The notes under the pieces are model-generated. The model was not told the DNA's origin, did no database searches, and was given only the letters and a program-made list of their open reading frames with translations. A program made the translations under genes and the position numbers. DNA of 64,000 nt from the NCBI GenBank assembly GCA_020723935.1, contig DYHY01000002.1, positions 28,851 to 92,850 on the forward strand, in the 5' to 3' direction. This stretch comes from Candidatus Micrarchaeum sp. Its GTDB lineage: Archaea > SpSt-1190 > DYHY01. Of the stretch, positions 1-64,000 are shown piece by piece; the stretch's first letter is position 1, and each line of letters starts with the position of its first letter.

Positions 1-227
1 ATCGCCAGGCCGTAGGCGGCTATCAATATCATGAACGCGTTTATCACCAGGGACGGGAACGCGCGGTTGGCGAACGCGTTCAGGGCGAGGAAGGCAGAGC
101 CGAGGAGGTTCATCACGTGGTAGGCCTTGGAGTCGAACGTGACCCGCCGCGTCGTCAGGAAGAAGTACGCAAGTATTATCAGCGCCGCGCCGAACCATCC
201 GACGAACTCAATCTGGAAGGATGCCAT
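1..227 (-). CDS. CBU_0592-like small membrane protein (3' end outside window)
   Basis: The reverse strand reads from an ATG at 225-227 to the window edge, giving about 75 residues. The sequence starts MASFQIEFVGWFGAALIILA and continues with a Y-H-V-M-N-L-L-G-S stretch, a pattern I associate with the CBU_0592-like family of small multi-span membrane proteins (function unknown). Three hydrophobic segments are visible. A TATA-like box at 250-258 sits 27 nt upstream, so the message is probably leaderless. It is divergent from rpoD. The C-terminus cannot be seen. Family assignment is by pattern memory; the coding call itself is strong because the start, promoter and hydrophobic pattern agree. Confidence 0.7.
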   Translation of the reverse strand, partial: MASFQIEFVGWFGAALIILAYFFLTTRRVTFDSKAYHVMNLLGSAFLALNAFANRAFPSLVINAFMILIAAYGLA

Positions 228-249
228 GGCGCCCACTGGGGGCGCCCGG

Positions 250-258
250 TATATAAAT
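250..258 (-). promoter_or_regulatory. TATA-like box for the leftward membrane protein gene
   Basis: An A/T-only stretch reading atttatata on the reverse strand is centred 27 nt before the ATG ending at 227. This is the usual archaeal TATA-to-start distance for a leaderless gene. Confidence 0.55.
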
Positions 259-298
259 GTTTTAAACCGTCGCCCAACTTTACCGTTTTCCGCGGCAG

Positions 299-305
299 TT
301 TTAAA
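299..305 (+). promoter_or_regulatory. TATA-like box for rpoD
   Basis: The sequence ttttaaa is centred 29 nt before the rpoD ATG at 331, consistent with a leaderless transcript. No Shine-Dalgarno sequence precedes the start. Confidence 0.5.
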
Positions 306-330
306 CCCTCCGCGGAGGGCCCGGCGTGCA

Positions 331-1107
331 ATGGCAATGAAAGTGGAGATCTTGGATTCGGGGAAGAAGCCGACGGAATGGGTGAAGTTCGTCCTCGAGG
401 GCGCCGAGATATCGGTCGCGAACGCCATGAGGCAGGCGATGATAATGGAGGTCCCGATCCTCGCGATCGAGGACGTCACGATAAGGCAGAACTCATCCAC
501 CCTCTACGACGAGATGCTCGCCCTGCGCCTCGGCCTCATCCCGATCAAGACGGATGACAGCTTCCTCCTCAAGGCCGATTCCTCCGGCGAGGCGCAGTTC
601 TCCGTCTCGTTCTCCCTCAAAGCCAAGGGACCCAGGTGGGTGTATTCGGGCGACATCCAGGCTAGCGACAGGAAGGCCTCCGTCGTCTTCCAGGACATAC
701 CGATAACGTACCTGGAGGCGGGGCAGGAGATAGACCTTGACGCCGTCGCGGTGACGGGCATTGGCAAGGAGCACGTCAAGTGGCAGGCGGGCTTCGCGTT
801 CTTCCGGAACTACCCCAAGGTCATCATGGACAAGGGGGCCGACCAGATAGAGTTCTCGGAGAGGTTCCCTGCTAAGGACCTCCTCATCACCAAGGACGGG
901 AAGATAAAGGACGTCGGGAACTGGAGTTTGGGCGTCGCGAGGAGCCAGGTGGTCTCGGGCGCGCGCATAGAGGACGAGCAGGACAAGTACATATTCTACG
1001 TGGAAAGCTTCGGGCAGATGCCTGTGGGACAGCTCGTTGAGAAGGCCACCGAGCGGGTCGCGGCCAAGTTCTCAGAGTTCGCGAAGAAGGTTGAGGAGCT
1101 AAAGTAA
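331..1107 (+). CDS. rpoD: DNA-directed RNA polymerase subunit D (Rpo3)
   Basis: This is the archaeal counterpart of the bacterial alpha N-terminal domain and eukaryotic RPB3; it dimerises with subunit L to nucleate polymerase assembly. The 258-residue protein opens MAMKVEILDSGKK and carries the family's assembly signature, ISVANAMRQAMIMEVPILAI (about residues 29-48), then a conserved L-x-L-R-L-G-L-I-P-I. The start is set by the ATG at 331, which follows a TATA-like box by 29 nt; an upstream in-frame extension to 127 would cross the promoter. I do not see the four-Cys 3Fe-4S/4Fe-4S ferredoxin-like insert of some archaeal D subunits. It lies outside the usual ribosomal protein S4-S11 cluster, with a convergent neighbour downstream. 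Confidence 0.96.
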   Translation: MAMKVEILDSGKKPTEWVKFVLEGAEISVANAMRQAMIMEVPILAIEDVTIRQNSSTLYDEMLALRLGLIPIKTDDSFLLKADSSGEAQFSVSFSLKAKGPRWVYSGDIQASDRKASVVFQDIPITYLEAGQEIDLDAVAVTGIGKEHVKWQAGFAFFRNYPKVIMDKGADQIEFSERFPAKDLLITKDGKIKDVGNWSLGVARSQVVSGARIEDEQDKYIFYVESFGQMPVGQLVEKATERVAAKFSEFAKKVEELK

Positions 1108-1210
1108 GACAAAGAAGCGGCGCCTCGTGCCGCGCCCGAGAAGTCCGGGGCGCGGACAGGCCTTGTGAACGGCTGGCCCGTTCCCTCCCGGCCGGATCTG
1201 GGATGGCCTT

Positions 1211-2131
1211 CTACCTGAAGAGGGGCTCGCCTTCCGGCTCGTCCTCTTCGGGCGCCTGGGGCTGCTGTTGCCGCTGGGGCGCAGGCTGCCTGGGCGCCTG
1301 CCTGGGCATCGCGTAGGGTGAGGGCGCCATCGTCGTCATCTGGGGGCGGAAATCGCCGCCCGAAGGCATGGCCGCCCTCATCTGAGCCTGCTGTTGTTGT
1401 TGTTGCTGCTGGGGCGGCGCGGGGGGCCTCGGCTGCTCGGGCGCGTTCCCGCCCTTCATGTCCGCGACGATGTCGTTGAGCTGCCTCACGTTCTCGGCGA
1501 AGACCGGGATCATGTTCTGCATCACGCGCTGCATCGCCTTGATCTGGCTCCCGACGCCCTCAAGCTCCTTGTTGTACTCCTCGATTTTGACGATGGAATC
1601 CTCCTGTAGCTGCGCGTACTTGACCCGCAGGTCGTTGAGGTTGTCCCGCAGGTCCTGCATCTGCCTGAGGAGCTCGCTCTTGGATTCCTCAAACTTGTCG
1701 AACTTGTCCTGCATCGCGTGCCATTTCTCCTCCACGATGCGCTCGATTATCTCCTCGGGCGAGGGCCCCTGCTGCTGCTCGGGCAGTGGCGGCATGCCCA
1801 TCGGGGAAATACCCATCTGCTGCTGCTGTTGCTGCATCTGGCCCATGTCCTGACCCATCGGAGGGCCCATTTGCTGCTGCATCTGGCCCATGTCCGGTCC
1901 CCCGGGCGGGCCCATCTGCTGCTGGGGCGGGCCGCCTCCGCCGGAGACGCGCATCTTGATGTCGGCCTGTGTCATCGCGTCCTGGATCTGCGGCAGGGGG
2001 ACGCCCCCCGCCTGCATCTGCTGGGCGATCACCGCGTCGGGTATGCCCTGCTGGCGCATCCCCATGACCGCATCGACAAGGTTGCCCTTGCCGCCCTTCT
2101 TGCCTCCGAAAACATTGTCTAGCAATCCCAT
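1211..2131 (-). CDS. Gln/Pro-rich coiled-coil protein, ArlC/D/E-like neighbour of the type IV ATPase
   Basis: About 306 residues. A helical N-terminal part (MGLLDNVFGGKKGGKG, then a region ending near residue 60) is followed by a Gln/Met/Pro/Gly low-complexity stretch (about 65-125), a long coiled coil (about 130-220) and a second Pro/Gln-rich tail ending ePEGEPLFR. The ATG at 2129-2131 starts 1 nt after the stop of the upstream coiled-coil gene, so the two are co-transcribed and probably translationally coupled. Position, back to back with the FlaI-type ATPase, suggests a cytosolic accessory factor comparable to the archaellum FlaC/D/E proteins. The low-complexity arms are unusual for that group. 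Function is inference. Confidence 0.72.
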   Translation of the reverse strand: MGLLDNVFGGKKGGKGNLVDAVMGMRQQGIPDAVIAQQMQAGGVPLPQIQDAMTQADIKMRVSGGGGPPQQQMGPPGGPDMGQMQQQMGPPMGQDMGQMQQQQQQMGISPMGMPPLPEQQQGPSPEEIIERIVEEKWHAMQDKFDKFEESKSELLRQMQDLRDNLNDLRVKYAQLQEDSIVKIEEYNKELEGVGSQIKAMQRVMQNMIPVFAENVRQLNDIVADMKGGNAPEQPRPPAPPQQQQQQQQAQMRAAMPSGGDFRPQMTTMAPSPYAMPRQAPRQPAPQRQQQPQAPEEDEPEGEPLFR

Positions 2132-2132
2132 G

Positions 2133-2522
2133 TTACACTTCGCGCCCCGTCCTAGAGCCTTCCTCACGTATCATTTTCCTTACTTCGTCCTTCGTGACGA
2201 ACTTCATCGGGTCGATCATGTTAATATAGCCTTCCAGTTCCCCGACTTTGGCCATCGTCGCAGCCTTGCTTATCTCCTTCCTCATCTGGGCGAGCTCCGT
2301 CTTGAGGACTGTGATGTCCCTCTGGAGGGCCGTGACGGTCCTTGCAAGGGACCCGACTATCTCCTCTATCTCCTTCGACTTTTTCGTGAGGCTGTCAGAG
2401 GTGAAGACCGAGCGTTCCGAGATGGCGTTGAGCTGGTCCTCGATGGCGCGTATCTTCCGCCCGATGTCCCCCCTGTAGTGGGAGGAGGAGTCAAACTGCA
2501 GGGGCGCGTTTGGGTCAAACAT
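2133..2522 (-). CDS. FlaC/D/E (ArlCDE)-like coiled-coil accessory protein
   Basis: 129 residues, almost wholly coiled coil from about 15 to 90, ending in a compact segment, GELEGYINMIDPMKFVTKDE, that resembles the C-terminal part of archaellum accessory proteins FlaC/D/E. Those proteins are thought to link the ATPase/platform motor to chemotaxis or switching. It starts at an ATG (2520-2522) with a TATA-like box about 31 nt upstream and is divergent from the ATPase gene. It is the first gene of a two-gene leftward unit. The similarity is recognised by eye, so ArlCDE membership is probable but not certain. Confidence 0.72.
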   Translation of the reverse strand: MFDPNAPLQFDSSSHYRGDIGRKIRAIEDQLNAISERSVFTSDSLTKKSKEIEEIVGSLARTVTALQRDITVLKTELAQMRKEISKAATMAKVGELEGYINMIDPMKFVTKDEVRKMIREEGSRTGREV

Positions 2523-2588
2523 TCTCTCGTTTCACGTCCCCCGGTGACACTTTTAAGCTTATTCCCGCCGAGGGGCCAAAACAAAAGG

Positions 2589-2596
2589 TTATTTAG
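2589..2596 (+). promoter_or_regulatory. TATA-like box for the type IV ATPase gene
   Basis: The A/T-rich element ttatttag lies about 31 nt before the ATG at 2624. A separate reverse-strand TATA-like element at 2550-2557 serves the divergent gene, so the two directions have independent promoters here. Confidence 0.45.
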
Positions 2597-2623
2597 CAGC
2601 TGGGCTCCCTAGCATCGACGATA

Positions 2624-4924
2624 ATGGCCGGGGAACCGACTGAACTGCAGCAGCCCTTCGGGGGGCTGGACGCCCGAGTGATACAAGAGGACAACGAGAG
2701 CATCCTCGAGGTCAACTGCTTCAACGTGTCCTTCTTCGCCCCGCTGGAGGACAGCGACACCTGGATGGCGAAGGTGATCTTCAAGCTGATGCAGTACCGC
2801 GAGGTCACCCAGATACGCCTCGCCGAGCGGCGCATCTACGAGTACGACCGGGCCCAGACGCAGATGCTCAAGGAGATAGCCGAGGTCCTGAGGTTCGTTC
2901 GCACCAACAACACGCTCTACAACCCCTACGCGATGAGCAACTTCCCGCAGGACGTCCACATAGGGGAGCGGTTCAGCTTCCTGCAGTCAATAGTGATGGA
3001 CCTCCTCCCCCGCGATCCCATCGGCGCGTACGTTGAGCTGATCCGCCGCGCGAGGAGGGAGGAGATAGAAGCGGGCAAGGAGGGCTGGCCCGCCTACAAG
3101 GCCGGCCGCGAGCATTTCATCAAGAACGTCCTCTACGTCATCAAGGCGATCCTCGACAAGACCGGCCTGATACGCGCGGCCGCGCAGTACCTGGAGGGCT
3201 ACCAGACGGGCGACCGGAAGGTCTACCGCCTCATCTTCCGCCCGACGTACCGCCCCAACTTCATGTTCACGCGCCTGATGGCCGAGATTCCCGTGGGCGC
3301 CCAGCAGCTCGACTCCTATTCCGTGCGCGACGCGACGGTCACGATCTTCAGGATGCCGGGGGAGGTGAAGCCCATCTACCACCTCATGCCCCCTGAGTTC
3401 CGCCTGACGGACGAGGAGTTCCAGGTGCTGGACTACGCCCGCGAGATAATGGCGCAGCACAAGCCAACGACCTCCGAGCTCATCGACCCGGGGCGCGTGC
3501 GCCTGTCCCTGCACGACGTCGCATTCGACCTGATACGCGAGTATTCCGAGAAGGGTGGCTTCCAGATGCGCCCCGCCGACAACGAGAGGCTCGCCGAGAT
3601 AATGACGCGCGAGACGGCGGGCTTCGGGATAATCGAGCTCATCCTCGCCGACGAGAAGGTCCAGGACATCGCGATAAACGCCCCGACGTCGGCATCGCCC
3701 ATCCAGCTCGTCCACGCCGATTTCGAGGACTGCCAGACGAACGTCATCCCGACGCAGGACGAGGTGGCATCCTGGGCCGCGCGCCTGCGCCTCTTCTCCG
3801 GCCGCCCGCTCGACACCAGCAACCCCGTCCTGGACACCTCCATCGAGATACCCGGCGCGAGGGCGCGTGTCGCCGCCGTCGCCCCGACCCTTTCGCCCTA
3901 CGGCCTCGCGTTCTCGCTGCGCCGCCACAGGGAGCGGCCTTGGACCCTCCCGCTCTTCATCAAGAACCGCGCGCTCACGCCCCTCGCCGCCGGGCTCATC
4001 AGCTTCCTCGTCGACGGCGGGCGCACGATCCTGATCGCGGGCACGAGGGGCTCGGGGAAGACGTCCCTCCTCGCCGCGATGATGTGCGAGATAATGAGGA
4101 CGAACAGGATAATCACGGTCGAGGACACGCTCGAACTCCCCACAATGAGCTTCGCGGAGATGCACTACAACATCCAGAGCCTCAAGGTGCAGAGCGCGAT
4201 AGTGCAGGTTGGTAACGAGCTCTCGGCCGCGGATGGCATCAGGACGAGCCTGCGCCTCGGCGACTCCTGCCTCATAATCGGCGAAGTGAGGAGCAAGGAG
4301 GCCCTCGCACTCTATGAGGCGATGCGCGTCGGGGCCCTCGCGAACGTCGTCGCGGGCACCATCCACGGCGACTCCCCCTACGGCGTCTACGACCGCGTGG
4401 TGAACGACCTCGGCGTCCCGCCGACAAGCTTCAAAGCCACCGACATCATAATCGTCGCGAACCCCATCCGCTCGGCCGACGGCATGCACAGGGTGAGGCG
4501 CGTCGTCGACATCTCCGAGATAAGGAAGCACTGGGACAAGGACCCGGTGAAGGAGAAGGGCTTCGTGAGCCTCATGGAATACGATGCCAAGGACGACGAG
4601 CTCAAGCCCAACCAGATCCTCACGGACGGGGAGAGCGAGATAGTCTCAAAGATCGCGGCGCGCGTGAAGGAATGGGTGGGGAACTTCGACGCGGTGTGGG
4701 ACAACATAACGATGCGGGCGAAGATGAAGAAGGCCCTCGTCGACTATTCGATATCCACCGGGAACCCCAACATCATCGAAGCCCCTTTCGTGATCGCATC
4801 GAACGATGCCGCCCACCTCTTCGGTGAGCAGGTGAAGAGGCAACAGGGGACCCTCGTCTCCGAGTACATCTACCAGAAGTGGGACGCCTGGGTGAAGGAG
4901 CAAATAAAGGCGGGCCGGGTTTGA
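2624..4924 (+). CDS. Type II/IV secretion system ATPase, FlaI/TadA family
   Basis: A 766-residue hexameric-type secretion ATPase expected to power assembly of a type IV filament or secretion pseudopilus at the cytoplasmic face. The Walker A motif GTRGSGKTS occupies residues 473-481, followed by an Asp-box-like VEDTLELP. The Walker B region DSCLIIGEVR has its Glu at 554, and a His-box-like TIHGDSP follows. It is much longer than ArlI/FlaI (about 550 residues) because of an extended N-terminal half. The divergent coiled-coil genes and the downstream double-T2SSF platform gene form the motor set. No archaellum-specific ArlH (FlaH) gene is adjacent. The family is certain; the kind of filament is inferred from context. 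Confidence 0.95.
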   Translation: MAGEPTELQQPFGGLDARVIQEDNESILEVNCFNVSFFAPLEDSDTWMAKVIFKLMQYREVTQIRLAERRIYEYDRAQTQMLKEIAEVLRFVRTNNTLYNPYAMSNFPQDVHIGERFSFLQSIVMDLLPRDPIGAYVELIRRARREEIEAGKEGWPAYKAGREHFIKNVLYVIKAILDKTGLIRAAAQYLEGYQTGDRKVYRLIFRPTYRPNFMFTRLMAEIPVGAQQLDSYSVRDATVTIFRMPGEVKPIYHLMPPEFRLTDEEFQVLDYAREIMAQHKPTTSELIDPGRVRLSLHDVAFDLIREYSEKGGFQMRPADNERLAEIMTRETAGFGIIELILADEKVQDIAINAPTSASPIQLVHADFEDCQTNVIPTQDEVASWAARLRLFSGRPLDTSNPVLDTSIEIPGARARVAAVAPTLSPYGLAFSLRRHRERPWTLPLFIKNRALTPLAAGLISFLVDGGRTILIAGTRGSGKTSLLAAMMCEIMRTNRIITVEDTLELPTMSFAEMHYNIQSLKVQSAIVQVGNELSAADGIRTSLRLGDSCLIIGEVRSKEALALYEAMRVGALANVVAGTIHGDSPYGVYDRVVNDLGVPPTSFKATDIIIVANPIRSADGMHRVRRVVDISEIRKHWDKDPVKEKGFVSLMEYDAKDDELKPNQILTDGESEIVSKIAARVKEWVGNFDAVWDNITMRAKMKKALVDYSISTGNPNIIEAPFVIASNDAAHLFGEQVKRQQGTLVSEYIYQKWDAWVKEQIKAGRV

Positions 4925-5083
4925 ATTTTTGAACCGGCCGGCGAGAGGACCGGGACCGCAGTTAGACCGTCCTCGGCGGAGGGCAGACCAAGGCCGGACG
5001 CGTCTGAGGGCCGAGGAGGAGCAACGTACCGGTTTAACCGCAATCAACCTCGGATATTTCGCCGGCCGGCGCGGGATGCGCGG

Positions 5084-5859
5084 GTGGCAGAGAACGCATA
5101 CCTGCGGCTAGTGAAGGGGGTCGTTCGCGCGGGAAGCCCGCTCATCGGGAGCGCGCACCTCGGGGAGATCCCGCCCGCCTATTCCGGCCTCGTCGTCCCG
5201 CACAAGCCCCCATGGAAGGTCTGGGAAATGGAGCCGGCGGTCTATTCCGCGCATTTCATCGAGGGGCGGGCGGCCCTCGCGGGAAGCCCTTGATCGCCGG
5301 GCGGGTGGGCCACTACCTAGGGCACATGGACTATTTCGCCAAGGACCCTGGGAAGATAGCGTACGAGCTCCTCTTCCTTCTCGGGATGGTGCCATTGAGC
5401 TCAATGTTCGACCTTCTTCCCGCCTACAGGGCGAAGGATCCGGGCGGCTCGCAAGAGAAGGAGGAGAAGAACCGCAGGCTGCTCATCAGCCCGGCGATCG
5501 AGAGGATGCGGGACGGGGAGAGCTTCCTCGCCTATCCGCAGGAGGAGATCAAGAGGAAGGAGATCCTGCTCTAGTCGGAGGAGTCGCGCCTGCACACAAC
5601 GGGCGGGTTCTTCTTCTTCTTCTTCTTCGTCGTCGTCGTCGTCGCCGGAGCGGGGATGCCGATCCTACCGATAGTTGTCTACCGCGAGAAGCGGGGCGGC
5701 GTCCTGATAGGGACGGGGAAGCCCATCAACGTCGCGCCGATGGAGCTGGACCTCGCGTAGCGCCTGTCGGTGGACAGGAAGCTGAGGAAGGGCTGGGAGA
5801 AGGAGCTGGCCCAAGAATACTGCGAGGTCTACAGGGAGCTGGGCATCGCCGAGAGCTGA
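5084..5859 (+). pseudogene. Decayed PlsC-like acyltransferase
   Basis: Traces of a 1-acylglycerol-phosphate acyltransferase-like protein run through two frames. A GTG at 5084 opens the first frame, which ends at 5293; a second frame continues to a TAG at 5572-5574; reading on gives MPILPIVVYREKRGGVLIG, typical of a PlsC C-terminus, then another TAG at 5758-5760 and a final TGA at 5857-5859. The expected H-x4-D motif is replaced (VVPHKPPWKVW) and the FPEGTR-type motif is not intact. A triplet microsatellite lies inside it. The gene sits between the ATPase and platform genes. The acyltransferase origin is moderately certain; loss of function is clear unless the assembly is wrong. Confidence 0.6.
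5608..5643 (+). repeat. Compound triplet microsatellite (TTC)7(GTC)5
   Basis: Seven TTC units are followed directly by five GTC units inside the acyltransferase remnant, where they would encode seven Phe and five Val. Such a run is not expected in the family and marks replication slippage in a gene no longer under selection. Confidence 0.9.
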
Positions 5860-5899
5860 ACTGGGCCCGAGAAGAAAGAAGGAGAGAAAAGAATGAGGG

Positions 5900-5919
5900 G
5901 CGGGGGCTCCTGCCCCCGC
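5900..5919 (+). terminator. GC-rich hairpin after the acyltransferase remnant
   Basis: A perfect 8-bp stem (GCGGGGGC / GCCCCCGC) closes a TCCT loop 40 nt after the last stop of the remnant. There is no long T tract directly after it, so it is a hairpin of possible terminator function. Confidence 0.4.
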
Positions 5920-5936
5920 TTCCCTTCAGTTGTCTC

Positions 5937-6065
5937 CTACTTGTAGCCGCAAATGTGCCCGACCTTGTCGCCGTACTCGGTCTTGAACTCCATCCTCAGG
6001 ACGCCGACGTCGCCCGGGGTTAGCTGACAGGTGCCTTCGTTTTCTAATTTTACCTTTATTAGATG
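5937..6065 (-). pseudogene. Orphan C-terminal fragment of a secreted-domain protein
   Basis: The reverse strand between a TAG near 6080 and the TAG at 5937-5939 reads an in-frame peptide containing KLENEGTCQLTPGDVGVLRM and ending in GHICGYK. It looks like the end of a beta-rich extracellular domain with two cysteines. No start codon or promoter is visible and the stretch is poorer in GC than its surroundings. I take it as a gene remnant. Together with the hairpin it fills the non-coding space 5860-6171, where nothing else is evident apart from the platform-gene promoter. Confidence 0.35.
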
Positions 6066-6137
6066 GTCAATGACCTACGGAAGGAGGCGGGCGCCTGCGC
6101 GGCCCCCTTTCCCGGAAATGGCCCTGAAATAGAATGC

Positions 6138-6145
6138 GTTATATG
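6138..6145 (+). promoter_or_regulatory. TATA-like box of the platform/pilin operon
   Basis: gttatatg is centred about 30 nt before the ATG at 6172 and is the main promoter candidate for the following same-strand gene run. Confidence 0.5.
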
Positions 6146-6171
6146 CTGCCAGGGGCTAGACTTCCGGGAAG

Positions 6172-8241
6172 ATGTATCCCAACTACTCCCCCCGGCCCGG
6201 AGGGGGTGCAAGCCTCGGCGCTTTCACGCCGTCGGACCCCTTCACGAGCCATTTCTACAAGTCCTACCGCGCCGAGGAGAAGGTCCTCCCTGCCTCGTTC
6301 TACGAGAAGTTCTGCATGTCGGTGCCCAAGTGGGCCGAGATCCCCCTACCCTTCCTGAGGAAGCAGTTCTCGAGCGTCCTGCGGGAGGCGCTCCTCGTCT
6401 GCAGCCCGGGCCAGGTCTTCACGGTGTCCTTCTACTGTTTCCTCCTCGCGATGATGGTGGCCGTCTTCGTCCTCACCTCCCTCCCCTACACACCCATACT
6501 CCTGGGCGTCGCGGTGGTCTTCCCGCTCATCGTCCTCGTCGGCTTCTACGTCTATCCGTTCCTCAAAATCAAGATGGACCGCATGGCGGTCGTGGGCGAG
6601 GCGCCTCTCGCCATCCTCTACCTCGTCATCTCCTTGCGTGTCTCCCCGAGCCTCGAGAAGGCGGTGTCCTACGCGAGCAAGAACGTCCCCGAGCCCATAG
6701 GCCGCGAGTTCAAGTTCCTGATGTGGGACGTCGAGCTCAAGACGAAGAACTCGATGCAGGAGGCGATGTTCGCGTACAGCGCGCGGGTGAAGAAGTGGGC
6801 GCCGGGCTACTCCGACGCGCTCTACCTCGTCACGAACTCCGTGAACGAGCCCACGAACAAGTCGCGCCTCGCGGTCCTCGAGAAGGCGATGAGCCAGGCC
6901 CTAGACAACACAAAGGGCATCATGGAGAACTTCGCAAGGGGCCTGGGCTTGCCCGTCGCCGTCACGAACGCCCTCGCAATACTCCTGCCGGTCCTCGGCC
7001 TCGTCATGGCGCCCCTCGCATCCGTCTTCATGCAGCAGGCCGGCGCCCTCCCGGCGATGCTGGCGATCGTCTACGACTTCTTCCTCCCAATAGTCCTGGG
7101 GCTCATCGTCCTCGTGATACTGGCGGGGCGCCCCGCCACCTTCTCGGACATCGACATCAGGGGCGACCCGGACCTCCCGGCCGAGGGGCACTACAGGGTG
7201 AAGGGCGTGGGCGACATACCCCTGAACCTCGTCTGCCTCGGGATCTTCCTCGCCCTCTCGTTCATCACAATATTGGTCGCGATAAACACGGGCGGCGTCG
7301 TGTTCTCCCCCAACCCCCTCAAGGCGGTCGGCGCGCCGATGGGCTACAACGCCCTCAACACGATCCCCTTGATAGCGGCCGTGGGTATCTCCTGCGGCAT
7401 CTACCTCTACGCGAACAACGTCCAGAAGCTCAAGGCGCGCGACAGAATCCAGGAGATAGAGCGCGAGTTCGCGGCGAGCCTCTTCCAGCTCGGGAACATC
7501 CTGGAGCAGGGCAAGCCCCTCGAGGAGGCCTTCGAGATCGCGGCGCGCGGGATGAAGGGCACGCACAGCGCCGAGTTCTTCACGAGGACCGTTCACAACA
7601 TCAGGACGATGGGGATGCCGATAAGGAAGGCAATCTTCGACCCCGAATACGGCGCGATGAGGACGTTCTCCTCGAGCCTCATGAAGAACGTCCTCGGCGT
7701 CATAATAGAGTCCGCCGACAGCGGGCCCATCGTCGCCGCGCAGACGACGCTCTCCATCTCGAGCTACGTGCAGAACATCCAGAAGGTACAGGAGAAGATA
7801 GCCGACAACCTCGCGGACAGCATAACGGCGATGAAGTTCCAGTCCGCCGTCCTCGTCCCGCTGATAAGCGCCGTGATCGTGGGCCTCACGCAAATGGTGA
7901 CAAACATCCTCCTCGCGATGAGCAGGAACGTGAGCGATCTCATGTCCAGCAGCACGAACGTCGGGCTCTATTCCGTGTTCTCGTCCTCCCTCTTCAACAT
8001 CGGGAACGTGATGCAGGGCTCCTACCTCCAGATGGTCGTGGGCTACTACACCCTCGTCCTCCTCACGACCCTCGGGTTCTTCACGGCGGGCCTCGCGTAC
8101 GGCGTGCACGACAGAATAGCGATACAGATGAACGTGGGGCAGAGCCTCGCCCTCGGCATCATTATTTATTCGGTGATAGTCTTCTTCATAGTGACGGTGT
8201 TCGGGGGCCTGGCGACGTCCCTCGTCAGCCAGACCGTCTAG
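6172..8241 (+). CDS. Type IV filament platform protein with two T2SSF domains (FlaJ/TadC type)
   Basis: A 689-residue integral membrane protein expected to seat the ATPase and feed subunits into a filament. It has two T2SSF-like helical cytosolic domains: the first around residues 140-260 (GEAPLAILYLVISLRVSPSL, with L-R-V-S-P-S-L-E-K-A as the usual F-domain core), the second around 430-560 (F-A-A-S-L-F-Q-L-G-N-I-L-E-Q-G). Each is followed or flanked by hydrophobic spans, about eight to ten in total. The length and double-domain layout match archaeal ArlJ/FlaJ relatives. It opens the long gene run to 21177. Family identification is firm; ArlJ orthology is not. Confidence 0.93.
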   Translation: MYPNYSPRPGGGASLGAFTPSDPFTSHFYKSYRAEEKVLPASFYEKFCMSVPKWAEIPLPFLRKQFSSVLREALLVCSPGQVFTVSFYCFLLAMMVAVFVLTSLPYTPILLGVAVVFPLIVLVGFYVYPFLKIKMDRMAVVGEAPLAILYLVISLRVSPSLEKAVSYASKNVPEPIGREFKFLMWDVELKTKNSMQEAMFAYSARVKKWAPGYSDALYLVTNSVNEPTNKSRLAVLEKAMSQALDNTKGIMENFARGLGLPVAVTNALAILLPVLGLVMAPLASVFMQQAGALPAMLAIVYDFFLPIVLGLIVLVILAGRPATFSDIDIRGDPDLPAEGHYRVKGVGDIPLNLVCLGIFLALSFITILVAINTGGVVFSPNPLKAVGAPMGYNALNTIPLIAAVGISCGIYLYANNVQKLKARDRIQEIEREFAASLFQLGNILEQGKPLEEAFEIAARGMKGTHSAEFFTRTVHNIRTMGMPIRKAIFDPEYGAMRTFSSSLMKNVLGVIIESADSGPIVAAQTTLSISSYVQNIQKVQEKIADNLADSITAMKFQSAVLVPLISAVIVGLTQMVTNILLAMSRNVSDLMSSSTNVGLYSVFSSSLFNIGNVMQGSYLQMVVGYYTLVLLTTLGFFTAGLAYGVHDRIAIQMNVGQSLALGIIIYSVIVFFIVTVFGGLATSLVSQTV

Positions 8242-8268
8242 GACGAGGAGGATGAAGGAAGGACAGAA

Positions 8269-8451
8269 ATGGCAAGCGAGAAGGACCTGCTTGAGCTCGT
8301 GATGGAGGTCATCCTCGTCTTCATCATAATAATCATAGTGATAGTCGTCATCTTCCCGGGGCTCAAGGACTACGCGGCCCGGCTCTCGGAGCTCCCGCGC
8401 TCGTTCTTCGTGTCGCTCCTGGACAAGATAGGCTACAGCTGGTGGGGGTAG
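8269..8451 (+). CDS. Small single-span membrane protein
   Basis: 60 residues: a short acidic-basic N-terminus, one very hydrophobic span at about 10-30 rich in Ile and Val, and an amphipathic tail ending SWWG. It lies 27 nt after the platform gene and 9 nt before the next gene. Unlike most neighbours it has no K/R-G or K/R-A prepilin-like cut site before the span. It could be a minor pilus-base component; nothing in the sequence proves a role. Confidence 0.65.
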   Translation: MASEKDLLELVMEVILVFIIIIIVIVVIFPGLKDYAARLSELPRSFFVSLLDKIGYSWWG

Positions 8452-8460
8452 AAAGGCGTC

Positions 8461-8907
8461 ATGACCAGGAGATTTGTCAGGAGGAAGTGCATCGGGCGCA
8501 GGAAGGGCAGCTTCATGGACGACTGGGTGATGAAAATAGCCTGGGGCATACTGATCCTGGGAATCCTCTACATGGTGGTCCTCATCCTCACTGCCTGGCT
8601 CAACAAGCGCGCCCCGCAGGACATCAAGCACGCGGGGGACCTCGTGATAAACCCGATGACGGGCCTCGCGCTCGGGATCCCGCCGTGGGGCGGCGCAGGG
8701 AAGGGGGGGAAGGGCAAGCGCAAGGCCAAGGCCGCGGCGGGGGGCGCCCGCAGGAAGGGCGACGCGGAGCTCTCCGTCCCGTTCTGGATAATCTTCTCCT
8801 TCGTCGTGATGCTCGTCGTCCTGATAGCCCTGAGGTACCTCAGCACCTACCTCACGAAGGTGCCCGCCCTCATAGGGAGCAAGGCGGCGGGGGGGCGGCT
8901 GATATGA
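8461..8907 (+). CDS. Two-span pilin-operon membrane protein
   Basis: 148 residues with a basic N-terminus (RRKCIGRRKGSFMDDW) and a span at about 25-46, a Lys/Gly/Ala-rich loop (about 80-101) and a second span at about 107-127. The R-R-K-G before the first span resembles a class III prepilin cleavage site, but the second span makes it unlike a simple pilin. Its stop overlaps the next start in an ATGA. I do not recognise a family. Confidence 0.65.
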   Translation: MTRRFVRRKCIGRRKGSFMDDWVMKIAWGILILGILYMVVLILTAWLNKRAPQDIKHAGDLVINPMTGLALGIPPWGGAGKGGKGKRKAKAAAGGARRKGDAELSVPFWIIFSFVVMLVVLIALRYLSTYLTKVPALIGSKAAGGRLI

Positions 8908-9074
8908 GCCGCAGGGCCCAGGAGGGCGCGAGGCAGATGCTCGTCTTCGTCGTCGTCCTGATACTCGCGTTCATCATCCTGTGGATCTTCGCGTCCAGGA
9001 GGACGGACCCCGACAAGATGGCGGCCGTCAGGGACGCGCTGCTCCCGATAATAGACAAGCTCAAGGGAGGATGA
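8904..9074 (+). CDS. Small pilin-like single-span protein
   Basis: 56 residues: MSRRAQEGAR followed by a hydrophobic span (12-30) and a short amphipathic helix. Its ATG overlaps the previous stop (ATGA at 8904-8907) and its own stop overlaps the next start (9071-9074), which indicates translational coupling within the operon. It is too short to hold a globular head domain, so a minor pilin, a filament core subunit or an assembly peptide are all possible. Confidence 0.6.
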   Translation: MSRRAQEGARQMLVFVVVLILAFIILWIFASRRTDPDKMAAVRDALLPIIDKLKGG

Positions 9075-9241
9075 TGCTAACAATGGCGATGGAAACGGAT
9101 GTCGGATCGGGAAGGAAGGGTCAGGCGACGGAGATGCCGGGGCAGGTCGTGTTCTGGATACTGGCGCTGATAGGCCTCGTGATCCTCGTGATCATAGTGA
9201 TGCGTGGCGGGACGCTCTTCAGGAACCTGTTCGGCACGTAG
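9071..9241 (+). CDS. Small pilin-like protein with class III-type signal
   Basis: 56 residues if the ATG overlapping the previous stop is used; ATGs at 9074, 9083 and 9089 are alternatives, and a gggagg just upstream favours the first two. The motif GSGRKGQATEMPGQVVFW is close to the archaeal class III prepilin signal (K-G-Q then an acidic residue at about +5) ahead of a hydrophobic helix at about 26-44. It is the best match in the operon to a substrate of an archaeal prepilin peptidase. No such peptidase is in the window. Confidence 0.62.
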   Translation: MMLTMAMETDVGSGRKGQATEMPGQVVFWILALIGLVILVIIVMRGGTLFRNLFGT

Positions 9242-9274
9242 CGGGGGAAGGAAAAGGGCGAGAAGAAGGGAAAC

Positions 9275-9850
9275 ATGGCAGAAGGCGACAGGAAGACAAT
9301 AATCGAGACGCTCTTCGCGATACTGGGCGCCCTCCTCCTAATCGGCGTCATCGTCCTCCTCTTCTTCACCTACGTCCTCCCGCAGCTCCAGACCTACGCG
9401 GGGCCCAAGCGCGAGGCTCCGGAGCTGGAGGCGGCGCTCCAGAGCCTCTGCTTCTACCACCAGGCCTCGACCGGCCAGTCCCAGGTCGTCATCGGCGGGG
9501 GGACGAACATCGCGACCTTCACCGACGACTACGAGCTCACGCCCCTCGCGATCGCGCAGAACATGTCAAGGTGCTTCTCCGACGTCCCGCGGGGATGCAA
9601 GGTGCAGGGCGCGGGCGGGACGTGCTCGGAGAGGTACGAATGGGAGGGCGCGGCGACGATAGACTACAGGAGCACCTGCCCATTCAACCACGAGGAGCCG
9701 GGGCTTTTCGGGCACATCGTCTGCAGCGGCGGCTGCCCTAACTTCACAAGGGGGACATCATACCGGCTCCAGGTCGCATCGACCCTCGCGAGCCCCACGG
9801 TCTCCCTCCCCGACTTCTGCCTCTTCTACGCCGAGGAGGTGAGGCCCTGA
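9275..9850 (+). CDS. Cys-rich pilin-like membrane protein
   Basis: 191 residues. After MAEGDRKTIIET comes a hydrophobic helix (about 12-34) and then an extracellular-type domain with several cysteines (for example SRCFSDVPRGCKVQG and VCSGGCPNF), suggesting disulphide stabilisation. The stop is directly followed by the next ATG at 9851. No known family is recognised. It fits the operon pattern of an N-terminal helix plus a divergent head domain. Confidence 0.68.
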   Translation: MAEGDRKTIIETLFAILGALLLIGVIVLLFFTYVLPQLQTYAGPKREAPELEAALQSLCFYHQASTGQSQVVIGGGTNIATFTDDYELTPLAIAQNMSRCFSDVPRGCKVQGAGGTCSERYEWEGAATIDYRSTCPFNHEEPGLFGHIVCSGGCPNFTRGTSYRLQVASTLASPTVSLPDFCLFYAEEVRP

Positions 9851-10549
9851 ATGGCGGGAAGGACGGGCCGGAGGCGCGCTAGGCGCGCGGCGGACACCCT
9901 GGCGGTCCTCGTCTTCCTGATAGTCGCGCTCCTGGCAATCCTCGTCATATTCATGTGGGTCCTCCCCTACCTGCAGGACCAGTGGAAGACGGCGGAGTCC
10001 TCGATCACGTCCTGCGGCTGCATAGGGAACAGGACCAACATAATCGTGCGCGGCGTCGCGGACACCGTCTTCAAGAAGCAGCCCAACCCCTTCTCCTCGG
10101 CGGAGGTGGAGCTGTGCAACTGCAGGAACGAGAAGATGGAGCTGGGGCGCCGCCTGACTGTGGACGCGGTCGTGAACTTCCCCTGCTCCATATCCAAGGG
10201 CAAGAACGGCCACCAGGAGATAAACGGCCTCGCCATACCCAAATCGCTGTGGGGGATAACCCTCGACCGGGCGCAGGGCGTGAGCTTCGAGTTCAACGAT
10301 ATGGAGGTCTACGTGGACTGGCCCTACAACACCTATTTCATGCTCAAGGACAGGCCCGCCTTCGACGTGATAGTGCAGAGGATACCTGACTTCCGGGTTC
10401 CGCACTTCGACTTCGACTTCGGGAGCACGGACAGGGGCCTCGCGTATTTCAAGCTCAAGATCGACGGCCAAGACGAGACGAACGACACGACAATCCTCAC
10501 ATCCGTATCCGAGGACAACTCGGTGTGCTTCGGGGAGGCGCCGCCATGA
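9851..10549 (+). CDS. Pilin-like membrane protein with Cys-containing head domain
   Basis: 232 residues: a very basic N-terminus (GRRRARRAADTLAVL), a span at about 17-37, then a beta-rich head with paired cysteines (SCGCIGNRTN, ELCNCRNE) and an acidic, aromatic stretch (PHFDFDFG). R-R-A before the span resembles a prepilin cleavage site. It begins immediately after the previous stop and its own stop overlaps the next start. No family is recognised. Confidence 0.68.
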   Translation: MAGRTGRRRARRAADTLAVLVFLIVALLAILVIFMWVLPYLQDQWKTAESSITSCGCIGNRTNIIVRGVADTVFKKQPNPFSSAEVELCNCRNEKMELGRRLTVDAVVNFPCSISKGKNGHQEINGLAIPKSLWGITLDRAQGVSFEFNDMEVYVDWPYNTYFMLKDRPAFDVIVQRIPDFRVPHFDFDFGSTDRGLAYFKLKIDGQDETNDTTILTSVSEDNSVCFGEAPP

Positions 10550-10743
10550 CGGGGAAGACGGGGGCGGGGCGGGCCGCAGGCTCTCATCGGAGGGCCGAGA
10601 TGGACAAGGACATACTGATGGGGGTCATCGCGATGATAGTCATCGCCGCGATAGTGGTCCTGATATTCGTCTTCGCGAGGAACCAGATAATACACGCGTT
10701 CGAGGAGATGAAGAACCGCCTCTCGTTCACGATAAAATTCTAG
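10546..10743 (+). CDS. Small pilin-like single-span protein
   Basis: 65 residues beginning at the ATG that overlaps the preceding TGA (10546-10549). The N-terminus is basic (GSHRRAEMDKD), the helix spans about 23-43, and the tail ends SFTIKF. It is another headless, pilin-core-like peptide, similar in design to the 56-residue proteins upstream though not obviously homologous. Confidence 0.58.
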   Translation: MTGKTGAGRAAGSHRRAEMDKDILMGVIAMIVIAAIVVLIFVFARNQIIHAFEEMKNRLSFTIKF

Positions 10744-10786
10744 GCCCCGCGCGGGGAAGGAAGAAAGGAGAGAAAGGGAAAAGGAA

Positions 10787-11335
10787 ATGGCGCAAAGGAA
10801 GGCTGCGGAGAGCAGCACAATCATGCTCGTCGTAGCGATAATAGTCGGGCTCGCGGTGGCCCTAATACTCCTCAAGGGCGGATCCTTCGTGAGCCAGGGG
10901 CAGGGGACGATCACGGGCATCGGGCAGAACATCCTCTCCAGGAACAAGGGCGCCTTCGGGCAGGCCTGTAGGGAATGGAAGGGTGCAAGCGAGGGCCAGC
11001 AGAGGGACCCGGGCTTCATCCTGGGCGCGGCGCCCAACCCCGCATCCATCCCGGGGGCCGCGGGCGCGTACGGGAACAAGTTCAGCTGCTGCAGGGGGAG
11101 GTTCGAGGAGGCCGCCAAATATTTCAGATCCAAGCAGGGCGCGTTCAGCCCGCAGCCCGACCTGACGATCGAGCCCTACGCAAAGTATGTCGACGAATGG
11201 AACCTCTGGAGCATGTGCTATTCGGCGTGCCTGGGCTTCTCGGACGTCTACGACCTGTGCGCGCAGACCTTCCAGGGCGGGGAAGGGGACAGGGATTTCA
11301 TAAACTGCCTGGAGAACAGTTCGACCGGCTGCTAG
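10787..11335 (+). CDS. Pilin-like Cys-rich protein, tandem paralogue A
   Basis: 182 residues: MAQRKAAESSTIMLVVAI, a helix at 11-29, then a head domain with the sequence QQRDPGFILGAAPNPASIPG followed by GNKFSCCRGRFE and a C-terminal set of cysteines. The following gene is clearly a duplicate, sharing the N-terminal helix, the Q-Q-R-D-P-G-F-I-L-G block, the FxCCRGxFE motif and the G-G-E-G-D-x-D-F-I block. R-K-A before the helix is a plausible prepilin cleavage site. An extracellular filament subunit or tip protein is the natural reading. Confidence 0.72.
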   Translation: MAQRKAAESSTIMLVVAIIVGLAVALILLKGGSFVSQGQGTITGIGQNILSRNKGAFGQACREWKGASEGQQRDPGFILGAAPNPASIPGAAGAYGNKFSCCRGRFEEAAKYFRSKQGAFSPQPDLTIEPYAKYVDEWNLWSMCYSACLGFSDVYDLCAQTFQGGEGDRDFINCLENSSTGC

Positions 11336-11367
11336 GCGGAGCGCAGGGAGAAAAACCGGAGAATAGG

Positions 11368-11377
11368 TATATTAATA
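11368..11377 (+). promoter_or_regulatory. Internal TATA-like box before pilin paralogue B
   Basis: tatattaata is centred 31 nt before the ATG at 11403, and a gaggga stretch lies just ahead of the start. It suggests the operon has internal promoters, here for the second tandem paralogue. Confidence 0.45.
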
Positions 11378-11402
11378 GGAAAGGGGGTGGAAGCGAGGGA
11401 AG

Positions 11403-11969
11403 ATGGCAAGGAAAGCCGTGGAAAACAGCGCGATAATGCTCGTCGTAGCGATAATAATAGCGCTCATCATAACCATGATCCTCCTCAAGGGCGGCACCTT
11501 CGTCAACGAGAAGCAGGGCACCCTAATAGGGATAGGCCAGAGCTTCTTCTCCGGGAACAAGGGGGCATTCGGGCAGGCATGCAAGGAATGGCAGAGGGCC
11601 AGCGAGAGCCAGCAGCGGGACCCCGGCTTCATCCTGGGCGACCCGCCCAATCCCGCATCCATCCCCGGCGCCGCGGGCGCCTACGGCAACAGGTTCGCCT
11701 GTTGCAGGGGGCATTTCGAGTCGACAGCCCGCGATTTCAAGAGCAAGGGGGTCAACTTCAACCCGCAGCCGGACGCCGCGGTCAAGCCCTACGACACACA
11801 CCCCAACCAGTGGAACCTCTGGAAGGCGTGCTACGACAGTTGCGGCGGCTTCATCAACGTCTACGACGCCTGCGCCCAGGAGCATCCCGGAGGGGAAGGG
11901 GACAAGGATTTCATACAATGCCTGGACGAGCGGACCGTGAACTCGGGCTGCACGGACGGGCCTTTGTGA
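11403..11969 (+). CDS. Pilin-like Cys-rich protein, tandem paralogue B
   Basis: 188 residues, duplicate of the upstream gene: MARKAVENSAIMLVVAII, then the same block QQRDPGFILGDPPNPASIPG, then NRFACCRGHFE, and GGEGDKDFIQCLDE near the end. Cysteine spacing is preserved, supporting conserved disulphides. The pair may form alternating filament subunits or reflect diversification of a surface-exposed protein. It has its own TATA-like box. Confidence 0.72.
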   Translation: MARKAVENSAIMLVVAIIIALIITMILLKGGTFVNEKQGTLIGIGQSFFSGNKGAFGQACKEWQRASESQQRDPGFILGDPPNPASIPGAAGAYGNRFACCRGHFESTARDFKSKGVNFNPQPDAAVKPYDTHPNQWNLWKACYDSCGGFINVYDACAQEHPGGEGDKDFIQCLDERTVNSGCTDGPL

Positions 11970-12003
11970 TGCGGCAAGAAGGGGGAGGAACTGCGTAAGA
12001 AGG

Positions 12004-13296
12004 ATGGAAACGACGGGGGCGCGGCCGGGGAGGAGAAGGCGCGGCTTTGAGCCAGTCATTGCCCTCGTCGTCGGGATAATCGTCGTCCTCGCCATAGTCT
12101 GGCTCATCGCATCGGGCGTGATCTACAAGGTCGTCCCGAACCTCAAGGCCCCGGGCAGCGTGTTCCTGGAAATGAGGAAGGACTATCTCGTCGGCTCGTG
12201 CAAGGGGTGGGTCGACAGCCTCGGCCTCGCGGCGAGCCTCCCCGAAGACCTCGCGGCCGCGATAAAGGTGAACAACCTCCACTGGGAATCCTTCTGCTCC
12301 AAGGAGGCGATAAAGGACCCGCAGAACAAGTGCAGGTGCCTCAAGGCCTGCGTGAAGAGCCTGGATGCGGAGGAGGCATGCGCCGCCAACCCCAACGCGT
12401 ACCATCCGGGCCTCTGGACGCCGGGCGCGGACGGGAAGACCGGGAACATCTCCTCGCTCATGGGGAGCTTCGACAACGTCGAGGCCAGGATGGCACCGAC
12501 ATACTGCTTCCTCAACTTCCTCAAGAGCCTCTCGACGGTGAGCCCCAGCTGCGCGTCCGAGAGCTCCGGCGGGTACCTGGTGATGGCGGGATTCACGGTG
12601 GCGTACAAAACCCCGAAATCGGCGGGGCAGATAGCCACCTACACGGACTCCGGCGGCGCCGTGGACGTCCCCGAGATACGCGAGCTCACCGCGTCCTGCA
12701 CCGTCCAGTGCAGGAACCCGGAGGGCTGTGACAACGTCGTCCTCTCCCTGATGTACAAGTGCAACAAGTTCAACGGGCGCGGCGCGCCGTGGCTGGGCGA
12801 CGGGGGCCACTGCTGCGACAGGATAGCCTACAGCTACCTGGGCGACGGGAACTGCTTCGCGGGCAGGAACTGCGGCACCGACCCGTTCTACCAGGGGCCT
12901 GTCTGGGACGTCTATTCCGTGCCCGGCTGGAGGAAGGCCTACGAGACGATGCGCACAAGCACCCCTGCGGTCGCGCTCCCACACATAAACAGTGGCAAAT
13001 CCTACACCCAGGATTTCACGCTCTACACCCCGCAATGGGACGTGGTGACGCCCTTCTACGCGAACGGCATAAACGACCTGGAGGAGAACAACGTGATGTG
13101 CGCCGCGTCCTACGCGGGCGACAGGCTCAATTCCGTCGCGCAGACGGTCCTCGTCGGGAGCGTCAGGGTCAATTCAGGCATCCAGCCGGACGGGACGGAG
13201 AGGAAGCTCATGTGCCTCCCCGGGACGAGCGACTGCCAGGACATCTTCTCCAGGTACTACGACCTGGACGCCGAAAGGCAGGTGGCCTGCTCATGA
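12004..13296 (+). CDS. Large Cys-rich pilin-like protein
   Basis: 430 residues. METTGARPGRRRRGFEPV, with R-R-G-F-E resembling an archaeal prepilin site (G then E), precedes a helix at about 17-37. The remainder is a large extracellular-type region with many cysteines, including KCRCLKACVKSLD, and a stretch with GDGGHCCDRIAYSYLGDGNC. The size and Cys content suggest a tip adhesin or minor pilin with a disulphide-stabilised head. The stop overlaps the next start (ATGA). No family is recognised. Confidence 0.72.
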   Translation: METTGARPGRRRRGFEPVIALVVGIIVVLAIVWLIASGVIYKVVPNLKAPGSVFLEMRKDYLVGSCKGWVDSLGLAASLPEDLAAAIKVNNLHWESFCSKEAIKDPQNKCRCLKACVKSLDAEEACAANPNAYHPGLWTPGADGKTGNISSLMGSFDNVEARMAPTYCFLNFLKSLSTVSPSCASESSGGYLVMAGFTVAYKTPKSAGQIATYTDSGGAVDVPEIRELTASCTVQCRNPEGCDNVVLSLMYKCNKFNGRGAPWLGDGGHCCDRIAYSYLGDGNCFAGRNCGTDPFYQGPVWDVYSVPGWRKAYETMRTSTPAVALPHINSGKSYTQDFTLYTPQWDVVTPFYANGINDLEENNVMCAASYAGDRLNSVAQTVLVGSVRVNSGIQPDGTERKLMCLPGTSDCQDIFSRYYDLDAERQVACS

Positions 13297-13745
13297 CGAG
13301 GCGGGGCGCCGTAGAGGTCACGCTCTCGGCGGTCGCCGCCGTCGTGATAGCGATAATAGTGATAGCGATCGTCTTCTACAACGTGTTCCCCGAGATAAAG
13401 ATGGCTGTGAACTCCGGGAAGGACATCAAGGGGAGCCAGTACTTCGACATCCAGCAGGAGATAAAGCTCTGCCAGGCCTGGCACCAGGTGGATTTCATGG
13501 ACACGATAAAGTTCGGCGTGGACGCCGGATTCGCCAACCTCAAGCTCAACAACCCCGGCTTCCAGAACCCGATATGCCTCAACCAGGCCCTCGACTACGA
13601 GAACTGTACGAAGAAGTGCGTCTCGATGACAGAAATAGGGGACGCGTGCGCCAAGCACACCGACAAGTGCTACCAGATAGACGCGGCGTTCGACGCGCGC
13701 TGCGAGCTTGAGGGATGTGTGGCGCTAGGGGGCCTCATGCCATGA
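13293..13745 (+). CDS. Pilin-like Cys-rich protein
   Basis: 150 residues. MTRRGAVEVTLSAVAAV has an R-R-G-A-V-E prepilin-like site (Glu close to +5 convention), a helix at 10-28 and a compact head with cysteines in the pattern ENCTKKCVSM and DKCYQID. Coupled on both sides by ATGA overlaps (13293-13296, 13742-13745). Likely a minor pilin; no database-style family assigned. Confidence 0.7.
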   Translation: MTRRGAVEVTLSAVAAVVIAIIVIAIVFYNVFPEIKMAVNSGKDIKGSQYFDIQQEIKLCQAWHQVDFMDTIKFGVDAGFANLKLNNPGFQNPICLNQALDYENCTKKCVSMTEIGDACAKHTDKCYQIDAAFDARCELEGCVALGGLMP

Positions 13746-14374
13746 GCGCCATGCGGGCCGCGGCTCGCCGGCGGGGGCGCATCGGGGACTTTGACATAAT
13801 GATGCTCGTCGTCGCGGTGGTCGTCGGCCTCATGATACTCGTCATCGGGATACAGGTCGCCAAGATCACGAGGAAGGGCGGCGAGAGCGTCGGGAGCGAC
13901 TACCAGGTCAAGGAGGGCGTCGCGTACAGCCAGCTCAAGCTCAAGTGCGGCCTCTGGCGCGACTCCATCGAGACGTGCGCGAGCGGCGCCTGCACCGCCG
14001 ACTGCCCCAACTGCCTCGAGACGTTCGCAAGCGACACGCTGAAGGTCTATTCCGTCCCCTATTACGTGAGGAACTCGAAGCTGGCGAACAGCAGCTACTA
14101 CGACCCCGCGAACAGCCTCCAGACGCAGAAATGCGACTCGGCCGTCGACACGTGGGCGACGAACCCCGGCGGGGAGGCCGCCCAGGCGACGATGGAGATA
14201 TCCGATTTCATAAGGACCCACGGCGACGAGGCGGTGCAGATCGCCGAGGCATGCTCCTACGTCTGCCGCTGGGTGATAGAGAGGGACGAGGAGTGCAGGA
14301 CAGGGGCGAGGAACTGCGGGGATCTCGTCGTCATGAACGGCCAGCCGATGCCCTACTATCTCTACCTTCCATGA
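13742..14374 (+). CDS. Pilin-like Cys-rich protein
   Basis: 210 residues starting at the ATG that overlaps the previous stop. The N-terminus ARRRGRIGDFDIMM and a helix at about 19-38 are followed by a head with cysteine clusters (TCASGACTADCPNC; CSYVCRW). It ends QPMPYYLYLP. The pattern is the same as in its neighbours, with a sequence I cannot match to a known family. Confidence 0.7.
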   Translation: MSAMRAAARRRGRIGDFDIMMLVVAVVVGLMILVIGIQVAKITRKGGESVGSDYQVKEGVAYSQLKLKCGLWRDSIETCASGACTADCPNCLETFASDTLKVYSVPYYVRNSKLANSSYYDPANSLQTQKCDSAVDTWATNPGGEAAQATMEISDFIRTHGDEAVQIAEACSYVCRWVIERDEECRTGARNCGDLVVMNGQPMPYYLYLP

Positions 14375-14384
14375 GGGGCACAGC

Positions 14385-14945
14385 ATGGTAGGCCACGCGA
14401 GAGCGATGCGGAACCGCGCGAGGGTGGCGATCGGGCGGCGGGGCTCGATGGACCAGACGATCTGGATTGTCGTCGCGATGATAATAGCTGTCGCCGTCGG
14501 AGCGATAATGATGCGGATGATAGACAAGTCGCGCCAGGTGGAATCCCTCTCCGGCGAGGACAGGTTCTCCCCGGCGGCCGAGACCTTCTGCGCGGAATGG
14601 TTCCAGCCGGCGCAGGAGCCGCGGCCGAGGGAATACGCGCCGTCCCAGGCAGCCCTGGAGAAGTCGACTGACACCTTCCGGGGCATAGGCTGGCTCTCCG
14701 CCCAGAAGAATACCGTCTCCAAGGCCTACATTGAGCCCGGCCCCGTGACAGGCTGCGACTGCACGGTCTTCCTCGCCTCCACCGCCGGCCATTCGAGGCT
14801 CGGGGAATCGCCGGCCGCCGGGCTCCTGCGGTCCGAGTCCGGGAGCGGTTCGTCCTACTCCCCGGAAGCCTGCCATAGGAGGGCTGCCTGCGTCGCCCGC
14901 TCCCTCCCCGCCCTGGCCGTCTTCTTCGAGGAAAGAACCTGCTAG
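14385..14945 (+). CDS. Pilin-like protein, CDC-motif paralogue 1
   Basis: 186 residues. After IGRRGSMDQTIWIVV and a helix (26-43) it shares a block with the next gene and with the broken copy at 33.7 kb: ETFCAEWFQPAQE, then GWLSAQKN, then TGCDCTVFLASTAGHSRL and a terminal Cys. The common core F-C-x-x-W, W-L-x-A-x-K, G-C-D-C-x-V-F-L defines a small paralogous family. G-R-R-G-S-M-D before the helix resembles a prepilin site. Confidence 0.72.
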   Translation: MVGHARAMRNRARVAIGRRGSMDQTIWIVVAMIIAVAVGAIMMRMIDKSRQVESLSGEDRFSPAAETFCAEWFQPAQEPRPREYAPSQAALEKSTDTFRGIGWLSAQKNTVSKAYIEPGPVTGCDCTVFLASTAGHSRLGESPAAGLLRSESGSGSSYSPEACHRRAACVARSLPALAVFFEERTC

Positions 14946-14977
14946 GCGCCATTTAAGCCCTCTCAAAAGGCCAAAAC

Positions 14978-14988
14978 AATAAATAATA
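14978..14988 (+). promoter_or_regulatory. Internal TATA-like box before pilin paralogue 2
   Basis: aataaataata is centred about 31 nt before the ATG at 15015, in a locally A/T-rich 69-nt gap that is the widest in this part of the operon. An independent promoter for this gene is likely. Confidence 0.5.
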
Positions 14989-15014
14989 CAGTAGCATTAA
15001 CACAAGACAGCACC

Positions 15015-15608
15015 ATGGCCCACGGACGCAAATCAAGCGAACAACCCATCTGGCTTCTAGTCGCGCTACTGCTAGCGGTCGTAGTCGGCATAGCGATGTT
15101 CAGCACGATCAACAGTGGCATGAACAAGTTCGGCACATTCACCCAGGCCACCGGCCAGGAGAGCGACCGGATAGCGATAGAGACTTTCTGCAAGAACTGG
15201 ATAAGGCCGCAGGAAGTCGACCTTGCGGGCAACATCAACCCGCGCGCATCCGAGCCCACCGCGCCGGAGCGCGAGAGGGCGACGGACTCGTTCAGGAAGT
15301 ACGGCTGGCTCCTCGCGGAGAAGGACTCGAACAAGGTGTATCTGGAGACGGGCCCGCCCAGCGGATGCGACTGCATAGTCTTCCTCACCTCAAGCGTCGG
15401 CTCGTCCTCGCTCCCGCCCACCAGAGCCAAGCAGTTCCTCGTCTCCGAAGCCAGCACCGGCTCAATGTACGACCCGGTAAAGTGCGGATTCAAGGCGTAC
15501 TGCATCGGGAAGACGTCCATACCGGAGCTTGGGGGCGTCGAGCTGTTCGGCGAGGGGAGCCTGAGCGCCACGGCGATGGAAGCCAAGTTCCCGGCGCGCA
15601 CCTGCTAG
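15015..15608 (+). CDS. Pilin-like protein, CDC-motif paralogue 2
   Basis: 197 residues: MAHGRKSSEQPIWLLVALLL, helix 11-29, then GTFTQATGQESD, ETFCKNWIRPQEVDL, KYGWLLAEKD and SGCDCIVFLTSSVGSSSLPP. It is the closest relative of the degraded copy at 33.7-35.5 kb, with which it shares long identical stretches, and is also related to its upstream neighbour. It has its own TATA-like box. A conserved surface filament subunit is the best guess. Confidence 0.74.
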   Translation: MAHGRKSSEQPIWLLVALLLAVVVGIAMFSTINSGMNKFGTFTQATGQESDRIAIETFCKNWIRPQEVDLAGNINPRASEPTAPERERATDSFRKYGWLLAEKDSNKVYLETGPPSGCDCIVFLTSSVGSSSLPPTRAKQFLVSEASTGSMYDPVKCGFKAYCIGKTSIPELGGVELFGEGSLSATAMEAKFPARTC

Positions 15609-15678
15609 GGAAAGCGCGCCCCGCGGCCGGAAAGCATAAAGACGAAAGGGGGAGCGTGAGCCGCGGAAGGCGGGGAAG

Positions 15679-16278
15679 ATGGCGCGAAAATATGGTTGCC
15701 GGCGGCGCAGGAGGGGCCAGGTCACAGACACGCTCCTCATGGTCGCCTTCTTCGCGCTCACGATGTTCCTCCTCGCCCGCTGGGCGCTCTACTACGCGAA
15801 CGTCTCGGACAAGGCGAGGACGATAATAACGATGAACAACATCAAGGACGCGATCGAGCAGGTCTGCACGAACAAGCGCGTCCAGATATCGGTGAAGGTC
15901 GTCCTCCCGCAGGATTCGGCGCTCCTCCCCTTCTCCTGCGACCAGGTCCAGGCGCTCTCGACAATAGGCCCGATAGGGGGCGTAACCAAGGACGTCTCGC
16001 ACGTCGGGGGCTTGGAGGCTGTCATTGACGACTGCCAGAGGAAGGGCGAATCCAAGAAGAACGCTGCCCTCCTCTACATCTGGAAGAAGGACGCCCAGAA
16101 GATCCTCTGGGTGATACAAACCTCCCCGGAGGAGCTCAACGTCGAGGCGGTAACAACGTACTGCGTCCTGAGGGACTATAGCGGGGAGGCGTTCCTGGGC
16201 GGAAGGAAGCAGAGCGCGGAGGTCGGGCTCACGCAGGCGGGCGTCGTCTACACGAGGCCCGTCTCCCTGGAGGCATGA
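15679..16278 (+). CDS. Pilin-like membrane protein
   Basis: 199 residues with a strongly basic N-terminus, CRRRRRGQVTDTLLMV, containing R-G-Q, a hydrophobic helix at 18-36 and a head with few cysteines compared with its neighbours (QVCTNKRV, SCDQVQ, DDCQRKG). The gene ends in an ATGA overlap with the next gene. R-G-Q-V-T-D is close to a class III prepilin site. Confidence 0.7.
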   Translation: MARKYGCRRRRRGQVTDTLLMVAFFALTMFLLARWALYYANVSDKARTIITMNNIKDAIEQVCTNKRVQISVKVVLPQDSALLPFSCDQVQALSTIGPIGGVTKDVSHVGGLEAVIDDCQRKGESKKNAALLYIWKKDAQKILWVIQTSPEELNVEAVTTYCVLRDYSGEAFLGGRKQSAEVGLTQAGVVYTRPVSLEA

Positions 16279-17930
16279 AAAGGGGGATGGCTGGGAGGAA
16301 GGGCGACTGGGGCGGATACTACATAATCCTCGCGATAATGTTCGTCGTCATCGGCGGCTGGATAATAAACATGGCCGTCAATTCCATGAACACCTGTAAG
16401 ATGGACGTCCCGGAGAGGACGACGCGCATCAAGGAAATAGTGGAGAAGGTGTGCCTCGATCCCCTTCCCGGGACGAGCGAGACGTTCGTCGGGAGCTCCT
16501 GCCCCTCGCGCTACGAGGTGACGGCGGCCTCCTGCAGCGACCTTACGTGGCGCATGGCATTCAGGGATCTTCGCACGGGGTTCTTCGGCAAGCCCTTCGG
16601 CCTCACCTGGTTCTCCCCCCGGACCGGGAGCCCCCCGTCCAACCCCTCGCCCCATTTCACAACTAGCCTCACCAACGAGCAGGTCATGAACGAGATACTT
16701 GACAGGGCGCGCGAGCTGGACGACCCCGACAGCATACTCGTCCAGACCGCAAGGGTCGTCCCGCACGGCCACCACCTCCCCGGCACGATCGTCTCCCCGT
16801 TCACAAACACATACGTCCCCGAAGTCATAACGAACGAGCACCTCGCGAAGATCCCCGTGAGCCTGGACAAGACGATCGTCATCTCCGACATGGACGAGGA
16901 CGACTTCACGGGCGGGATGCTCGCGGCCGTCGCCTCCGCCGAGGAGATGAACTTCATATGGAAGAACGACATAAGCCGCAAGCTCGTCGGCGTCTATACG
17001 CTCATCGGGATGCAGATATACGGCAGCGTCACCTTCGGCCCGAAGAACTCCCCGGCGGCATCCTACGTGATAGCGACCGCCCCCCAGTTGACCCTGAGGC
17101 GCGACCGGGCCCAGCACCTCGCCTCCGCCTATTTCGACTACGTGGGGAAGTACGGGACGGCTTCTGCCAAGGCGATAGCGGGCGGGGCGAACGCGACCGT
17201 CTGGAACTCGGCCGATCCATGGCAGAGTCTGGTCGACGCGAGCAACAGGATCTCCTCGGTCCCGTGCAACGAGCCCGGCGACTTTTGCCCGATGCAGAGC
17301 TACGCGAACGACCTCCTCGCCGGGATAAACGACGCCCTCGTCAGGATGCGGGGCCTCTACTCCTCGATCGCTGCCGGCAGGGCGGACACGATCGCCCTCC
17401 TGCAGGCGAGGATCGATTCCGGGGCCTGCGGCTCAATCGCCAGCGGCTCGGAGAGGTTCCCGACGTGCGCGGCGATGATATCGTGCAACTGGATAGACAG
17501 GACTCTCACCGAGCGCCTCCAGAAGAACGGCTGCCTCATGAGCGCGGTCAACGTCAACGGGAACCTGGAGGCGCTGCCCCTCGGCGTCATGGAGCGCGAG
17601 GCGGCCCTCGAGGTCTGGGACATAAACCTCCCGGAGAGCACGGCGTCCAAGATCTCCGGGGAGTACAGCTACCGCCCGGCGATACACTGCCCGTCGATAA
17701 TCCCCGGAAGCCACCTCCCCGCGTGGGGCCACGAGGCGGAGAAGGTCGTCGCGGTGTGCATGCACGACAAGAACCCGGAATGCTCCAAGGACGACACCTG
17801 CTACTACTGCTACACAATCCAGTGCGCCAACAAGGTGAGCGTGGAGACTGAGCCCGCGACGGCGATAACCGTGAAGAACGTCGAGGGGAGCGGGACGGAG
17901 CTGCGCGGCGCAATATACCGGATAAAGTGA
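16275..17930 (+). CDS. Large Cys-containing pilin-like protein
   Basis: 551 residues. MKRGMAGRKGDWGGYY with R-K-G-D, a helix at about 15-33, then a long extracellular-type region. The C-terminal third holds clustered cysteines (DKNPECSKDDTCYYCYTIQC). It starts in an ATGA overlap. No catalytic motif is evident to me. Its size, like the 430-residue protein upstream, suggests a tip or adhesin subunit. Confidence 0.7.
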   Translation: MKRGMAGRKGDWGGYYIILAIMFVVIGGWIINMAVNSMNTCKMDVPERTTRIKEIVEKVCLDPLPGTSETFVGSSCPSRYEVTAASCSDLTWRMAFRDLRTGFFGKPFGLTWFSPRTGSPPSNPSPHFTTSLTNEQVMNEILDRARELDDPDSILVQTARVVPHGHHLPGTIVSPFTNTYVPEVITNEHLAKIPVSLDKTIVISDMDEDDFTGGMLAAVASAEEMNFIWKNDISRKLVGVYTLIGMQIYGSVTFGPKNSPAASYVIATAPQLTLRRDRAQHLASAYFDYVGKYGTASAKAIAGGANATVWNSADPWQSLVDASNRISSVPCNEPGDFCPMQSYANDLLAGINDALVRMRGLYSSIAAGRADTIALLQARIDSGACGSIASGSERFPTCAAMISCNWIDRTLTERLQKNGCLMSAVNVNGNLEALPLGVMEREAALEVWDINLPESTASKISGEYSYRPAIHCPSIIPGSHLPAWGHEAEKVVAVCMHDKNPECSKDDTCYYCYTIQCANKVSVETEPATAITVKNVEGSGTELRGAIYRIK

Positions 17931-17962
17931 GCATCCAGGGGATTTGGGCCGCGGAAGGGCAC

Positions 17963-17971
17963 ATTAATATA
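17963..17971 (+). promoter_or_regulatory. Internal TATA-like box before the SLT-domain gene
   Basis: attaatata is centred 36 nt before the ATG at 18003 in a 72-nt gap, again pointing to promoters within the gene run. Confidence 0.45.
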
Positions 17972-18002
17972 GTCGTCTAGTCTCCGTGAGCGAGGATACC
18001 AG

Positions 18003-19160
18003 ATGGCCGAGGGACCCAGCTCGTCTACAAGCATCGGGACGATACTGGGCCTCGTCATCGAGGTCATCGTCCTCATCGTCGTGATGGGGATGGTCGCATC
18101 CGAGGTCACGTACCTCGCGACGATGGCCCACCTCCAGGAGGCCAAGATCCTCGCGAGCACGATAGCCGGCATGATAACCGCCGTCTCCGCGGCGCCGCAG
18201 GCCGGCCTCTACTGCGTCTCCATCCCCGCGACCCTGGGCTACGACGTCGCGATCGGGAGCGCGAAGCTGGACAACGTCGGGAGCGCCCTGGAGCTTCGCG
18301 ACGTACCAGACCTCTCCCCCTGGTGCCCCGTGAGCGCCCTGCCCTACGCGGATGCGGAGGGCGTCCCCTACATCCAGGAGTTCAAGGCCGCCGCCGACAA
18401 GTACGACGTCCCGGTCGCCGCCCTCCTCGCCGTCGGGCAGCTGGAGAGCGGCCTGCAGCACTACGAACCCGACGGCATGACGGTGAAGGTGAGCCCCACC
18501 GGGGCGGTCGGGATAATGCAGATTCTGGACGGCCCGACGGAATTGGCGGCGAACATAGACAGGGGCGCGAAGGAGTTCCGCTCGAAGATGGACTATTTCG
18601 ACGGCGACGTCCAGGCCGCCTTCGCGGCGTACAGCGGCGGGAACGCGGGGGCCGCCGAGCAGATAGACCTGGCCGGGCGCGAGATCTGGATAGAGAGCAT
18701 TCTGGCCTTCTCGAGCCTGCGCACACACCTCTACAACGACGTGAAGACGTACGGTAGCTGCAGCTGCATGTCCGCCGACGAGTACCTGGCCGGCACGATG
18801 CCCCCGTTCCCGGGCGGCCTCACCTACACGGCCGAGCGCCAGAACGCGTGCGAGGTCAAGAGGGGGACCGAATACGCGCGCGGCTTCGAGGCCCTCGGCC
18901 TGGGCTCGGTGAAATACGGTTTCGTCGCGGCGATAAAGAAGGAGGGGCGCTCTGGAGGCGTCTCCTACATGCCGGTCTCAAACATCGACAGCCAGGTCAT
19001 ACGCGTGCCCGTCGGGCAGAAGTACACTCTCCTTGCTAAGAAGGCACTCGTCCCGCGGCTGAGCGGCGGGTATGAGGAGAAAATAGTGCTACGCCTGAGG
19101 AAAGGAGGCCTCGCGCAGGCAGGATGCAACGTCGACACCCCGTCGATATGCATCTACTGA
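18003..19160 (+). CDS. Membrane-anchored lysozyme-like (SLT) transglycosylase
   Basis: 385 residues. An N-terminal hydrophobic helix (about 12-32) anchors a lysozyme-like SLT domain at about residues 125-235. The catalytic Glu is E148 in GQLESGLQHY, followed by SPTGAVGIMQ (the GLMQ-type motif) and AAYSGGNAGA (the AYNGG-type motif). Known members cleave the MurNAc-GlcNAc bond of peptidoglycan, which archaea lack, so the target would be another cell's wall or a different polymer. The C-terminal 150 residues are a Cys-containing unknown region. The helix lacks a clear K/R-G site. Activity is predicted, not shown. Confidence 0.85.
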   Translation: MAEGPSSSTSIGTILGLVIEVIVLIVVMGMVASEVTYLATMAHLQEAKILASTIAGMITAVSAAPQAGLYCVSIPATLGYDVAIGSAKLDNVGSALELRDVPDLSPWCPVSALPYADAEGVPYIQEFKAAADKYDVPVAALLAVGQLESGLQHYEPDGMTVKVSPTGAVGIMQILDGPTELAANIDRGAKEFRSKMDYFDGDVQAAFAAYSGGNAGAAEQIDLAGREIWIESILAFSSLRTHLYNDVKTYGSCSCMSADEYLAGTMPPFPGGLTYTAERQNACEVKRGTEYARGFEALGLGSVKYGFVAAIKKEGRSGGVSYMPVSNIDSQVIRVPVGQKYTLLAKKALVPRLSGGYEEKIVLRLRKGGLAQAGCNVDTPSICIY

Positions 19161-19162
19161 AG

Positions 19163-20440
19163 ATGGCGGCCGAAACCAGGAGGAAGGGAGCCGCGGGCGG
19201 AAGGAGGCGGGGCCAGTCGCTCTCCAGCGTCGTGATCCTGCTCCTCACCCTCACAATCCTCGTCGTCGTCATAGTCACATCCATCGTCGCGAACGCGGAG
19301 TTCAACGCCATGTTCGGCAACCACCTGAAATCGCGCGAGGCGCTCCTGATCGCCTCCAAGATAACGGGCGCCCCGCAAATAGCCCTGGACATGGGACGCG
19401 AGGGCCTGCACAAGAACATGCTAGACACCCGCCGCCTCGACACCCTGAACAGGACGCACCGCGCCAAGATGCCGGCGAGCGCCTACGTCTTCTGCTACAA
19501 CTGGCGCGCCGAGATCTACGACACGGACCTGAAGAAATATTGGGAGTTCGGCGCGAGGAACCCTGCGAGGGACGCGATGTACGAGCTGTGCCTGGCGTAC
19601 GGATGGGGCATGGGCGGGGCGGCCTACGGCGGGCAGTTCGAGGACCCCAGCTGCCTCGCGATCGCGCAGGGCGCCGACAGCAGCGACGTCGGCGAGGACT
19701 ATTTCGTAATCCCGGTGACACTTGTCAACTACGCAGGCAACAAGCTCAAGAACTACACCTTCGGCGCGATGAGGGTGGCCGTCTGGGCGAACTCCAGCCA
19801 GTGCATCGGGGAGAACGACAGGGAGAAGCAGTACAACGAGGCCGTGCGCCTCATCGAGAGCGCCCCCCTGTTCGTGCCCACGAGCTCCCAGGCTGAGCTG
19901 CCCTACCAGCCCAAGAGCATCGCCGTCCCGGGCGGGGCGACGTACTCGACGATGAGGTGTGAGGAGCTCCTGATAGAGAGGATACGGATGCATTTCGACG
20001 AGGTGCGCGCCGAGAACATGAAGGCCAGGGCGCCGGCCTACACCGACCGGATCGAGGAGGCGGCGAGGGCTGCCGACGTTGACGCGAACCTCCTGCGGGC
20101 AGTAGTCGCCGGTAGGAGCGGCTTCTCCCCGGAATATCCCAACGGGGGCTTCACGGGCCTGCCGGCGTCGGTCTATCCCACCCCGCCGATGGACGTGAGC
20201 GAGAACCTTGCGGCCGCGGCAACCCTCCTTCGCCAGTACCTTGACCAGGCTTCCACGCAGTACAACGGCGGGCACTGCTCGCTCAACTATGCGATCTACG
20301 CCTATCTCACGAGCGGGGAGGTCCTCTCGCAGTACGTCGCCGGGACACTCAAGCCCTCCGGCCCGGTAGAGGCAGTCTCCCAGGACATAATCTCGCTTTT
20401 CGACAAGTTCAACTCGTGCTCGGAGTCGATAGCTACATGA
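19163..20440 (+). CDS. Pilin-like protein with a catalytically dead SLT-like domain
   Basis: 425 residues from the ATG at 19163, two nt after the previous stop; an in-frame ATG at 19124 would overlap the upstream gene and is the alternative. A basic N-terminus (GGRRRGQSLSSVV) precedes a helix at 22-42. Near the C-terminus, AARAADVDANLLRAVVAGRSG aligns with the SLT segment of the previous gene (KYDVPVAALLAVGQLESG), but the catalytic Glu position is Arg (R318); a later QYNGGHCSLNYAIYAY matches the AYNGG region. It looks like a duplicated hydrolase turned into a binding or structural module. Confidence 0.75.
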   Translation: MAAETRRKGAAGGRRRGQSLSSVVILLLTLTILVVVIVTSIVANAEFNAMFGNHLKSREALLIASKITGAPQIALDMGREGLHKNMLDTRRLDTLNRTHRAKMPASAYVFCYNWRAEIYDTDLKKYWEFGARNPARDAMYELCLAYGWGMGGAAYGGQFEDPSCLAIAQGADSSDVGEDYFVIPVTLVNYAGNKLKNYTFGAMRVAVWANSSQCIGENDREKQYNEAVRLIESAPLFVPTSSQAELPYQPKSIAVPGGATYSTMRCEELLIERIRMHFDEVRAENMKARAPAYTDRIEEAARAADVDANLLRAVVAGRSGFSPEYPNGGFTGLPASVYPTPPMDVSENLAAAATLLRQYLDQASTQYNGGHCSLNYAIYAYLTSGEVLSQYVAGTLKPSGPVEAVSQDIISLFDKFNSCSESIAT

Positions 20441-21177
20441 CGGGCGAGGAAGCCGGAAGGCGGAGCGGCGGGCGCAGGGCGCAGGGCGCCGAGACGATAG
20501 TCGTGCTCATCTTCATCGTCGCGATGTTCTTCGCGCTCATCGTCGCTTTGGCGTTCCTCAAATTCAAGGTGAACTTCGCGATAACGGAGGTGAGTGCGCA
20601 GGAGGACCAGCTCCCGACGATGCAGGCGCTCTCCTACTCCACCGTCGGGCGGCTCATAAGGACGCCCGTGCTCTTCTACAACCTCGCTAGCATCGCATCC
20701 GTCACGGGCCAGGACGTCTTCATCTTCTCGGCTGAGAGCGGCTCGGTGAGCATCCAAGACATACTGAACCAGAAGCTCGAGACGTATTCCGCGGGGCAGC
20801 TAGCGCTCTTCTACCCCAAGTGCTTCGAATACAACCTGAACGACGAGATGCGCGGACCCCTCTGGACCAAGTTCCTCGCCGCGGGCACGATCCAGGCCGA
20901 CAGCTGCCAGGAGTACGGGGCGAGCCAGGCGGACAAGGGCCAGGAGACGTTTGCCAAGAAGAACTACATCTACTTCTTCCCGCTCCCGCCCCTCTCCGAC
21001 GGGACGGCGCGCCTGAGCGAGCAGTTCATCAGGGTCTTCGCCCTGCGCGACAAGCCCAGGATCATGGCCCCCTCCGGAGGGGTGGAGCGGCCCGACTGCA
21101 ACGCCAACGGCGCGGCCGCGTCCCTCCCCGAGGACTGCTGCTCTGGAAGGATGGCTGGCGGAGTCTGCATGCCCTGA
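20437..21177 (+). CDS. Pilin-like membrane protein, last gene of the run
   Basis: 246 residues starting in an ATGA overlap. GGRRAQGAETIVVLIF has an R-A or Q-G prepilin-like site with Glu close behind, and the helix is at 21-41. The head contains conserved-looking aromatic and charged segments and ends in a Cys pair region (PEDCCSGRMAGGVCMP). It is followed by 54 nt and a convergent gene, so the run ends here. No family is recognised. Confidence 0.7.
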   Translation: MTGEEAGRRSGGRRAQGAETIVVLIFIVAMFFALIVALAFLKFKVNFAITEVSAQEDQLPTMQALSYSTVGRLIRTPVLFYNLASIASVTGQDVFIFSAESGSVSIQDILNQKLETYSAGQLALFYPKCFEYNLNDEMRGPLWTKFLAAGTIQADSCQEYGASQADKGQETFAKKNYIYFFPLPPLSDGTARLSEQFIRVFALRDKPRIMAPSGGVERPDCNANGAAASLPEDCCSGRMAGGVCMP

Positions 21178-21231
21178 GCTCGGGCCCCGGGCCTTCGGAA
21201 AAGGAGAACTGAAGCGTCCCTTCTTAACGGA

Positions 21232-22224
21232 TCATTCCTGAATCAGGAAATCTCCGGGCCAGCCGTATTTCGCCTGCCGTCTGTTCGTCGCGGGCGCAAC
21301 ATCCTGTGCGGGCCCTGGGGAATATGTGACGGGCTTCGGCGCGGCCGGGTCCTGGACGGCCGCGACCTCAACACCTTCTCCCAGCGGGGCCATGCCCAAG
21401 TCGACATCCACGTATCCGAGGGCGATGGCGTTGGGCGCCTGCCAGTAGGATGCTCTGCACTCGGGCAAAGGGGGTGTTGTCGTCGGAGTGAGGCTGAAGC
21501 CGGCAGTGCTGCCGCCCAAGGCGTCGTTGGCATGCGCGTCAACGGCTTTCCACACGAAGTCTTCAATCCCTCCGGACGCGAGCGAGCCCATTCCCGTTAT
21601 TGTCCGCCCGTTTGTCAATATCACGTAAGTTCTGGAAAAGGCCTGATTCTGACTCCTTTCCCGCGCGACTGCGGCGGACAGGAATTGAGCAACATCGTGT
21701 ATACTCCCGTCGCGCGCGACATATGAGCCGTTGAGCCCGTAATAGTCGCTAAACGTTATTTCGTCTCCGGCTTTCGGCGGCACCACGAAATTGATATATA
21801 TGTTGTCGTAATAGCCAGGACAGTCAGAGACCGGCGTGGATCTCACGGCGTCTATGAACGCTCCGGTGCTAGACACCCACGTCGTTATCGTTGGTTGGCC
21901 CGTGCCGAGTCCCTGATCGGTAAAGGGAACTTCTGCCCCCAGTATGTCCGGCCGGAGCCATATCGCGCCGTCCTGGAACGGGTTGCTCTGCGAGTCGGGC
22001 TTCGCGGTCGGTGGGACGGTTGCGGTCGGAGTGGGAGTCGGAACGTAGAGCGTCGCGGTCGGCAGGACCTGGGTCTGCTCGGCCGTCTCCGTCGGGGTCG
22101 GCGCTATCAGGGTCTGGATGACCTGCGGATCCTGGGGCGGGTCGCATCCGCTGAGCGCAAGGGACACCACGAGGGTGGCCGCGGCGGTCATATAAACCAG
22201 CTTTCCTCTCATTCGTGCTGCCAT
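21232..22224 (-). CDS. Putative secreted lipoprotein of bacterial character
   Basis: 330 residues. MAARMRGKLVYM, a hydrophobic signal and LALSGCDPP with a lipobox (L-S-G-C) predict a lipid-anchored surface protein. A Thr/Pro linker (YVPTPTPTATVPPTAKP) precedes a globular domain of unknown function. Such TPTPT linkers are common in secreted proteins of Chloroflexota. The gene is transcribed against both flanking pilus genes, is poorer in GC, and has an aggagaag stretch about 13 nt before the ATG rather than a near TATA box. I infer recent transfer from bacteria, with moderate certainty. Confidence 0.75.
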   Translation of the reverse strand: MAARMRGKLVYMTAAATLVVSLALSGCDPPQDPQVIQTLIAPTPTETAEQTQVLPTATLYVPTPTPTATVPPTAKPDSQSNPFQDGAIWLRPDILGAEVPFTDQGLGTGQPTITTWVSSTGAFIDAVRSTPVSDCPGYYDNIYINFVVPPKAGDEITFSDYYGLNGSYVARDGSIHDVAQFLSAAVARERSQNQAFSRTYVILTNGRTITGMGSLASGGIEDFVWKAVDAHANDALGGSTAGFSLTPTTTPPLPECRASYWQAPNAIALGYVDVDLGMAPLGEGVEVAAVQDPAAPKPVTYSPGPAQDVAPATNRRQAKYGWPGDFLIQE

Positions 22225-22630
22225 TTTGATTTCGTCACTTCTCCTCTGTCCGTCGCTTGCTATGATGAATGAATTGATGCTATCGTCCCAATGTATGCTT
22301 CAATCCGGTTTATTTATGTTTCGGGAATTTGGTCCGGGAACCGCGGTTTTTCCAGTTTTTCTTCGAAAAAAGGGGGCTTTTCGCGGGACGCCATCCTCCA
22401 ACGGCGCGCAATATTGCACCGGGATTGCGCATTGCCGGCATAAATCGCGCTTTGGGGATGCGAATCCTGCTCCTGCAGGGGCGCCCTCCGAGCGCGGGCT
22501 AGCCGCCGTGCCGCCAAGACGCCCCCCGTTTTCCGCTCCGTCCGGAAAGGCGCCGGAAAACGGGAAGGCCGACCGAAGGGCAAATCAATATAACGGAAAG
22601 CGTGCTAGCCTCCCGGGGACCGCGAGAAAG
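22225..22630. other. 406-nt divergent intergenic region
   Basis: Lower in GC than the rest of the window, with T-rich and A-rich runs around 22345-22380. An open frame runs through it upstream of the giant gene, but its composition (Pro/Arg/Ala-rich with no pattern) and the position of the TATA-like box suggest it is not translated. It carries the promoter of the giant gene and the leader of the lipoprotein gene. No RNA gene recognised. Confidence 0.5.
22584..22594 (+). promoter_or_regulatory. TATA-like box for the giant hydrolase gene
   Basis: atcaatataac is centred about 42 nt before the TTG at 22631, the same spacing seen for leadered genes such as EF-1A in this window. It argues against the start codons further upstream. 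Confidence 0.4.
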
Positions 22631-25600
22631 TTGGATTCCGACCGCAAGCCCGGGGATGCCCGGCTGGAGCAGGCCGCGCGCACGAGGCATGCCGCAGCCC
22701 GGGCCGGAAGCGCGGGCCGCAGGGGCGTAGGCCCGGCGGTCATAATCATCGGCGGAATCATCGTCGTCGCGATCGCCATCGCCCTGTTCTTCCTCTGGCT
22801 CCAGTCGCTCGCGACGATTGACTTGCAGGCGGACATCGAGGCTTCCGAGAACAAGTACGTGACCGCGATACATGTCATGGAGGAGGCGCGCATCTACATA
22901 AAGACCGCGACGGAATACGCGCTGCAGCTAGCAGTCCTGGACGTCTCTAGGCACGGCGGATACATCGAAAGTCCCAAGACAGGATCCAACGGGCTCCCGT
23001 ACCTGGGCTGGATAAACCCCGACTGGACGGCCTTCGCGCCGTGGCTCGGGCGCGACGTCTACAGCGAGCACGGTTTCCCGCTCAGGTGCCCGGAGAGCGA
23101 CAGCGATTACGCGTTCGTCATCACCCCGCCGCAGGTGAGCGACCCCAACGCCCGGCCCCTTGTCGACAAAATACTGCGCGAGATAAACTACTCCGTCCCG
23201 CCGATGCTTGAGCAGTACGTGCAGATCCTCGAGAGCAACTCGTCGCAGTACAAGCTCAACATCACAGTCTGGGACCACAACGCCGGGAGCTGGTATTTCA
23301 ACAAATTCTGCCTGGACTTGGGCGGCCCGGCCCTCCCGAACGACCCGGCCCTCTGGAGCAACATTGAGAGTTCGGGGGTCGCGTGGGTGAAGGCGGGCTT
23401 CGCCTGGGGGGACATCCAGTCCGCGCAGGGCGGGGAATACGACTGGACCCGTGTTGACGCGCTCTACACGGAAGCCGAGAAAAGGAACATAGAGGTGATC
23501 CCGATATTCGGCTGGCCGCCGCAATGGGCGAGGACCGAGGCCGGCGTGAACGACGTCTGCATCGGCGGCGGGGCGGGCGGCTGCAGCAACAGGCCCGACT
23601 ACGACAAGTACGACGACTACGCGGCGTTCATCTCGTCCTTCATGAGCCACGTGAAGGGGCGGGGCTGGCAGATCAACTACGTGATACCTTGGGTCCCGGG
23701 GATAAACAAGGCCGACAAGTGGTCCGCCGTCGGGATCGACACGGCGGAGTTCGCGCGCTTCTTCAAGATAGTCTCGCTCAAGATCAGGGCGACCGAGCCG
23801 TCCGTGAAAGTCATACTCCCGGCGCTCACCGAATACGCGGAAGTGTGCGGCTACGACGGGTACCCCCTCGACCCCAAGCCATGGAGCCTCTTCCAGACCG
23901 GAGGGGGGTGCGGCGCGTACGCGTGCCCGGCCGGGAAGAGCTGCGGCGGGGTGAAGTACATAGCCGGCTGCGCGAGCCCTTACGACACCGAGAGCCAGGC
24001 GGAATGCTTCGCGATAAACGCGGTCGACTGCACGCGCTCCGAGGCGATCCACACCGCCGGCCCCGACGGCAACCTGACATGCCAGCACTACGACTACTGG
24101 CACCCCTACATGTACGACCTGTCCGTGCGCCCGCCCGACACCAGGCGCGTCGTCTACACCGCGATGACGCAGTCGGCGTTCCTCAACGACCTCTACATCA
24201 ACGGAATAAATGACTATTTCGACGCGATGGAGGTCTGGGGGAGGGGCGCGAGCACCGACGAGCAGCTCCAGCGCGCGGACCTCTACAAAGGGAAGCTCGA
24301 GAGATACAAGGACACTGAGAAGAAGATATGGTTCGAGCCCATAGTGAGCGACGTGTCCCTTGAGCCGGCGCCCACCGCCCAGTTCATCGCCGAAATCTAT
24401 TCCAGGGTCCAGCAGTCGCCCCAGTACGACTATCTGGGGCCTGTCTGCCTCGGCGGATGGGGCCCGGGCACGATATCGGGCCTCGCCGCGCTCAAGAAGC
24501 CAATCTACTTCGCCCCGTGGGGCGAGACCAACCTCACGACGGTGCACGAGACGCGCGTCTACACGACCCCGCCGTCGGTCGTCTCAAGCAAGCAGTTCAC
24601 GGGCTTCGGGATGACGAAATCCGTCGACAACACGACCGCGGCCCTGGGCTTCTCGATACAGGAGATACTCAACGAGGCGAGGATGATAGCCAAGAACCCG
24701 TCGCGCGCGGTGATGTCCGGCGGCGTATCGTGCTCCTCCAAGAACGGCTTCTGCCCGGCGGCGTGGTGGAAGCGCGGCGACGCGAAATCCTGTCAGATAG
24801 GGAACTACGTCTGCCCGACGGACGCGGGGGACGGCGAGATAACCTGCAGCGCGAACGAGGTCGTCCCCTACAAAATGACATGCACCGCGGTCGCGGCCCT
24901 CTACGAATACACCTGCGTCGTCGATTCCGACGACTATCCGGGGCCGGGGGTCCCCTACGTCAACGCCAACTCCTGCAATGAGGGCGTGACATGGGTGACC
25001 GGGCAGGACGCCGCCGGCGGGGCGACCCTCGGGAGCAAGGGCGTGTGCGTCGCGCTCAAGGACGCGAAAGACAACGAGATCAAGTGCAGCCAGATAAACA
25101 AGGACAGCCACCGCCTCGGGATAAAGAACCCGTTCATATTCTGCAGGAACGTCGACGACCAGTGCTGCAGCTGGTCCGACACCCCCTACGAGTACGAGAA
25201 GGACCTGAGCATCGCCAAGCAGAGCACCGGATGCTATTGCCAGGCGCTTAACCCCAGGAGCGGCAGCCCCGGGGACCCTGGGGACAGCAGCGTCAACGAC
25301 GGGCCCGCGGGAAAATTCTTCTGCACTGGAGGCATACCCAGCTACAAGTGCGACTCGTGGTTCGGGGCGGACGGATGGGTGGCGAACGACCTGGGCACGG
25401 TGGACTTCGGAACGGACTATCCGGACGCCTACATGTCCGGCTGCAGGAACGAGGGAAGGAACCACGGCGGCGTTCCTTGGGTCGAAATATGCACGAAAAA
25501 TCCAAAACCCTGCTACGACAGCGCATACGATGGGCAGTCCCCGCCGCCGGAGATATCTTTGACAGGCCCGGACTGGGGCGCGTTCCACTCTGAAAGCAAG

Positions 25601-28600
25601 CCTCCTGAATGCGCGGCCGCCGGTGCCGACTGCGAGCTGGGTCCGGAAGAACCGCAAGGTTGTGGCGGAGACTTCTTTTCAGACGGGGCCGGCCACTGCT
25701 GCAAGATGGTCGGCACTCCTCCACAGCCAGATTGCAGCAGGGACGAGCCCACGAAGCGCTTCTGGTGGTGCGAGGCCAAGGACACGGATCCGAGCGCCCA
25801 ACCGCCCGAAGAGAAGCACGTCCCGTGCGGCGACGAGGGGTCCGGCGTCCCGGGGCTTTGCACGCGCCAGAGGCCCGGAGACAAGAAGATCTACAATCCC
25901 CTGCCCTGCCCCGGGCCCAACGGATGCTTCGGAGCGCTCCGGGGCGCGCCCTACCAAATACCCAACTACAAGGAAGGCTGGAAGGGCGACGCGCCGGCGA
26001 GCGAGATAGACGGCGGCCGGGTGTGGGGCAACGTCCCCGAGGAAGGGGAGAGCGTCGCATTCCACCTGCAGAGCGCAGCGGGGGGGAGCCTTAACAAGTG
26101 CGCGGATTCCGTAGAGGATCCCGCGTACCCGTATCCGGACAACGCCATGGAATGCTGGGACGCGAGGCCCGTCCCGACGCTCAACAAGATCCATGACCCG
26201 GAGCAGAAGCGAAACGATGTGCGCCTCTCGCGCCTCGACTGCGAGGTGACGGTGACCAACGCCCGCTGGGCCCTCCTCTCGCTCACGCAGGGCGAGCTCA
26301 CATCGGCCGACGCGTTCAAGAGCTTCCCCGACGAGTTCAAGTTCAACCTGGAGCTCCAGTACCGCGACAAGGACTGCCTAAGAGGCATAGCCGCGGAGGG
26401 CGACCCGCCGAGGCCCAAGTCAACGAAGTTCGAGGAGGGGCAGGCATTCGAGCACGACTGCACGTTCTACCGCCTGCCCAACACAGAATGGGCCAAGGAC
26501 CCGGTGCCGGGCGACCCGTGGCCCCCCGACACCGAGCCGATACAGCGCCTTGAGCACAAAAACCTGCCCGTGCCCCCGGGCTACAAGACGCTGGACATAC
26601 AGGGCGCGAGGAACTCAATACCGGGCTGCTGCGGCTACGAGAAGAACAACACCGAGTTCAAGGCGACGATAAACTTCGGCTACGACATAACCCCGCCCGG
26701 GCCGGTGAACGGCCTGAACAACCCGGGGGCGGGGAGCGCCGCGGACCTCACCCCCGTGCCGGCGATCGGGGGCTGCGGCTCGATAAAGCCCTCGTTCACG
26801 AGCTCCTCGCAGATACCGAACCTGGCGCTCTTCCAGCAGGTCTCGCAGGAGACAGGGGTCCCTGTCATCTACCTCCTCGCGAGGGGCTGGGACGAGTCGG
26901 GCCTCAACCACTTTTCCACGGACGGGGTCACGGTCAAGGGCTGCACGAGCGGCACGAGCGGATGCCACGGGTACATCGGCATAATGGCGGTCTCCGCATC
27001 GATCCCGGGCGTGACCGACATCCTCACCAACATCCGCGAGGGGGCGAGGAAGCTGAAGGCGGACATCGACAGGGTCGGGAGCTTCCAGGGCGCGGTCATG
27101 ATGTATTCGGGCGGCCCGACGGGGGGCTGCCAGCACATAACGACGCTCCTGGGCGGGACGGTCGGGGGCTTCTACGAATACGACCTCTCCAAATGCAAGA
27201 AGCCACCCGCAGACTGGGTCCCGCAGCTGTCCACGATAACGAGCAGGACATTCAGGGACCCCAAGGTCCTGATCTACAACCAAGGGAGCCCGTCCCTGGA
27301 CGATCGGCAGATATCGCTCTACGGCTATTCGATCGAATGGCAGAACGCCTGCGCGCTCTTCAGGGATTACGAGGCGGTGCAGGTGATAGCCCCTCTATTG
27401 GGCGGAGGCAGCTCTGCGACGACAACCACGACTGCCGGGCCCAGCCCTCCGGCGGGGGGCTTTGAGCTCGGCGGCCAGGTGGCGGGCGGCCTCTCCGACA
27501 ACGCCCTCGCCAAGATGAAGTGCTCAGGCATGACGTGGGTGAAACAGCAGATAAGGTGGGTCCCCGGCGCGAACCCCCAGGATCCGAAGGGCCTGATAGA
27601 CGACATCCACGGCAAGGGGCTGAAAGTCCTCCTCAGCATAACGGGCGACAACGGGAATCCGGCCGCCTTCCCCACGCCCGCGCAGTTCGACAGCTACGCC
27701 TCCTACGTGGCGGGGGTCGCGACGCTCGGGCCCGACGCGATAGAGGTCTGGAACGAGCCGAACCTTGACAGGGAGTGGCCCAACGGCCAAGTGAACGGTG
27801 GGAATTACGTCAATCTCCTCAAGAAAGCGTACCCGGCGATCAAAGCCGCGAACCCGCAGGTCCTGGTGATTTCGGCGGCGCTCGCGGAGACCGGGGCCGC
27901 CGGGAGCGCCGGATGCACGGCGGCCTACTGCAACTACGACACGTTCCTCGGGCAGATGGCTTCGGCCGGGGCGGACGCCTACCTCGACTGCGTCGGAGCC
28001 CACTACAACAGCGGCGTCGTCAGGCCTACGTCCTCGAGCGGCGACCCGCGCGCGCAGGATCCCAAGTACAGCTACTTCTCTTCCGTCAAGGACACTTACA
28101 AGGCGGCGTTCCCCGGCAAGCCCGTGTGCTTCACGGAAATAGGCTACTTCTCCAGCGACGGGTTCTCGGGGGCGCCGGCGGGGATCAACTTCGACCACAA
28201 CCTCGCAGACCACGCGGCATTCGACGGCGAGATACCGACGGCCTCCAAGCAGGATTCGTTGGTGAAGCTCGCCATAATATGGAACGTGGACTTCACGTTC
28301 TACGACCCGGCGGGCGACCCGCAGGCGGGCTGGGCGATAATACGCCCCGACGGGAGCTGCCCCGCGTGCGCGGCGATGGGCGCGGCGATGGGGGCGCCCG
28401 GCGCATCCAGCTGCGCCTCCGCCGGCGGCGGGATCAACGGGGACGAGGAATGCGCGAACGGCAGCCCCTATCCCGGCGAGGGGGGGATGGGCGGGGGAGG
28501 CGGCGGGGGCGGAGGGCCCTACCCGCCCGGAGGGATCGGGGCGGGAGACTACTGCAACCCAGTCCCCACTTCGACGAGCTTCGGCAACCTGTTCTGCGCG

Positions 28601-29089
28601 TGGAACGGGCACAACGGCCTGGACTTCATGGCCAACGAAGGCGACCCCCTCTACGCGATACAAGAGGGCACAGTCATCTTCGCGAGGGACAGCTTCAACG
28701 AGAACTGCGGGGACGCGAGCCTTCCGCCCGGATACGTGCGCTGCGGCCTCTGCGAGACGAGGTGCTACAGCTGCAGCAGGAACGCCCTCGTCATACAGCA
28801 CCCGGACGGCAGGTACAGCACCTACCTCCACCTCAAGCCGGGGAGCATCCTTGTGAGGAGCGGGCACGTGAACAGGGGCCAGCAAATAGCCCAGATAGGG
28901 GACGAGGGCTGCTCCAGCAGCCCCCACCTGCACCTCGAGATGGCGACCCTCGGCTCGCTAGGCGGGCAGGACAGGGGCTGTAACTCGGGGACCGACTGCT
29001 GTAAGGCTTCCTCGTACTACGGCCCGCTGTTCAGCGCCAAGACGATAGACCCCGGACCGTACACGCAGAGACTATGCACGGCGCCCTAG
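22631..29089 (+). CDS. Giant membrane-anchored multi-hydrolase: two GH-A-like domains, SLT lysozyme-like domain and M23 peptidase
   Basis: About 2152 residues from a proposed TTG start; the frame is open further upstream. Order: basic N-terminus with AGRRGVGPAVIII and a helix (34-56); a short domain; a first TIM-barrel glycosidase-like domain (about 239-634) whose acid/base region reads IPWVPGINK instead of WNEPN; a Cys-rich region (about 690-1375); an SLT domain (about 1394-1507) with E1422 in GWDESGLNHF; a Thr/Ser linker (about 1595); a second barrel (about 1610-1917) with intact EVWNEPN (E1709) and CFTEIGY (E1836); a Gly-rich linker (1951-1974); and an M23 peptidase (1977-2118) with H1994-x3-D1998 and H2099-L-H2101. 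The helix and context suggest it is displayed by the type IV system. Glycan plus peptide cleavage by one protein points to a cell-wall target. Substrate is unknown. Confidence 0.88.
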   Translation: MDSDRKPGDARLEQAARTRHAAARAGSAGRRGVGPAVIIIGGIIVVAIAIALFFLWLQSLATIDLQADIEASENKYVTAIHVMEEARIYIKTATEYALQLAVLDVSRHGGYIESPKTGSNGLPYLGWINPDWTAFAPWLGRDVYSEHGFPLRCPESDSDYAFVITPPQVSDPNARPLVDKILREINYSVPPMLEQYVQILESNSSQYKLNITVWDHNAGSWYFNKFCLDLGGPALPNDPALWSNIESSGVAWVKAGFAWGDIQSAQGGEYDWTRVDALYTEAEKRNIEVIPIFGWPPQWARTEAGVNDVCIGGGAGGCSNRPDYDKYDDYAAFISSFMSHVKGRGWQINYVIPWVPGINKADKWSAVGIDTAEFARFFKIVSLKIRATEPSVKVILPALTEYAEVCGYDGYPLDPKPWSLFQTGGGCGAYACPAGKSCGGVKYIAGCASPYDTESQAECFAINAVDCTRSEAIHTAGPDGNLTCQHYDYWHPYMYDLSVRPPDTRRVVYTAMTQSAFLNDLYINGINDYFDAMEVWGRGASTDEQLQRADLYKGKLERYKDTEKKIWFEPIVSDVSLEPAPTAQFIAEIYSRVQQSPQYDYLGPVCLGGWGPGTISGLAALKKPIYFAPWGETNLTTVHETRVYTTPPSVVSSKQFTGFGMTKSVDNTTAALGFSIQEILNEARMIAKNPSRAVMSGGVSCSSKNGFCPAAWWKRGDAKSCQIGNYVCPTDAGDGEITCSANEVVPYKMTCTAVAALYEYTCVVDSDDYPGPGVPYVNANSCNEGVTWVTGQDAAGGATLGSKGVCVALKDAKDNEIKCSQINKDSHRLGIKNPFIFCRNVDDQCCSWSDTPYEYEKDLSIAKQSTGCYCQALNPRSGSPGDPGDSSVNDGPAGKFFCTGGIPSYKCDSWFGADGWVANDLGTVDFGTDYPDAYMSGCRNEGRNHGGVPWVEICTKNPKPCYDSAYDGQSPPPEISLTGPDWGAFHSESKPPECAAAGADCELGPEEPQGCGGDFFSDGAGHCCKMVGTPPQPDCSRDEPTKRFWWCEAKDTDPSAQPPEEKHVPCGDEGSGVPGLCTRQRPGDKKIYNPLPCPGPNGCFGALRGAPYQIPNYKEGWKGDAPASEIDGGRVWGNVPEEGESVAFHLQSAAGGSLNKCADSVEDPAYPYPDNAMECWDARPVPTLNKIHDPEQKRNDVRLSRLDCEVTVTNARWALLSLTQGELTSADAFKSFPDEFKFNLELQYRDKDCLRGIAAEGDPPRPKSTKFEEGQAFEHDCTFYRLPNTEWAKDPVPGDPWPPDTEPIQRLEHKNLPVPPGYKTLDIQGARNSIPGCCGYEKNNTEFKATINFGYDITPPGPVNGLNNPGAGSAADLTPVPAIGGCGSIKPSFTSSSQIPNLALFQQVSQETGVPVIYLLARGWDESGLNHFSTDGVTVKGCTSGTSGCHGYIGIMAVSASIPGVTDILTNIREGARKLKADIDRVGSFQGAVMMYSGGPTGGCQHITTLLGGTVGGFYEYDLSKCKKPPADWVPQLSTITSRTFRDPKVLIYNQGSPSLDDRQISLYGYSIEWQNACALFRDYEAVQVIAPLLGGGSSATTTTTAGPSPPAGGFELGGQVAGGLSDNALAKMKCSGMTWVKQQIRWVPGANPQDPKGLIDDIHGKGLKVLLSITGDNGNPAAFPTPAQFDSYASYVAGVATLGPDAIEVWNEPNLDREWPNGQVNGGNYVNLLKKAYPAIKAANPQVLVISAALAETGAAGSAGCTAAYCNYDTFLGQMASAGADAYLDCVGAHYNSGVVRPTSSSGDPRAQDPKYSYFSSVKDTYKAAFPGKPVCFTEIGYFSSDGFSGAPAGINFDHNLADHAAFDGEIPTASKQDSLVKLAIIWNVDFTFYDPAGDPQAGWAIIRPDGSCPACAAMGAAMGAPGASSCASAGGGINGDEECANGSPYPGEGGMGGGGGGGGGPYPPGGIGAGDYCNPVPTSTSFGNLFCAWNGHNGLDFMANEGDPLYAIQEGTVIFARDSFNENCGDASLPPGYVRCGLCETRCYSCSRNALVIQHPDGRYSTYLHLKPGSILVRSGHVNRGQQIAQIGDEGCSSSPHLHLEMATLGSLGGQDRGCNSGTDCCKASSYYGPLFSAKTIDPGPYTQRLCTAP

Positions 29090-29118
29090 GCGGGCGGCAA
29101 TCTGGAGAAGAGGCTTAT

Positions 29119-29763
29119 ATGAACGAATGGCGCAACACGGGATACGGGGGAAGGTCGCTCCTGCTTGCCGCGGCGGCCCTGCTCCTGATCGCCGTCCTCG
29201 CAGCCCCGGCGGCGGCCCTCCCTGAGTACTGGCGAGCCGAGCCGCCGGCCAACGGGAGCATCACGCTCAAGCTCGTCTACGTCGTCGTAGCCGCGAACTC
29301 AACGCCCGCCGGGAGGATAAAGCAAGTGGATGTGAGGAACGTGACGATGCCCTTCTCGCTCAACCTCGGAACGTCGGAAGGCGGCGGCGGCCCGTTCGTC
29401 CTGCGGGAGGTCTGGGGGGACGGCTATTCCGCCGAGGCGCGGTTCGGGATAGACGAAAAAAATCCGGCGACGCAGGATGTCTGGCTGATCTTCAACCCGC
29501 CCGAGAGCACCGACGGCAAGACGCTCACGCTGGTCCTCGAGAACTCGGGGGCGGAACTGGACAGGATGGCGGTGCCCTACTGCGGGGACGGGACGTGCAT
29601 GAAGGGCGAGAGCGTCGTCTCGTGCGTGCCGGACTGCGGCAGGTTCCTGCGCCTCTCCCGCCAGCAGGCGTCCAAGGCGGTCCAGTTCCTCGCCGGCGGG
29701 ATCCTCCTCGCGCTCCTCGCCCTTTCAGTGTTCTTCGTCGCGAAGCGGATGGACGAGCCGTAG
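29119..29763 (+). CDS. Secreted, C-terminally anchored protein with a Cys motif
   Basis: 214 residues from the ATG at 29119; a longer frame begins at 29074 but overlaps the giant gene, and a gaagagg stretch lies before 29119. A signal peptide (hydrophobic to about residue 37, ending AAPAAALPEY) is followed by a beta-rich domain, the motif CGDGTCMKGESVVSCVPDCG (a short Cys module common in secreted archaeal and bacterial proteins) and a C-terminal span with a basic tail (FFVAKRMDEP). It follows the giant hydrolase by 29 nt and is probably co-transcribed. It may be its surface partner. Confidence 0.72.
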   Translation: MNEWRNTGYGGRSLLLAAAALLLIAVLAAPAAALPEYWRAEPPANGSITLKLVYVVVAANSTPAGRIKQVDVRNVTMPFSLNLGTSEGGGGPFVLREVWGDGYSAEARFGIDEKNPATQDVWLIFNPPESTDGKTLTLVLENSGAELDRMAVPYCGDGTCMKGESVVSCVPDCGRFLRLSRQQASKAVQFLAGGILLALLALSVFFVAKRMDEP

Positions 29764-29819
29764 GCGGGGGCCGGGCTTCGGCCCGGACGAAGGAAGAAAA
29801 TGAGGGAAATAAAATCCCC

Positions 29820-30848
29820 TTACGTCGACTTGCCCTCTTCCGGAGCCTTGGACTTGGCTTCCCCGCCGCTCTCGTCCTGGATGTCGGGCTCTTCCTGGCC
29901 CTCGTTCGTCATCCCGCCCGCGGCGGCCCGAAGGCCCATCGGGTAGAGTGCGGCGGCCGCCGCCTTGAGGGCGCTAGGGTCCTTGCTGTTGGAGAAGGCG
30001 TTCGCGAGGTTCGTGAACTCGGCTGGGAAGAAGATCTTCGTCGACCTGCCTTCCGCGACCTTCGGCAGGCCCTCCTTGATGTAGAGGTAGTTGAGGGCGT
30101 TCTGGTCCAGCTTCTTTGCGGCGTCGCCGAGAGCTTCTATCACGGCCTTCTGCGCGCGCGCTTGGTACTGCGCCGCCGCCCACTCCTCCTTAGCCTGCCT
30201 CCTCGCGTGCATCGCGAACTGGATGCTCTCGGGGATCGTCACGTTCGTTATCTGGACGTCTATCACGTTCATGCCCCATTCGGAGACGAGGGGCTCCATC
30301 TTGACCTTGACCATGTCGTTGACCTTCTCCAGCTCCCCGAAGAGCTCGTTGAGCGTGAGGTCGCTTGCGATGTCGCGCAGGGACCCGTAGACGAAGCCCG
30401 TCGCCGTCTTCTCGAACTCCTTGACCTTGAGGATCGCCTTCTTGGGGTCCAGTATCTGGTAGTAGACGATTGTGTCTATTGAGGTGCGTATCTCGTCGGT
30501 CGTGAGGACCTCCTGCGGGGGGAGGTCTATGGACTGTACGCGCATGTCTAGGACCTCCATCGACTCCAGGAACGGGAGGAGGATCACCCAGCCGGGGCCC
30601 GCCACGCGGTGGAAATGGCCCATACGGAAGACGACCGCACGCTTGTATTCGGGCACCTCGGTCACGAAGCCCGCGTTGAAGGCTAGCTGGAAGATGAAGT
30701 AGACAAGTATCAGGGCGAGGGCGACGTAGGCCGCGAGGCGTATCTGCGGGTAGAAGTAGGCGGAGATTACGACCATCACGAGCACGAGCACCGTGAGCTC
30801 TACCTTCTCGCTCACGAACTCGCGGACAACCTTGTATTTTTCTCCCAT
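29820..30848 (-). CDS. SPFH/stomatin-prohibitin family membrane protein
   Basis: 342 residues with two adjacent hydrophobic segments (about 16-34 and 37-57), then a stomatin-like SPFH domain: VPEYKRAVVFRMGHFHRVAG, PGWVILLPF, a D-M-R-V-Q-S-I-D-L-P-P-Q-E-V block and a helical coiled part (RRQAKEEWAAAQYQARAQK). Such proteins form oligomeric scaffolds in membranes and often regulate proteases or channels. No NfeD partner gene is adjacent. An aggagg Shine-Dalgarno lies about 16 nt before the start. It faces the pilus genes convergently. Confidence 0.92.
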   Translation of the reverse strand: MGEKYKVVREFVSEKVELTVLVLVMVVISAYFYPQIRLAAYVALALILVYFIFQLAFNAGFVTEVPEYKRAVVFRMGHFHRVAGPGWVILLPFLESMEVLDMRVQSIDLPPQEVLTTDEIRTSIDTIVYYQILDPKKAILKVKEFEKTATGFVYGSLRDIASDLTLNELFGELEKVNDMVKVKMEPLVSEWGMNVIDVQITNVTIPESIQFAMHARRQAKEEWAAAQYQARAQKAVIEALGDAAKKLDQNALNYLYIKEGLPKVAEGRSTKIFFPAEFTNLANAFSNSKDPSALKAAAAALYPMGLRAAAGGMTNEGQEEPDIQDESGGEAKSKAPEEGKST

Positions 30849-30923
30849 TTTGAGCGTTCCTTCCTCCTTTTTCCCTTTCCCTTTTTGAGCTTTTACCCTC
30901 TTTGTTTGCCGGCGGAGCCCCCT

Positions 30924-31523
30924 CTACTGGAACTTCCTCTTGATTGTGAACTCGAACCCTAGCAGGTTGAAGTAAATGACGTCGCGGTTGTACTTTTCCA
31001 GGACGCTCTTGTTGAGCGTGAAGTAGAACGTGTCCCCGAGGAACTTCTTGAAGAGGTTGAGGACGAGGTCGTAGGTGCGCTCGATCCTGTCCGCCATCCT
31101 GCCGTAAAAGAGCTGGCTCGCGATGACGTTCTTCGTGAGGATCACGCCCATCGCTATCTTGGTCATGTTCTCCTTGTATTCGCAGCGCAGCTCCAGTTCC
31201 AGCGCATTGTCCATGTGGAACTCGCGCAGGTAGTTGAACTTGACCTGCACCGGACCCACGAAGACGGTTATGTTGTAGCGCTCGGCCCCCGACATGTCCT
31301 TCACGAGGGCCTGCGTGAACTCCTTCGTGCGCAGGGCGACCTCGGCGCGGTTCGGGATTTTGTAGATTATTTCCATGGGCTCGTCGGCGTCCAGGTTTAT
31401 CGACTTCTTGGAGCCGGTGTAGAATATCGAGCAGATCCTTGCGATCGCGATGAGGAGGCGCTGCTTGCCTTCCGGCCCGGTTATCGTTGTTCCCAGGTTG
31501 ACCTTGTAGATAACAACGCCCAT
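30924..31523 (-). CDS. Conserved-looking protein of unknown function
   Basis: 199 residues, MGVVIYKVNLGTTITGPEGK onward, with a regular alternation of beta strands and helices and few low-complexity stretches, so a folded cytosolic protein is likely. The C-terminus is basic (EFTIKRKFQ). It lies 75 nt upstream of the SPFH gene on the same strand and could be co-transcribed. I recognise no motif. Confidence 0.7.
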   Translation of the reverse strand: MGVVIYKVNLGTTITGPEGKQRLLIAIARICSIFYTGSKKSINLDADEPMEIIYKIPNRAEVALRTKEFTQALVKDMSGAERYNITVFVGPVQVKFNYLREFHMDNALELELRCEYKENMTKIAMGVILTKNVIASQLFYGRMADRIERTYDLVLNLFKKFLGDTFYFTLNKSVLEKYNRDVIYFNLLGFEFTIKRKFQ

Positions 31524-31590
31524 TTTACGCTCTTTCGCCTTTCCCTCTATTTATTCGCTATCTCGGCCAAGTAATACCATTCAATGGTGG

Positions 31591-32468
31591 TCACCCTTTG
31601 TTTATAAGACTTTTTGTGGAACAGACCTGCTTCCAGGCCTTCCATTTCCCGGCCTTTCCGCCCGTCCAGTCGAGGAATCCCAGGAGGACGCATAAGGCTT
31701 CGAGGAGAGCTGCTCCGAAGGAATAGAAGAGGGTCGCGAGGACGGGCTCCTGCAGGCGCGCCGCCGCCTTGAAGAGGAAGCGGACCCTCGCGGCCGGGGA
31801 GAAGGTGGCTGGCTGGCGCCCTTTTGCGAGGAGCTGGAAGTGGCCGCAGGCTATCCGGCGCCTCTGGAGGACGAGGTCCGCAAGGGTCTTGGGGCATGAG
31901 AGGGAGACTTGACTTGCGAGCGCGGCTCGTAGACCGTGCGGTAGCCCGCCCTCTCGCTTTCCGACTGGATCCACGCGTCGTCGTTTATCGTCTCCGGGGG
32001 CGGGCCCCTTTCCAGGGAAGCCATCCTGACCGCGAACATCTCCCCAGCCTTGGGGGAGCCGGCCTCTCCGAACATGTCGTGTATCCCCCAGTTCAGGCGC
32101 GAGCAGAAGCCTATGAAGCCGCGGGGGGCGCGGGGGATCGTCCTTGCGCACGCCATCCCGACGGCCGGGTCGGAGAACCGGGAGGCGAGGCGGCGCATCG
32201 ATTCCGGCCCGGCGACATCGTCGGCCTGGACGAAGACGACGCATCGCGCCCTTTTCGCGCGGGCGTAATCCAGAATCGCCGTCGCCGCGGCGCTCTTCCC
32301 GCGCCTCTCCCTGCTGTAGAGGACCTTGCGCCTCCTGAGCAGCGCGCGCGTCCCGTCCGTCCCGTCGACCGCGAAGACGCAGTTCGCAGGCAGGCTGGGA
32401 AGCAGGCGCCTCATCCCGTCCTCCTCGTCGTATGCGCAGACGCCGACGAGGAAGGGGGGACTCTCCAT
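31591..32468 (-). pseudogene. Family 2-like glycosyltransferase broken by a frameshift
   Basis: The first frame, from the ATG at 32466-32468, reads ESPPFLVGVCAYDEEDGM, VFVQADDVAGPESM and WIQSESERAGYRTVYEP, typical of a GT2 transferase, and then runs into nonsense ending at 31851. A second frame from about 31915 onward gives PKTLADLVLQRRRIACGHF, the expected continuation (Q-R-R-R-I is a common GT2 motif), and hydrophobic segments to the stop at 31591. One shift between about 31900 and 31925 therefore separates the halves. Real decay, recoding or a sequencing error cannot be told apart here. The gene shares one TATA box with the divergent GT2 gene. Confidence 0.65.
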
Positions 32469-32490
32469 CCCGGCACGCACGCCTCGAATG

Positions 32491-32500
32491 TATTTAAAAC
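32491..32500. promoter_or_regulatory. Shared bidirectional TATA box between two glycosyltransferase genes
   Basis: A single near-palindromic tatttaaaac lies with its centre 27 nt from the leftward ATG (32468) and 27 nt from the rightward ATG (32522). No other TATA-like element is present in the 53-nt gap, so one element probably serves both directions. Confidence 0.6.
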
Positions 32501-32521
32501 AAGGGTGGGGGATTGCCCGGG

Positions 32522-33217
32522 ATGCCCGCAGCCAGGAAAAAAGCCCTCGTCTCAGTCATCATACCCGCCCTTGACGAGGAGCGCACCATCGGGCGCGTCG
32601 TCTCCTCCGTGGGAAAATCCCTCGCCGGGGAGCGGGTGGAGATAATAGTTGTCGACAGCAGCAGCGGGGACGGCACGGCCAGGGCCGCGCGCAAGGCAGG
32701 CGCGCGGGTCGTGAGGGAGCACAAGCTCGGCTACGGCCTGGCGTATCTCACGGGCTTCTCCGCCGCGAGGGGCGAGACAATAGTCATGGTTGATGCCGAC
32801 GGGACGTACCCGTCCGAGGACATCCACATACTCCTTCAAGCCTTCCGCTCGACGGGGGCCGACGTCCTCGTCGGCTCGCGCTTCCTGGGGACGATGCGCG
32901 CCGGAGCGATGGGCCCGATCCTGCGCTTCGGGAACAGGCTGATAACCCTCGCGACGAACATCTTCTTCGGGACGCGCCTCACGGACTCGCAGTCGGGCCT
33001 CAGGATACTCTCGAGGGAGGCGGTCCGGCGGATGGCGCCCCGCGCCGAGGGGATGGAATTCGCTTCCGAGCTCAACGTCCTCTGCGCGCGCGAAAAACTG
33101 CGGGTCGTCGAGATACCGATAGACTACAGGCAGAGGGAGGGCGTCTCCAAGCTCAAGCCCCTGCGCGACGGCTTCAGGCATTTCGCGTTCCTCCTGAAAG
33201 TGAGGCTCGGCTGCTAG
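32522..33217 (+). CDS. GT2 glycosyltransferase, dolichyl-phosphate mannosyltransferase (DPM1) type
   Basis: 231 residues. It has the GT-A fold signatures SVIIPALDEERTIGRVV near the N-terminus, IIVVDSSSGDGT, the DXD-like VMVDADGTYP, VGSRFLG and the DPM1-like DSQSGLRILSREAV, with no C-terminal membrane spans. Relatives transfer a sugar from a nucleotide donor to a polyprenyl phosphate for surface glycosylation. The start at 32522 fits the shared TATA box 27 nt away. It pairs head-to-head with a second, broken GT2 gene. Confidence 0.92.
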   Translation: MPAARKKALVSVIIPALDEERTIGRVVSSVGKSLAGERVEIIVVDSSSGDGTARAARKAGARVVREHKLGYGLAYLTGFSAARGETIVMVDADGTYPSEDIHILLQAFRSTGADVLVGSRFLGTMRAGAMGPILRFGNRLITLATNIFFGTRLTDSQSGLRILSREAVRRMAPRAEGMEFASELNVLCAREKLRVVEIPIDYRQREGVSKLKPLRDGFRHFAFLLKVRLGC

Positions 33218-33304
33218 GCGCCCGGGCATTTTGGACGCATTATTGGCAAACCTGTGGAACTGCTTTAAGGCGGGAGCGCGGCCTACCTCCCGATTCCACG
33301 ACCA

Positions 33305-33643
33305 ATGGACGCGCACGAGGGGCACGACGAGCACGCACACAGGGAGCACAGCGAGCGGCGCGACGGCAGGAGCAGGGTAGAGGGGACTGTCTTCATCGGG
33401 AACAAGCCGCCCATGAGCTACGTCATGGCGGTCGTCACCGCCTTCCACAACGGCGCGCCGGAAGTCAAGCTCAAGAGCCGCGGGAGGGCGATCTCCTGCG
33501 CGGTCGACGTCGCGGAGATAGTCAGGAACCGCTTCCTCCCGGGGACGAGAGTGGGAAAAATAGAGATAGGAACCGAGAACGTGACGAGCCAAAAGGGGGA
33601 GAAGATGAACATCTCCTCGATCGAGATAACCCTGCTGCGGTGA
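33305..33643 (+). CDS. albA: Alba family DNA/RNA-binding chromatin protein
   Basis: 112 residues. A His/Glu-rich N-terminal extension ([18 protein letters not shown]) precedes the Alba core: [40 protein letters not shown] and the C-terminal strand IEIGTENV. The family coats DNA and RNA in archaea, and the Lys of the N-K-P segment is near the acetylation/DNA-contact site of known members. The His-rich extension is unusual and might bind metal. A TATA-like box lies about 39 nt upstream. Confidence 0.92.
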
Positions 33644-33681
33644 GCCCGCGGCTTCCAGGGAAAGCCGTTTTGCGGAGAACC

Positions 33682-33690
33682 GTTAAATAA
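33682..33690 (+). promoter_or_regulatory. TATA-like box of the broken pilin paralogue
   Basis: gttaaataa is centred 30 nt before the GTG at 33716, so the nonsense-bearing gene still has an intact promoter and start. Confidence 0.45.
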
Positions 33691-33715
33691 CCCGCGGCGC
33701 CGGTTACGGAACATT

Positions 33716-35491
33716 GTGCACTGCGAACGGGCGTCTGACTTCGGACGGGGCCGAAGGGCGAGAAGGGCCAGCAAGCAGCCGGTTTGGCTCCTGGTAGCGA
33801 TACTCTTTGCGGTCGTCGTCGGCATCGCGATCCTCAAAATGATGAGCTGCGGCACGACGAATTTCGGCACGTTCTCCTAGGCGACCGGCCAGGAGAGCGA
33901 CCGCGCGGCGATCGAGACGTTCTGCAGCAACTGGATAAGGCTGCAGGAAGTCGACCTATCGGGCAACATCAACCCGCGAGCTTCTGAACCCAGGCAGACT
34001 GAGAAGGCGGGCGCCGCCGAGATCATGCGCAAGTACGGGTGGCTATCGACCGCGAAGAATCCGGCAACCAAGGAATACTTCGAGCTTATTCCGACGGGCT
34101 GCGACTGTATCGTCTTCCTCGCCTCGACCGCCGGCGGAACGAGCCTTCCGCCGTCGAGCGCCAAGGTGTTTTTGGCGCAGAACGCGCCGCCTGCGGACGA
34201 GAACAGGTACAGCCCCAACACGTGCAGCAACAGGGCCAAGTGCGTCGCAAACAGGCTCGAGGGCCCAAATCCCATCTTCGGAATAAACACCTCCGTGAGC
34301 GCGCCCGGCGCAACCAACGTTGCTCATAGGGCGGACGTCGTGCCTAACACCTGTTGTGCGGCCGGAGCTGCTGCCTGCCAGCAGCGGGCTCCGGGAGTTG
34401 CCGGGACCGGAGAGACTGGCGGTGAGTCTGGCACCTCGGCAACTGAGACAACCGCGGCAACTGAGACAACTGCTGCGACGGCAACTGCCGGAGGGATGCA
34501 GGTCGCCGCAGGCGACAGCTACGCGGGAGGAACGGTGGGAACAGGCGGGCCGTGGATCTCGGGCGCGGTGCCCGAAGAGTGCAAGAGGAGTGGGGAGACT
34601 GCCTCGGCGGCGGCGGCCGAATGCTGCACCTCAAGCCCCGACGGCACCGCCATCCTCTTCATCTACGGGCGCTGCTGCAAGGTGGGAAACGCCAAAATCC
34701 TCGACGACGAGACCGTGCTAAAGTGCTGCGGCCTGGACTACAGCGGAGGCCCGACGGGCCCGGGCTATTGCGCCTACGACGCTCTGCCGTCCGGAACCTG
34801 CAAGATGTACGGCGAGACCGCCGCATCCGCCGCGGAATGCTGCGCCCCAACTCCCAAGGACCCGATAATCTACTCGGGCAGGAGGTGCTGCGGCGGTGAC
34901 GGCTATTCGTTCAGCCAGGTCTACCCGGCGCAGGTCTGCTGCAGCGGGACGATCGTCCAAGACGAGCTTCCGCAGGACTGGGAATGCTGGGGGAGCGGAG
35001 CGGGCGGCCAGAGATGCGGGAGCCCGGGAGAGGCGAAATCCTCGGCAGCGCAGTTCTGCGGCCACGGCGTGGGCGGTTACGTCCCGGAGGGCAATGCCGA
35101 CCCTATAAGCGTCGGCTATTCAGGAGGAAAATGCTGCATAGAGGACCTTGGCAGGGTCCCGAGCGATTACAGGGACGCGGGCGCTTCGGCGTGCTGCAGC
35201 GGCGACTTTGGGCCGAGGGCAATTAATTATGCGGCCTTCATCTGCGGAGGCGCGTCATGGCCCGGCTGCAAGATGTCCGGAGAACCCGCCTCTTCCGTAT
35301 TCGAGTGCTGCGAATCCGTCGAGGTTGCCGGCAACACCGCGAGGACGCCTATCTCGGTCCGCTTCGATGACGGCTGCTGCTGCAGGGCGGGCGGTGAAAT
35401 GATCAATGCTGAGGAGAGCTCCGCAGTCTGCTGCTCCAACGGGGAGCGGACAATTGACCTCGAAGGGCAGCCGACGAGGATCTGCACCTGA
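33716..35491 (+). pseudogene. Pilin paralogue fused to Cys-rich repeats, interrupted by an in-frame TAG
   Basis: From a GTG at 33716 the frame reads GRRARRASKQPVWLLVAILF, then GTTNFGTFS, a TAG at 33878-33880, and continues ATGQESDRAAIETFCSNWIR. The intact relative at 15015 has GTFTQATGQESD, so CAG has become TAG. Downstream the frame is open to 35491 and gives the family core GCDCIVFLASTAGG, a Thr/Ala-rich linker (about 34430-34500) and four Cys-rich repeats of roughly 65-80 residues beginning C-K-x-x-G-E-x-A. Promoter and start are intact. Either it is a young pseudogene or the TAG is read through; long conservation of an open frame after the stop makes both worth testing. Confidence 0.65.
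34575..35488 (+). repeat. Four tandem Cys-rich protein repeats
   Basis: Repeat starts are seen at ECKRSGETASAAAAECC, TCKMYGETAASAAECC, RCGSPGEAKSSAAQFC and CKMSGEPASSVFECC. Each is followed by a second C-C pair about 20-40 residues on and a third near the end. The spacing suggests a disulphide-knotted domain. I do not know a named family with this pattern. Confidence 0.7.
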
Positions 35492-35612
35492 GCGGGGCGC
35501 CAGCTTCCGAGCCACTCGCCAAGCCCGCCGAGAAGGGAAATATGGTCACAAACCCGTCCGGGCGTGCGGCCGCCACCTTTTTAACCGGCTCGTGGGAGCG
35601 CGCAAGGACAGC

Positions 35613-36650
35613 ATGAAGGACGCCTACGTCGGAGGGAGCCTGCCCAAGGGGTGCGAGCTCTGCATCCAGGGCGCCAAAATGGTCGTCTTCACGACGGGCG
35701 TCTGCGGGATGAAGTGCTTCTACTGCCCGCTATCCTTCAAGAGGAAGATGAAGAACCAGCCCTTCGCGAACGAGAGGAAGATAATGCGGCTCCCCGACCT
35801 CATCAGGGAGGCCGAGCTCATGCGCGCCAAGGGCGCGAGCATGACCGGGGGCGACCCGGTGATGTCCTTTGCGCGCACGGTGCGCTACGTCAGGGCCCTG
35901 AAGAAGAGGTTCGGAGCGGGCTTTCACATACACATGTACACGACGGGCGAGAGGGCGACTCCGGCCAAGCTCAAGGCCCTGTGCGATGCGGGCGTTGACG
36001 AGATAAGGTTCCATTTCAACTGCAGGCAGATCCTGGACGCCCTCAGGCTCCCCTGGATCGTCGGGGCGGAGGTCCCGGCCGTTCCCGGCAAGTGGGAGGA
36101 GACGGCCGGCTACTTCAAATTCCTCTGGGAGAGCGGGGCGAGGTTCTGCAACCTCAACGAGCTGGACTGGTCCGAGCAGAACGTAGAGGCGTTCAAGAGG
36201 CGCGGCTACCGGCTCAAGTCCGGGGAAAGCTACGCGGCCAAGGGGAGCGAGCAGATGGCGCTTCGCCTGGTGAGATACGCTCGCAGGCGCTTCCCGGGCC
36301 TGACCGTCCACTACTGCTCAAGCCAGATGAAGGACGCGGTGCAGGTGAGGAAGAGGTTCATAAGGACGGCGAAGAACGTCGCCCGCCCGTTCGAGCGCGT
36401 TGACTCGGACGGCCTCCTTGTCAAGGGATTCGTCGCGGGCGAGAGGAGGCTACTTGAGGTCCCGGCGCGCCTCCAGGCGTACAGCAGGAAAAAGAAGCGC
36501 GTCGAGTTCCCCGAGCGCCTAGCGGCAAGCCTTGCTGCGATGCCCAAATACCGCGGGAGGGTTTTCGTCGCGTCCGAGCAGCCGACGGCCGATGCGGTCG
36601 ACCTCGAAATAGAGCCTGTCGGGCAGAGGTCCGCGCGCTCCGGCTTCTGA
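35613..36650 (+). CDS. Radical SAM protein
   Basis: 345 residues from the ATG at 35613, about 31 nt after a TATA-like box. The 4Fe-4S/SAM motif is C-x3-C-x2-C in GVCGMKCFYCPLSFKRKM, followed by the G-G-D-P-like motif SMTGGDPVMSF that contacts SAM. Two further N-terminal cysteines (GCELCIQGAK) may hold another metal. The C-terminal part (HYCSSQMKDAVQVRKR, then about 100 residues) is specific to its subfamily, resembling uncharacterised archaeal pyruvate-formate-lyase-activating-enzyme-like proteins. The substrate cannot be told from sequence, and no partner peptide is adjacent. Confidence 0.9.
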   Translation: MKDAYVGGSLPKGCELCIQGAKMVVFTTGVCGMKCFYCPLSFKRKMKNQPFANERKIMRLPDLIREAELMRAKGASMTGGDPVMSFARTVRYVRALKKRFGAGFHIHMYTTGERATPAKLKALCDAGVDEIRFHFNCRQILDALRLPWIVGAEVPAVPGKWEETAGYFKFLWESGARFCNLNELDWSEQNVEAFKRRGYRLKSGESYAAKGSEQMALRLVRYARRRFPGLTVHYCSSQMKDAVQVRKRFIRTAKNVARPFERVDSDGLLVKGFVAGERRLLEVPARLQAYSRKKKRVEFPERLAASLAAMPKYRGRVFVASEQPTADAVDLEIEPVGQRSARSGF

Positions 36651-36659
36651 GAGGAAGAA

Positions 36660-37289
36660 TTTCAGAGCGGACCTGCCGGGAAACGCCTACGCCGTGACCT
36701 TCCTTCGCCTTCTGGAGAGCCGACGCGTACGCCGCGACGTCGTACGCGAGCTTCGTCAAGACCAGGGGGTCGTCCGCGTCCTGGGTGAAGCTGTGCGATA
36801 TCTGCGCGTAGCCGCCCGCCTCGTTGACCGTGACCCGCCCCTCGCCGCGCGAGGAGACGCTCTCGCGGATGTCGTCGATCCTCGCTGTGTTCAGGCCGTT
36901 CAGGGTGAAGACGGTCCTCACGCGCGGGTTGTCGGATCCCGCCGTCCGGTAGAACTCTATCGCGAAGGGATATTTCCCGCTCTCTCCTCCCTCGCCCTTC
37001 TCGCAGCCGGCAACAACCTCGCCGAAGAGGGAGTAGGAAATCCTTCCCAGCTCCGCCGAAAGGAGGGGCTTGAGGCCGTGCGCCTGGCAGCGCGTGGAGT
37101 AGCGCTTCTCCTGCTCGCCGTCCCCGACAGTCACCAGGGGGCCCACGACGGCGCGGCCAATGCGCTAGCAAGCGATGTGACGACCCTGGGCGAGATGCTC
37201 CCGCTCGCGTACGTTTCGGTGGCTGCTCCCAAGAAGTAGGGGACAGGCACCCCCAAGAAGGGGCTTGCGCCTTCCGAAAAGGTCTTCAT
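36660..37289 (-). pseudogene. Frameshifted protein of unknown function
   Basis: An ATG at 37287-37289 opens MKTFSEGASPFLGVPVPYFL and continues to VVTSLASA near 37165; one base out of phase the sequence goes on as IGRAVVGPLVTVGDGEQEKR, then SYSLFGEVVAGC and VFTLNGLNTARIDDIRES up to ASALQKAKEGHG. After about 36690 the second frame runs into the antisense of the radical SAM gene with no plausible protein sequence. I read this as one gene with a single-base frameshift and an eroded 3' end. No family is recognised. Confidence 0.5.
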
Positions 37290-37369
37290 CGGGGCGCGAG
37301 CTCGGGCGCGCAGGGCCGAAGCCCCGAGAGGGGCGAAGCCCGTACCGCTGAAAATGAAAATGAAGCTGG

Positions 37370-37388
37370 CCCCCTTTCCTAAAGGGGG
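37370..37388 (-). terminator. Hairpin terminator after the 825-residue protein gene
   Basis: A perfect stem CCCCCTTT / AAAGGGGG with a 3-nt loop lies 8 nt beyond the leftward stop codon at 37396 and is followed on that strand by a T-rich stretch (cttcattttcattttc). Confidence 0.6.
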
Positions 37389-37395
37389 TTGTTTT

Positions 37396-39864
37396 TCATT
37401 TCCTTTTTTGCTTGGTTTTGCCTCCGAAGGCCGGAACAGTCACTGGCTCCGCATACGGGGTGAACGCCTCGTCGGTGTAGATAACAACCCTGTAAGCTCT
37501 CGCGTCCAAATCGCCGACGCCCATCCTCGTGACCACGAGCAGGCCGCGCGGGGAACCCGGGAGTCCGAGACAGTTTGTGTAGTCGTTCCCGGGGACCCTC
37601 CCCAGACCGATGAGGACCGGGCCCTCCTCGGTGATGCGCACGGCGAGCCTGTGCTTGTCGCCCGCCACCTCCATCTCGGAGTCGTAGGGGAAGTGGCCCC
37701 CTAGCTCCGATAGGCCGCCTTTCCCGTGGGGCTCGTGGGCGACGTACACTCTGTGAGGCTTCCCGTCCTTGTCCCTGAATTCGAAGACCCCCGCCGACGA
37801 GTCCCCTCTGCTTGATACGGTGGTTACCTGGCCCCAGTACTTGGGCGGTACCTGGTTCATCAAGGCGTCCGATTCCGGATTGTCGCGCTGCTTGCTGCTC
37901 TTGTTCACGTGGTTCCCGTCGACAATTACTATCTTCGCCCCCTGCTTGGCGAAATGCGTGATTAAACCCGCGCCTCCCGGCAGGACCTGGTAGCGCCTGT
38001 GCTGCAGGCCGATGTTGGTGAGCGGCATCGCCGCGCTCAGCCTTCCCGAGAAATAGGCTAAAAGATCGTACCTCTCCTTGGCGGAGAGCTCTTCCGCTTC
38101 GTTCAGCATCTTGACGAACGCACTCGTCTCGAGCAGCGGGTCGAAGGTCGGGGTGCCCCCGCCAAGTAGGTGGGTGCCATCTGTATCGTCGCCCGTGAGG
38201 AGGAAGACGTCGCATTTGATCTCCTCGCCCCTGATCAGTGCGAACTCGCGCTTGGAAAGCTCCTCGGAGGATTCGTGGCCGGGCTCCCCGTACTTCATGA
38301 GCTCGAGCGCCTTGCGGGCGCCTTTGACGTCTCTAGCAGCCCTCGCAGTCCTGTACATCAAGAGTATCTCGCCGGCCGCCCTGGACGGGGCCATGGCCGT
38401 GACCGAGAATTCAGTCCTCGCGCCGAAGTGCCGATCGCCGCTCTGGACGGCCGTGAACAGTTCGTGCTGGGACATTCCGGCGGCTAGCCCCTTGAGAGCG
38501 TCGTCGTCCCAGCTGGAGAGGCTTATTTGCCCGCCGTCGACTTGCAAGACTGTGAAGCCTGGGCTCAGGCGGCCCTTCCCGTACGCTAGGGAGACGGGGT
38601 CGCTGCCGTGCTCCCGCTGCTTGGCCCCGTACTTCATCACGAGGTCGCCGTCCACCATCATCGGGGCAGTGTACACGACGGTCGCATTGAGCGCGCCGCC
38701 TTCGAGCTCCATCTGGGCGGTCCCGCTCTCCGCGGTTATCGCGACATCTGGATGGCCCTTGAGCATGTTGCTTTTGGCTATGCGATTGATCGGGTTATTC
38801 GTCGGCCTCGGGGACGAAAGGGGGGGGCTGTATGCGAGCGCGACCTTCTTCCCGCCGACCTCGATGGTCTTGGCGCCCTCCACGACGTCCCACTCCAATC
38901 CCAGGGCGTCCCTTATCTGGTCGTCCCTTTCCATCGACGCTATGACCTGCGCCGCGACCATGTCGCGCGTGGATGCCCTCTTCTGGCCGGTCATCTTGCA
39001 GAAGTCCTTGGCGCCCTTTTCCTGCCTCTGGCGTATCTGCTGGGTGTGGGCGTTGTCGGCATTGGCCTTCTCACGGGCGGCCCAGAGACGCATAACCTTG
39101 CGTTCATAGAGGGTTTTCTCGTCGTCCGCGCCGATGAGGACGAGGCCATTAGCTATCTCGTACCAGTCATCCGCCTTGAGATCAGTTTTCTTCTCGGCAA
39201 GGTACTGGCGCGCGCTCTTGCTGCCCTGCACGCGCTCCTTCAGCGCGGAGAGGCTTTTGGCGTCGAGGGCCGCCACGGCATCCCCTATCTGCGTGCAGAC
39301 CGCCTCGGCCTGCGTGGAGCTGTCCTTGTCCGAATAACCCTTGCGGCGAAGGGCGTTCAGTTCGGCGAGGATGATATTTACCCTGTCGCGCTCCCAGAGC
39401 GTGTCATCCGGGCCCTTAACGTAGACCTTCCTGGTCAACTTTGTGACGGCTGGGTTCTTCAGCGCGTCCACCGCCCTCTTGGCGAGGATGTAGCCGTCGC
39501 CGGGCTGGAGCATTTCGGTAGCAGCCGAGACGGCCGCTTTTAGGTGCTCCGGGTTGTCCGTGACGGCCGAAAACGTGGAGTAGTTGATCATCCTGTTCAT
39601 CTCGTCCTGGAACTCCCTCTCCGCCACGAAGTTCGGGTCGTCGTCGGGCCTGATCTCGGGTCTCTTGGCGAGGCGCGTTGAGGCGCTCACACAGGTGACC
39701 GAATGCCCGGATGGCTCGTATTTTAAAGCGCCCCCGGCCCAGACAAGGAGGTCGATGTCCCCCTTGAGTTCCATCGCGCGGGCCGCGCCCTTGAAGAGCG
39801 ACAGGTCGGCGTCGTGGTATTTAGATCCAAGGTTCGGGCTCCCTATAACTGCAATTTTCACCAT
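37396..39864 (-). CDS. Large metallophosphoesterase-like protein
   Basis: About 822 residues from the second ATG (VKIAVIGSPNLGSKYHDADL); the ATG 9 nt upstream is an alternative. Motifs resembling a calcineurin-like phosphoesterase core occur late in the chain: FLLTGDDTDGTHLLGGG (about 557), IVIVDGNHVNKS (about 649) and VAHEPHGKGG (about 700), corresponding to GDxxD, GNH and a His block. The N-terminal and middle regions, including an Arg/Lys-rich helical part, are unfamiliar. The enzyme could act on nucleic acids or phospho-compounds. Fold assignment is tentative. Confidence 0.6.
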   Translation of the reverse strand: MVKIAVIGSPNLGSKYHDADLSLFKGAARAMELKGDIDLLVWAGGALKYEPSGHSVTCVSASTRLAKRPEIRPDDDPNFVAEREFQDEMNRMINYSTFSAVTDNPEHLKAAVSAATEMLQPGDGYILAKRAVDALKNPAVTKLTRKVYVKGPDDTLWERDRVNIILAELNALRRKGYSDKDSSTQAEAVCTQIGDAVAALDAKSLSALKERVQGSKSARQYLAEKKTDLKADDWYEIANGLVLIGADDEKTLYERKVMRLWAAREKANADNAHTQQIRQRQEKGAKDFCKMTGQKRASTRDMVAAQVIASMERDDQIRDALGLEWDVVEGAKTIEVGGKKVALAYSPPLSSPRPTNNPINRIAKSNMLKGHPDVAITAESGTAQMELEGGALNATVVYTAPMMVDGDLVMKYGAKQREHGSDPVSLAYGKGRLSPGFTVLQVDGGQISLSSWDDDALKGLAAGMSQHELFTAVQSGDRHFGARTEFSVTAMAPSRAAGEILLMYRTARAARDVKGARKALELMKYGEPGHESSEELSKREFALIRGEEIKCDVFLLTGDDTDGTHLLGGGTPTFDPLLETSAFVKMLNEAEELSAKERYDLLAYFSGRLSAAMPLTNIGLQHRRYQVLPGGAGLITHFAKQGAKIVIVDGNHVNKSSKQRDNPESDALMNQVPPKYWGQVTTVSSRGDSSAGVFEFRDKDGKPHRVYVAHEPHGKGGLSELGGHFPYDSEMEVAGDKHRLAVRITEEGPVLIGLGRVPGNDYTNCLGLPGSPRGLLVVTRMGVGDLDARAYRVVIYTDEAFTPYAEPVTVPAFGGKTKQKRK

Positions 39865-40161
39865 TTCAGTCAAAAATTCCCCCCTTTTTCATTTTCCATC
39901 CCAAGGTAGCCCGCATTTCTTTCAATCCTCCCCTTTCCCCCAAGGTCAAGGCCGGCGCCCGAAAGAGCGTCCGCCCGAACCCCTTGCAAGCCTTAACGCG
40001 CCCGAAGGTTTTAAAGAATTGCTACCATCAATAGATGGTGAACTTAATATAGAACCGGGCTTGCGCTGGACAAAAACGTCCGAACCCCCCTTTTAAACCG
40101 GCGTTTTGTTATTAACGCCATCCAAAATCTTAATAACCGAGCGCAGGGGGCGCCCTAAAGA
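39865..40161. other. 297-nt divergent intergenic region with several promoter-like elements
   Basis: Contains four TATA-like stretches (around 40010, 40043-40053, 40091 and 40130-40137), a perfect hairpin ACCATC-aata-GATGGT at 40024-40039 directly before one of them, and the inverted repeat listed separately. No start codon follows the 40043 element at a useful distance, so an RNA or decayed gene cannot be excluded. Confidence 0.45.
40100..40119. promoter_or_regulatory. Inverted repeat GGCGTT-N8-AACGCC, candidate operator
   Basis: A perfect 6-bp inverted repeat with an 8-nt A/T-rich spacer ends 10 nt before the TATA-like box (40130-40137) of the NikR/CopG-like gene. Ribbon-helix-helix regulators bind such dyads, so autoregulation is a reasonable inference. 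It differs from the known NikR operator, which has a longer spacer. Confidence 0.45.
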
Positions 40162-40548
40162 ATGGCAGAGATTGTCAGCATCTCCCTCCAGCGCCGCGAG
40201 CTTGACACCCTCGACCGGCTTTCCAGGCAAATGGGCTTTGCCGGGAGGAGCGAGGCGGTGCGGGCGGGCCTGCGCCTGCTCTCCGCGGAGGCGGGCGGGC
40301 GCGACGGCCTGGCCGGCCAGGTGCAGGCGGTCCTCGTCGTCGTCCACAGGGAGGAGGCGGAGGGGGCCGTGAACGAGAAGAAGCACTCCTTCGAGGAGAT
40401 ACTCGACACGCAGATCCACAGCCAGCTGGGGAACGGCAGGTGCCTGGAAGTGTTCGTCCTGCGCGGCGCCGGCGCGAGCGTGCGCGAGCTCTCCAATTCC
40501 ATGTCCTCGGAGAAGGGCGTGGAATCCGCAAAGCTTGTTGTGTCCTGA
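40162..40548 (+). CDS. NikR/CopG-type ribbon-helix-helix regulator
   Basis: 128 residues. The N-terminal ribbon-helix-helix is visible in IVSISLQRRELDTLDRLSRQ and GRSEAVRAGLRLL; the C-terminal ACT-like domain has VVVHREEAEGAVNEKKHS and DTQIHSQLGNGRCLEVFVLR. In nickel-responsive NikR the last block reads H-x-H ... C-L-E-V; here the second His appears replaced by Gln (H-S-Q) while the Cys is kept, so metal specificity may differ or be lost. The start fits a TATA-like box about 28 nt upstream and an inverted repeat before it. The next gene follows within 6 nt. Confidence 0.85.
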   Translation: MAEIVSISLQRRELDTLDRLSRQMGFAGRSEAVRAGLRLLSAEAGGRDGLAGQVQAVLVVVHREEAEGAVNEKKHSFEEILDTQIHSQLGNGRCLEVFVLRGAGASVRELSNSMSSEKGVESAKLVVS

Positions 40549-40553
40549 AGGCC

Positions 40554-41168
40554 GTGGCGCGCTTCGAGATACCATGCGCCTCGTGCAAGGAGAAGAACTG
40601 CTGCTCGCGCCTCCGCCAGTTCTCGGCGAGGCGCAGGGAGAGGGAGGACGGGGGCGTCCCGCTCTTCCCGTGGGAGGTGGAGGCGGCGCGCGGCAGGGGC
40701 GCAGCTAGGATCTCCGAAACCGAGCGCGTGAACGGGATAGTCACCCTCTACAGGATGGCTGGGGAGGGCGGGAGCTGCCCGTTCTTCGACAAGGAGAAGA
40801 GGATCTGCACCGTTTATGCCAAGCGGCCCCTCGCGTGCAGGGCGTTCCCGATAGCCAGGTCCGGGATTCTGGAATACCTCGCCAGGAAGAACCCCTCGCC
40901 CGAGGGCGAGCTGTTCTGCATGGGCGGGATAATACCCAAGCTCCCGCGGATGACGCGGGCCAATTTCATCAAGGCGATGGACGAGAGCCTCGGCGCGCAG
41001 TTCTGGCAGGCCGTCCAGATGGACCTCGCCCTGGATTTCGTGAGGAGCCTCGCCAGGCAGGGGATCGCGTTCCAAGACTCCGGCGAAGGGGGGCGGAAGG
41101 TCGTCGAGAAGATCCTCTCCGACCCGATGGAGCTCAGGAAGACGTTCCTCGGGGCGACGGAGAAGTAG
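40554..41168 (+). CDS. YkgJ-type cysteine-cluster protein
   Basis: 204 residues from a GTG 5 nt after the regulator stop; the frame is open upstream but overlaps the regulator. It has the Fe-S/Zn cysteine pattern of the YkgJ/CxxCxxCC family: PCASCKEKNCCSRLRQF near the N-terminus, then GSCPFFDKEKRICTVYAKRP and LACRAFPI. Members are thought to bind a metal or Fe-S cluster and are poorly characterised. Co-transcription with a NikR-like regulator hints at metal-linked control. Confidence 0.85.
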   Translation: MARFEIPCASCKEKNCCSRLRQFSARRREREDGGVPLFPWEVEAARGRGAARISETERVNGIVTLYRMAGEGGSCPFFDKEKRICTVYAKRPLACRAFPIARSGILEYLARKNPSPEGELFCMGGIIPKLPRMTRANFIKAMDESLGAQFWQAVQMDLALDFVRSLARQGIAFQDSGEGGRKVVEKILSDPMELRKTFLGATEK

Positions 41169-41174
41169 GCCCTC

Positions 41175-41684
41175 TCAGGCGCGCCGTCTCCTGCGGCCGG
41201 CTGCCGAAGAGCCCCTGCCCCCCAGGAACCTCCCCTCGTGCAGCTTGTAGAGCGCAAAGCCTATCGCGGTCCCGAGAACGGCACCCGCCGTGACGTCGAC
41301 TACAGTGTGCACGCCCTGCATGACGCGGCTCAGAGCTATCATGAACGGGAAGAGGAGGATGATTTCGGACGACTTCCAGCGGCCGTTAAGGAAGAAGAGG
41401 AAGGAGAAGAAGGCGAAAGATATTGCCGCGTGGCCGCTGGGGAAAGCATAGTCTGCGGGGCAGGATGGCGTCCCGGCGCACGGGCGCGGGACCTGGAAGA
41501 CGCCCTTGGAAGCGGCCGTTGTCACGCCCGCGACGAGGAGGACCGCGCCCAAGAAGCCGGCGAGGACCGCGAGCTTCTCGTCCCTGTGGAAAGCCTTGTG
41601 CAGGACGAGGGCGCAGAGGAAGATGCCGGCAATGAAGAGCGGGTCTGTGATTATCCCGAGGACCAGGGACAGGGCGTTGATCAT
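41175..41684 (-). CDS. PAP2-family membrane phosphatase
   Basis: 169 residues with about five spans and the three phosphatase motifs in order: KGVFQVPRP, FPSGHAAIS and SRVMQGVHTVVDVTAG. Known relatives remove phosphate from phosphatidic acid or polyprenyl diphosphates, the latter feeding lipid carriers back to glycan assembly. The tail is very basic (AAGRRRRRA). It is convergent with the cysteine-cluster gene. Confidence 0.93.
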   Translation of the reverse strand: MINALSLVLGIITDPLFIAGIFLCALVLHKAFHRDEKLAVLAGFLGAVLLVAGVTTAASKGVFQVPRPCAGTPSCPADYAFPSGHAAISFAFFSFLFFLNGRWKSSEIILLFPFMIALSRVMQGVHTVVDVTAGAVLGTAIGFALYKLHEGRFLGGRGSSAAGRRRRRA

Positions 41685-41793
41685 TTCGGTGGGGGCCGTC
41701 TTCCCGGCTTTTAATCGTTGCCGGCGGGGACGCGGGCGTCCCCAGGGTGGGCGCTTGCGCGTCCCTCTGCCGCCTTGAAGAGTTATTGCCCGC

Positions 41794-41836
41794 CTACCGT
41801 TTCACCGTCACGGATTTCGCCAGGTTCCACGGCCGA
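41794..41836 (-). pseudogene. Remnant of a second glmS 3' end
   Basis: The reverse strand reads RPWNLAKSVTVKR then a TAG. The real glmS gene, ending 32 nt upstream on that strand, finishes KPRNLAKSVTVK. The nine shared residues use different codons at most positions, so this is not a fresh tandem slip but an old or foreign glmS tail left in place. Confidence 0.6.
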
Positions 41837-41867
41837 GCGGAAGCGAGGTCCGGGAATCCGGCCAGCT

Positions 41868-43643
41868 TCATTTCACCGTAACGCTCTTGGCGAGATTCCT
41901 GGGCTTGTCGACGTCGTTCCCCCTCGCGACGCCCACGTAGTAGGCGAGCATCTGCAGCGGGACCGTCGAGAGCAGGGGATAGAGCAGCGGGTCCGCGCCC
42001 TCCGGGATGCGGATGAAGCGGTCGTAGATCTTGTTGGGCCTGTCCGAGACGCCTATGACGAGGCCCTCGCGCGCCCGCACTTCCATCGTGTTCGAGACGG
42101 TCTCCTCGTACGTGTCGTCGGCCGGGTTTATTGTCACGACTGGCACGCCCTTCTCGACGAGCGAGAGCGTCCCGTGCTTGAGCTCGCCCGCGGGCATCCC
42201 CTCCGCGTGGATGTACGATATTTCCTTGAACTTCAGGGCGCCCTCTATCGCCGTCGCGAAGTTTATCCCGCGGCCGATGAAATAGACCGCAGGGCTGCCT
42301 TTGAGCTCCTCCGCGAGGGCTTTCACCGTCCCGCGGTTGTCCTCGATCGTCTTCTTCACGAGGGCCGCGGCGCCGTCCACGAACCCCTTCGCGTCCTTCC
42401 TGTACCTGCCCTGCAGCGCGAGGGACAGGAGCGAGAACATGAGAACCGTGGCCGAGAAGCTCTTGGTCGCGGCGACGCCCACTTCAGGACCCGCCTGCAT
42501 GTAGATGACGCCGTCGCTTTCGCGCGTCAGCGTTGAGCCCAGGACGTTCACGATCGAGTAGACGCAAACCCCCCTCGCTTTCGCCGAGCGCACGGCGTCC
42601 ATCACGTCCGCCGTCTCCCCGGACTGGGAGATCGCGATTATTACGGTGCCTCTGTCCATCGACTGGGCGAAATGGCTGAACTCGGATGCGAGCATAACGT
42701 CGCAGTAGATCCCCGCATCCTTCATCAGGATGTAGCGCCCGATGAGCGCCGCGTGGCGCGAGGTGCCGCAGGCTAGCATCACGACGCGCTTCGCGCCCTT
42801 GAGCTTGGCAGCTACCCTGCGGATGCCTGCCTCGTTCTGCGCGACGACCCTTGGGATCGTCGCCGGCTGCTCTTCTATCTCCTTGAGCATAAAGTAGGGG
42901 TATCCGCCGAGCTTCGCCGCCTCCGGGGTCCAGGTTACCTTCCAGACGTCCTTCTTCACGCGCTTGCCCCGGCGGAACACCTCCACTGACCTAGGAGTTA
43001 GGACCGCAAGCTCCCCGTCGTCCACTACGAGGGCCTTGTTGGTGTGGGCGAGGAAAGCGGGGACATCGGAGGCTATGAAATTCTCCCCTTTCCCGACGCC
43101 TATGACAAGGGGGCTGGATTTCCTGACCGCGACGATCTTGCCCGGATCGCGCGACGAGACCACTCCGAGGGCGTATGACCCGTGGAGGAGGGGCAGCGTC
43201 TTTGCCACCGCCTCCTCCAGGGTCGAATCGGAGGAATAATTCTCGCCTATCAGATGGGAGACGACTTCCGTGTCGGTCTCCGAAGCGAAGACGTGGCCGC
43301 GGGAAAGGAGGCCGCTCTTGAGCTCGGCGAAGTTCTCGATTATCCCGTTGTGGATCACCGCCACCGTCCCGGACTGGTCGAAATGCGGGTGGCTGTTTGG
43401 CACCGAGGGCTTCCCGTGCGTCGCCCAGCGCGTGTGCGCCATCCCGGTCGTCCCGTTGAAGGTCGAATAGTCTATCTGGGATTCGAGGCCCGCGACCCTT
43501 CCGACCGCCTTCTTGACCTCAAGCTTGCCGTTGACGACGACGATTCCCGCGGAATCGTATCCCCTGTATTCGAGGGTCTTGAGGCTGTCGACTAGAATCC
43601 TGGCGCAGTTCTTGTCACCGACATATCCTATGATTCCGCACAT
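41868..43643 (-). CDS. glmS: Glutamine-fructose-6-phosphate aminotransferase
   Basis: 591 residues. It makes glucosamine-6-phosphate, the entry to UDP-GlcNAc for surface glycans. The N-terminal glutaminase begins MCGIIGYVGDKNCAR with the catalytic Cys2, and carries GMAHTRWATHG; two SIS isomerase domains follow (VVMLACGTSRHAAL, AISQSGETADVMDAV, GPEVGVAATKSFSA), and the conserved end is KPRNLAKSVTVK. Length is normal for the family. A TATA-like box sits about 36 nt upstream. No glmM or glmU lies nearby. Confidence 0.97.
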   Translation of the reverse strand: MCGIIGYVGDKNCARILVDSLKTLEYRGYDSAGIVVVNGKLEVKKAVGRVAGLESQIDYSTFNGTTGMAHTRWATHGKPSVPNSHPHFDQSGTVAVIHNGIIENFAELKSGLLSRGHVFASETDTEVVSHLIGENYSSDSTLEEAVAKTLPLLHGSYALGVVSSRDPGKIVAVRKSSPLVIGVGKGENFIASDVPAFLAHTNKALVVDDGELAVLTPRSVEVFRRGKRVKKDVWKVTWTPEAAKLGGYPYFMLKEIEEQPATIPRVVAQNEAGIRRVAAKLKGAKRVVMLACGTSRHAALIGRYILMKDAGIYCDVMLASEFSHFAQSMDRGTVIIAISQSGETADVMDAVRSAKARGVCVYSIVNVLGSTLTRESDGVIYMQAGPEVGVAATKSFSATVLMFSLLSLALQGRYRKDAKGFVDGAAALVKKTIEDNRGTVKALAEELKGSPAVYFIGRGINFATAIEGALKFKEISYIHAEGMPAGELKHGTLSLVEKGVPVVTINPADDTYEETVSNTMEVRAREGLVIGVSDRPNKIYDRFIRIPEGADPLLYPLLSTVPLQMLAYYVGVARGNDVDKPRNLAKSVTVK

Positions 43644-43673
43644 GTTTCAACAGTTCGCCTTGGAACAGGCTTC

Positions 43674-43684
43674 GTTTAATAAGC
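43674..43684 (-). promoter_or_regulatory. TATA-like box for glmS
   Basis: On the reverse strand gcttattaaac is centred about 36 nt before the glmS ATG (43643). A separate rightward element at 43772-43780 serves the divergent regulator. Confidence 0.45.
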
Positions 43685-43771
43685 ATTACTCAAACTAGTC
43701 TCCGACACCCAAAAGAGGATTGAAAGTGGTCGCAAAAATGGGGACTGTTTCAGGCTCCGTTCAGGACAATC

Positions 43772-43780
43772 ATTATAAAT
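43772..43780 (+). promoter_or_regulatory. TATA-like box for the HTH/S-layer-like regulator
   Basis: attataaat is centred 25 nt before the ATG at 43801 and rules out the longer in-frame start at 43720. Confidence 0.5.
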
Positions 43781-43800
43781 TCAATACAAGTAGTGTTGCA

Positions 43801-44727
43801 ATGGTGTTAATAGTAGAGAAGGAGGGCGGCAAGTACCGCGCGCTCGAGGGCAAGCTCGTGACGCCGCAGGCTTTCGCAGTCCTCCTGCATCCAGTGAGGC
43901 TGAAGATCCTCTCGGAGCTGTCGCGCGAGCCCTCCTACCCCTCGAAGCTCGCCGAGAAGATGAGGATGAGCGAGCAGAAGGTCTTCTATCACGTGCGCGC
44001 GCTCAAGAAGGCGGGCCTCGTCGAGGTGGAGAAGAAGGAGGAGATGCGCGGGGGCCTTGCCAAGTACTTCCGTGCGGTGGATTCCGCTTTCGCGATCAAG
44101 CTCTCGGGCGAGAAGTCCTTCGACCTCCCCGTCGAGGGGCGGAAGGACGCGGGCGCGTTCTTCTCGGCGTTCGCGGACAGGAGCGGCAACTTCGACGGCC
44201 TGATCGTCGTGGGATCGCCCGACCCGCACGGCCCCAACAAGGCGAGGGCGAGGGACGGCCACTACGCCGCGGACCTCGCGATGCTCATGGGGAAGTTCGC
44301 GAGGATCAACGGATCGGTGACGCGCACGGACACGGAGCTCAAGGAGAGCGAGCGGCGGCGCAATCTCGTCCTCATCGGCGGGCCGATAACGAACATGGTC
44401 GTGGGCGAAGCCAACGCGGCCCTCCCCGTCAGGTTCGATCCCGCCCACAACTGGGACATATTCTCGGAGATATCGGGCACGTACTACCACGAGGAGGAAT
44501 GCGGCCTGATAGTGCGCGCGAAGAACCCCTGGAACCCAGAGGCGGAGATCCTCGTCGTCGCCGGGAAGAGGTTCTCCGGGACGAAATCTGCGGTCCTCGC
44601 CCTGATTTCGAAAGGGGAGCAGGTCGCCGAGGGGAACGTCGGAAGGAGGAAGGCGTTCGCCAAGGTCGTGGAGGGCGCGGATCTTGACGGCGACGGGATC
44701 GTCGATTCGGTCGAGATAAGAGAGTGA
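43801..44727 (+). CDS. ArsR-like winged-helix regulator fused to an S-layer C-terminal-like domain
   Basis: 308 residues from the ATG at 43801. Residues about 20-95 form an ArsR-type winged helix (LLHPVRLKILSELSREPSYP, then KLAEKMRMSEQKVFYHVRAL). The rest resembles the outer domain of archaeal S-layer proteins: LIVVGSPDPHGPNKARARDG, NLVLIGGPITNMVVGEAN, NPWNPEAEILVVAGKRFSG. It ends with an Asp-rich DLDGDGIVDSVEIRE, like a dockerin/EF-hand calcium loop. There is no signal peptide, so an extracellular-type fold is apparently used as a sensor in the cytoplasm. Relatives occur in archaea next to S-layer genes, but none is seen here. Confidence 0.8.
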   Translation: MVLIVEKEGGKYRALEGKLVTPQAFAVLLHPVRLKILSELSREPSYPSKLAEKMRMSEQKVFYHVRALKKAGLVEVEKKEEMRGGLAKYFRAVDSAFAIKLSGEKSFDLPVEGRKDAGAFFSAFADRSGNFDGLIVVGSPDPHGPNKARARDGHYAADLAMLMGKFARINGSVTRTDTELKESERRRNLVLIGGPITNMVVGEANAALPVRFDPAHNWDIFSEISGTYYHEEECGLIVRAKNPWNPEAEILVVAGKRFSGTKSAVLALISKGEQVAEGNVGRRKAFAKVVEGADLDGDGIVDSVEIRE

Positions 44728-44833
44728 CAATCGAATCGATGGTCGGCGGCTCCCGGGAGCCCTTCGCGGAGGAAGCGCCGGCGCAGGAGAGACGGGGGGC
44801 GGCCCCGCCGGAAGGAAATCTCCCGCCAGGATC

Positions 44834-45184
44834 TCAGAGCAGGCTCTCTATTTGCTTGCCCCAGTGGGCGCCGGCGACGATGAGCACCGCTCCGAGGCCG
44901 AAGAAGATGAGGGATATGTATTTGAGGCCCCCGGTGGGCTTGACGAGGCCGCTTATCGCCTCGTATATCCCTATCAGGACGAGGCCGACATAGATCGACG
45001 TGAAGGCGAAGGCGAGGGTTATGAGGAACGTCTCCTTCTTGGAGAGGACGAGGTAGCGTTCGGAGACGGTTATCCTCTTGAGGATGTTCTCGGCGAGGCC
45101 CTTGAGGCCCCAGGCGTAGACGAGGAGGATGAATATCGTTATGACAAACGAATGGTCCCTCACTAGGACGGATGCATCAACCAT
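44834..45184 (-). CDS. Small three-span membrane protein
   Basis: 116 residues with hydrophobic stretches at about 13-30, 50-75 and 87-105 and a basic segment between the first two (KRITVSERYLVLSKKE). Nothing recognisable by family. It is convergent with the regulator and divergent from the next small gene, with A/T-rich promoter-like sequence in the 89-nt gap. Confidence 0.65.
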   Translation of the reverse strand: MVDASVLVRDHSFVITIFILLVYAWGLKGLAENILKRITVSERYLVLSKKETFLITLAFAFTSIYVGLVLIGIYEAISGLVKPTGGLKYISLIFFGLGAVLIVAGAHWGKQIESLL

Positions 45185-45273
45185 TCAGTGACGGTGAGAA
45201 CGCCCCTATTAAAATGCTTTTTCCGCAGCAAAGGTAAAAAAGGGCCTCCCCGAGCCTTCCCGAGGGCGCCAAA

Positions 45274-45603
45274 ATGGGTTTCATACAGATAGGAAGGGGA
45301 AGCGCGAAGAAGAGGTCGCGGTTCCTCCACCTCCTAGACTTCAAGAACCTGAGGATAATATTCAGTAAGGATGAGAAGGGCGTGCGCGTTGAGGCGTGCG
45401 AGAGCAAGGACGCCCCGCCCTACGTCGCGACGGTCAAGTTCTCGTTCTACATAACGGAGAAGGAATACCGCAGGATCGCGACCAAGCACAAAAACATCAT
45501 ATGCAGGATGATGAGCCAGCTGGAAGGGCTCTCGGAGACGATAGAGGACCTCTACAAGAGGAAGCGGGGCAAGGGGGGTCTGGGCGATGGCAGCGAAGGG
45601 TAG
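45274..45603 (+). CDS. Small basic protein of unknown function
   Basis: 109 residues, MGFIQIGRGSAKKRSRFLHL, mixed alpha/beta, with a C-terminal helix and basic tail (EDLYKRKRGKGGLGDGSEG). The next gene starts 17 nt inside it, so the two are probably coupled. No family recognised. Confidence 0.62.
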   Translation: MGFIQIGRGSAKKRSRFLHLLDFKNLRIIFSKDEKGVRVEACESKDAPPYVATVKFSFYITEKEYRRIATKHKNIICRMMSQLEGLSETIEDLYKRKRGKGGLGDGSEG

Positions 45604-45907
45604 GAAGGCGGAGGGCAAGCCGTTGGGCAAGCCGTTGGGCAAGCCGTTGGGCAAGCCTTCAGGAAAGGCTGGTGCGGCTGGGAGCGCCCCCGCCGGGGCG
45701 AAGTTCAAGATCATCCACGACGTCCCTACCTGCATCGGCTGCGGGGCGTGCGCGGCTGTCTCCTCCAACTGGGTGATGAAGGGCGAGAAGGCAAAGGTCA
45801 AGGTCATGCTGCTCGGGAAGCTAGGCGACAACATAGACGCCGCGGAATCCTGCCCGGTCACCTGCATACACATCGTCGACCTGCAGAAGAACAAGAAGCT
45901 CATCTGA
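45587..45907 (+). CDS. Single-cluster ferredoxin with a GKPL-repeat N-terminus
   Basis: 106 residues. The C-terminal 70 residues form a small ferredoxin: VPTCIGCGACAAVSSNWVM and a remote ESCPVTCIHIVD give the ligands for one 4Fe-4S cluster. The first 30 residues are a Lys/Gly/Pro-rich arm made by a 12-bp tandem repeat. It begins inside the previous gene. The electron-transfer partner is unknown. Confidence 0.85.
   Translation: MAAKGRKAEGKPLGKPLGKPLGKPSGKAGAAGSAPAGAKFKIIHDVPTCIGCGACAAVSSNWVMKGEKAKVKVMLLGKLGDNIDAAESCPVTCIHIVDLQKNKKLI
45613..45660 (+). repeat. 12-bp tandem repeat in the ferredoxin gene
   Basis: Four units, the first three gggcaagccgtt and the last ending ttc, encode G-K-P-L three times then G-K-P-S. 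The near identity at DNA level shows recent expansion, and unit changes keep the frame. Confidence 0.9.
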
Positions 45908-45940
45908 TCCGCGGACGCGCGCCCACTTCCTTCGAAAAAA

Positions 45941-46552
45941 ATGGCGATAAGACAAATCAACCTGTTCGGCGAGAAGAGGAGGCATGTCTGGAAGTTCGGC
46001 AGGATCTTCGGTCCCCGGGCAGGGAAATCCGACAGCGGGGCGGAAGCCGAAATCGCCGCTTTCCTGAAAGAAAATGGGGTCAGCTTCAAATCGCACCCGT
46101 TCATACTTCCCGCGGCGAGGAGGCGGAAGCCTGCGTTCTCCGAGGCCGAGAAGGGGGAAATAGTGCGCAAGGGCTCGGGCCTGCCTGCCGGGGATCTGGA
46201 GCTCGTCCTCAAGAGAACGCCCCTTGCGCGGGTGAGGCCGGAGCTTTTCAGGTCCGACTTCCTGGTTGAGGGGCGGCGCGCCGGGCGGCCGGCGAGGGTC
46301 TTTGTCGAATACCTCGGCCTGCACAACCCGCGGACGAAGGTGACCGCGGCCGCGATGAGGCGGCGCCACTACAGGCAGATAGCCGCCTACACTTTCGTGA
46401 AGACGCCCCTCAGGGAGGAGCTCTATAGGAGAGCGGGCCTCGAAGTTGTCATGCTAGGCAAAAAGGACCTCTCGGATCTTGGGACTGCCCTGGCAAGCGT
46501 CCTCGGAATGGATCAGGAAGGGAGCACGCTACACGGCAGAAGATTCGCATGA
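45941..46552 (+). CDS. Putative PD-(D/E)XK-like nuclease-fold protein
   Basis: 203 residues. SGAEAEIAAFLKENGVSFKS is the typical opening helix of this fold, and RSDFLVEGRRAGRPARVFVE gives a D followed by an E in a strand (VFVEYLGLHN), then a helix with RRRHYRQIAAYTFVKT. The Lys of the motif is not clearly placed. A structure-specific or repair nuclease is possible, but the assignment is by pattern only. Confidence 0.6.
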   Translation: MAIRQINLFGEKRRHVWKFGRIFGPRAGKSDSGAEAEIAAFLKENGVSFKSHPFILPAARRRKPAFSEAEKGEIVRKGSGLPAGDLELVLKRTPLARVRPELFRSDFLVEGRRAGRPARVFVEYLGLHNPRTKVTAAAMRRRHYRQIAAYTFVKTPLREELYRRAGLEVVMLGKKDLSDLGTALASVLGMDQEGSTLHGRRFA

Positions 46553-46611
46553 GGCCCTGTAGCCGCGCGGGAAAAGCGCTAAAAGCAGGCCGCCCGGCGC
46601 ACGCGGGCATC

Positions 46612-47784
46612 ATGGCAGGGAAGAAGAAATACGACGTATACTCGGAAAGCCTGAAGCTGCACGAGAAGCTCAGGGGAAGCTGGAGACTGTCTCAAAGGCG
46701 CGCATCAGCAGCAGGAAGCTGCTCTCCCTCCTTTACACCCCGGGCGTCGCGGAGGCGTCAAGAGTCCTTGCGAAGGACCCGTCGCTTGCGAGGAAGCTCA
46801 CGGTCAAGGGCAACATGGTCGCCGTCGTCTCGGACGGCTCGGCGGTCCTGGGCCTCGGAAACATCGGCGCGTACGGCGCGATCCCCGTGATGGAGGGCAA
46901 GGCCGTCCTCTTCAAGGAGCTTGGGGGTGTCGACGCCTTCCCGCTATGCTTGGAGACGCAGGATCCGCAGGAGATAATCGGGATAGTGAAGGCCATATCG
47001 CCCGTGTTCGGCGGGGTGAACCTTGAGGACATCTCGGCGCCCAGGTGCTTCGAGGTCGAGGCGCAGCTTCAGGACATCGGGATCCCTGTCATGCACGACG
47101 ACCAGCACGGGACTGCGGTCGTCGTCCTCGCGGCGCTCAAGAACGCCCTGAAGGTCGTGGGGAAGAAGGCGGAAGACTGCAAGGTCGTGATAAGCGGCGC
47201 GGGGGCCGCGGGCACCGCGACCGCCAGGCTCCTCCTCGCGTCGGCCGAAAGGCCGGGTGAGATAGCGGTCTGCGACAACAAGGGCCTCGTCTCCGCCGAC
47301 AGGAGCGACCTCAACGGCCCGAAGGTCGAGCTCGCGACTCACTCTCACCGGCCAGAGAAAGTCGATGGGCCTTGCGGAGGCGCTCAAGGGGACGGACGTC
47401 TTCATCGGCCTCTCCGCGCCCGGGATAGTGACGCGCGGGATGGTCGCGGCAATGGGGAGATCGGCCGTCGTCTTTGCGATGGCAAACCCCGTCCCGGAGA
47501 TAATGCCCTCGGAAGCCCTGGCGGCCGGCGCGGCCGTCGTCGGGAGCGGGAGGAGCGACTTCCCCAACCAGATAAACAACGTCCTCGCGTTCCCCGGGAT
47601 CTTCCGGGGGGCTCTGGACTCCGGAGCGACGAGGATAACCACGCAGATGAAGCTCTCCGCGGCCGAGGCGATAGCCTCGCTCGTGAAGCGCCCGACGGCG
47701 AGGAAGATACTCCCCGGCCCTCTGGACAGGAAGGTAGCAAGAGCCGTCGCAAGGGCTGTCGCCGGAAAGGCCGCCAGGGCCTAG
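46612..47784 (+). pseudogene. Malic enzyme with two frameshifts
   Basis: The protein is clearly an oxaloacetate-decarboxylating malate dehydrogenase: YTPGVAEASRVLAKDPSL, VVSDGSAVLGLGNIGAYG, PVMHDDQHGTAVVVLAAL, VVISGAGAAGTATARLLL and FAMANPVPEIMPSEA. It needs three frame segments. The first (46612 to about 46673) ends at a G run (aggggaag) lacking one G for frame; the second runs to 47340, where the 4-nt unit ACTC is duplicated (47337-47344); the third goes to 47784. The net change is +3. It is broken if the sequence is right, and the clean protein between breaks suggests a very recent event or assembly errors. Confidence 0.8.
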
Positions 47785-47785
47785 C

Positions 47786-48466
47786 CTAGCGCGCCTTCTT
47801 CCGCTTCTTCTTCGCCTTCCCGCCTTTCCCGGGGCATCCCCCGGCCTCGGCTTTCCAGCAGAAATAGGAATATGCTATGGGCACGAGGGCGCCGACGAGG
47901 AGGATCCCCAGTAGGAACCCTATGCTCTCCTTGGCGACTAGGGCGTAGAGGGCCATCACCGCGCCCGTGGCGATGAAGGTCTTGCCGCCCAGGTCGTGCG
48001 TCCGCTTCCATACCCGGTCGCTCGAAAGGCTCCAGGGCGTCCTTATCCCGCAGAAGTAGTTCCTCGGGACCCTGGGGAGGACGAAGCCGAGGTAGCCCAT
48101 GAAAAAGCCGGAGAGGAACATCGCCCAGGAGGCGACGTCAGTCCCCTTCCCCAGGTACGACGAGAGGATGACCGCGTTGAGCGCGAAGAAGAACGCGCAC
48201 GCTCCGAAGGACACCTCCCCGAGGACAGTCCCCAAAGACGCCTTCTTCTCCTCGTTGACTATCGGGTCTATCTCATGGAGCTTCTCGATGACGAGGAAGA
48301 CCACCGCCGAGATCGCCGGAAGGAGGAAGAGCCCGATGTCGCGGGAGGCGAAGCCGTCCGCCTGGCCGGCGATGTTCCAGTGTATCGGGACCGTGGCGGG
48401 CACGAACGGGTAGATGAATAGCGAGAGCAGGAACGACGCGGCGACCAGCACGAAAGTCCATCTCAT
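47786..48466 (-). CDS. SdpI-family membrane protein (DUF1648/SdpI)
   Basis: 226 residues with about six spans. The DUF1648 motif is PIHWNIAGQADGF, and the SdpI part reads VLPRVPRNYFCGIRTPWSLS followed by W-K-R-T-H-D-L-G-G-K. In Bacillus, SdpI gives immunity to the SdpC toxin; in archaea the role is unknown. The basic tail (KGGKAKKKRKKAR) may contact lipids or nucleic acids. It shares a single central TATA box with the Nudix gene. Confidence 0.9.
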   Translation of the reverse strand: MRWTFVLVAASFLLSLFIYPFVPATVPIHWNIAGQADGFASRDIGLFLLPAISAVVFLVIEKLHEIDPIVNEEKKASLGTVLGEVSFGACAFFFALNAVILSSYLGKGTDVASWAMFLSGFFMGYLGFVLPRVPRNYFCGIRTPWSLSSDRVWKRTHDLGGKTFIATGAVMALYALVAKESIGFLLGILLVGALVPIAYSYFCWKAEAGGCPGKGGKAKKKRKKAR

Positions 48467-48487
48467 GGCGCCAGGGACGTGCGGCGC

Positions 48488-48498
48488 ATATTTAAAAC
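48488..48498. promoter_or_regulatory. Shared bidirectional TATA box between SdpI-family and Nudix genes
   Basis: atatttaaaac has its centre 27 nt from the leftward ATG (48466) and 27 nt from the rightward ATG (48520). Start-to-start distance is 54 nt, identical to the glycosyltransferase pair at 32.5 kb. Confidence 0.6.
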
Positions 48499-48519
48499 GA
48501 GGGGAGGGTTTGCCCGCAA

Positions 48520-49011
48520 ATGAGGCTTGCGACGCTCTGCTTCCTGACGAGGAGGGGCCGGATCCTCCTGATGAGGAAGAAGTGCGGGATAGGCGCCGGC
48601 AAGTACACCGGGCCCGGCGGGAAGATCGAGCCGGGCGAGAGCCCGCGGGGTGCCGCCGCGAGGGAGGTCTTGGAGGAGGTTTGCGTGAAGGTGCTCCCGG
48701 AGGACCTGGAGCTCATGGGCGTGTGCAAGTTCCACTTCGGCAGGAAGCATTTCATGGAAGTCTTCGTCTTCAAGGGGACGAAGTTCTCGGGAAAGCCCTC
48801 TGAGACGGAGGAGGCAGACCCTAGGTGGTTCCCCTTGCGCGACATACCCTACACGGAGATGTGGGAGGACGGCAGGTACTGGCTCCCCCTCCTCCTAGCG
48901 GGGAAGAGGTTCGGCGGGACTTTCAAGTTCGATCCGTCCAGGGAGAGGCTGGTCTCGCACAGGCTCAGGATACTGCCGTCTTCCCCTTCCGGCGGCCGCA
49001 GGAATCCCTGA
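48520..49011 (+). CDS. Nudix hydrolase, MutT/MTH1-like
   Basis: 163 residues. The Nudix box is GGKIEPGESPRGAAAREVLE then E, matching G-x5-E-x7-R-E-x2-E-E; the Gly two residues after the final Glu is Cys (EEVCVKV). Sequence around it (TGPGGKIEPGES and FMEVFVFKG) is closest to MTH1-like enzymes that sanitise oxidised purine nucleotides. The leaderless start fits the shared TATA box. Confidence 0.9.
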   Translation: MRLATLCFLTRRGRILLMRKKCGIGAGKYTGPGGKIEPGESPRGAAAREVLEEVCVKVLPEDLELMGVCKFHFGRKHFMEVFVFKGTKFSGKPSETEEADPRWFPLRDIPYTEMWEDGRYWLPLLLAGKRFGGTFKFDPSRERLVSHRLRILPSSPSGGRRNP

Positions 49012-49036
49012 TAAGCCCGCTGGGACCGCGCGGCCG

Positions 49037-49939
49037 CTAGGGCTTCTGGAGGATGAGAATGTTCCCGCGCCCGCGCTTGAACTTCCTCACGAGGCCCCGC
49101 GCTTCCATCTCCGATATCACCAGGCTCGCCTTGGCCTCGGAATACGGGAGCATCCGCCTGAGGTCGCGCTGGCTTATCCTTCCTCCGGCCGCCTCGACCT
49201 TCGAGAGGACCTCCTGCACGTCGTGCGAGAGCGTTTCGGCGAACGACAGCGCCCCTTCGCCTCCGGGCTTCTGCTGGGCCCGGACCTGCGCGGGAGGCCT
49301 CGCTGGCACGGTGGCGCGCGCCCGCGCCCCGGGCCGGGCGGACGGTCGTCTCCTCTTCCTGGGCGCCCCGCCCTTTGCCGGTGGCGCCCGCCTTGCAGGA
49401 GGAAGGGCTGCTGCGTTCCTTCTGCGGAAAAATGCGAAAGGGAGCGCCGCTAGGGCGAGGGCCGCCGCGGCTAGCGCGAGAGGAAGATACTCCGTCCAGG
49501 CGCCCGAGTCGAGAAGGAGGTCGGAAGGCGAGGGGGGTGCGTCGCCGCCCTTGAGGTCGTCTAGGGGGCCGGCGCTGGAAGCGGGATAGTATTCCGGCGG
49601 GAATAAGATGAGGTCGACGGAATAGGACCCGTCCGCTCCCACAGGGACCTCCAGCAGGACCTCGTCGTAGAGAGCCGTCCTCCCGTCCCTGACGTAGCGG
49701 GCGGAGATCTTGTAGTATCCTGCCGGGACGTCGAAGGAATATTCGCCTCCTTTCGTCACGGCCGCCTGAGCGGGCGTCGTGTTTATCTCGACGACCGACG
49801 GATCCATGACGTCCAGGGTGCTCCACTCGTGCGTCGAGCCGGAGATCCTGGAGAGGGCGAGCGCGGGGCTCGGGAGGATGAGGAGGCTAAAGAGGAGGAC
49901 CGTCGCAAGAGAAGCGAAGAGGCGCACGCGAAGCTTCAT
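49037..49939 (-). CDS. Membrane-tethered winged-helix regulator with an extracellular domain
   Basis: 300 residues: signal peptide or anchor (to about 29), an Ig-like carboxypeptidase-regulatory-type domain (KGGEYSFDVPAGYYKISARY), a span at about 150-170, a very basic Pro/Arg/Ala linker (175-225) and a C-terminal winged helix (GGRISQRDLRRMLPYSEAKA, EMEARGLVRKFKRGRGNI). This layout, outside sensor then inside DNA-binding domain, is widespread in archaea. TATA-like atttaaag lies 28 nt upstream, so the start is leaderless. It is divergent from the secreted helical protein. Confidence 0.82.
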   Translation of the reverse strand: MKLRVRLFASLATVLLFSLLILPSPALALSRISGSTHEWSTLDVMDPSVVEINTTPAQAAVTKGGEYSFDVPAGYYKISARYVRDGRTALYDEVLLEVPVGADGSYSVDLILFPPEYYPASSAGPLDDLKGGDAPPSPSDLLLDSGAWTEYLPLALAAAALALAALPFAFFRRRNAAALPPARRAPPAKGGAPRKRRRPSARPGARARATVPARPPAQVRAQQKPGGEGALSFAETLSHDVQEVLSKVEAAGGRISQRDLRRMLPYSEAKASLVISEMEARGLVRKFKRGRGNILILQKP

Positions 49940-50017
49940 TTCCGGTTCCGCTCAAAACGGGCATTTAAAGCTTTATCTCGCCAGCCAGATAAAGCTTCAC
50001 AGACGGCCGCAAGTTTC

Positions 50018-50025
50018 CTTATAAG
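50018..50025 (+). promoter_or_regulatory. TATA-like box for the secreted helical protein
   Basis: cttataag is centred about 27 nt before the ATG at 50048. Confidence 0.5.
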
Positions 50026-50047
50026 AAAAGGCGGGCGGTCCGCCGGC

Positions 50048-51010
50048 ATGAAAAGCAAAAAGTCGGGCGCGGCGGGAAAGAAGGCCGCCGCGCAGGGGCG
50101 TGCCGGAGGAGTGGCAGGCACCGAAAGGGGCGCGGCGGTTGTCGCCGCCGCCTTGTTCATGGTCCTGCTCGTCGTCTCCGGTTCGCTCGCGCCGGCCTTC
50201 GCTGTGGGCGGGGCGCAGGTGCGGGAGAGGTACAACCAGGCGAGGGCCGAATACGTGGGCATGCGCGCGAAATACCTGGGCGCTAGGGCCACGTATGCTC
50301 AGGCAAGGGGCGAGTTCTTCGGCCTGCGCGCGGACTTCCTGAAGGCGAGGCGCCTTGGAAGGGGCGGGAACGTGAGCGAGGGCGACCTCCTAGGGAAGGC
50401 CAAGGACTACATGACAAAGTCCGCGGACTACCTGGACGGCATGGTCGGGTTCATGGGCCGCGAGGTGGAGCTGGCCAACTGGACGAGCGACGAGCAGAGG
50501 GCCGAGTGGCTCACCAAGCTTGACGGCTACGGCTTGAGCATCGCGGCGATCAAGGGGACTATCGCATCGGCCGCGACAAGGCAGGATCTCCTCTCGGCGG
50601 CGAAGGAGCTCAAGGACGTCTGGACGCAGGTGACAAGGGACGGACGGGTGATGCTGGGCGTCGTCACGGCGGACAAGCTCGGCGCGTTCATAGGGCAGCT
50701 GGAGAACGTCTCCGCGAGGATAGGGGCCCTTGCCGAGAAGGCGAAGGCGAACGGGACCGACACCTCCGCGGTGGAGGCGAAGCTCTCCGAGTTCGACGCG
50801 AAGATTGCGGACGCCAAGGCGAAATACCAGGTAGCCAAGAGCGACTACCTTGCGGGCGACTTCGAGAGCGCCAGGAATCGCCTCAAGGACGCGCACGGCA
50901 GCGTGAAGGACGCCTACGCAATACTGCGCGAAACCCTGAAGATGATACGGGACCTTGCGAAGGCGCGCCGGGTCTCCGATGGTAACGGCTCCGCTTCTCC
51001 GTCCGTCTGA
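50048..51010 (+). CDS. Secreted or anchored alpha-helical protein
   Basis: 320 residues from the ATG at 50048. A basic N-terminus and hydrophobic segment (about 30-52, ending SGSLAPAFAVGG) form a signal peptide or anchor, and the rest is helical and charge-rich with repeated Y-A-R/K-A-type heptads (RYNQARAEYVGMRAKYLGAR), suggesting a long coiled-coil rod. A similar charge pattern recurs near the C-terminus (AKYQVAKSDYLAGDFESARN). It is followed after 14 nt by a lipoprotein gene. No catalytic motif. Confidence 0.78.
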   Translation: MKSKKSGAAGKKAAAQGRAGGVAGTERGAAVVAAALFMVLLVVSGSLAPAFAVGGAQVRERYNQARAEYVGMRAKYLGARATYAQARGEFFGLRADFLKARRLGRGGNVSEGDLLGKAKDYMTKSADYLDGMVGFMGREVELANWTSDEQRAEWLTKLDGYGLSIAAIKGTIASAATRQDLLSAAKELKDVWTQVTRDGRVMLGVVTADKLGAFIGQLENVSARIGALAEKAKANGTDTSAVEAKLSEFDAKIADAKAKYQVAKSDYLAGDFESARNRLKDAHGSVKDAYAILRETLKMIRDLAKARRVSDGNGSASPSV

Positions 51011-51024
51011 GGAGGCTGCGGGAA

Positions 51025-51306
51025 ATGGCACGCAATAAGAGAGGCGCGTCGGGCGAGCGCCGCGGGGCGGGGAGTGCGATCTTCGCGATCCTCCTCCTCG
51101 CGATTGCCGTCTTCCTGGCCGGATGCGCGGTCCGGACGGGGGCGCCGGCGGGCGGGCAGCCTCAGCAGCAGCAGCAGCAACAGGCAGACACGTTGTCGGA
51201 CCAGGAGCTGGACTCTATCGGGCAGGACCTGAGCAGCTTCGACCCGACGGCGGACGCAAGCCAGCTGGACGTCCCGGATTTCGACGGCGACCTGACGGGG
51301 CCGTAA
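51025..51306 (+). CDS. Small lipoprotein
   Basis: 93 residues with a lipobox (FLAGCAVRTG), a poly-Gln run of seven and an acidic tail (DFDGDLTGP). Probably co-transcribed with the helical protein upstream; together they may form a surface pair. A terminator follows. Confidence 0.72.
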   Translation: MARNKRGASGERRGAGSAIFAILLLAIAVFLAGCAVRTGAPAGGQPQQQQQQQADTLSDQELDSIGQDLSSFDPTADASQLDVPDFDGDLTGP

Positions 51307-51332
51307 GAATCCGCGGCGCGAAGGAAGCGCAA

Positions 51333-51362
51333 GCGGAGCCCGGGAAGGGGACCGGGCTCCGC
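51333..51362 (+). terminator. Strong hairpin terminator with T tracts
   Basis: An 11-bp perfect stem (GCGGAGCCCGG / CCGGGCTCCGC) with an 8-nt loop follows the lipoprotein stop by 27 nt and is followed by ttattttt and a run of a dozen T. It looks like an intrinsic terminator on the plus strand. Confidence 0.8.
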
Positions 51363-51393
51363 GCAAGTTATTTTTCCTGTTTTTTTTTTTCCT

Positions 51394-51415
51394 GCGGAAA
51401 AATATATTTTTCCGC
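51394..51415. promoter_or_regulatory. Perfect 22-bp palindrome upstream of deoxyhypusine synthase
   Basis: GCGGAAAAATA followed by its exact reverse complement, with an A/T-only core. It lies 17 nt before the probable TATA box (acataaaa, 51434-51441), about 53 nt before the start at 51468. It could be an operator or extra terminator arm. Confidence 0.55.
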
Positions 51416-51467
51416 GCGCGCGGATGCGACAAACATAAAAGGCCGCGCGGATTGGTGCGAGACAGTC

Positions 51468-52580
51468 ATGGAACACAGGAAAAAATATGACGCTCAGAAC
51501 GAATTCCCACCCGCCGACACCGCGCAGAGGAAGACGAAACATTATCACAACGGATTCATGGACGGCCTGAAGCCCACCGTCTCCCTGGACCTGGGGAAGT
51601 GCGCGACGGTGGACGACGTCGTGCGCGGCATGTCGAGCACCAGCTTCGGCGGACGGGAGGTGGGCGAGGCCGCCGACGTCCTCGAGGCCATGGCGAGGGA
51701 CAGGGACTGCTTCAAGGTCCTCACGCTTTCGGGCGCGATGACGGTGGCCAAGATGAGCCTCGTCATCTGCGACATGATAGACAACAAGATGGTGGATGCG
51801 GTCGTCTCCACCGGCGCGCTCATGGCGCACGGCTTCGTCGAGAGTGCGGGGATGACGCACTTCAAGTACGACCCGAGGATGGACGACAAGAAGCTCTACC
51901 AGCTGGGATACAACAGGGTCTACGACACGATAGAGCTCGAGGAGAACCTGGACGACATCGAGGAGATAGTCCGCAAGGTCCTTGACGGCGTCCCCGCGGG
52001 GGAGCCGCTCTGTAGCCACAGGATAAACAGGCTCCTAGGCGAATACCTCGTCAGAACTTCCGCCAAGTCCGCGAGGGGCGTCCTCAAGTCGGCGGTTCTC
52101 AAGGGCGTCCCCGTCTACGTCCCGGCCTTCACCGACTCGGAGCTGGGCCTCGACTTCGGGATCTACCGGCGCAGGATGGAGCTAGCCGGGAAGAAGCCGG
52201 CGGAGTACAACCCGTTCCTTGACCTCGAGGACTACACCGAGCGCGTCAGGACGTCGAAGAAGCTGGGCATATTCACCATCGGGGGTGGCGTGCCGCGCAA
52301 CTGGGCGCAGCAGGTCGGGCCCTACCTTGACATAATCCAGACCAGGATCGGGCAGGGAGGGGCATTCAAGAGGTTCCACTACGCGGTCAGGATCTGCCCG
52401 GAGCCCGTCCACTGGGGCGGCCTCTCGGGCTGCACGTATTCGGAGGGGGTTTCCTGGGGCAAGTTCGTCCCCGCATCCGAAGGCGGGATGCAGTGCGAGG
52501 TCCATTCGGACGCCACGGTCGCCTGGCCGTTCGTGGTGAAGGCCGTCCTGGAGAGGCTGGAAAAGAAGCCGGCCAAGTGA
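51468..52580 (+). CDS. dys: Deoxyhypusine synthase
   Basis: 370 residues. It transfers the aminobutyl group of spermidine to a lysine of translation factor aIF5A in an NAD-dependent reaction. The domain reads VLTLSGAMTVAKMSLVICDM, DAVVSTGALMAHGF (NAD-binding region), VYVPAFTDSELGLDF and EGVSWGKF, in which K332 corresponds to the catalytic lysine of the human enzyme. The start is the ATG after a TATA-like box about 31 nt upstream; the frame is open further up but crosses the terminator. aIF5A itself is not in the window. Confidence 0.95.
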   Translation: MEHRKKYDAQNEFPPADTAQRKTKHYHNGFMDGLKPTVSLDLGKCATVDDVVRGMSSTSFGGREVGEAADVLEAMARDRDCFKVLTLSGAMTVAKMSLVICDMIDNKMVDAVVSTGALMAHGFVESAGMTHFKYDPRMDDKKLYQLGYNRVYDTIELEENLDDIEEIVRKVLDGVPAGEPLCSHRINRLLGEYLVRTSAKSARGVLKSAVLKGVPVYVPAFTDSELGLDFGIYRRRMELAGKKPAEYNPFLDLEDYTERVRTSKKLGIFTIGGGVPRNWAQQVGPYLDIIQTRIGQGGAFKRFHYAVRICPEPVHWGGLSGCTYSEGVSWGKFVPASEGGMQCEVHSDATVAWPFVVKAVLERLEKKPAK

Positions 52581-52652
52581 GAAAGGAGCCCTTCCCCCAA
52601 GAAAGCCCGCCGGCTCCGCAGAGCCCTCATCGGAGGGGCACTTGCGCCCAAC

Positions 52653-53975
52653 TCATTGAGACGCTTGAGCGGATGGTGCAAGCTTGCACGCGCGATAGAC
52701 CGTCTGGAACGCGCCGGAAAGGTTCGGGTTCTCGAACAGCGAGCGCTTCTGCATCCTGAGGAGGTCCTCTTCCATGGAGGCGAGCTCCTCGAGGGGGTCT
52801 ATAGGCAGGGTCCAGAGGGAATTGAGCGGCCCCCCGCGCCGCTCGAGGATCGCCGCGGCGAGGTTGAGCTCCTCGTGGAAGCCTATTGGTGGGAGGGAAT
52901 ACACAGGAAGGGGATAGAAGCAGAGTTCGCTAGGCTTCGTTATCAGCACGTCCGCCCTCCTTATCTCGTGGTGGAGGGTGTCTATCCCATCCGTCCTGCT
53001 CTGGAACTTGGCGACCCTCGTCCCTTCCGGGCCCCCGAGGCTTTCGAGGCGCGAGGCGGCCTCCGTGTGGTGGCCGACGTAGAAGACGATCTCGGGCCGC
53101 TTCCCCTTGTACTTGGTGTAGGAGGACAGGAGGGCCTCCATCTGCGGGAGCTGCGCGCCGGCCCCGCCCATCGCTATGACGTAGCGCGGAGGGCGCGACC
53201 CATCCCAATATTCCCAGTCAGAGGGGTTCCACGGCGCGCCCTTGATTGAGCGCGGGCTCACGGGCTGGCCGGTGATCGAGACGCGCCTCGCTGCGTCCTT
53301 GCCCGATATCCCGTAGACTGCGAGCGCCCGCACGACGTCCTCCTTGCTCCTCTTGGAGCCGACGAAATAGTTCTGCGTCTCCTTCCTCACGAAATGCGGA
53401 TAGACGACGTCGTCCAGGGAGACGAAGGCGAGCCTGTTGGAATACTGCGGGTGCTTGGCGAGGACGTCGGCGGGGATGAAGTGCGCGGCGACGACGACCC
53501 CGTCCAGGTGCCTCTTCAGGCGGCCCTGCTCCACAATCCTGCGCGTCAGGAGCGATGCCGCGTCTAGGCGCGAGCTCGTGGCGAGCGAGCGCGAGGCGTC
53601 GTTCCAGCTGTACTGGAAGAAGAGGAGGCGCGAGAGGGATTCGTAGAGGTCGCGGGCGCACCACTCGATCAGGCGCGCCTGCACGCCTGAGAGCATCTCG
53701 GGAAAGTACACGAGCTTCGGGGCGAGGACCTCCTTCTCCGAGAGCAGCCCCCGCAGGTGCAGCTCGTCGTTCACTATCTGCGCGGCGTCGGCGATCGAGG
53801 AGGCTCCGCGGTAGTGGCCGTTCCCCGCGAGGAGGTAGATGACGTTGAAGACGAGGCGCCCCTTGGGCGAGGCCTTGACCGCGGAGGCTATCTCCTCGAG
53901 CCTGTCGTCGGAGAGGAAGTTGGAGAACTGGAAGCGCGGCGACTTGCTGCTCCCGTCCTTGTCGCTTTGGGCCAT
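52653..53975 (-). CDS. GT28/MGDG-synthase-like glycosyltransferase (GT-B)
   Basis: 440 residues without spans. The C-terminal half resembles GT-B transferases of the MurG/diacylglycerol galactosyltransferase group: RYVIAMGGAGAQLPQMEALL, GKRPEIVFYVGHHTEAA, and the donor-binding block RRADVLITKPSELCFYPLPV. The N-terminal half contains an acceptor-type domain with VVVAAHFIPADVLAKHPQ. The acceptor could be a lipid or a polyprenyl carrier. Family placement is moderate. It is convergent with dys. Confidence 0.65.
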   Translation of the reverse strand: MAQSDKDGSSKSPRFQFSNFLSDDRLEEIASAVKASPKGRLVFNVIYLLAGNGHYRGASSIADAAQIVNDELHLRGLLSEKEVLAPKLVYFPEMLSGVQARLIEWCARDLYESLSRLLFFQYSWNDASRSLATSSRLDAASLLTRRIVEQGRLKRHLDGVVVAAHFIPADVLAKHPQYSNRLAFVSLDDVVYPHFVRKETQNYFVGSKRSKEDVVRALAVYGISGKDAARRVSITGQPVSPRSIKGAPWNPSDWEYWDGSRPPRYVIAMGGAGAQLPQMEALLSSYTKYKGKRPEIVFYVGHHTEAASRLESLGGPEGTRVAKFQSRTDGIDTLHHEIRRADVLITKPSELCFYPLPVYSLPPIGFHEELNLAAAILERRGGPLNSLWTLPIDPLEELASMEEDLLRMQKRSLFENPNLSGAFQTVYRACKLAPSAQASQ

Positions 53976-54142
53976 CTGCGGGTTTCGGGCGCTTTTTCTT
54001 GGTTTTAACCCTTTGTCCGGATGGACGCTACATTCACCGTTTTCCCGTGAAGGGGCTTTGGAGATTTTCCGGCAATCCTTCGACCCGCGGTACGGAAAAG
54101 TGCGAAGAGTGACGGAACGCTTAAATGCGAAAAGGGAGCAGT

Positions 54143-54739
54143 GTGACGCGAGAAAGGGGAAGAGGGGGCTTGAACAGGCTAAGCTGGGACGACGTCTTGC
54201 CGCTGGTGCCGCTCATTTCCAGGCCCGAGAGCGCGCTGGACGTCTGGCTGGCATACACCGGGAAGGGGGACAGGAAGAGGCTTTCCTACGACCTAGACGG
54301 CAGGGCGCCGGAGCTCTATTTCCCGGCGGCCGACGGCAAGTTCGTGGTCGTGAAGCTGGACCTGCGCGACTACGACGAGTCCGAGCGCGAGGAGCTTGTC
54401 GGCGGGCTGCTCGGCCGCGAGCCGAGCAGCTATGCGCAAGTCGCGGCAATGGGCCTCACGGCACTCATATCCAAGGTCTCCGACCTGGAGGCCGTGCGGG
54501 ACTGCCAGCAGATGCCCGACGTGATATGCGACGACGCCGGGGACGCGCTCAGGGAGCTCTTCCCGAAAGCAACGGCCGAATACGACTGGCATAAGCGCGA
54601 GTACGTCTTTTCGGCCGGGGGCGAGCAGAGGGCGGTCCTGATGAACGGGAGCCTCGGGGAATACGAAGCCGTCCGCGAAATCAAGAGGCGGGAGAAGGAG
54701 TCTGTCTACAACGTCCAGATCCTCGGCCTGGGGCCTTAG
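54143..54739 (+). CDS. Protein of unknown function
   Basis: About 198 residues from a GTG at 54143. An ATG at 54125 overlaps the TATA-like box (cttaaatg, 54119-54126) and is unlikely; a TTG at 54170 preceded by agaggggg is another option. The sequence is acidic alpha/beta (SRPESALDVWLAYTGKGDRK; ELYFPAADGKFVVVKLDLRD). No motif recognised. Confidence 0.6.
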   Translation: MTRERGRGGLNRLSWDDVLPLVPLISRPESALDVWLAYTGKGDRKRLSYDLDGRAPELYFPAADGKFVVVKLDLRDYDESEREELVGGLLGREPSSYAQVAAMGLTALISKVSDLEAVRDCQQMPDVICDDAGDALRELFPKATAEYDWHKREYVFSAGGEQRAVLMNGSLGEYEAVREIKRREKESVYNVQILGLGP

Positions 54740-54799
54740 GAAGGCCGTCCGGGGGAGGGGGAAGTTTTTTAGCGGGGGGCTCCGCGGCCTCCCTGCACA

Positions 54800-55063
54800 A
54801 TGGCCCCCCCGTCACTCGAGCAGGAGATAATAGAGTCCACCTTCGGAGACATCCTGCGGGCGATCTCCCAGGGCAGGACATCGGATGCCAGGGCCCTCGT
54901 CCCGAGGATGCGCGAGGCCCTCGATCGGATGGATGCCGGCGCCCTGGACGAGACGACCGACTGGCTTTCCGAGCAGCTCGCCAGGATAGACGATCCGGAC
55001 CTCTTCGACAAAACCCTCGAGTTCATGGTCGAGCACGACCTCGCCGAGTCGGAAGCGGGCTGA
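54800..55063 (+). CDS. Small helical protein of unknown function
   Basis: 87 residues, acidic and predicted all-helical (PSLEQEIIESTFGDILRAIS, ALDETTDWLSEQLARIDDPD). It has a T-rich, TATA-like gtttttta about 33 nt upstream and stands alone between genes. No known family. Confidence 0.6.
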   Translation: MAPPSLEQEIIESTFGDILRAISQGRTSDARALVPRMREALDRMDAGALDETTDWLSEQLARIDDPDLFDKTLEFMVEHDLAESEAG

Positions 55064-55116
55064 AGCGCGAAAAAAGAAGATAATTTTCCGGCAAATGGAG
55101 GAGCCGGGCTTTCCGG

Positions 55117-55185
55117 CTTACTTGGTTTCCCGGAGCCCCCCGCCGAGGACTTGACTCGTTCACTCACTTACTTGGTTTCCCGGAG
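55117..55185. repeat. 19-bp direct repeat of the rps10 3' end
   Basis: The 19-nt sequence cttacttggtttcccggag occurs exactly at 55117-55135 and again at 55167-55185, where it encodes the last residues and stop of rps10 (L-R-E-T-K-stop). A 31-nt spacer lies between. Confidence 0.9.
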
Positions 55186-55482
55186 TTCAATCTCGATATT
55201 GACCCCTTCCGGGACGTGGAGGCGCATGATCTGGCGCATCGCGCGGTCGTCGACGCCCAGGTCGACGAGCCGTTTGTGCACGCGCATCTCCCACCTCTCC
55301 CAGGTCATCGTGCCCTCTCCGTCCGGCGACTTTAGCGTCGTGATCTTGAGCTTCTTCGTCGGAAGGGGCACGGGCCCGGAAACCTTGACTCCCGTCTTGA
55401 GGGCGATGTCCTTGATCTGGGTGCCTATTCCGTCGAGTACCTTCGGATCGGCTCCAGACAGCTTTATTCTCGCCCTCTGCAT
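55168..55482 (-). CDS. rps10: 30S ribosomal protein S10 (uS10)
   Basis: 104 residues, normal archaeal length: [20 protein letters not shown], then [20 protein letters not shown], then the loop that meets tRNA and decoding-site proteins, and [20 protein letters not shown]. It follows EF-1A by 42 nt on the same strand, the standard archaeal arrangement. Confidence 0.97.
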
Positions 55483-55524
55483 GTTCTGTTTTTGGTCTCC
55501 GGGTTTCCCTGCTTATCCTCAATC

Positions 55525-56796
55525 CTAATCCTTCTTGGGCACGAGGTCAATTACCATCCCGGCGGCGACCGTCTGGCCCATGTCGCGGATGGCGAATCTG
55601 CCGAGCGGCGGGAAGTCCTTGGCCTTTTCCAGGCAGAAGGGCTTGAGCGGCACGCACTTTATGACCGCGACGTCGCCCGTCTTGATGAAGTCTGGATGCT
55701 CCTGCGCGACCTGCCCCGTCTTCGGGTCAATCTTCTTCACTAGCTCGGTCACCGTGCAGGCTATCTGCGCGGTGTGGGCGTGGAAGACGGGTGTGTATCC
55801 CTTGGCGATGACCGTCGGGTGGTTGAGCACGACTATCTGCGCCGTGAACTCGCTCACCACCGTGGGCGGATTGTCCGGCGTCCCCGCGACATCGCCGCGG
55901 TGTACGTCGTTCTTCCCTATCCCCTTGACGGAGAAGCCGATGTTGTCGCCGGGCCCCGCCTCGGGCAGCTGCTCGTGGTGCATCTCGATGGACTTCACCT
56001 CGCCCTTTATCTCGCTGGGCATGATGATTATCGTCTGGTTGGGCTTGAGGACCCCGGTCTCGACCCTTCCCACCGGGACGGTGCCGATCCCCGTGATCGT
56101 GTAGGCTTCCTGGATGGGCAGCCTCAGGGGCCGATCCCTTGGCTTTTCGGGCGGCGAGAACATGTCGCACGCATCCAGGAGCGCCGGCCCGTTGTACCAC
56201 GGGAAGTTGGCGCTCTTCTTGGTCACGTTGTCGCCCTTGAGGCCCGAGATCGGGATGAACTTTATCTCCTCGGGCTTGTAGCCAATGGACTTTAGTATCT
56301 CGCTCACGGCGGCCTTGGTCTTGTTGAAGGCGTCCTGGGAGTAGTTTTCGCGGTCGAGCTTGTTCACCGCTATTATGAGCTGCTTTATGCCCAGGGTCCT
56401 TGCGAGGAAGATGTGCTCCTTGGTCTGTGCCTGCGGGCCTTCCACCGCCGAGACGACGAGGACCGCGGCGTCCGCCTGGGAGACGCCCGTGATCATGTTC
56501 TTGACGAAATCGCGATGGCCCGGCGCGTCAATGATCGTGTAGTAGTACTTGGACGACTCGAACTTCCTGTGCGCTAGGTCGATCGTCATGCCGCGCTGGC
56601 GCTCCTCCTTGAGGGCGTCCATCACGTACGCGAGCTCGGTCCCTTCCATGCCGAACTCCTTGGCCTTCTCCTGGAGCTTCTTCATGTCGCCCTCGGAGAC
56701 TGCCCCCGTTTCGAAGAGTATCCTTCCTACTGTCGTGCTCTTTCCGTGGTCCACGTGCCCGATAAAGATCAGGTTCATGTGCGGTTTGTTTGCCAT
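55525..56796 (-). CDS. tuf: Translation elongation factor EF-1A
   Basis: 423 residues. It delivers aminoacyl-tRNA to the ribosome. The P-loop is GHVDHGKS (13-20), followed by the switch and [16 protein letters not shown] and the EF-1A domains 2 and 3 ([19 protein letters not shown]; the end is [11 protein letters not shown]). An aggtgg Shine-Dalgarno lies 6 nt before the ATG, and a TATA-like catttaaaa is centred 42 nt upstream, shared with the divergent membrane protein gene. Confidence 0.98.
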
Positions 56797-56833
56797 TTTT
56801 CCACCTGTTAGGTTTAGGGGACCCTGCGGGAAC

Positions 56834-56842
56834 CATTTAAAA
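56834..56842. promoter_or_regulatory. Central TATA box between EF-1A and the VTT protein gene
   Basis: catttaaaa is 42 nt from the EF-1A start and 41 nt from the divergent start at 56879. Both genes carry Shine-Dalgarno-like stretches, so both messages have short leaders. Confidence 0.5.
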
Positions 56843-56878
56843 AGGTTTTCATGAGGTTTCTGGTGCTAGGAGAGCCGA

Positions 56879-57580
56879 ATGGACGCGAAAAAGACTGCCT
56901 TTGCCGTTGTGGGGGTGGCGCTCTACATAGGCATGTTCTTCCTCCTCTACAAGGTATTCATCGACAAGGCGGCGATACTGGATTTCGCGGAGGACCGGGC
57001 GGTACTCGGGCCGACCCTCATAATAGTCCTCCACCTCGTCCAGAGCGTCGTGTTCTTCCTCCCGGGGAGCACTGTCTCGATAGCGGCCGGATACCTGTTC
57101 GGGATGTGGAAGGGCTTCCTCCTTAACCTGATAGGGACCACCGTGGGAACGGCCATCCTCTTCGTCGTGGCGCGCAGGGCGAGCCGCTTCTTCGGCTATT
57201 CCAGGATCGTGACCATGGAGATAGGGTTCCTGAAGGAGATCTTCAGGAAGACCCACTCGAGGAAGCTTGCGTACATGATAGGGAGGGGGCTGCCGATGGT
57301 CCCGGGAGACACCGTCACTGTCTTCGTCGCCTCCTTCACCAAGAACGGCTTCCAGGAATACACGATCTTCTCGACCCTGGGCGCGATGCCAAAGCTCCTC
57401 CTGGACACATTCACCGGATACGTGATCTTCAAGTACGGGTTCTTCGGATTCCCGACCCTCGTCACGGTCGCGGCGATCTGCGTCATCCTTGTCGCAGGTT
57501 TCATCTGGCAAGCGAGGGAGCAGAAGCGCGAGAAGATGCGCCTCGCAAGGGCTGCGGCCCGCTGGAAGCGGAAAAAATAG
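56879..57580 (+). CDS. TVP38/TMEM64-type VTT-domain membrane protein
   Basis: 233 residues with about six spans. The VTT/DedA core is visible as FFLPGSTVSIAAGYLFGMWK, GFLLNLIGTTVGTAILFVVA and GRGLPMVPGDTVTVFVAS. Members are polytopic and linked to lipid scrambling or polyprenyl-phosphate transport. The tail is basic (KREKMRLARAAARWKRKK). aggag precedes the ATG by 7 nt. Confidence 0.88.
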   Translation: MDAKKTAFAVVGVALYIGMFFLLYKVFIDKAAILDFAEDRAVLGPTLIIVLHLVQSVVFFLPGSTVSIAAGYLFGMWKGFLLNLIGTTVGTAILFVVARRASRFFGYSRIVTMEIGFLKEIFRKTHSRKLAYMIGRGLPMVPGDTVTVFVASFTKNGFQEYTIFSTLGAMPKLLLDTFTGYVIFKYGFFGFPTLVTVAAICVILVAGFIWQAREQKREKMRLARAAARWKRKK

Positions 57581-57607
57581 AAGAGGGGGGAAGGCGGGAA
57601 GGAATTC

Positions 57608-59794
57608 CTATTCCTTCGTCTCCTCTTCCTCGACCTTGAGGCCCTTCCTCTTCCTTATTTCCGTGACGACCTGCTCGGTGAGGTTCTTGGGGAGCATCTC
57701 GAAGCGGCTGTCGACGAGGCTCCAGAAGCCGCGCCCCTGGGTCACCGACCTCAGGTCCGTCGTGAACCCGAACATTCCCCCGACCGGGACGTCCGCGAGG
57801 ATCACCGCGCTCCCACTCTCGTCCGTGATCTCGAGGATCTTGCCGCGCCTCGACTGGAGGAGGGCCGTCGCCGATCCCATCGCCTCGTGCGGGACGTCCA
57901 CGCGCACCTTCTGTATCGGCTCAAGGAGCCTGGGCTGCGCGCGGTAGAATGACTCCTTTATCGCGTCGCGCACGGCAGGTATTATCTGCGCCGGGCCCCG
58001 ATGGATGCCGTCCTCGTGCAGCGTACAGTCCATGAGCTTCACGACAACCGCCTCGCACTTCTCCTTGGCAAGCGGCCCCTGGTCGACGACGTTCTTCCAT
58101 CCTTCCAGGACCGTGTCGATGACCTCGGGGAGGTGCACCTGGCCGCGCGTGAGGTCGATGAAGAAGTTGCCTTTGTAGATCTCCACCACCTTCTTCGCGA
58201 CGTCCTTATCCCATCCGAGCTCCACGAGCTTCTGGACCAGGGCGAGGTCCTTTTGCTTGATCTTGGTGTCGTAGATGTCGCCGTCCTGGTAGGCCTTGTA
58301 TATCGCCTCGGGCACGCGGTCCACTATTATGTAGAACTTGTTGTGCTTGTTGGGCGACTTGCCCTCCGCCTCGAGGCCCGCTGAGGAGACCGTCTCGCGG
58401 TAGACCACGATCGGCTCGGAGACGTTCACCTGGACCTTCCAGTCCCTCTCCAGGCGCGTCTGCCAGACGTCGAGGTGCAGCTCGCCGAGGCCCGCCCAGA
58501 GGTATTCGCCCGTCTCCTCGTCTATGAAGACCTTGAGCGTCGTGTCCTCGCGCGCTATCGACTTGAGTGCCTCAATGAGCTTGGGGAGGTCTTGCGGGTT
58601 CTTGGGCTCTATCGCCTTTGTCACGACCGGGTCGAACGCGTGCTTTATCGCCTCAAAGGGCTCGATTATCTCGTTGCAGACCGTCTCCCCGGCGTCGGCG
58701 TTCTTCATCCCGACAAGGGCGACGAGGTTCCCGGAGGGGATCGCGTCGACGAGGAGCCTGAAGGGCCCCTTGTAAATCCCCACCTGCTGGACGACCTCCG
58801 TCTGCTTGGCTCCTATGAGGTTGATTGTCTGCCCGGCGCGTATCGTGCCCGAGTAGAGCCGTACGGCCGAGACCGACCCAGCGTGCGGGTCGCTTATGAC
58901 CTTCGTGACGACGCCCACCATCGGGCCGCTGGGATCGCACGCTATGAGCGCCTTCCCGACGGGGCTCTCGATGTCCCCGTGCCAGATCCTGGGGATGCGG
59001 TACTTCTGCGCCGCCACCGGGTCCGGGAGGTGGCGGATGACCATTTGCAGGAACGTCTGGGTGAGCGGGATCTGCTTGTGGAGGTCGTCTTGCTTGTTCT
59101 CCTCTATCGCCTTGATTATCTGGGCGAATCCGATGCCCTTCTCCTTCATGACCTGGACGTTTATCGCCCATTTCTGGTATGCGGAGCCGAAGGAGACGCT
59201 CCCTTCCTCTATCGAGATGCGCCACATGTTCTTGTACTCGTCGGGCGCGAACTTGTAGATTATCTCGTTCACGTTCTGGATGATCTTGATGAACTGCTTC
59301 TGCATTATCTCGGGCGTGAGCTTGAGCTCGCGCACGTACCTGTCCACCTTGTTGATGAAGAGGACGGGCTTTGCGCGCTCCTTGAGCGCCGCGCGCAGGA
59401 CCGCCTCCGTCTGGGGCATCACGCCCTCGACGGCGTCGCAGAGGACGACCGCGCCGTCCACGGCCCGAAGGGCCCTCGTGACCTCGCCGCCGAAGTCGAC
59501 GTGGCCGGGCGTGTCTATGAGGTTGATGAGGTAGTGCTTGTCGCCGTACTCCTGGATCATCGACACGTTGGCCGACTTTATCGTTATTCCCCTCTTCTGC
59601 TCTATCTCGTCGTAGTCGGTCCAGGTCTGGTTCCCGGCCATCTCGTCGGAGATTATCCCCGCGCCCGCGAGGAGGTTGTCTGTGCAGGTCGTCTTGCCGT
59701 GGTCAACGTGCGCGACGATCCCGATGTTCCTGATGAGCGTGGGCTGAGCCATGAGGATCAGCGTTTTTTCCTTGACTTCGGCTTGCGTTGCCAT
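57608..59794 (-). CDS. fusA: Translation elongation factor EF-2
   Basis: 728 residues; translocates tRNA-mRNA on the ribosome. The P-loop is AHVDHGKT (28-35), then DTPGHVDFGGEVTRALRAVD and NKVDRY. The diphthamide motif TLHEDGIHRGPAQIIPA is intact, so the modifying His is present. Start choice: the ATG at 59794 is used, but an internal Met at residue 15 (MAQPTLIRNIG) is also possible. A TATA-like box (ttaaa, about 59826) fits the longer start. Confidence 0.98.
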   Translation of the reverse strand: MATQAEVKEKTLILMAQPTLIRNIGIVAHVDHGKTTCTDNLLAGAGIISDEMAGNQTWTDYDEIEQKRGITIKSANVSMIQEYGDKHYLINLIDTPGHVDFGGEVTRALRAVDGAVVLCDAVEGVMPQTEAVLRAALKERAKPVLFINKVDRYVRELKLTPEIMQKQFIKIIQNVNEIIYKFAPDEYKNMWRISIEEGSVSFGSAYQKWAINVQVMKEKGIGFAQIIKAIEENKQDDLHKQIPLTQTFLQMVIRHLPDPVAAQKYRIPRIWHGDIESPVGKALIACDPSGPMVGVVTKVISDPHAGSVSAVRLYSGTIRAGQTINLIGAKQTEVVQQVGIYKGPFRLLVDAIPSGNLVALVGMKNADAGETVCNEIIEPFEAIKHAFDPVVTKAIEPKNPQDLPKLIEALKSIAREDTTLKVFIDEETGEYLWAGLGELHLDVWQTRLERDWKVQVNVSEPIVVYRETVSSAGLEAEGKSPNKHNKFYIIVDRVPEAIYKAYQDGDIYDTKIKQKDLALVQKLVELGWDKDVAKKVVEIYKGNFFIDLTRGQVHLPEVIDTVLEGWKNVVDQGPLAKEKCEAVVVKLMDCTLHEDGIHRGPAQIIPAVRDAIKESFYRAQPRLLEPIQKVRVDVPHEAMGSATALLQSRRGKILEITDESGSAVILADVPVGGMFGFTTDLRSVTQGRGFWSLVDSRFEMLPKNLTEQVVTEIRKRKGLKVEEEETKE

Positions 59795-59870
59795 TATCCT
59801 ATCGCAAAGGGGACTCAGAGGGCGGTTTTTAAACCTTCGGGAGCCGTCAAAGGACGCGTTTTCCGGATGC

Positions 59871-61130
59871 TCAGTACAACTCCCCCAGGGTCCTTTCCAT
59901 TTCCCTCTCCCGGGCGATTGCGTTCTCTAGGTCTATCCTGAAATAGTGGTCCTGCGCCGGCCGTTCCAGGTAGAGGGCCATCGCGACGGCGGTCCTCGCG
60001 GGATCCTCGGCCTCGCGCAGGGACGGCGAGAGGACGCTCACAATGGTTTCTCGCATCTCTTGCAAGTTCATGTAGAGTGCCTTCCCGTCCGCCGCGGCCT
60101 TTCCCTGGGAAATAAGTATCCCCCTGCTCTTGGGCCGCGCCTTGACCGTCAATTGCGAGCCCCCCAGTCCCGAGACGAATGCGGCGGTCCCCGCCGCCGA
60201 AAGGATGCGGAAATAGTCGCGGGGCGTAGCCCCTTCCGCAAGCCCGATCTCGGCGGAAAGGACGTATCCGGCCTCCGACCCCTTCCCGTAGACGTCCACG
60301 AAGAAGGGGAGGAGGATCGAGGGGTCCGTCAGAGTCGCGAGGCCCTTGCCGCCCGCGTACAGGTCCATCGGACGGCCGTCCGAGAAGTGGAACTCCTCGC
60401 CAGAGCGCGCGAGCGCTTCGAGGCCCGCCGTGGGACCTATGAACACCGAATAGAGGCCGGGCCGCCTCCGGCAAGCCTTCGGCGCGGCGGGCGCGCTTTT
60501 CGTCGGGAGCGTCCCGACGGAGGCATTCTCGGGGGCCTTATAGGGGACGATCACGCGGGAGCCAGAATATCTCACGAGCGGGATTACTATCTCCCCGTCC
60601 CCTCCGGACACGCCCTGCGCCGAAAGCACCTCGCTTGCGACTATCTCGTAGAGCGCGCCCACCCCGTTGAGGAGATTCACCGCCTTCTGCCTTTCGACCC
60701 GGTCGGAGGGGTCCGAAAGCCTCACGGAGAACTCGGTCGCGACGCGGAAGGATTCCTCGGCGCGCCTCTCGCCGTCGGGGTATTTGGGCTCTATCACCGA
60801 GAATACGCGGCCCAGGTCGGAGAGGCCCTCGTCCCAGGTGTTGAGAGCCTGCGCGATGGATGCGCCCAGAGTCCCCCCATCGTCCGCAGGCTTCCCAAGG
60901 AGAGACTGCCTCGGATATGGGTTGTAGGCTTCCACGCTGAATTCGCCGGACATCGTGACTGCCTTCCCGGCGCCGCGGAGGCGCTCGACCTTGAGGCGCG
61001 CCGAGGGGAAGAAGTCGGCTGCGGCCGACCTGGGATCTATGTTGTAGACCTCTATCGGCGAGGCGTCGGGGCGGGCGAAATCGGAATACACCTGCGAGAA
61101 GTCCAAGCCTATCGACGCGTTGGCTGCCAA
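59871..61130 (-). CDS. Large protein of unknown function
   Basis: About 419 residues from a TTG at 61128-61130, preceded by ggggg and a TATA-like gtttaaag 43 nt upstream; the open frame extends further but crosses the promoter. Sequence is mixed alpha/beta (VERLRGAGKAVTMSGEFSVE, GGDGEIVIPLVRYSGSRVIV, RPMDLYAGGKGLATLTD), ending REREMERTLGELY. It stands upstream of EF-2 on the same strand. No family identified. Confidence 0.65.
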   Translation of the reverse strand: MAANASIGLDFSQVYSDFARPDASPIEVYNIDPRSAAADFFPSARLKVERLRGAGKAVTMSGEFSVEAYNPYPRQSLLGKPADDGGTLGASIAQALNTWDEGLSDLGRVFSVIEPKYPDGERRAEESFRVATEFSVRLSDPSDRVERQKAVNLLNGVGALYEIVASEVLSAQGVSGGDGEIVIPLVRYSGSRVIVPYKAPENASVGTLPTKSAPAAPKACRRRPGLYSVFIGPTAGLEALARSGEEFHFSDGRPMDLYAGGKGLATLTDPSILLPFFVDVYGKGSEAGYVLSAEIGLAEGATPRDYFRILSAAGTAAFVSGLGGSQLTVKARPKSRGILISQGKAAADGKALYMNLQEMRETIVSVLSPSLREAEDPARTAVAMALYLERPAQDHYFRIDLENAIAREREMERTLGELY

Positions 61131-61243
61131 GTTCCCCCGTTTCCCAGGGGGATGCGGGCGTCCCGGCTTTAAACTGTTTCGCGCCGGAGGGCCTCCCCGG
61201 GACAAGTTTTTTGAACTGTCCGCGGCCGGGGAGTGCCAGGATT

Positions 61244-63130
61244 GTGGACGGAAAGGCTTCCGCATATGCGGCGCTAGCCAAGGTCATCCTCTCCCTCGCG
61301 GCGCTCGGCTTCACAGCAAGCCTCGGGGGCGGGCCCCTCCCGGTCGCAGCGGTCGGAGCGCTGATGCTTGCGCAGTTGCTCGGGCGGGGGCGGGCGAGGC
61401 AGGCGGCCCTGTTCGCCCTTTTCGCCGCGACGGCAGTCGCCTTCCTCTTCTCCTCGCCGGGCGTGCGCGGCGACCAGATCCTGCAGGCGCGCGCCCTCGC
61501 GGGCGACCGGATATTCGTGGAAATCTCCGGCAACGCCAGCGGCGGTCCGGGCATCGCAATCTCGGCGAGGGCTTTCCCGCGCTCCGCCTTCGCGGCGTTC
61601 TCGAGCAGGCCGCTGATATCCGCGGGCCAGCCCGAGGGGCTCTCGGTCATCCTTGCCACGTTCTACGCCCTCTTCGGCGCGAAGAGGGTCTTGATTCTGT
61701 CAGCCTTGCCGGCCGCGCTCATCGCCGCGATCGTCTTCCTAGCGGCGTCGAGGACCGGCATTCCCGACGCCGCGTCCGGAGCCCTCGCGGTCTTCTCGGT
61801 CTTCAACCCCCTGCTCCTTGACGTGGCCTACAACGAAACGGGGTTCGTCCTCGCCGGATTCCTCCTCGCGGCCGCCGTCTTCCTCGCCGTCTTCCGGGAG
61901 GAAAGAAAGAAGGCGGGCGGCGGAAAGCCGCGGAAGGAAGGCTGGGTGAGCCCGCTTGCCGGCGCCTTCCTCGGGGCCCTCGTCGGAGTCAGGCATGAGC
62001 TTGCGATCGTCGTCCCGTTCGTCGCGCTCGCCTCGCGGGGGAAGAACAAGGCGCAGCTCCTCGCCGCATTCATGGTCTTCGCGCTCCCCTGGACCGCCTG
62101 GCACTCCGCGGTCCTCGGCAATCCCCTGGCAAGCGAGGTCCAGTCCTACGCGCCGCCCGACCCTTTCTACAGGCACTGCCTCGGCCCCCTCTGCTTCAGG
62201 TTCAACGGCCTCCTGAACTTCCAGGAGGAGGGGATAGTCAGGACGCCCGGGTACGGATATCCCGTGTTCGTCCTCCTGCCCCTCGCGCTGCTCGCCTCCT
62301 TCGGGGTCCTCCTCGCCGCCCTCTCGGCAGCGGGCGCGGCGGTCTTCGTCCTTTTCCTCCTCCCGATGGAGAACTGGGAGGCACACAAGACGGGGCTCCT
62401 CTACCCGCTCGTCCCCGCCGTGGCGATTGTCTGCGCGGCGGGGATCGGGGCGCTCGCGGAGGGCAGGCGGGCGGCGATCTTCGCCTTCCTCGCCGCCTGC
62501 GCCATCTCCTACCTCCTGGTCCTGGGCGTCTTGGCCCTCCCGCGCTTCCCGGAGGATCCGAGATGGCACGAAAGGTTCCCCAGGGCGCAGAGCGCGCGGA
62601 TCTCGGGTATGGAGAAGAACCTGGGTCCCGCCTCCGTCTGGCCCCTTCCCATGAGGGCGCATTTCATCGAGAAGGCTCCTGCCGTCCTCGAGACGGGCGC
62701 GCGGGAGGAAGCCGGCGCGCCCCCCTCTCCGCACGGCCCGGGCAATGGCGCAGTGGCTCCGGAGCTCGCCGGGCCGTGCGGGGGACTGTCATACCGGGGG
62801 ACGGCCTTGGACGCGCGCCGCTCCCTCTTCCTCACCGAAAGGCTGGCGTATTATTGGGAGATTGCGCATTGCCTGCCGCTCCTTGATGCTGAGGCCGTCG
62901 GCGTCTACGCGGCGCCGGGCTTCAGGGAAGCCCTTGAGGGGTCCGACCTCTACGCGCTCCTGCCGGCCGTCAAGGGGGAGGACCCGGTCTTCATACGCGG
63001 CCTGGCGGAGAAGATCCCATCCTACAACGAGACGCAGTTGGGGACGCTGGGCCTTCCCGACGGAACCCAGATACCGGTCGTCAGGATAGGGAAGCCTTCG
63101 CGGATCGCTTCTTCGGCAGCGCTTCCATGA
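61244..63130 (+). CDS. Polytopic membrane protein, possibly a GT-C-type transferase
   Basis: About 628 residues from a GTG at 61244. The first 420 residues contain roughly ten spans with loops rich in charged residues (FREERKKAGGGKPRKEGWVS, SYAPPDPFYRHCLGPLC), and the remainder is a soluble domain. The layout resembles GT-C transferases such as the PMT/ArnT-like group, and a short acidic motif (GDQILQARAL) sits in the first loop, but no diagnostic residue is certain. Its 3' end overlaps the converging aminotransferase gene by 50 nt. Confidence 0.6.
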   Translation: MDGKASAYAALAKVILSLAALGFTASLGGGPLPVAAVGALMLAQLLGRGRARQAALFALFAATAVAFLFSSPGVRGDQILQARALAGDRIFVEISGNASGGPGIAISARAFPRSAFAAFSSRPLISAGQPEGLSVILATFYALFGAKRVLILSALPAALIAAIVFLAASRTGIPDAASGALAVFSVFNPLLLDVAYNETGFVLAGFLLAAAVFLAVFREERKKAGGGKPRKEGWVSPLAGAFLGALVGVRHELAIVVPFVALASRGKNKAQLLAAFMVFALPWTAWHSAVLGNPLASEVQSYAPPDPFYRHCLGPLCFRFNGLLNFQEEGIVRTPGYGYPVFVLLPLALLASFGVLLAALSAAGAAVFVLFLLPMENWEAHKTGLLYPLVPAVAIVCAAGIGALAEGRRAAIFAFLAACAISYLLVLGVLALPRFPEDPRWHERFPRAQSARISGMEKNLGPASVWPLPMRAHFIEKAPAVLETGAREEAGAPPSPHGPGNGAVAPELAGPCGGLSYRGTALDARRSLFLTERLAYYWEIAHCLPLLDAEAVGVYAAPGFREALEGSDLYALLPAVKGEDPVFIRGLAEKIPSYNETQLGTLGLPDGTQIPVVRIGKPSRIASSAALP

Positions 63131-64000
63131 ACGCCTTGAGCTTCCCGAAGGCCTCCTCGAGGACTGGGACGGGTGGGAGTATGACGGAGCGGAAATGGGA
63201 GCGGCAGAGGAACCCGTCGCCGTTCACAAGGACGAGGCCCGTGTTCTGCAGGACGTCGAGGACGAACTCCTTGTCAGTCGCCCATCCGCCGGCGGAAAGG
63301 TCCACCTTCGGGAAGATGTAGAAGGCCCCCGCGGGCTTCCTCGCCGAAAGGCCAGGTATGCTGTTGATCATCTTGTGGGCTGCCTCCGCCCGCTCGGAAA
63401 GCTTCTGCCTTATCTCCTTGAAATGGTCCGCGTTCTCCCAGGCCGAGTGCAGGGCGAGCTCTATGGGCGTGCAGGACGAGAGGCGCAGGCGCGCCTGGCG
63501 CTTGAACCCCTCCTCGAGGTCCGAGAAGCTCCTGTCGGACGTTGGGTTGTGGAAGCACACATAGCCGGCGCGCCACCCGGGCGAGAGGAAGTTCTTCGAG
63601 AAGCCGTTCAGGAGGACCACCGGGGAATCCTTGGCGAGGGAGACGGCCGAGGCGAAGGGCACGTCGCGGAAGATCATCCTGTCGTATATCTCGTCGGATA
63701 TGACGGGGATCCCGGCCTCGGCCGCGATGCCGATTATTCTCTTCACTGCCTCCGGCGGATAGACCGCCCCCGTCGGGTTGTTCGGGTTGATGATGACTAT
63801 CGCCTTGGTGAGCGGGGTGATCTTCCTGCGCACGTCCTCGGCGTCCGGCTGCCAGTCCTCCTTCTCGATGCAGTCGTAGGTCACCGGGACCCCGCCGAAG
63901 AAGGTCGCGTAATCCGCGTAGGGCGGGTATGTCGGGGAGGGGAGGAGTATCTCGTCGCCCGGCTCTAGGAGCGCGCCCATGAGGAACATGAGCGCCTCGG
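63081..64000 (-). CDS. Class I/II aminotransferase (N-terminus outside window)
   Basis: The visible 306 residues belong to the PLP-dependent aspartate aminotransferase fold type I: LLPSPTYPPYADYATFFGGV, AIVIINPNNPTGAVYPPEAV, ISDEIYDRMIF and the PLP-Lys segment NGFSKNFLSPGWRAGYVC. The chain starts beyond the window. Typical members transaminate alanine, aspartate or aromatic amino acids; the specificity cannot be assigned. The 3' end overlaps the membrane protein gene. Confidence 0.92.
   Translation of the reverse strand, partial: EALMFLMGALLEPGDEILLPSPTYPPYADYATFFGGVPVTYDCIEKEDWQPDAEDVRRKITPLTKAIVIINPNNPTGAVYPPEAVKRIIGIAAEAGIPVISDEIYDRMIFRDVPFASAVSLAKDSPVVLLNGFSKNFLSPGWRAGYVCFHNPTSDRSFSDLEEGFKRQARLRLSSCTPIELALHSAWENADHFKEIRQKLSERAEAAHKMINSIPGLSARKPAGAFYIFPKVDLSAGGWATDKEFVLDVLQNTGLVLVNGDGFLCRSHFRSVILPPVPVLEEAFGKLKAFMEALPKKRSAKASLS

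Follow-up and report, generated by a model that had tools for sequence, protein, structure and literature searches.

A pilus-like locus of an Altiarchaeota-related archaeon with predicted peptidoglycan hydrolase domains on pilin-like subunits

Why should a gene cluster resembling an archaeal type IV pilus encode domains predicted to cut peptidoglycan? The question is raised by a locus in a 64,000-nt stretch of DNA (the window) on contig C17 of an Altiarchaeota-related archaeal MAG (G000; 1.14 Mb in 47 contigs, 91% complete), which an earlier note had read as a candidate filament machine displaying cell-wall hydrolases. Gene models in the window (Table 1) follow a codon-usage-based call, with gene starts taken from a home-made caller. 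All genomes compared are MAG data, and the phylum labels of several of them were inferred from similarity alone.

The machine and its array of pilin-like proteins

The FlaI/TadA-type ATPase and the double-T2SSF platform named in the earlier note are both present. The ATPase has an intact Walker A motif (GTRGSGKT). It scores 122 bits with the archaellum FlaI equivalog NF058587 (cut-off 550) and 132 bits with the TadA-family (Tad pilus) equivalog TIGR03819 (cut-off 373) of NCBIfam, below the cut-off in both cases. Its homologues, N-terminal extension included, occur in Woesearchaeota, Aenigmatarchaeota, Nanoarchaeota and Micrarchaeota, the closest named relative being that of Candidatus Altiarchaeota isolate CSMAG_2918 (genome G001, 61% identity). 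Within one phylum, that of genome G055 (probably Aenigmatarchaeota, as judged by ATPase similarity only), 141 of 156 genomes possess it. The Pfam match of the platform lies below the cut-off, and its identity leans on constant pairing with the ATPase: across the ATPase loci surveyed, 97 platform matches adjoin 107 ATPase matches. This pair is spread DPANN-wide. The two genes are separated in the window by 1.25 kb of decayed, repeat-rich sequence.

Exactly 19 membrane-protein genes follow the platform on the same strand (8269-21177), as had been counted earlier, with gaps of -4 to 72 nt. Eighteen of their products contain one N-terminal TM segment and the remaining one (8461-8907) contains two. 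The single direction of transcription ascribed to the run holds for these 19 genes, but not for the conserved divergent pair at 1211-2522 or for the antisense ORF at 21232-22224.

The earlier note had also found prepilin-like basic residues ahead of nearly all N-terminal helices. A loose class III-like motif ([KRED][GA]) indeed precedes the TM segment in 16 of the 19 array proteins and in the giant protein encoded further downstream. As proof of prepilins this count was rejected, however: the same loose motif occurs in 63% of array proteins and in 40% of control single-TM proteins, and with so many controls matching, it carries little weight by itself. Elsewhere the genome encodes a type IV prepilin peptidase (A24-type; PF01478 at G000:C20:22449-22823, 3.4e-9). 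Among the approximately 19 subunits, mostly without any family, no Pfam pilin family was recognised.

Table 1. Features of the locus (positions in the window; L198 and L199 are the arrays of genomes G001 and G003)
Position	Strand	Feature	Evidence
1211..2131	-	Gln-rich/coiled-coil cytoplasmic protein, conserved divergent ATPase neighbour	homologue at most 4 genes upstream of ATPase in 78/103 loci
2133..2522	-	small coiled-coil protein, conserved divergent neighbour	found in 78/103 ATPase loci, divergent in 77
2624..4924	+	secretion/pilus ATPase (T2SSE family), N-terminal extension ~300 aa	PF00437 1.8e-16; DPANN homologues 37-61% identical over most of length
6172..8241	+	double-T2SSF (TadC/FlaJ-like) membrane platform	PF00482 0.029; near-constant ATPase follower; single copy in genome
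8269..8451	+	60-aa single-TM protein	gene call; gap 27 nt
8461..8907	+	148-aa protein, two TM segments, RRKG motif	gene call
8904..9074	+	56-aa single-TM protein	gene call
9083..9241	+	52-aa single-TM protein, motif RKG/QATE	gene call
9275..9850	+	Cys-rich pilin-like protein, 191 aa	gene call
9851..10549	+	pilin-like protein, 232 aa	orthologue L198:14492-15028, E 3e-7
10600..10743	+	47-aa single-TM protein	gene call
10787..11335	+	Cys-rich pilin-like protein, 182 aa	orthologue L198:13732-14292, E 1e-3
11403..11969	+	188-aa paralogue of 10787..11335	similarity seen directly
12004..13296	+	pilin-like protein, 430 aa	orthologue L198:13201-13722, E 2e-12
13293..13745	+	pilin-like protein, 150 aa, RRG/AVEVT	orthologue L198:12791-13186, E 3e-4
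13742..14374	+	pilin-like protein, 210 aa	orthologue L198:12129-12794, E 2e-10; L199 E 9e-6
14385..14945	+	pilin-like protein, most conserved array family (..QPIWI.. type)	orthologues in L198, L199, G004, G002, E 5e-11 to 1.5e-5
15015..15608	+	197-aa paralogue of 14385..14945	sequence comparison
15679..16278	+	pilin-like protein, typical class III motif RRG/QVTDTL	gene call, L198 comparison
16275..17930	+	large pilin-like protein, 551 aa	positional orthologue L198:8839-11100, E 5e-4
18003..19160	+	pilin-like subunit; SLT (lytic transglycosylase/lysozyme-like) domain inserted	PF01464 1.7e-7; insertion seen against L198, L199 orthologues
19163..20440	+	pilin-like subunit, at most degenerate SLT-like remnant	orthologue L198:7310-8284; SLT profile 6.3 bits
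20437..21177	+	pilin-like subunit, 246 aa	orthologues L198:6747-7313, L199:10208-10750
21232..22224	-	probable lipoprotein (lipobox LALSGC), opposite in direction to array and giant and lying between them; system membership unclear	translation
22631..29089	+	2152-aa giant, conserved pilin-like N-terminus and predicted hydrolase domains	Pfam, profile search, L198/L199 orthology
29119..29763	+	secreted protein, C-terminal TM anchor, membership uncertain	29 nt after giant; no Pfam or NCBIfam family

Two other Altiarchaeia genomes carry a pilin-like array collinear with that of the window: G001, of the same family (array L198, contig C12), and G003, of the same class (array L199, contig C51). The best matches in L198 fall in the order 9851, 10787/11403, 12004, 13293, 13742, 14385/15015, 15679, 16275, 18003, 19163, 20437 and N-terminus of the giant; taken singly, several of these matches are weak (E about 1e-3), but they keep a consistent order. 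Beyond the giant's orthologue in L198 lie the same stomatin-like gene and neighbour as in the window. In many DPANN lineages the ATPase is followed by arrays of small proteins with one TM segment; many Woesearchaeota have the array in a non-adjacent position. The earlier note had proposed profile searches, asking whether homologues of the pilin-like proteins are scattered and unlinked to ATPase and platform. The block was found to recur as a unit with ATPase and platform: same-class genomes keep its gene order, and several DPANN lineages have equivalent arrays.

Hydrolase domains inserted into conserved subunits

Two SLT-type modules had been reported inside the run. One of them, in 18003-19160, is intact: it scores 31.3 bits against a gathering cut-off of 21.3 and retains the motifs QLESG, GIMQI and AAYSGG, catalytic Glu included. 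The L198 orthologue of this subunit has 181 aa and that of L199 149 aa; in the alignment, N- and C-terminal parts are common to all three proteins and the SLT domain, at about residues 91-304, is extra sequence in the window. The alignment shows the predicted domain as cleanly inserted in a pilin-like subunit that is itself conserved. A phmmer search against the PDB returned no match for the protein, and an AlphaFold2 model built from three sequences was not used (mean pLDDT 36). The other module, in 19163-20440, is at best a remnant. This protein has no Pfam match, and its low score with the local SLT profile, together with a catalytic Glu absent by eye, rules it out as a second intact SLT enzyme.

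In the giant protein, glycosidase, lysozyme-like and M23 domains had been recognised. Its predicted order is pilin-like N-terminus, weak GH-A-like barrel, Cys-rich middle, SLT (residues ~1401-1504), GH39/53-like barrel and M23 (~1993-2106). The M23 domain stands (4.7e-16, 59.2 bits against a cut-off of 28.7), with both Zn-ligand motifs, HxxxD (HNGLD) and HxH (HLHLE), and so does the SLT domain, detected with a profile seeded from that of 18003-19160. The glycosidases, on the other hand, are weak matches only: the first barrel is GH30/GH39-like at E 0.016-0.08, very weak, with the NEP motif absent by eye, and the second is GH39/GH53/PslG-like with motifs NEPN and TEIG. Orthologues of the giant's N-terminus are L198:4748-6712, of 654 aa, and L199:10747-12039, of 430 aa, and Pfam detects a hydrolase in neither.

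Array and giant are separated by a 1.45-kb gap containing the antisense lipoprotein ORF. No homologue of this ORF was found in the loci compared, and the genes flanking it adjoin each other in L198. Its possible homology to lipoproteins beside M23/SLT genes in loci L289, L290 and L293 was rejected, since there is no similarity.

The hydrolase domains were either added to a conserved machine in the lineage of the window or lost in its relatives; addition appears, from the sequences compared, to be the simplest reading. Because orthologous subunits of the closest relatives (G001, and array L199 of G003) are devoid of hydrolases, the core machine must have another role too.

It is hardly credible that unrelated hydrolase genes merely happen to lie beside a pilus operon, or that the contig is mis-binned. 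MAG data and the antisense ORF flanking the giant might raise such a suspicion, but conserved synteny with an independent MAG, where the orthologues are collinear and their right-hand neighbours match, contradicts it. An archaeal rpoD-like gene on the window's own contig, the in-frame fusions to conserved subunits and the recurrence in many genomes speak against it as well. The same fusions bear on another explanation, namely that of a short secretion or uptake pseudopilus, T2SS- or competence-like, whose piston exports the hydrolases or takes up the DNA or debris they release and so feeds a scavenger. The ATPase/platform superfamily is common to T2SS and competence pili, the subunits are many with no obvious single major pilin, and organisms with such small genomes would need scavenging. 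Nevertheless, we consider this improbable, as the hydrolases are fused to conserved pilin-like N-termini and do not stand behind ordinary signal peptides.

Hydrolase-bearing subunits in other DPANN genomes

Distal pilin-like subunits with SLT, M23, M15, amidase or L,D-transpeptidase domains were found in probable Aenigmatarchaeota and in Woesearchaeota, so that at least five unrelated families of peptidoglycan-active enzymes occur on distal subunits of such arrays. In these neighbourhoods the hydrolases lie near the distal array end, on single-TM subunits mostly starting MKG/MRKG-like. According to Pfam, M23 subunits are present in L283, L284, L286, L287 and L288, a subunit with SLT and Amidase_2 in L240/L294 and one with SLT and a C39-like domain in L251; L284 further encodes a 1203-aa protein with YkuD and Amidase_3, and in L285 an SLT match just under the cut-off is accompanied by M15_4 on the neighbouring subunit. 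SLT and M23 are united within one protein in L250, while L235/L236, where no ATPase lies close to the array, have an SLT subunit two genes away from an M23 subunit. Genus g118 allows us to follow a single orthologous subunit, which has M23 in G163 and G166 and M15 in G165; its neighbouring subunit bears SLT only in G165. Catalytic motifs are preserved in 41 of 46 SLT domains and, by a strict pattern, in 20 of 33 M23 domains.

Genome G003 encodes, besides its array, several secreted proteins of ~1900-2150 aa in which M23 is combined with SLT or NlpC/P60. Some of them adjoin a class III-like protein similar in size and context to that after the ATPase of G003. We rejected them as orthologues of the window giant, because they start with signal-like peptides and only the enzyme domains match.

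How common are such subunits? In a set of the window genome plus 60 relatives, SLT was detected in 5 and M23 in 12; in the phylum of G055, in 46 and 56 of 156 genomes, respectively. Within these 156 genomes of one phylum, counting those with a listed ATPase, 14 of 127 SLT/M23 matches lie at most 11 kb from the ATPase against 3.6 expected (P about 2e-5, a rough value, since matches were taken as independent, genome size was set to 0.85 Mb and related genomes were included). For many SLT/M23 genes there is no linkage to the ATPase, and some encode lipoproteins or multi-TM proteins.

Loci L283-L294 were chosen because they contain hydrolase matches. Among 49 large array proteins from loci not picked in this way, two carry M23, one SLT, two Laminin-G and two binding-protein domains. 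Since lectin and binding-protein domains thus occur beside the three hydrolases, the latter represent one class of heads among several. The comparison shows that, as far as predicted domains go, the heads are exchangeable: M15, amidases, L,D-transpeptidase, lectins or binding domains are borne on such subunits in other DPANN. The pilus-like machine of DPANN is more general, with hydrolases as optional heads and not as its universal function.

This variety would also fit a different target. The locus might encode an attachment or surface-digestion pilus directed toward a partner cell, be it archaeal or bacterial, with lysozyme-fold, GH and M23 domains that act on exopolysaccharide, S-layer glycans or proteins and not on peptidoglycan. 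Laminin-G lectins and binding-protein-like domains on other arrays would fit well, as would the absence of hydrolases from the relatives' arrays and the resemblance of the giant's second barrel to GH39/GH53 and PslG-type polysaccharide hydrolases. We nevertheless regard this explanation as rather unlikely: homologous arrays bear Amidase_2, Amidase_3, the M15 D-Ala-D-Ala carboxypeptidase and YkuD, all of them with peptidoglycan chemistry, and SLT is repeatedly paired with a peptidase. Such varied peptidoglycan chemistries on homologous subunits are the strongest argument for peptidoglycan as the target.

Whose peptidoglycan would be cut? No Mur ligase (PF08245) was found in the window genome (91% complete), in G001 or G003, or in 14 of 17 other genomes tested; of the 20 in total, three have one. 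Since the window genome has no detected Mur ligase, the substrate probably comes from bacteria. In bacteria themselves, T4SS and T4P systems employ lytic transglycosylases to pass the producer's own wall, and a double-membrane envelope is known in some Altiarchaeota. One could accordingly imagine hydrolases opening a wall-like layer of the archaeon itself for passage of the pilus, in the manner of VirB1. Such self-remodelling is very improbable, given that Mur ligase was missing from the window genome and 16 of the 19 others tested and that the closest relatives operate the same machine without hydrolases.

Possible function and comparison with known systems

Taken together, we consider it probable that the locus encodes an archaeal type IV-pilus-like machine displaying exchangeable peptidoglycan hydrolases against bacterial walls. 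The suggestion of the earlier note that the machine may attack walls of other cells thus gains support from the distal recurrence of hydrolase subunits of at least five families, the presence of a prepilin peptidase and the missing Mur ligase, the bacterial target itself being deduced from sequence. ATPase and platform, a machine type spread DPANN-wide, would assemble about 19 pilin-like subunits, their genes kept in fixed order, into a filament or pseudopilus. In the lineage of the window, distal subunits, probably tip or minor ones, would have gained hydrolase domains: SLT in one, GH, SLT and M23 in the terminal one.

We infer the following course. The subunits would be inserted into the membrane and their class III signals removed by a PibD-type peptidase, for which a gene is present; assembly on the platform would be driven by the ATPase, as its family suggests. 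Fused to pilin-like subunits, the predicted enzymes would sit on the pilus or its tip complex, beyond the archaeal envelope. Upon contact, SLT would cut glycan strands and M23 the peptide crosslinks of the bacterial wall, which would thereby be opened for feeding, attachment or uptake. Entry, predation, feeding or attachment would each be compatible with the data. A more specific version can be put forward only tentatively: a contact-dependent type IV 'drilling' pilus of DPANN, whose tip subunits would serve as exchangeable mounts for peptidoglycan-cutting enzymes. Bacterial walls would be broken through with it in predation, parasitism or feeding, and the enzymes placed on orthologous subunits would differ between lineages.

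A peptidoglycan hydrolase tied to a type IV nanomachine is familiar from bacteria, in VirB1 of T4SS and in T4P-associated transglycosylases. These bacterial enzymes, however, are separate proteins opening the producer's own wall, whereas in the window the predicted enzyme is part of a pilin-like subunit and no peptidoglycan pathway was detected. With archaeal type IV pili and the T2SS-F superfamily (PMC4858521) the locus shares a VirB11/FlaI-TadA-type ATPase, a TadC/FlaJ-type platform, multi-subunit organisation, putative class III-like N-terminal helices and, in the genome, a PibD-type peptidase; it differs in its approximately 19 mostly family-less subunits and in their peptidoglycan hydrolase domains. 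The main text of that survey (Makarova et al. 2016) does not mention transglycosylase.

DPANN islands in which ATPase and TadC stand beside many signal-bearing dark-matter proteins (Makarova et al. 2019, Fig. 2A; PMC6393860) are very probably the same kind of locus, and hydrolase-bearing subunits, unlike in the window, are not described in the accessible part of that paper. Because it already noted islands of ATPase, TadC and diverse pilins, the pilus itself is not undescribed. The earlier note knew of no archaeal pilus with such content; this must be narrowed to the combination of pilus and hydrolase, for which a literature search in archaea and DPANN, at the level of titles, abstracts and accessible passages, found no describing paper.

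The enzymes have a literature of their own. Archaea without peptidoglycan carry M23 and other peptidoglycan hydrolases, prominent in Nanoarchaeota, and one of these was shown to kill bacteria (Strock et al. 2025; PMC12352652). Those enzymes are modular, with peptidoglycan-binding domains and with Sec/Tat signals in 32%, whereas the window enzymes sit on pilin-like subunits; pilins and pili are absent from the main text of that study. GH23/SLT enzymes in Woesearchaeota (DPANN) were taken as a sign of predation on bacteria by Vigneron et al. 2022 (PMC9723730), whose main text does not contain the words pili or pilus and draws no link to them.

About two thirds of the archaeal hydrolases surveyed in PMC12352652 have no recognised signal peptide. 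Fusion of pilin type could explain some of these, and a pilus-like machine with wall-cutting subunits would offer one concrete route to bacteria. It would also predict bacterial prey or hosts for DPANN lineages often held to live on archaea. Such DPANN could be found in metagenomes by a simple sequence signature, that is, a pilin-like N-terminus joined to a peptidoglycan hydrolase domain near this ATPase. Machine (PMC4858521, PMC6393860) and enzymes (PMC12352652, PMC9723730) are known separately; as far as the accessible parts of this literature go, what is new is the joining of hydrolases to pilin-like subunits.

Surroundings of the array in the window

The sequence between the ATPase and platform genes is decayed, with in-frame stops and short homopolymer or triplet runs, and its frame fragments resemble, by eye, a PlsC-like acyltransferase. 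An antisense lipoprotein-like ORF lies where the genes of a relative are adjacent; its codon use is atypical and no homologue was found among the loci fetched from the compared genomes. To the right of the array, a stomatin-like gene and its neighbour are kept in G001, a genome of the same family.

Features described in this part, with their coordinates
Feature	Location	Strand	Remarks
Decayed sequence	window 4925-6171
Lipoprotein-like ORF	window 21232-22224	-	LALSGC lipobox; Thr/Pro-rich
Stomatin-like gene and neighbour	window 29820-31523	-
Array protein with a possible further head	L037:3866-8326	-	others in alignment A3
Split pilus ATPase	G132:C6:93864-97931 (= L291:13846-17985)		other examples in G178, G068, G065

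Array ends and further heads

At the end of the array in three loci (L289, L290, L293) come a lipoprotein gene and a gene for a TM-anchored M23 or SLT protein, both in opposite orientation, and next to them a second platform gene follows. Some pilin-like array proteins carry Laminin-G lectin or periplasmic-binding-protein domains, possibly further heads on the same array type.

Split ATPase matches

Some genomes in the phylum of G055 (probably Aenigmatarchaeota, judged by ATPase similarity) have pilus ATPase matches that break in two close to Walker A, at model position ~485 or ~505-540, with both parts lying in one open frame, which is roughly 1250-1780 aa long. Judged from sequence, this pattern is what would be expected of inteins.

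Other large SLT and M23 proteins

Three loci (L172, L174, L175) of G003, an Altiarchaeia genome of 3.8 Mb with 6% contamination, encode secreted proteins of ~1900-2150 aa bearing M23 plus SLT or NlpC/P60, some of which adjoin two proteins, one near 900 aa and the other near 600 aa, that resemble the pair after the G003 pilus ATPase. Seven other loci (L234, L243, L244, L245, L246, L247, L248) encode multi-TM proteins of exceptional length, 1300-2030 aa, that end in an SLT domain; the one in L243 has M23 as well. These look like components of T4SS/conjugation type rather than pilins.
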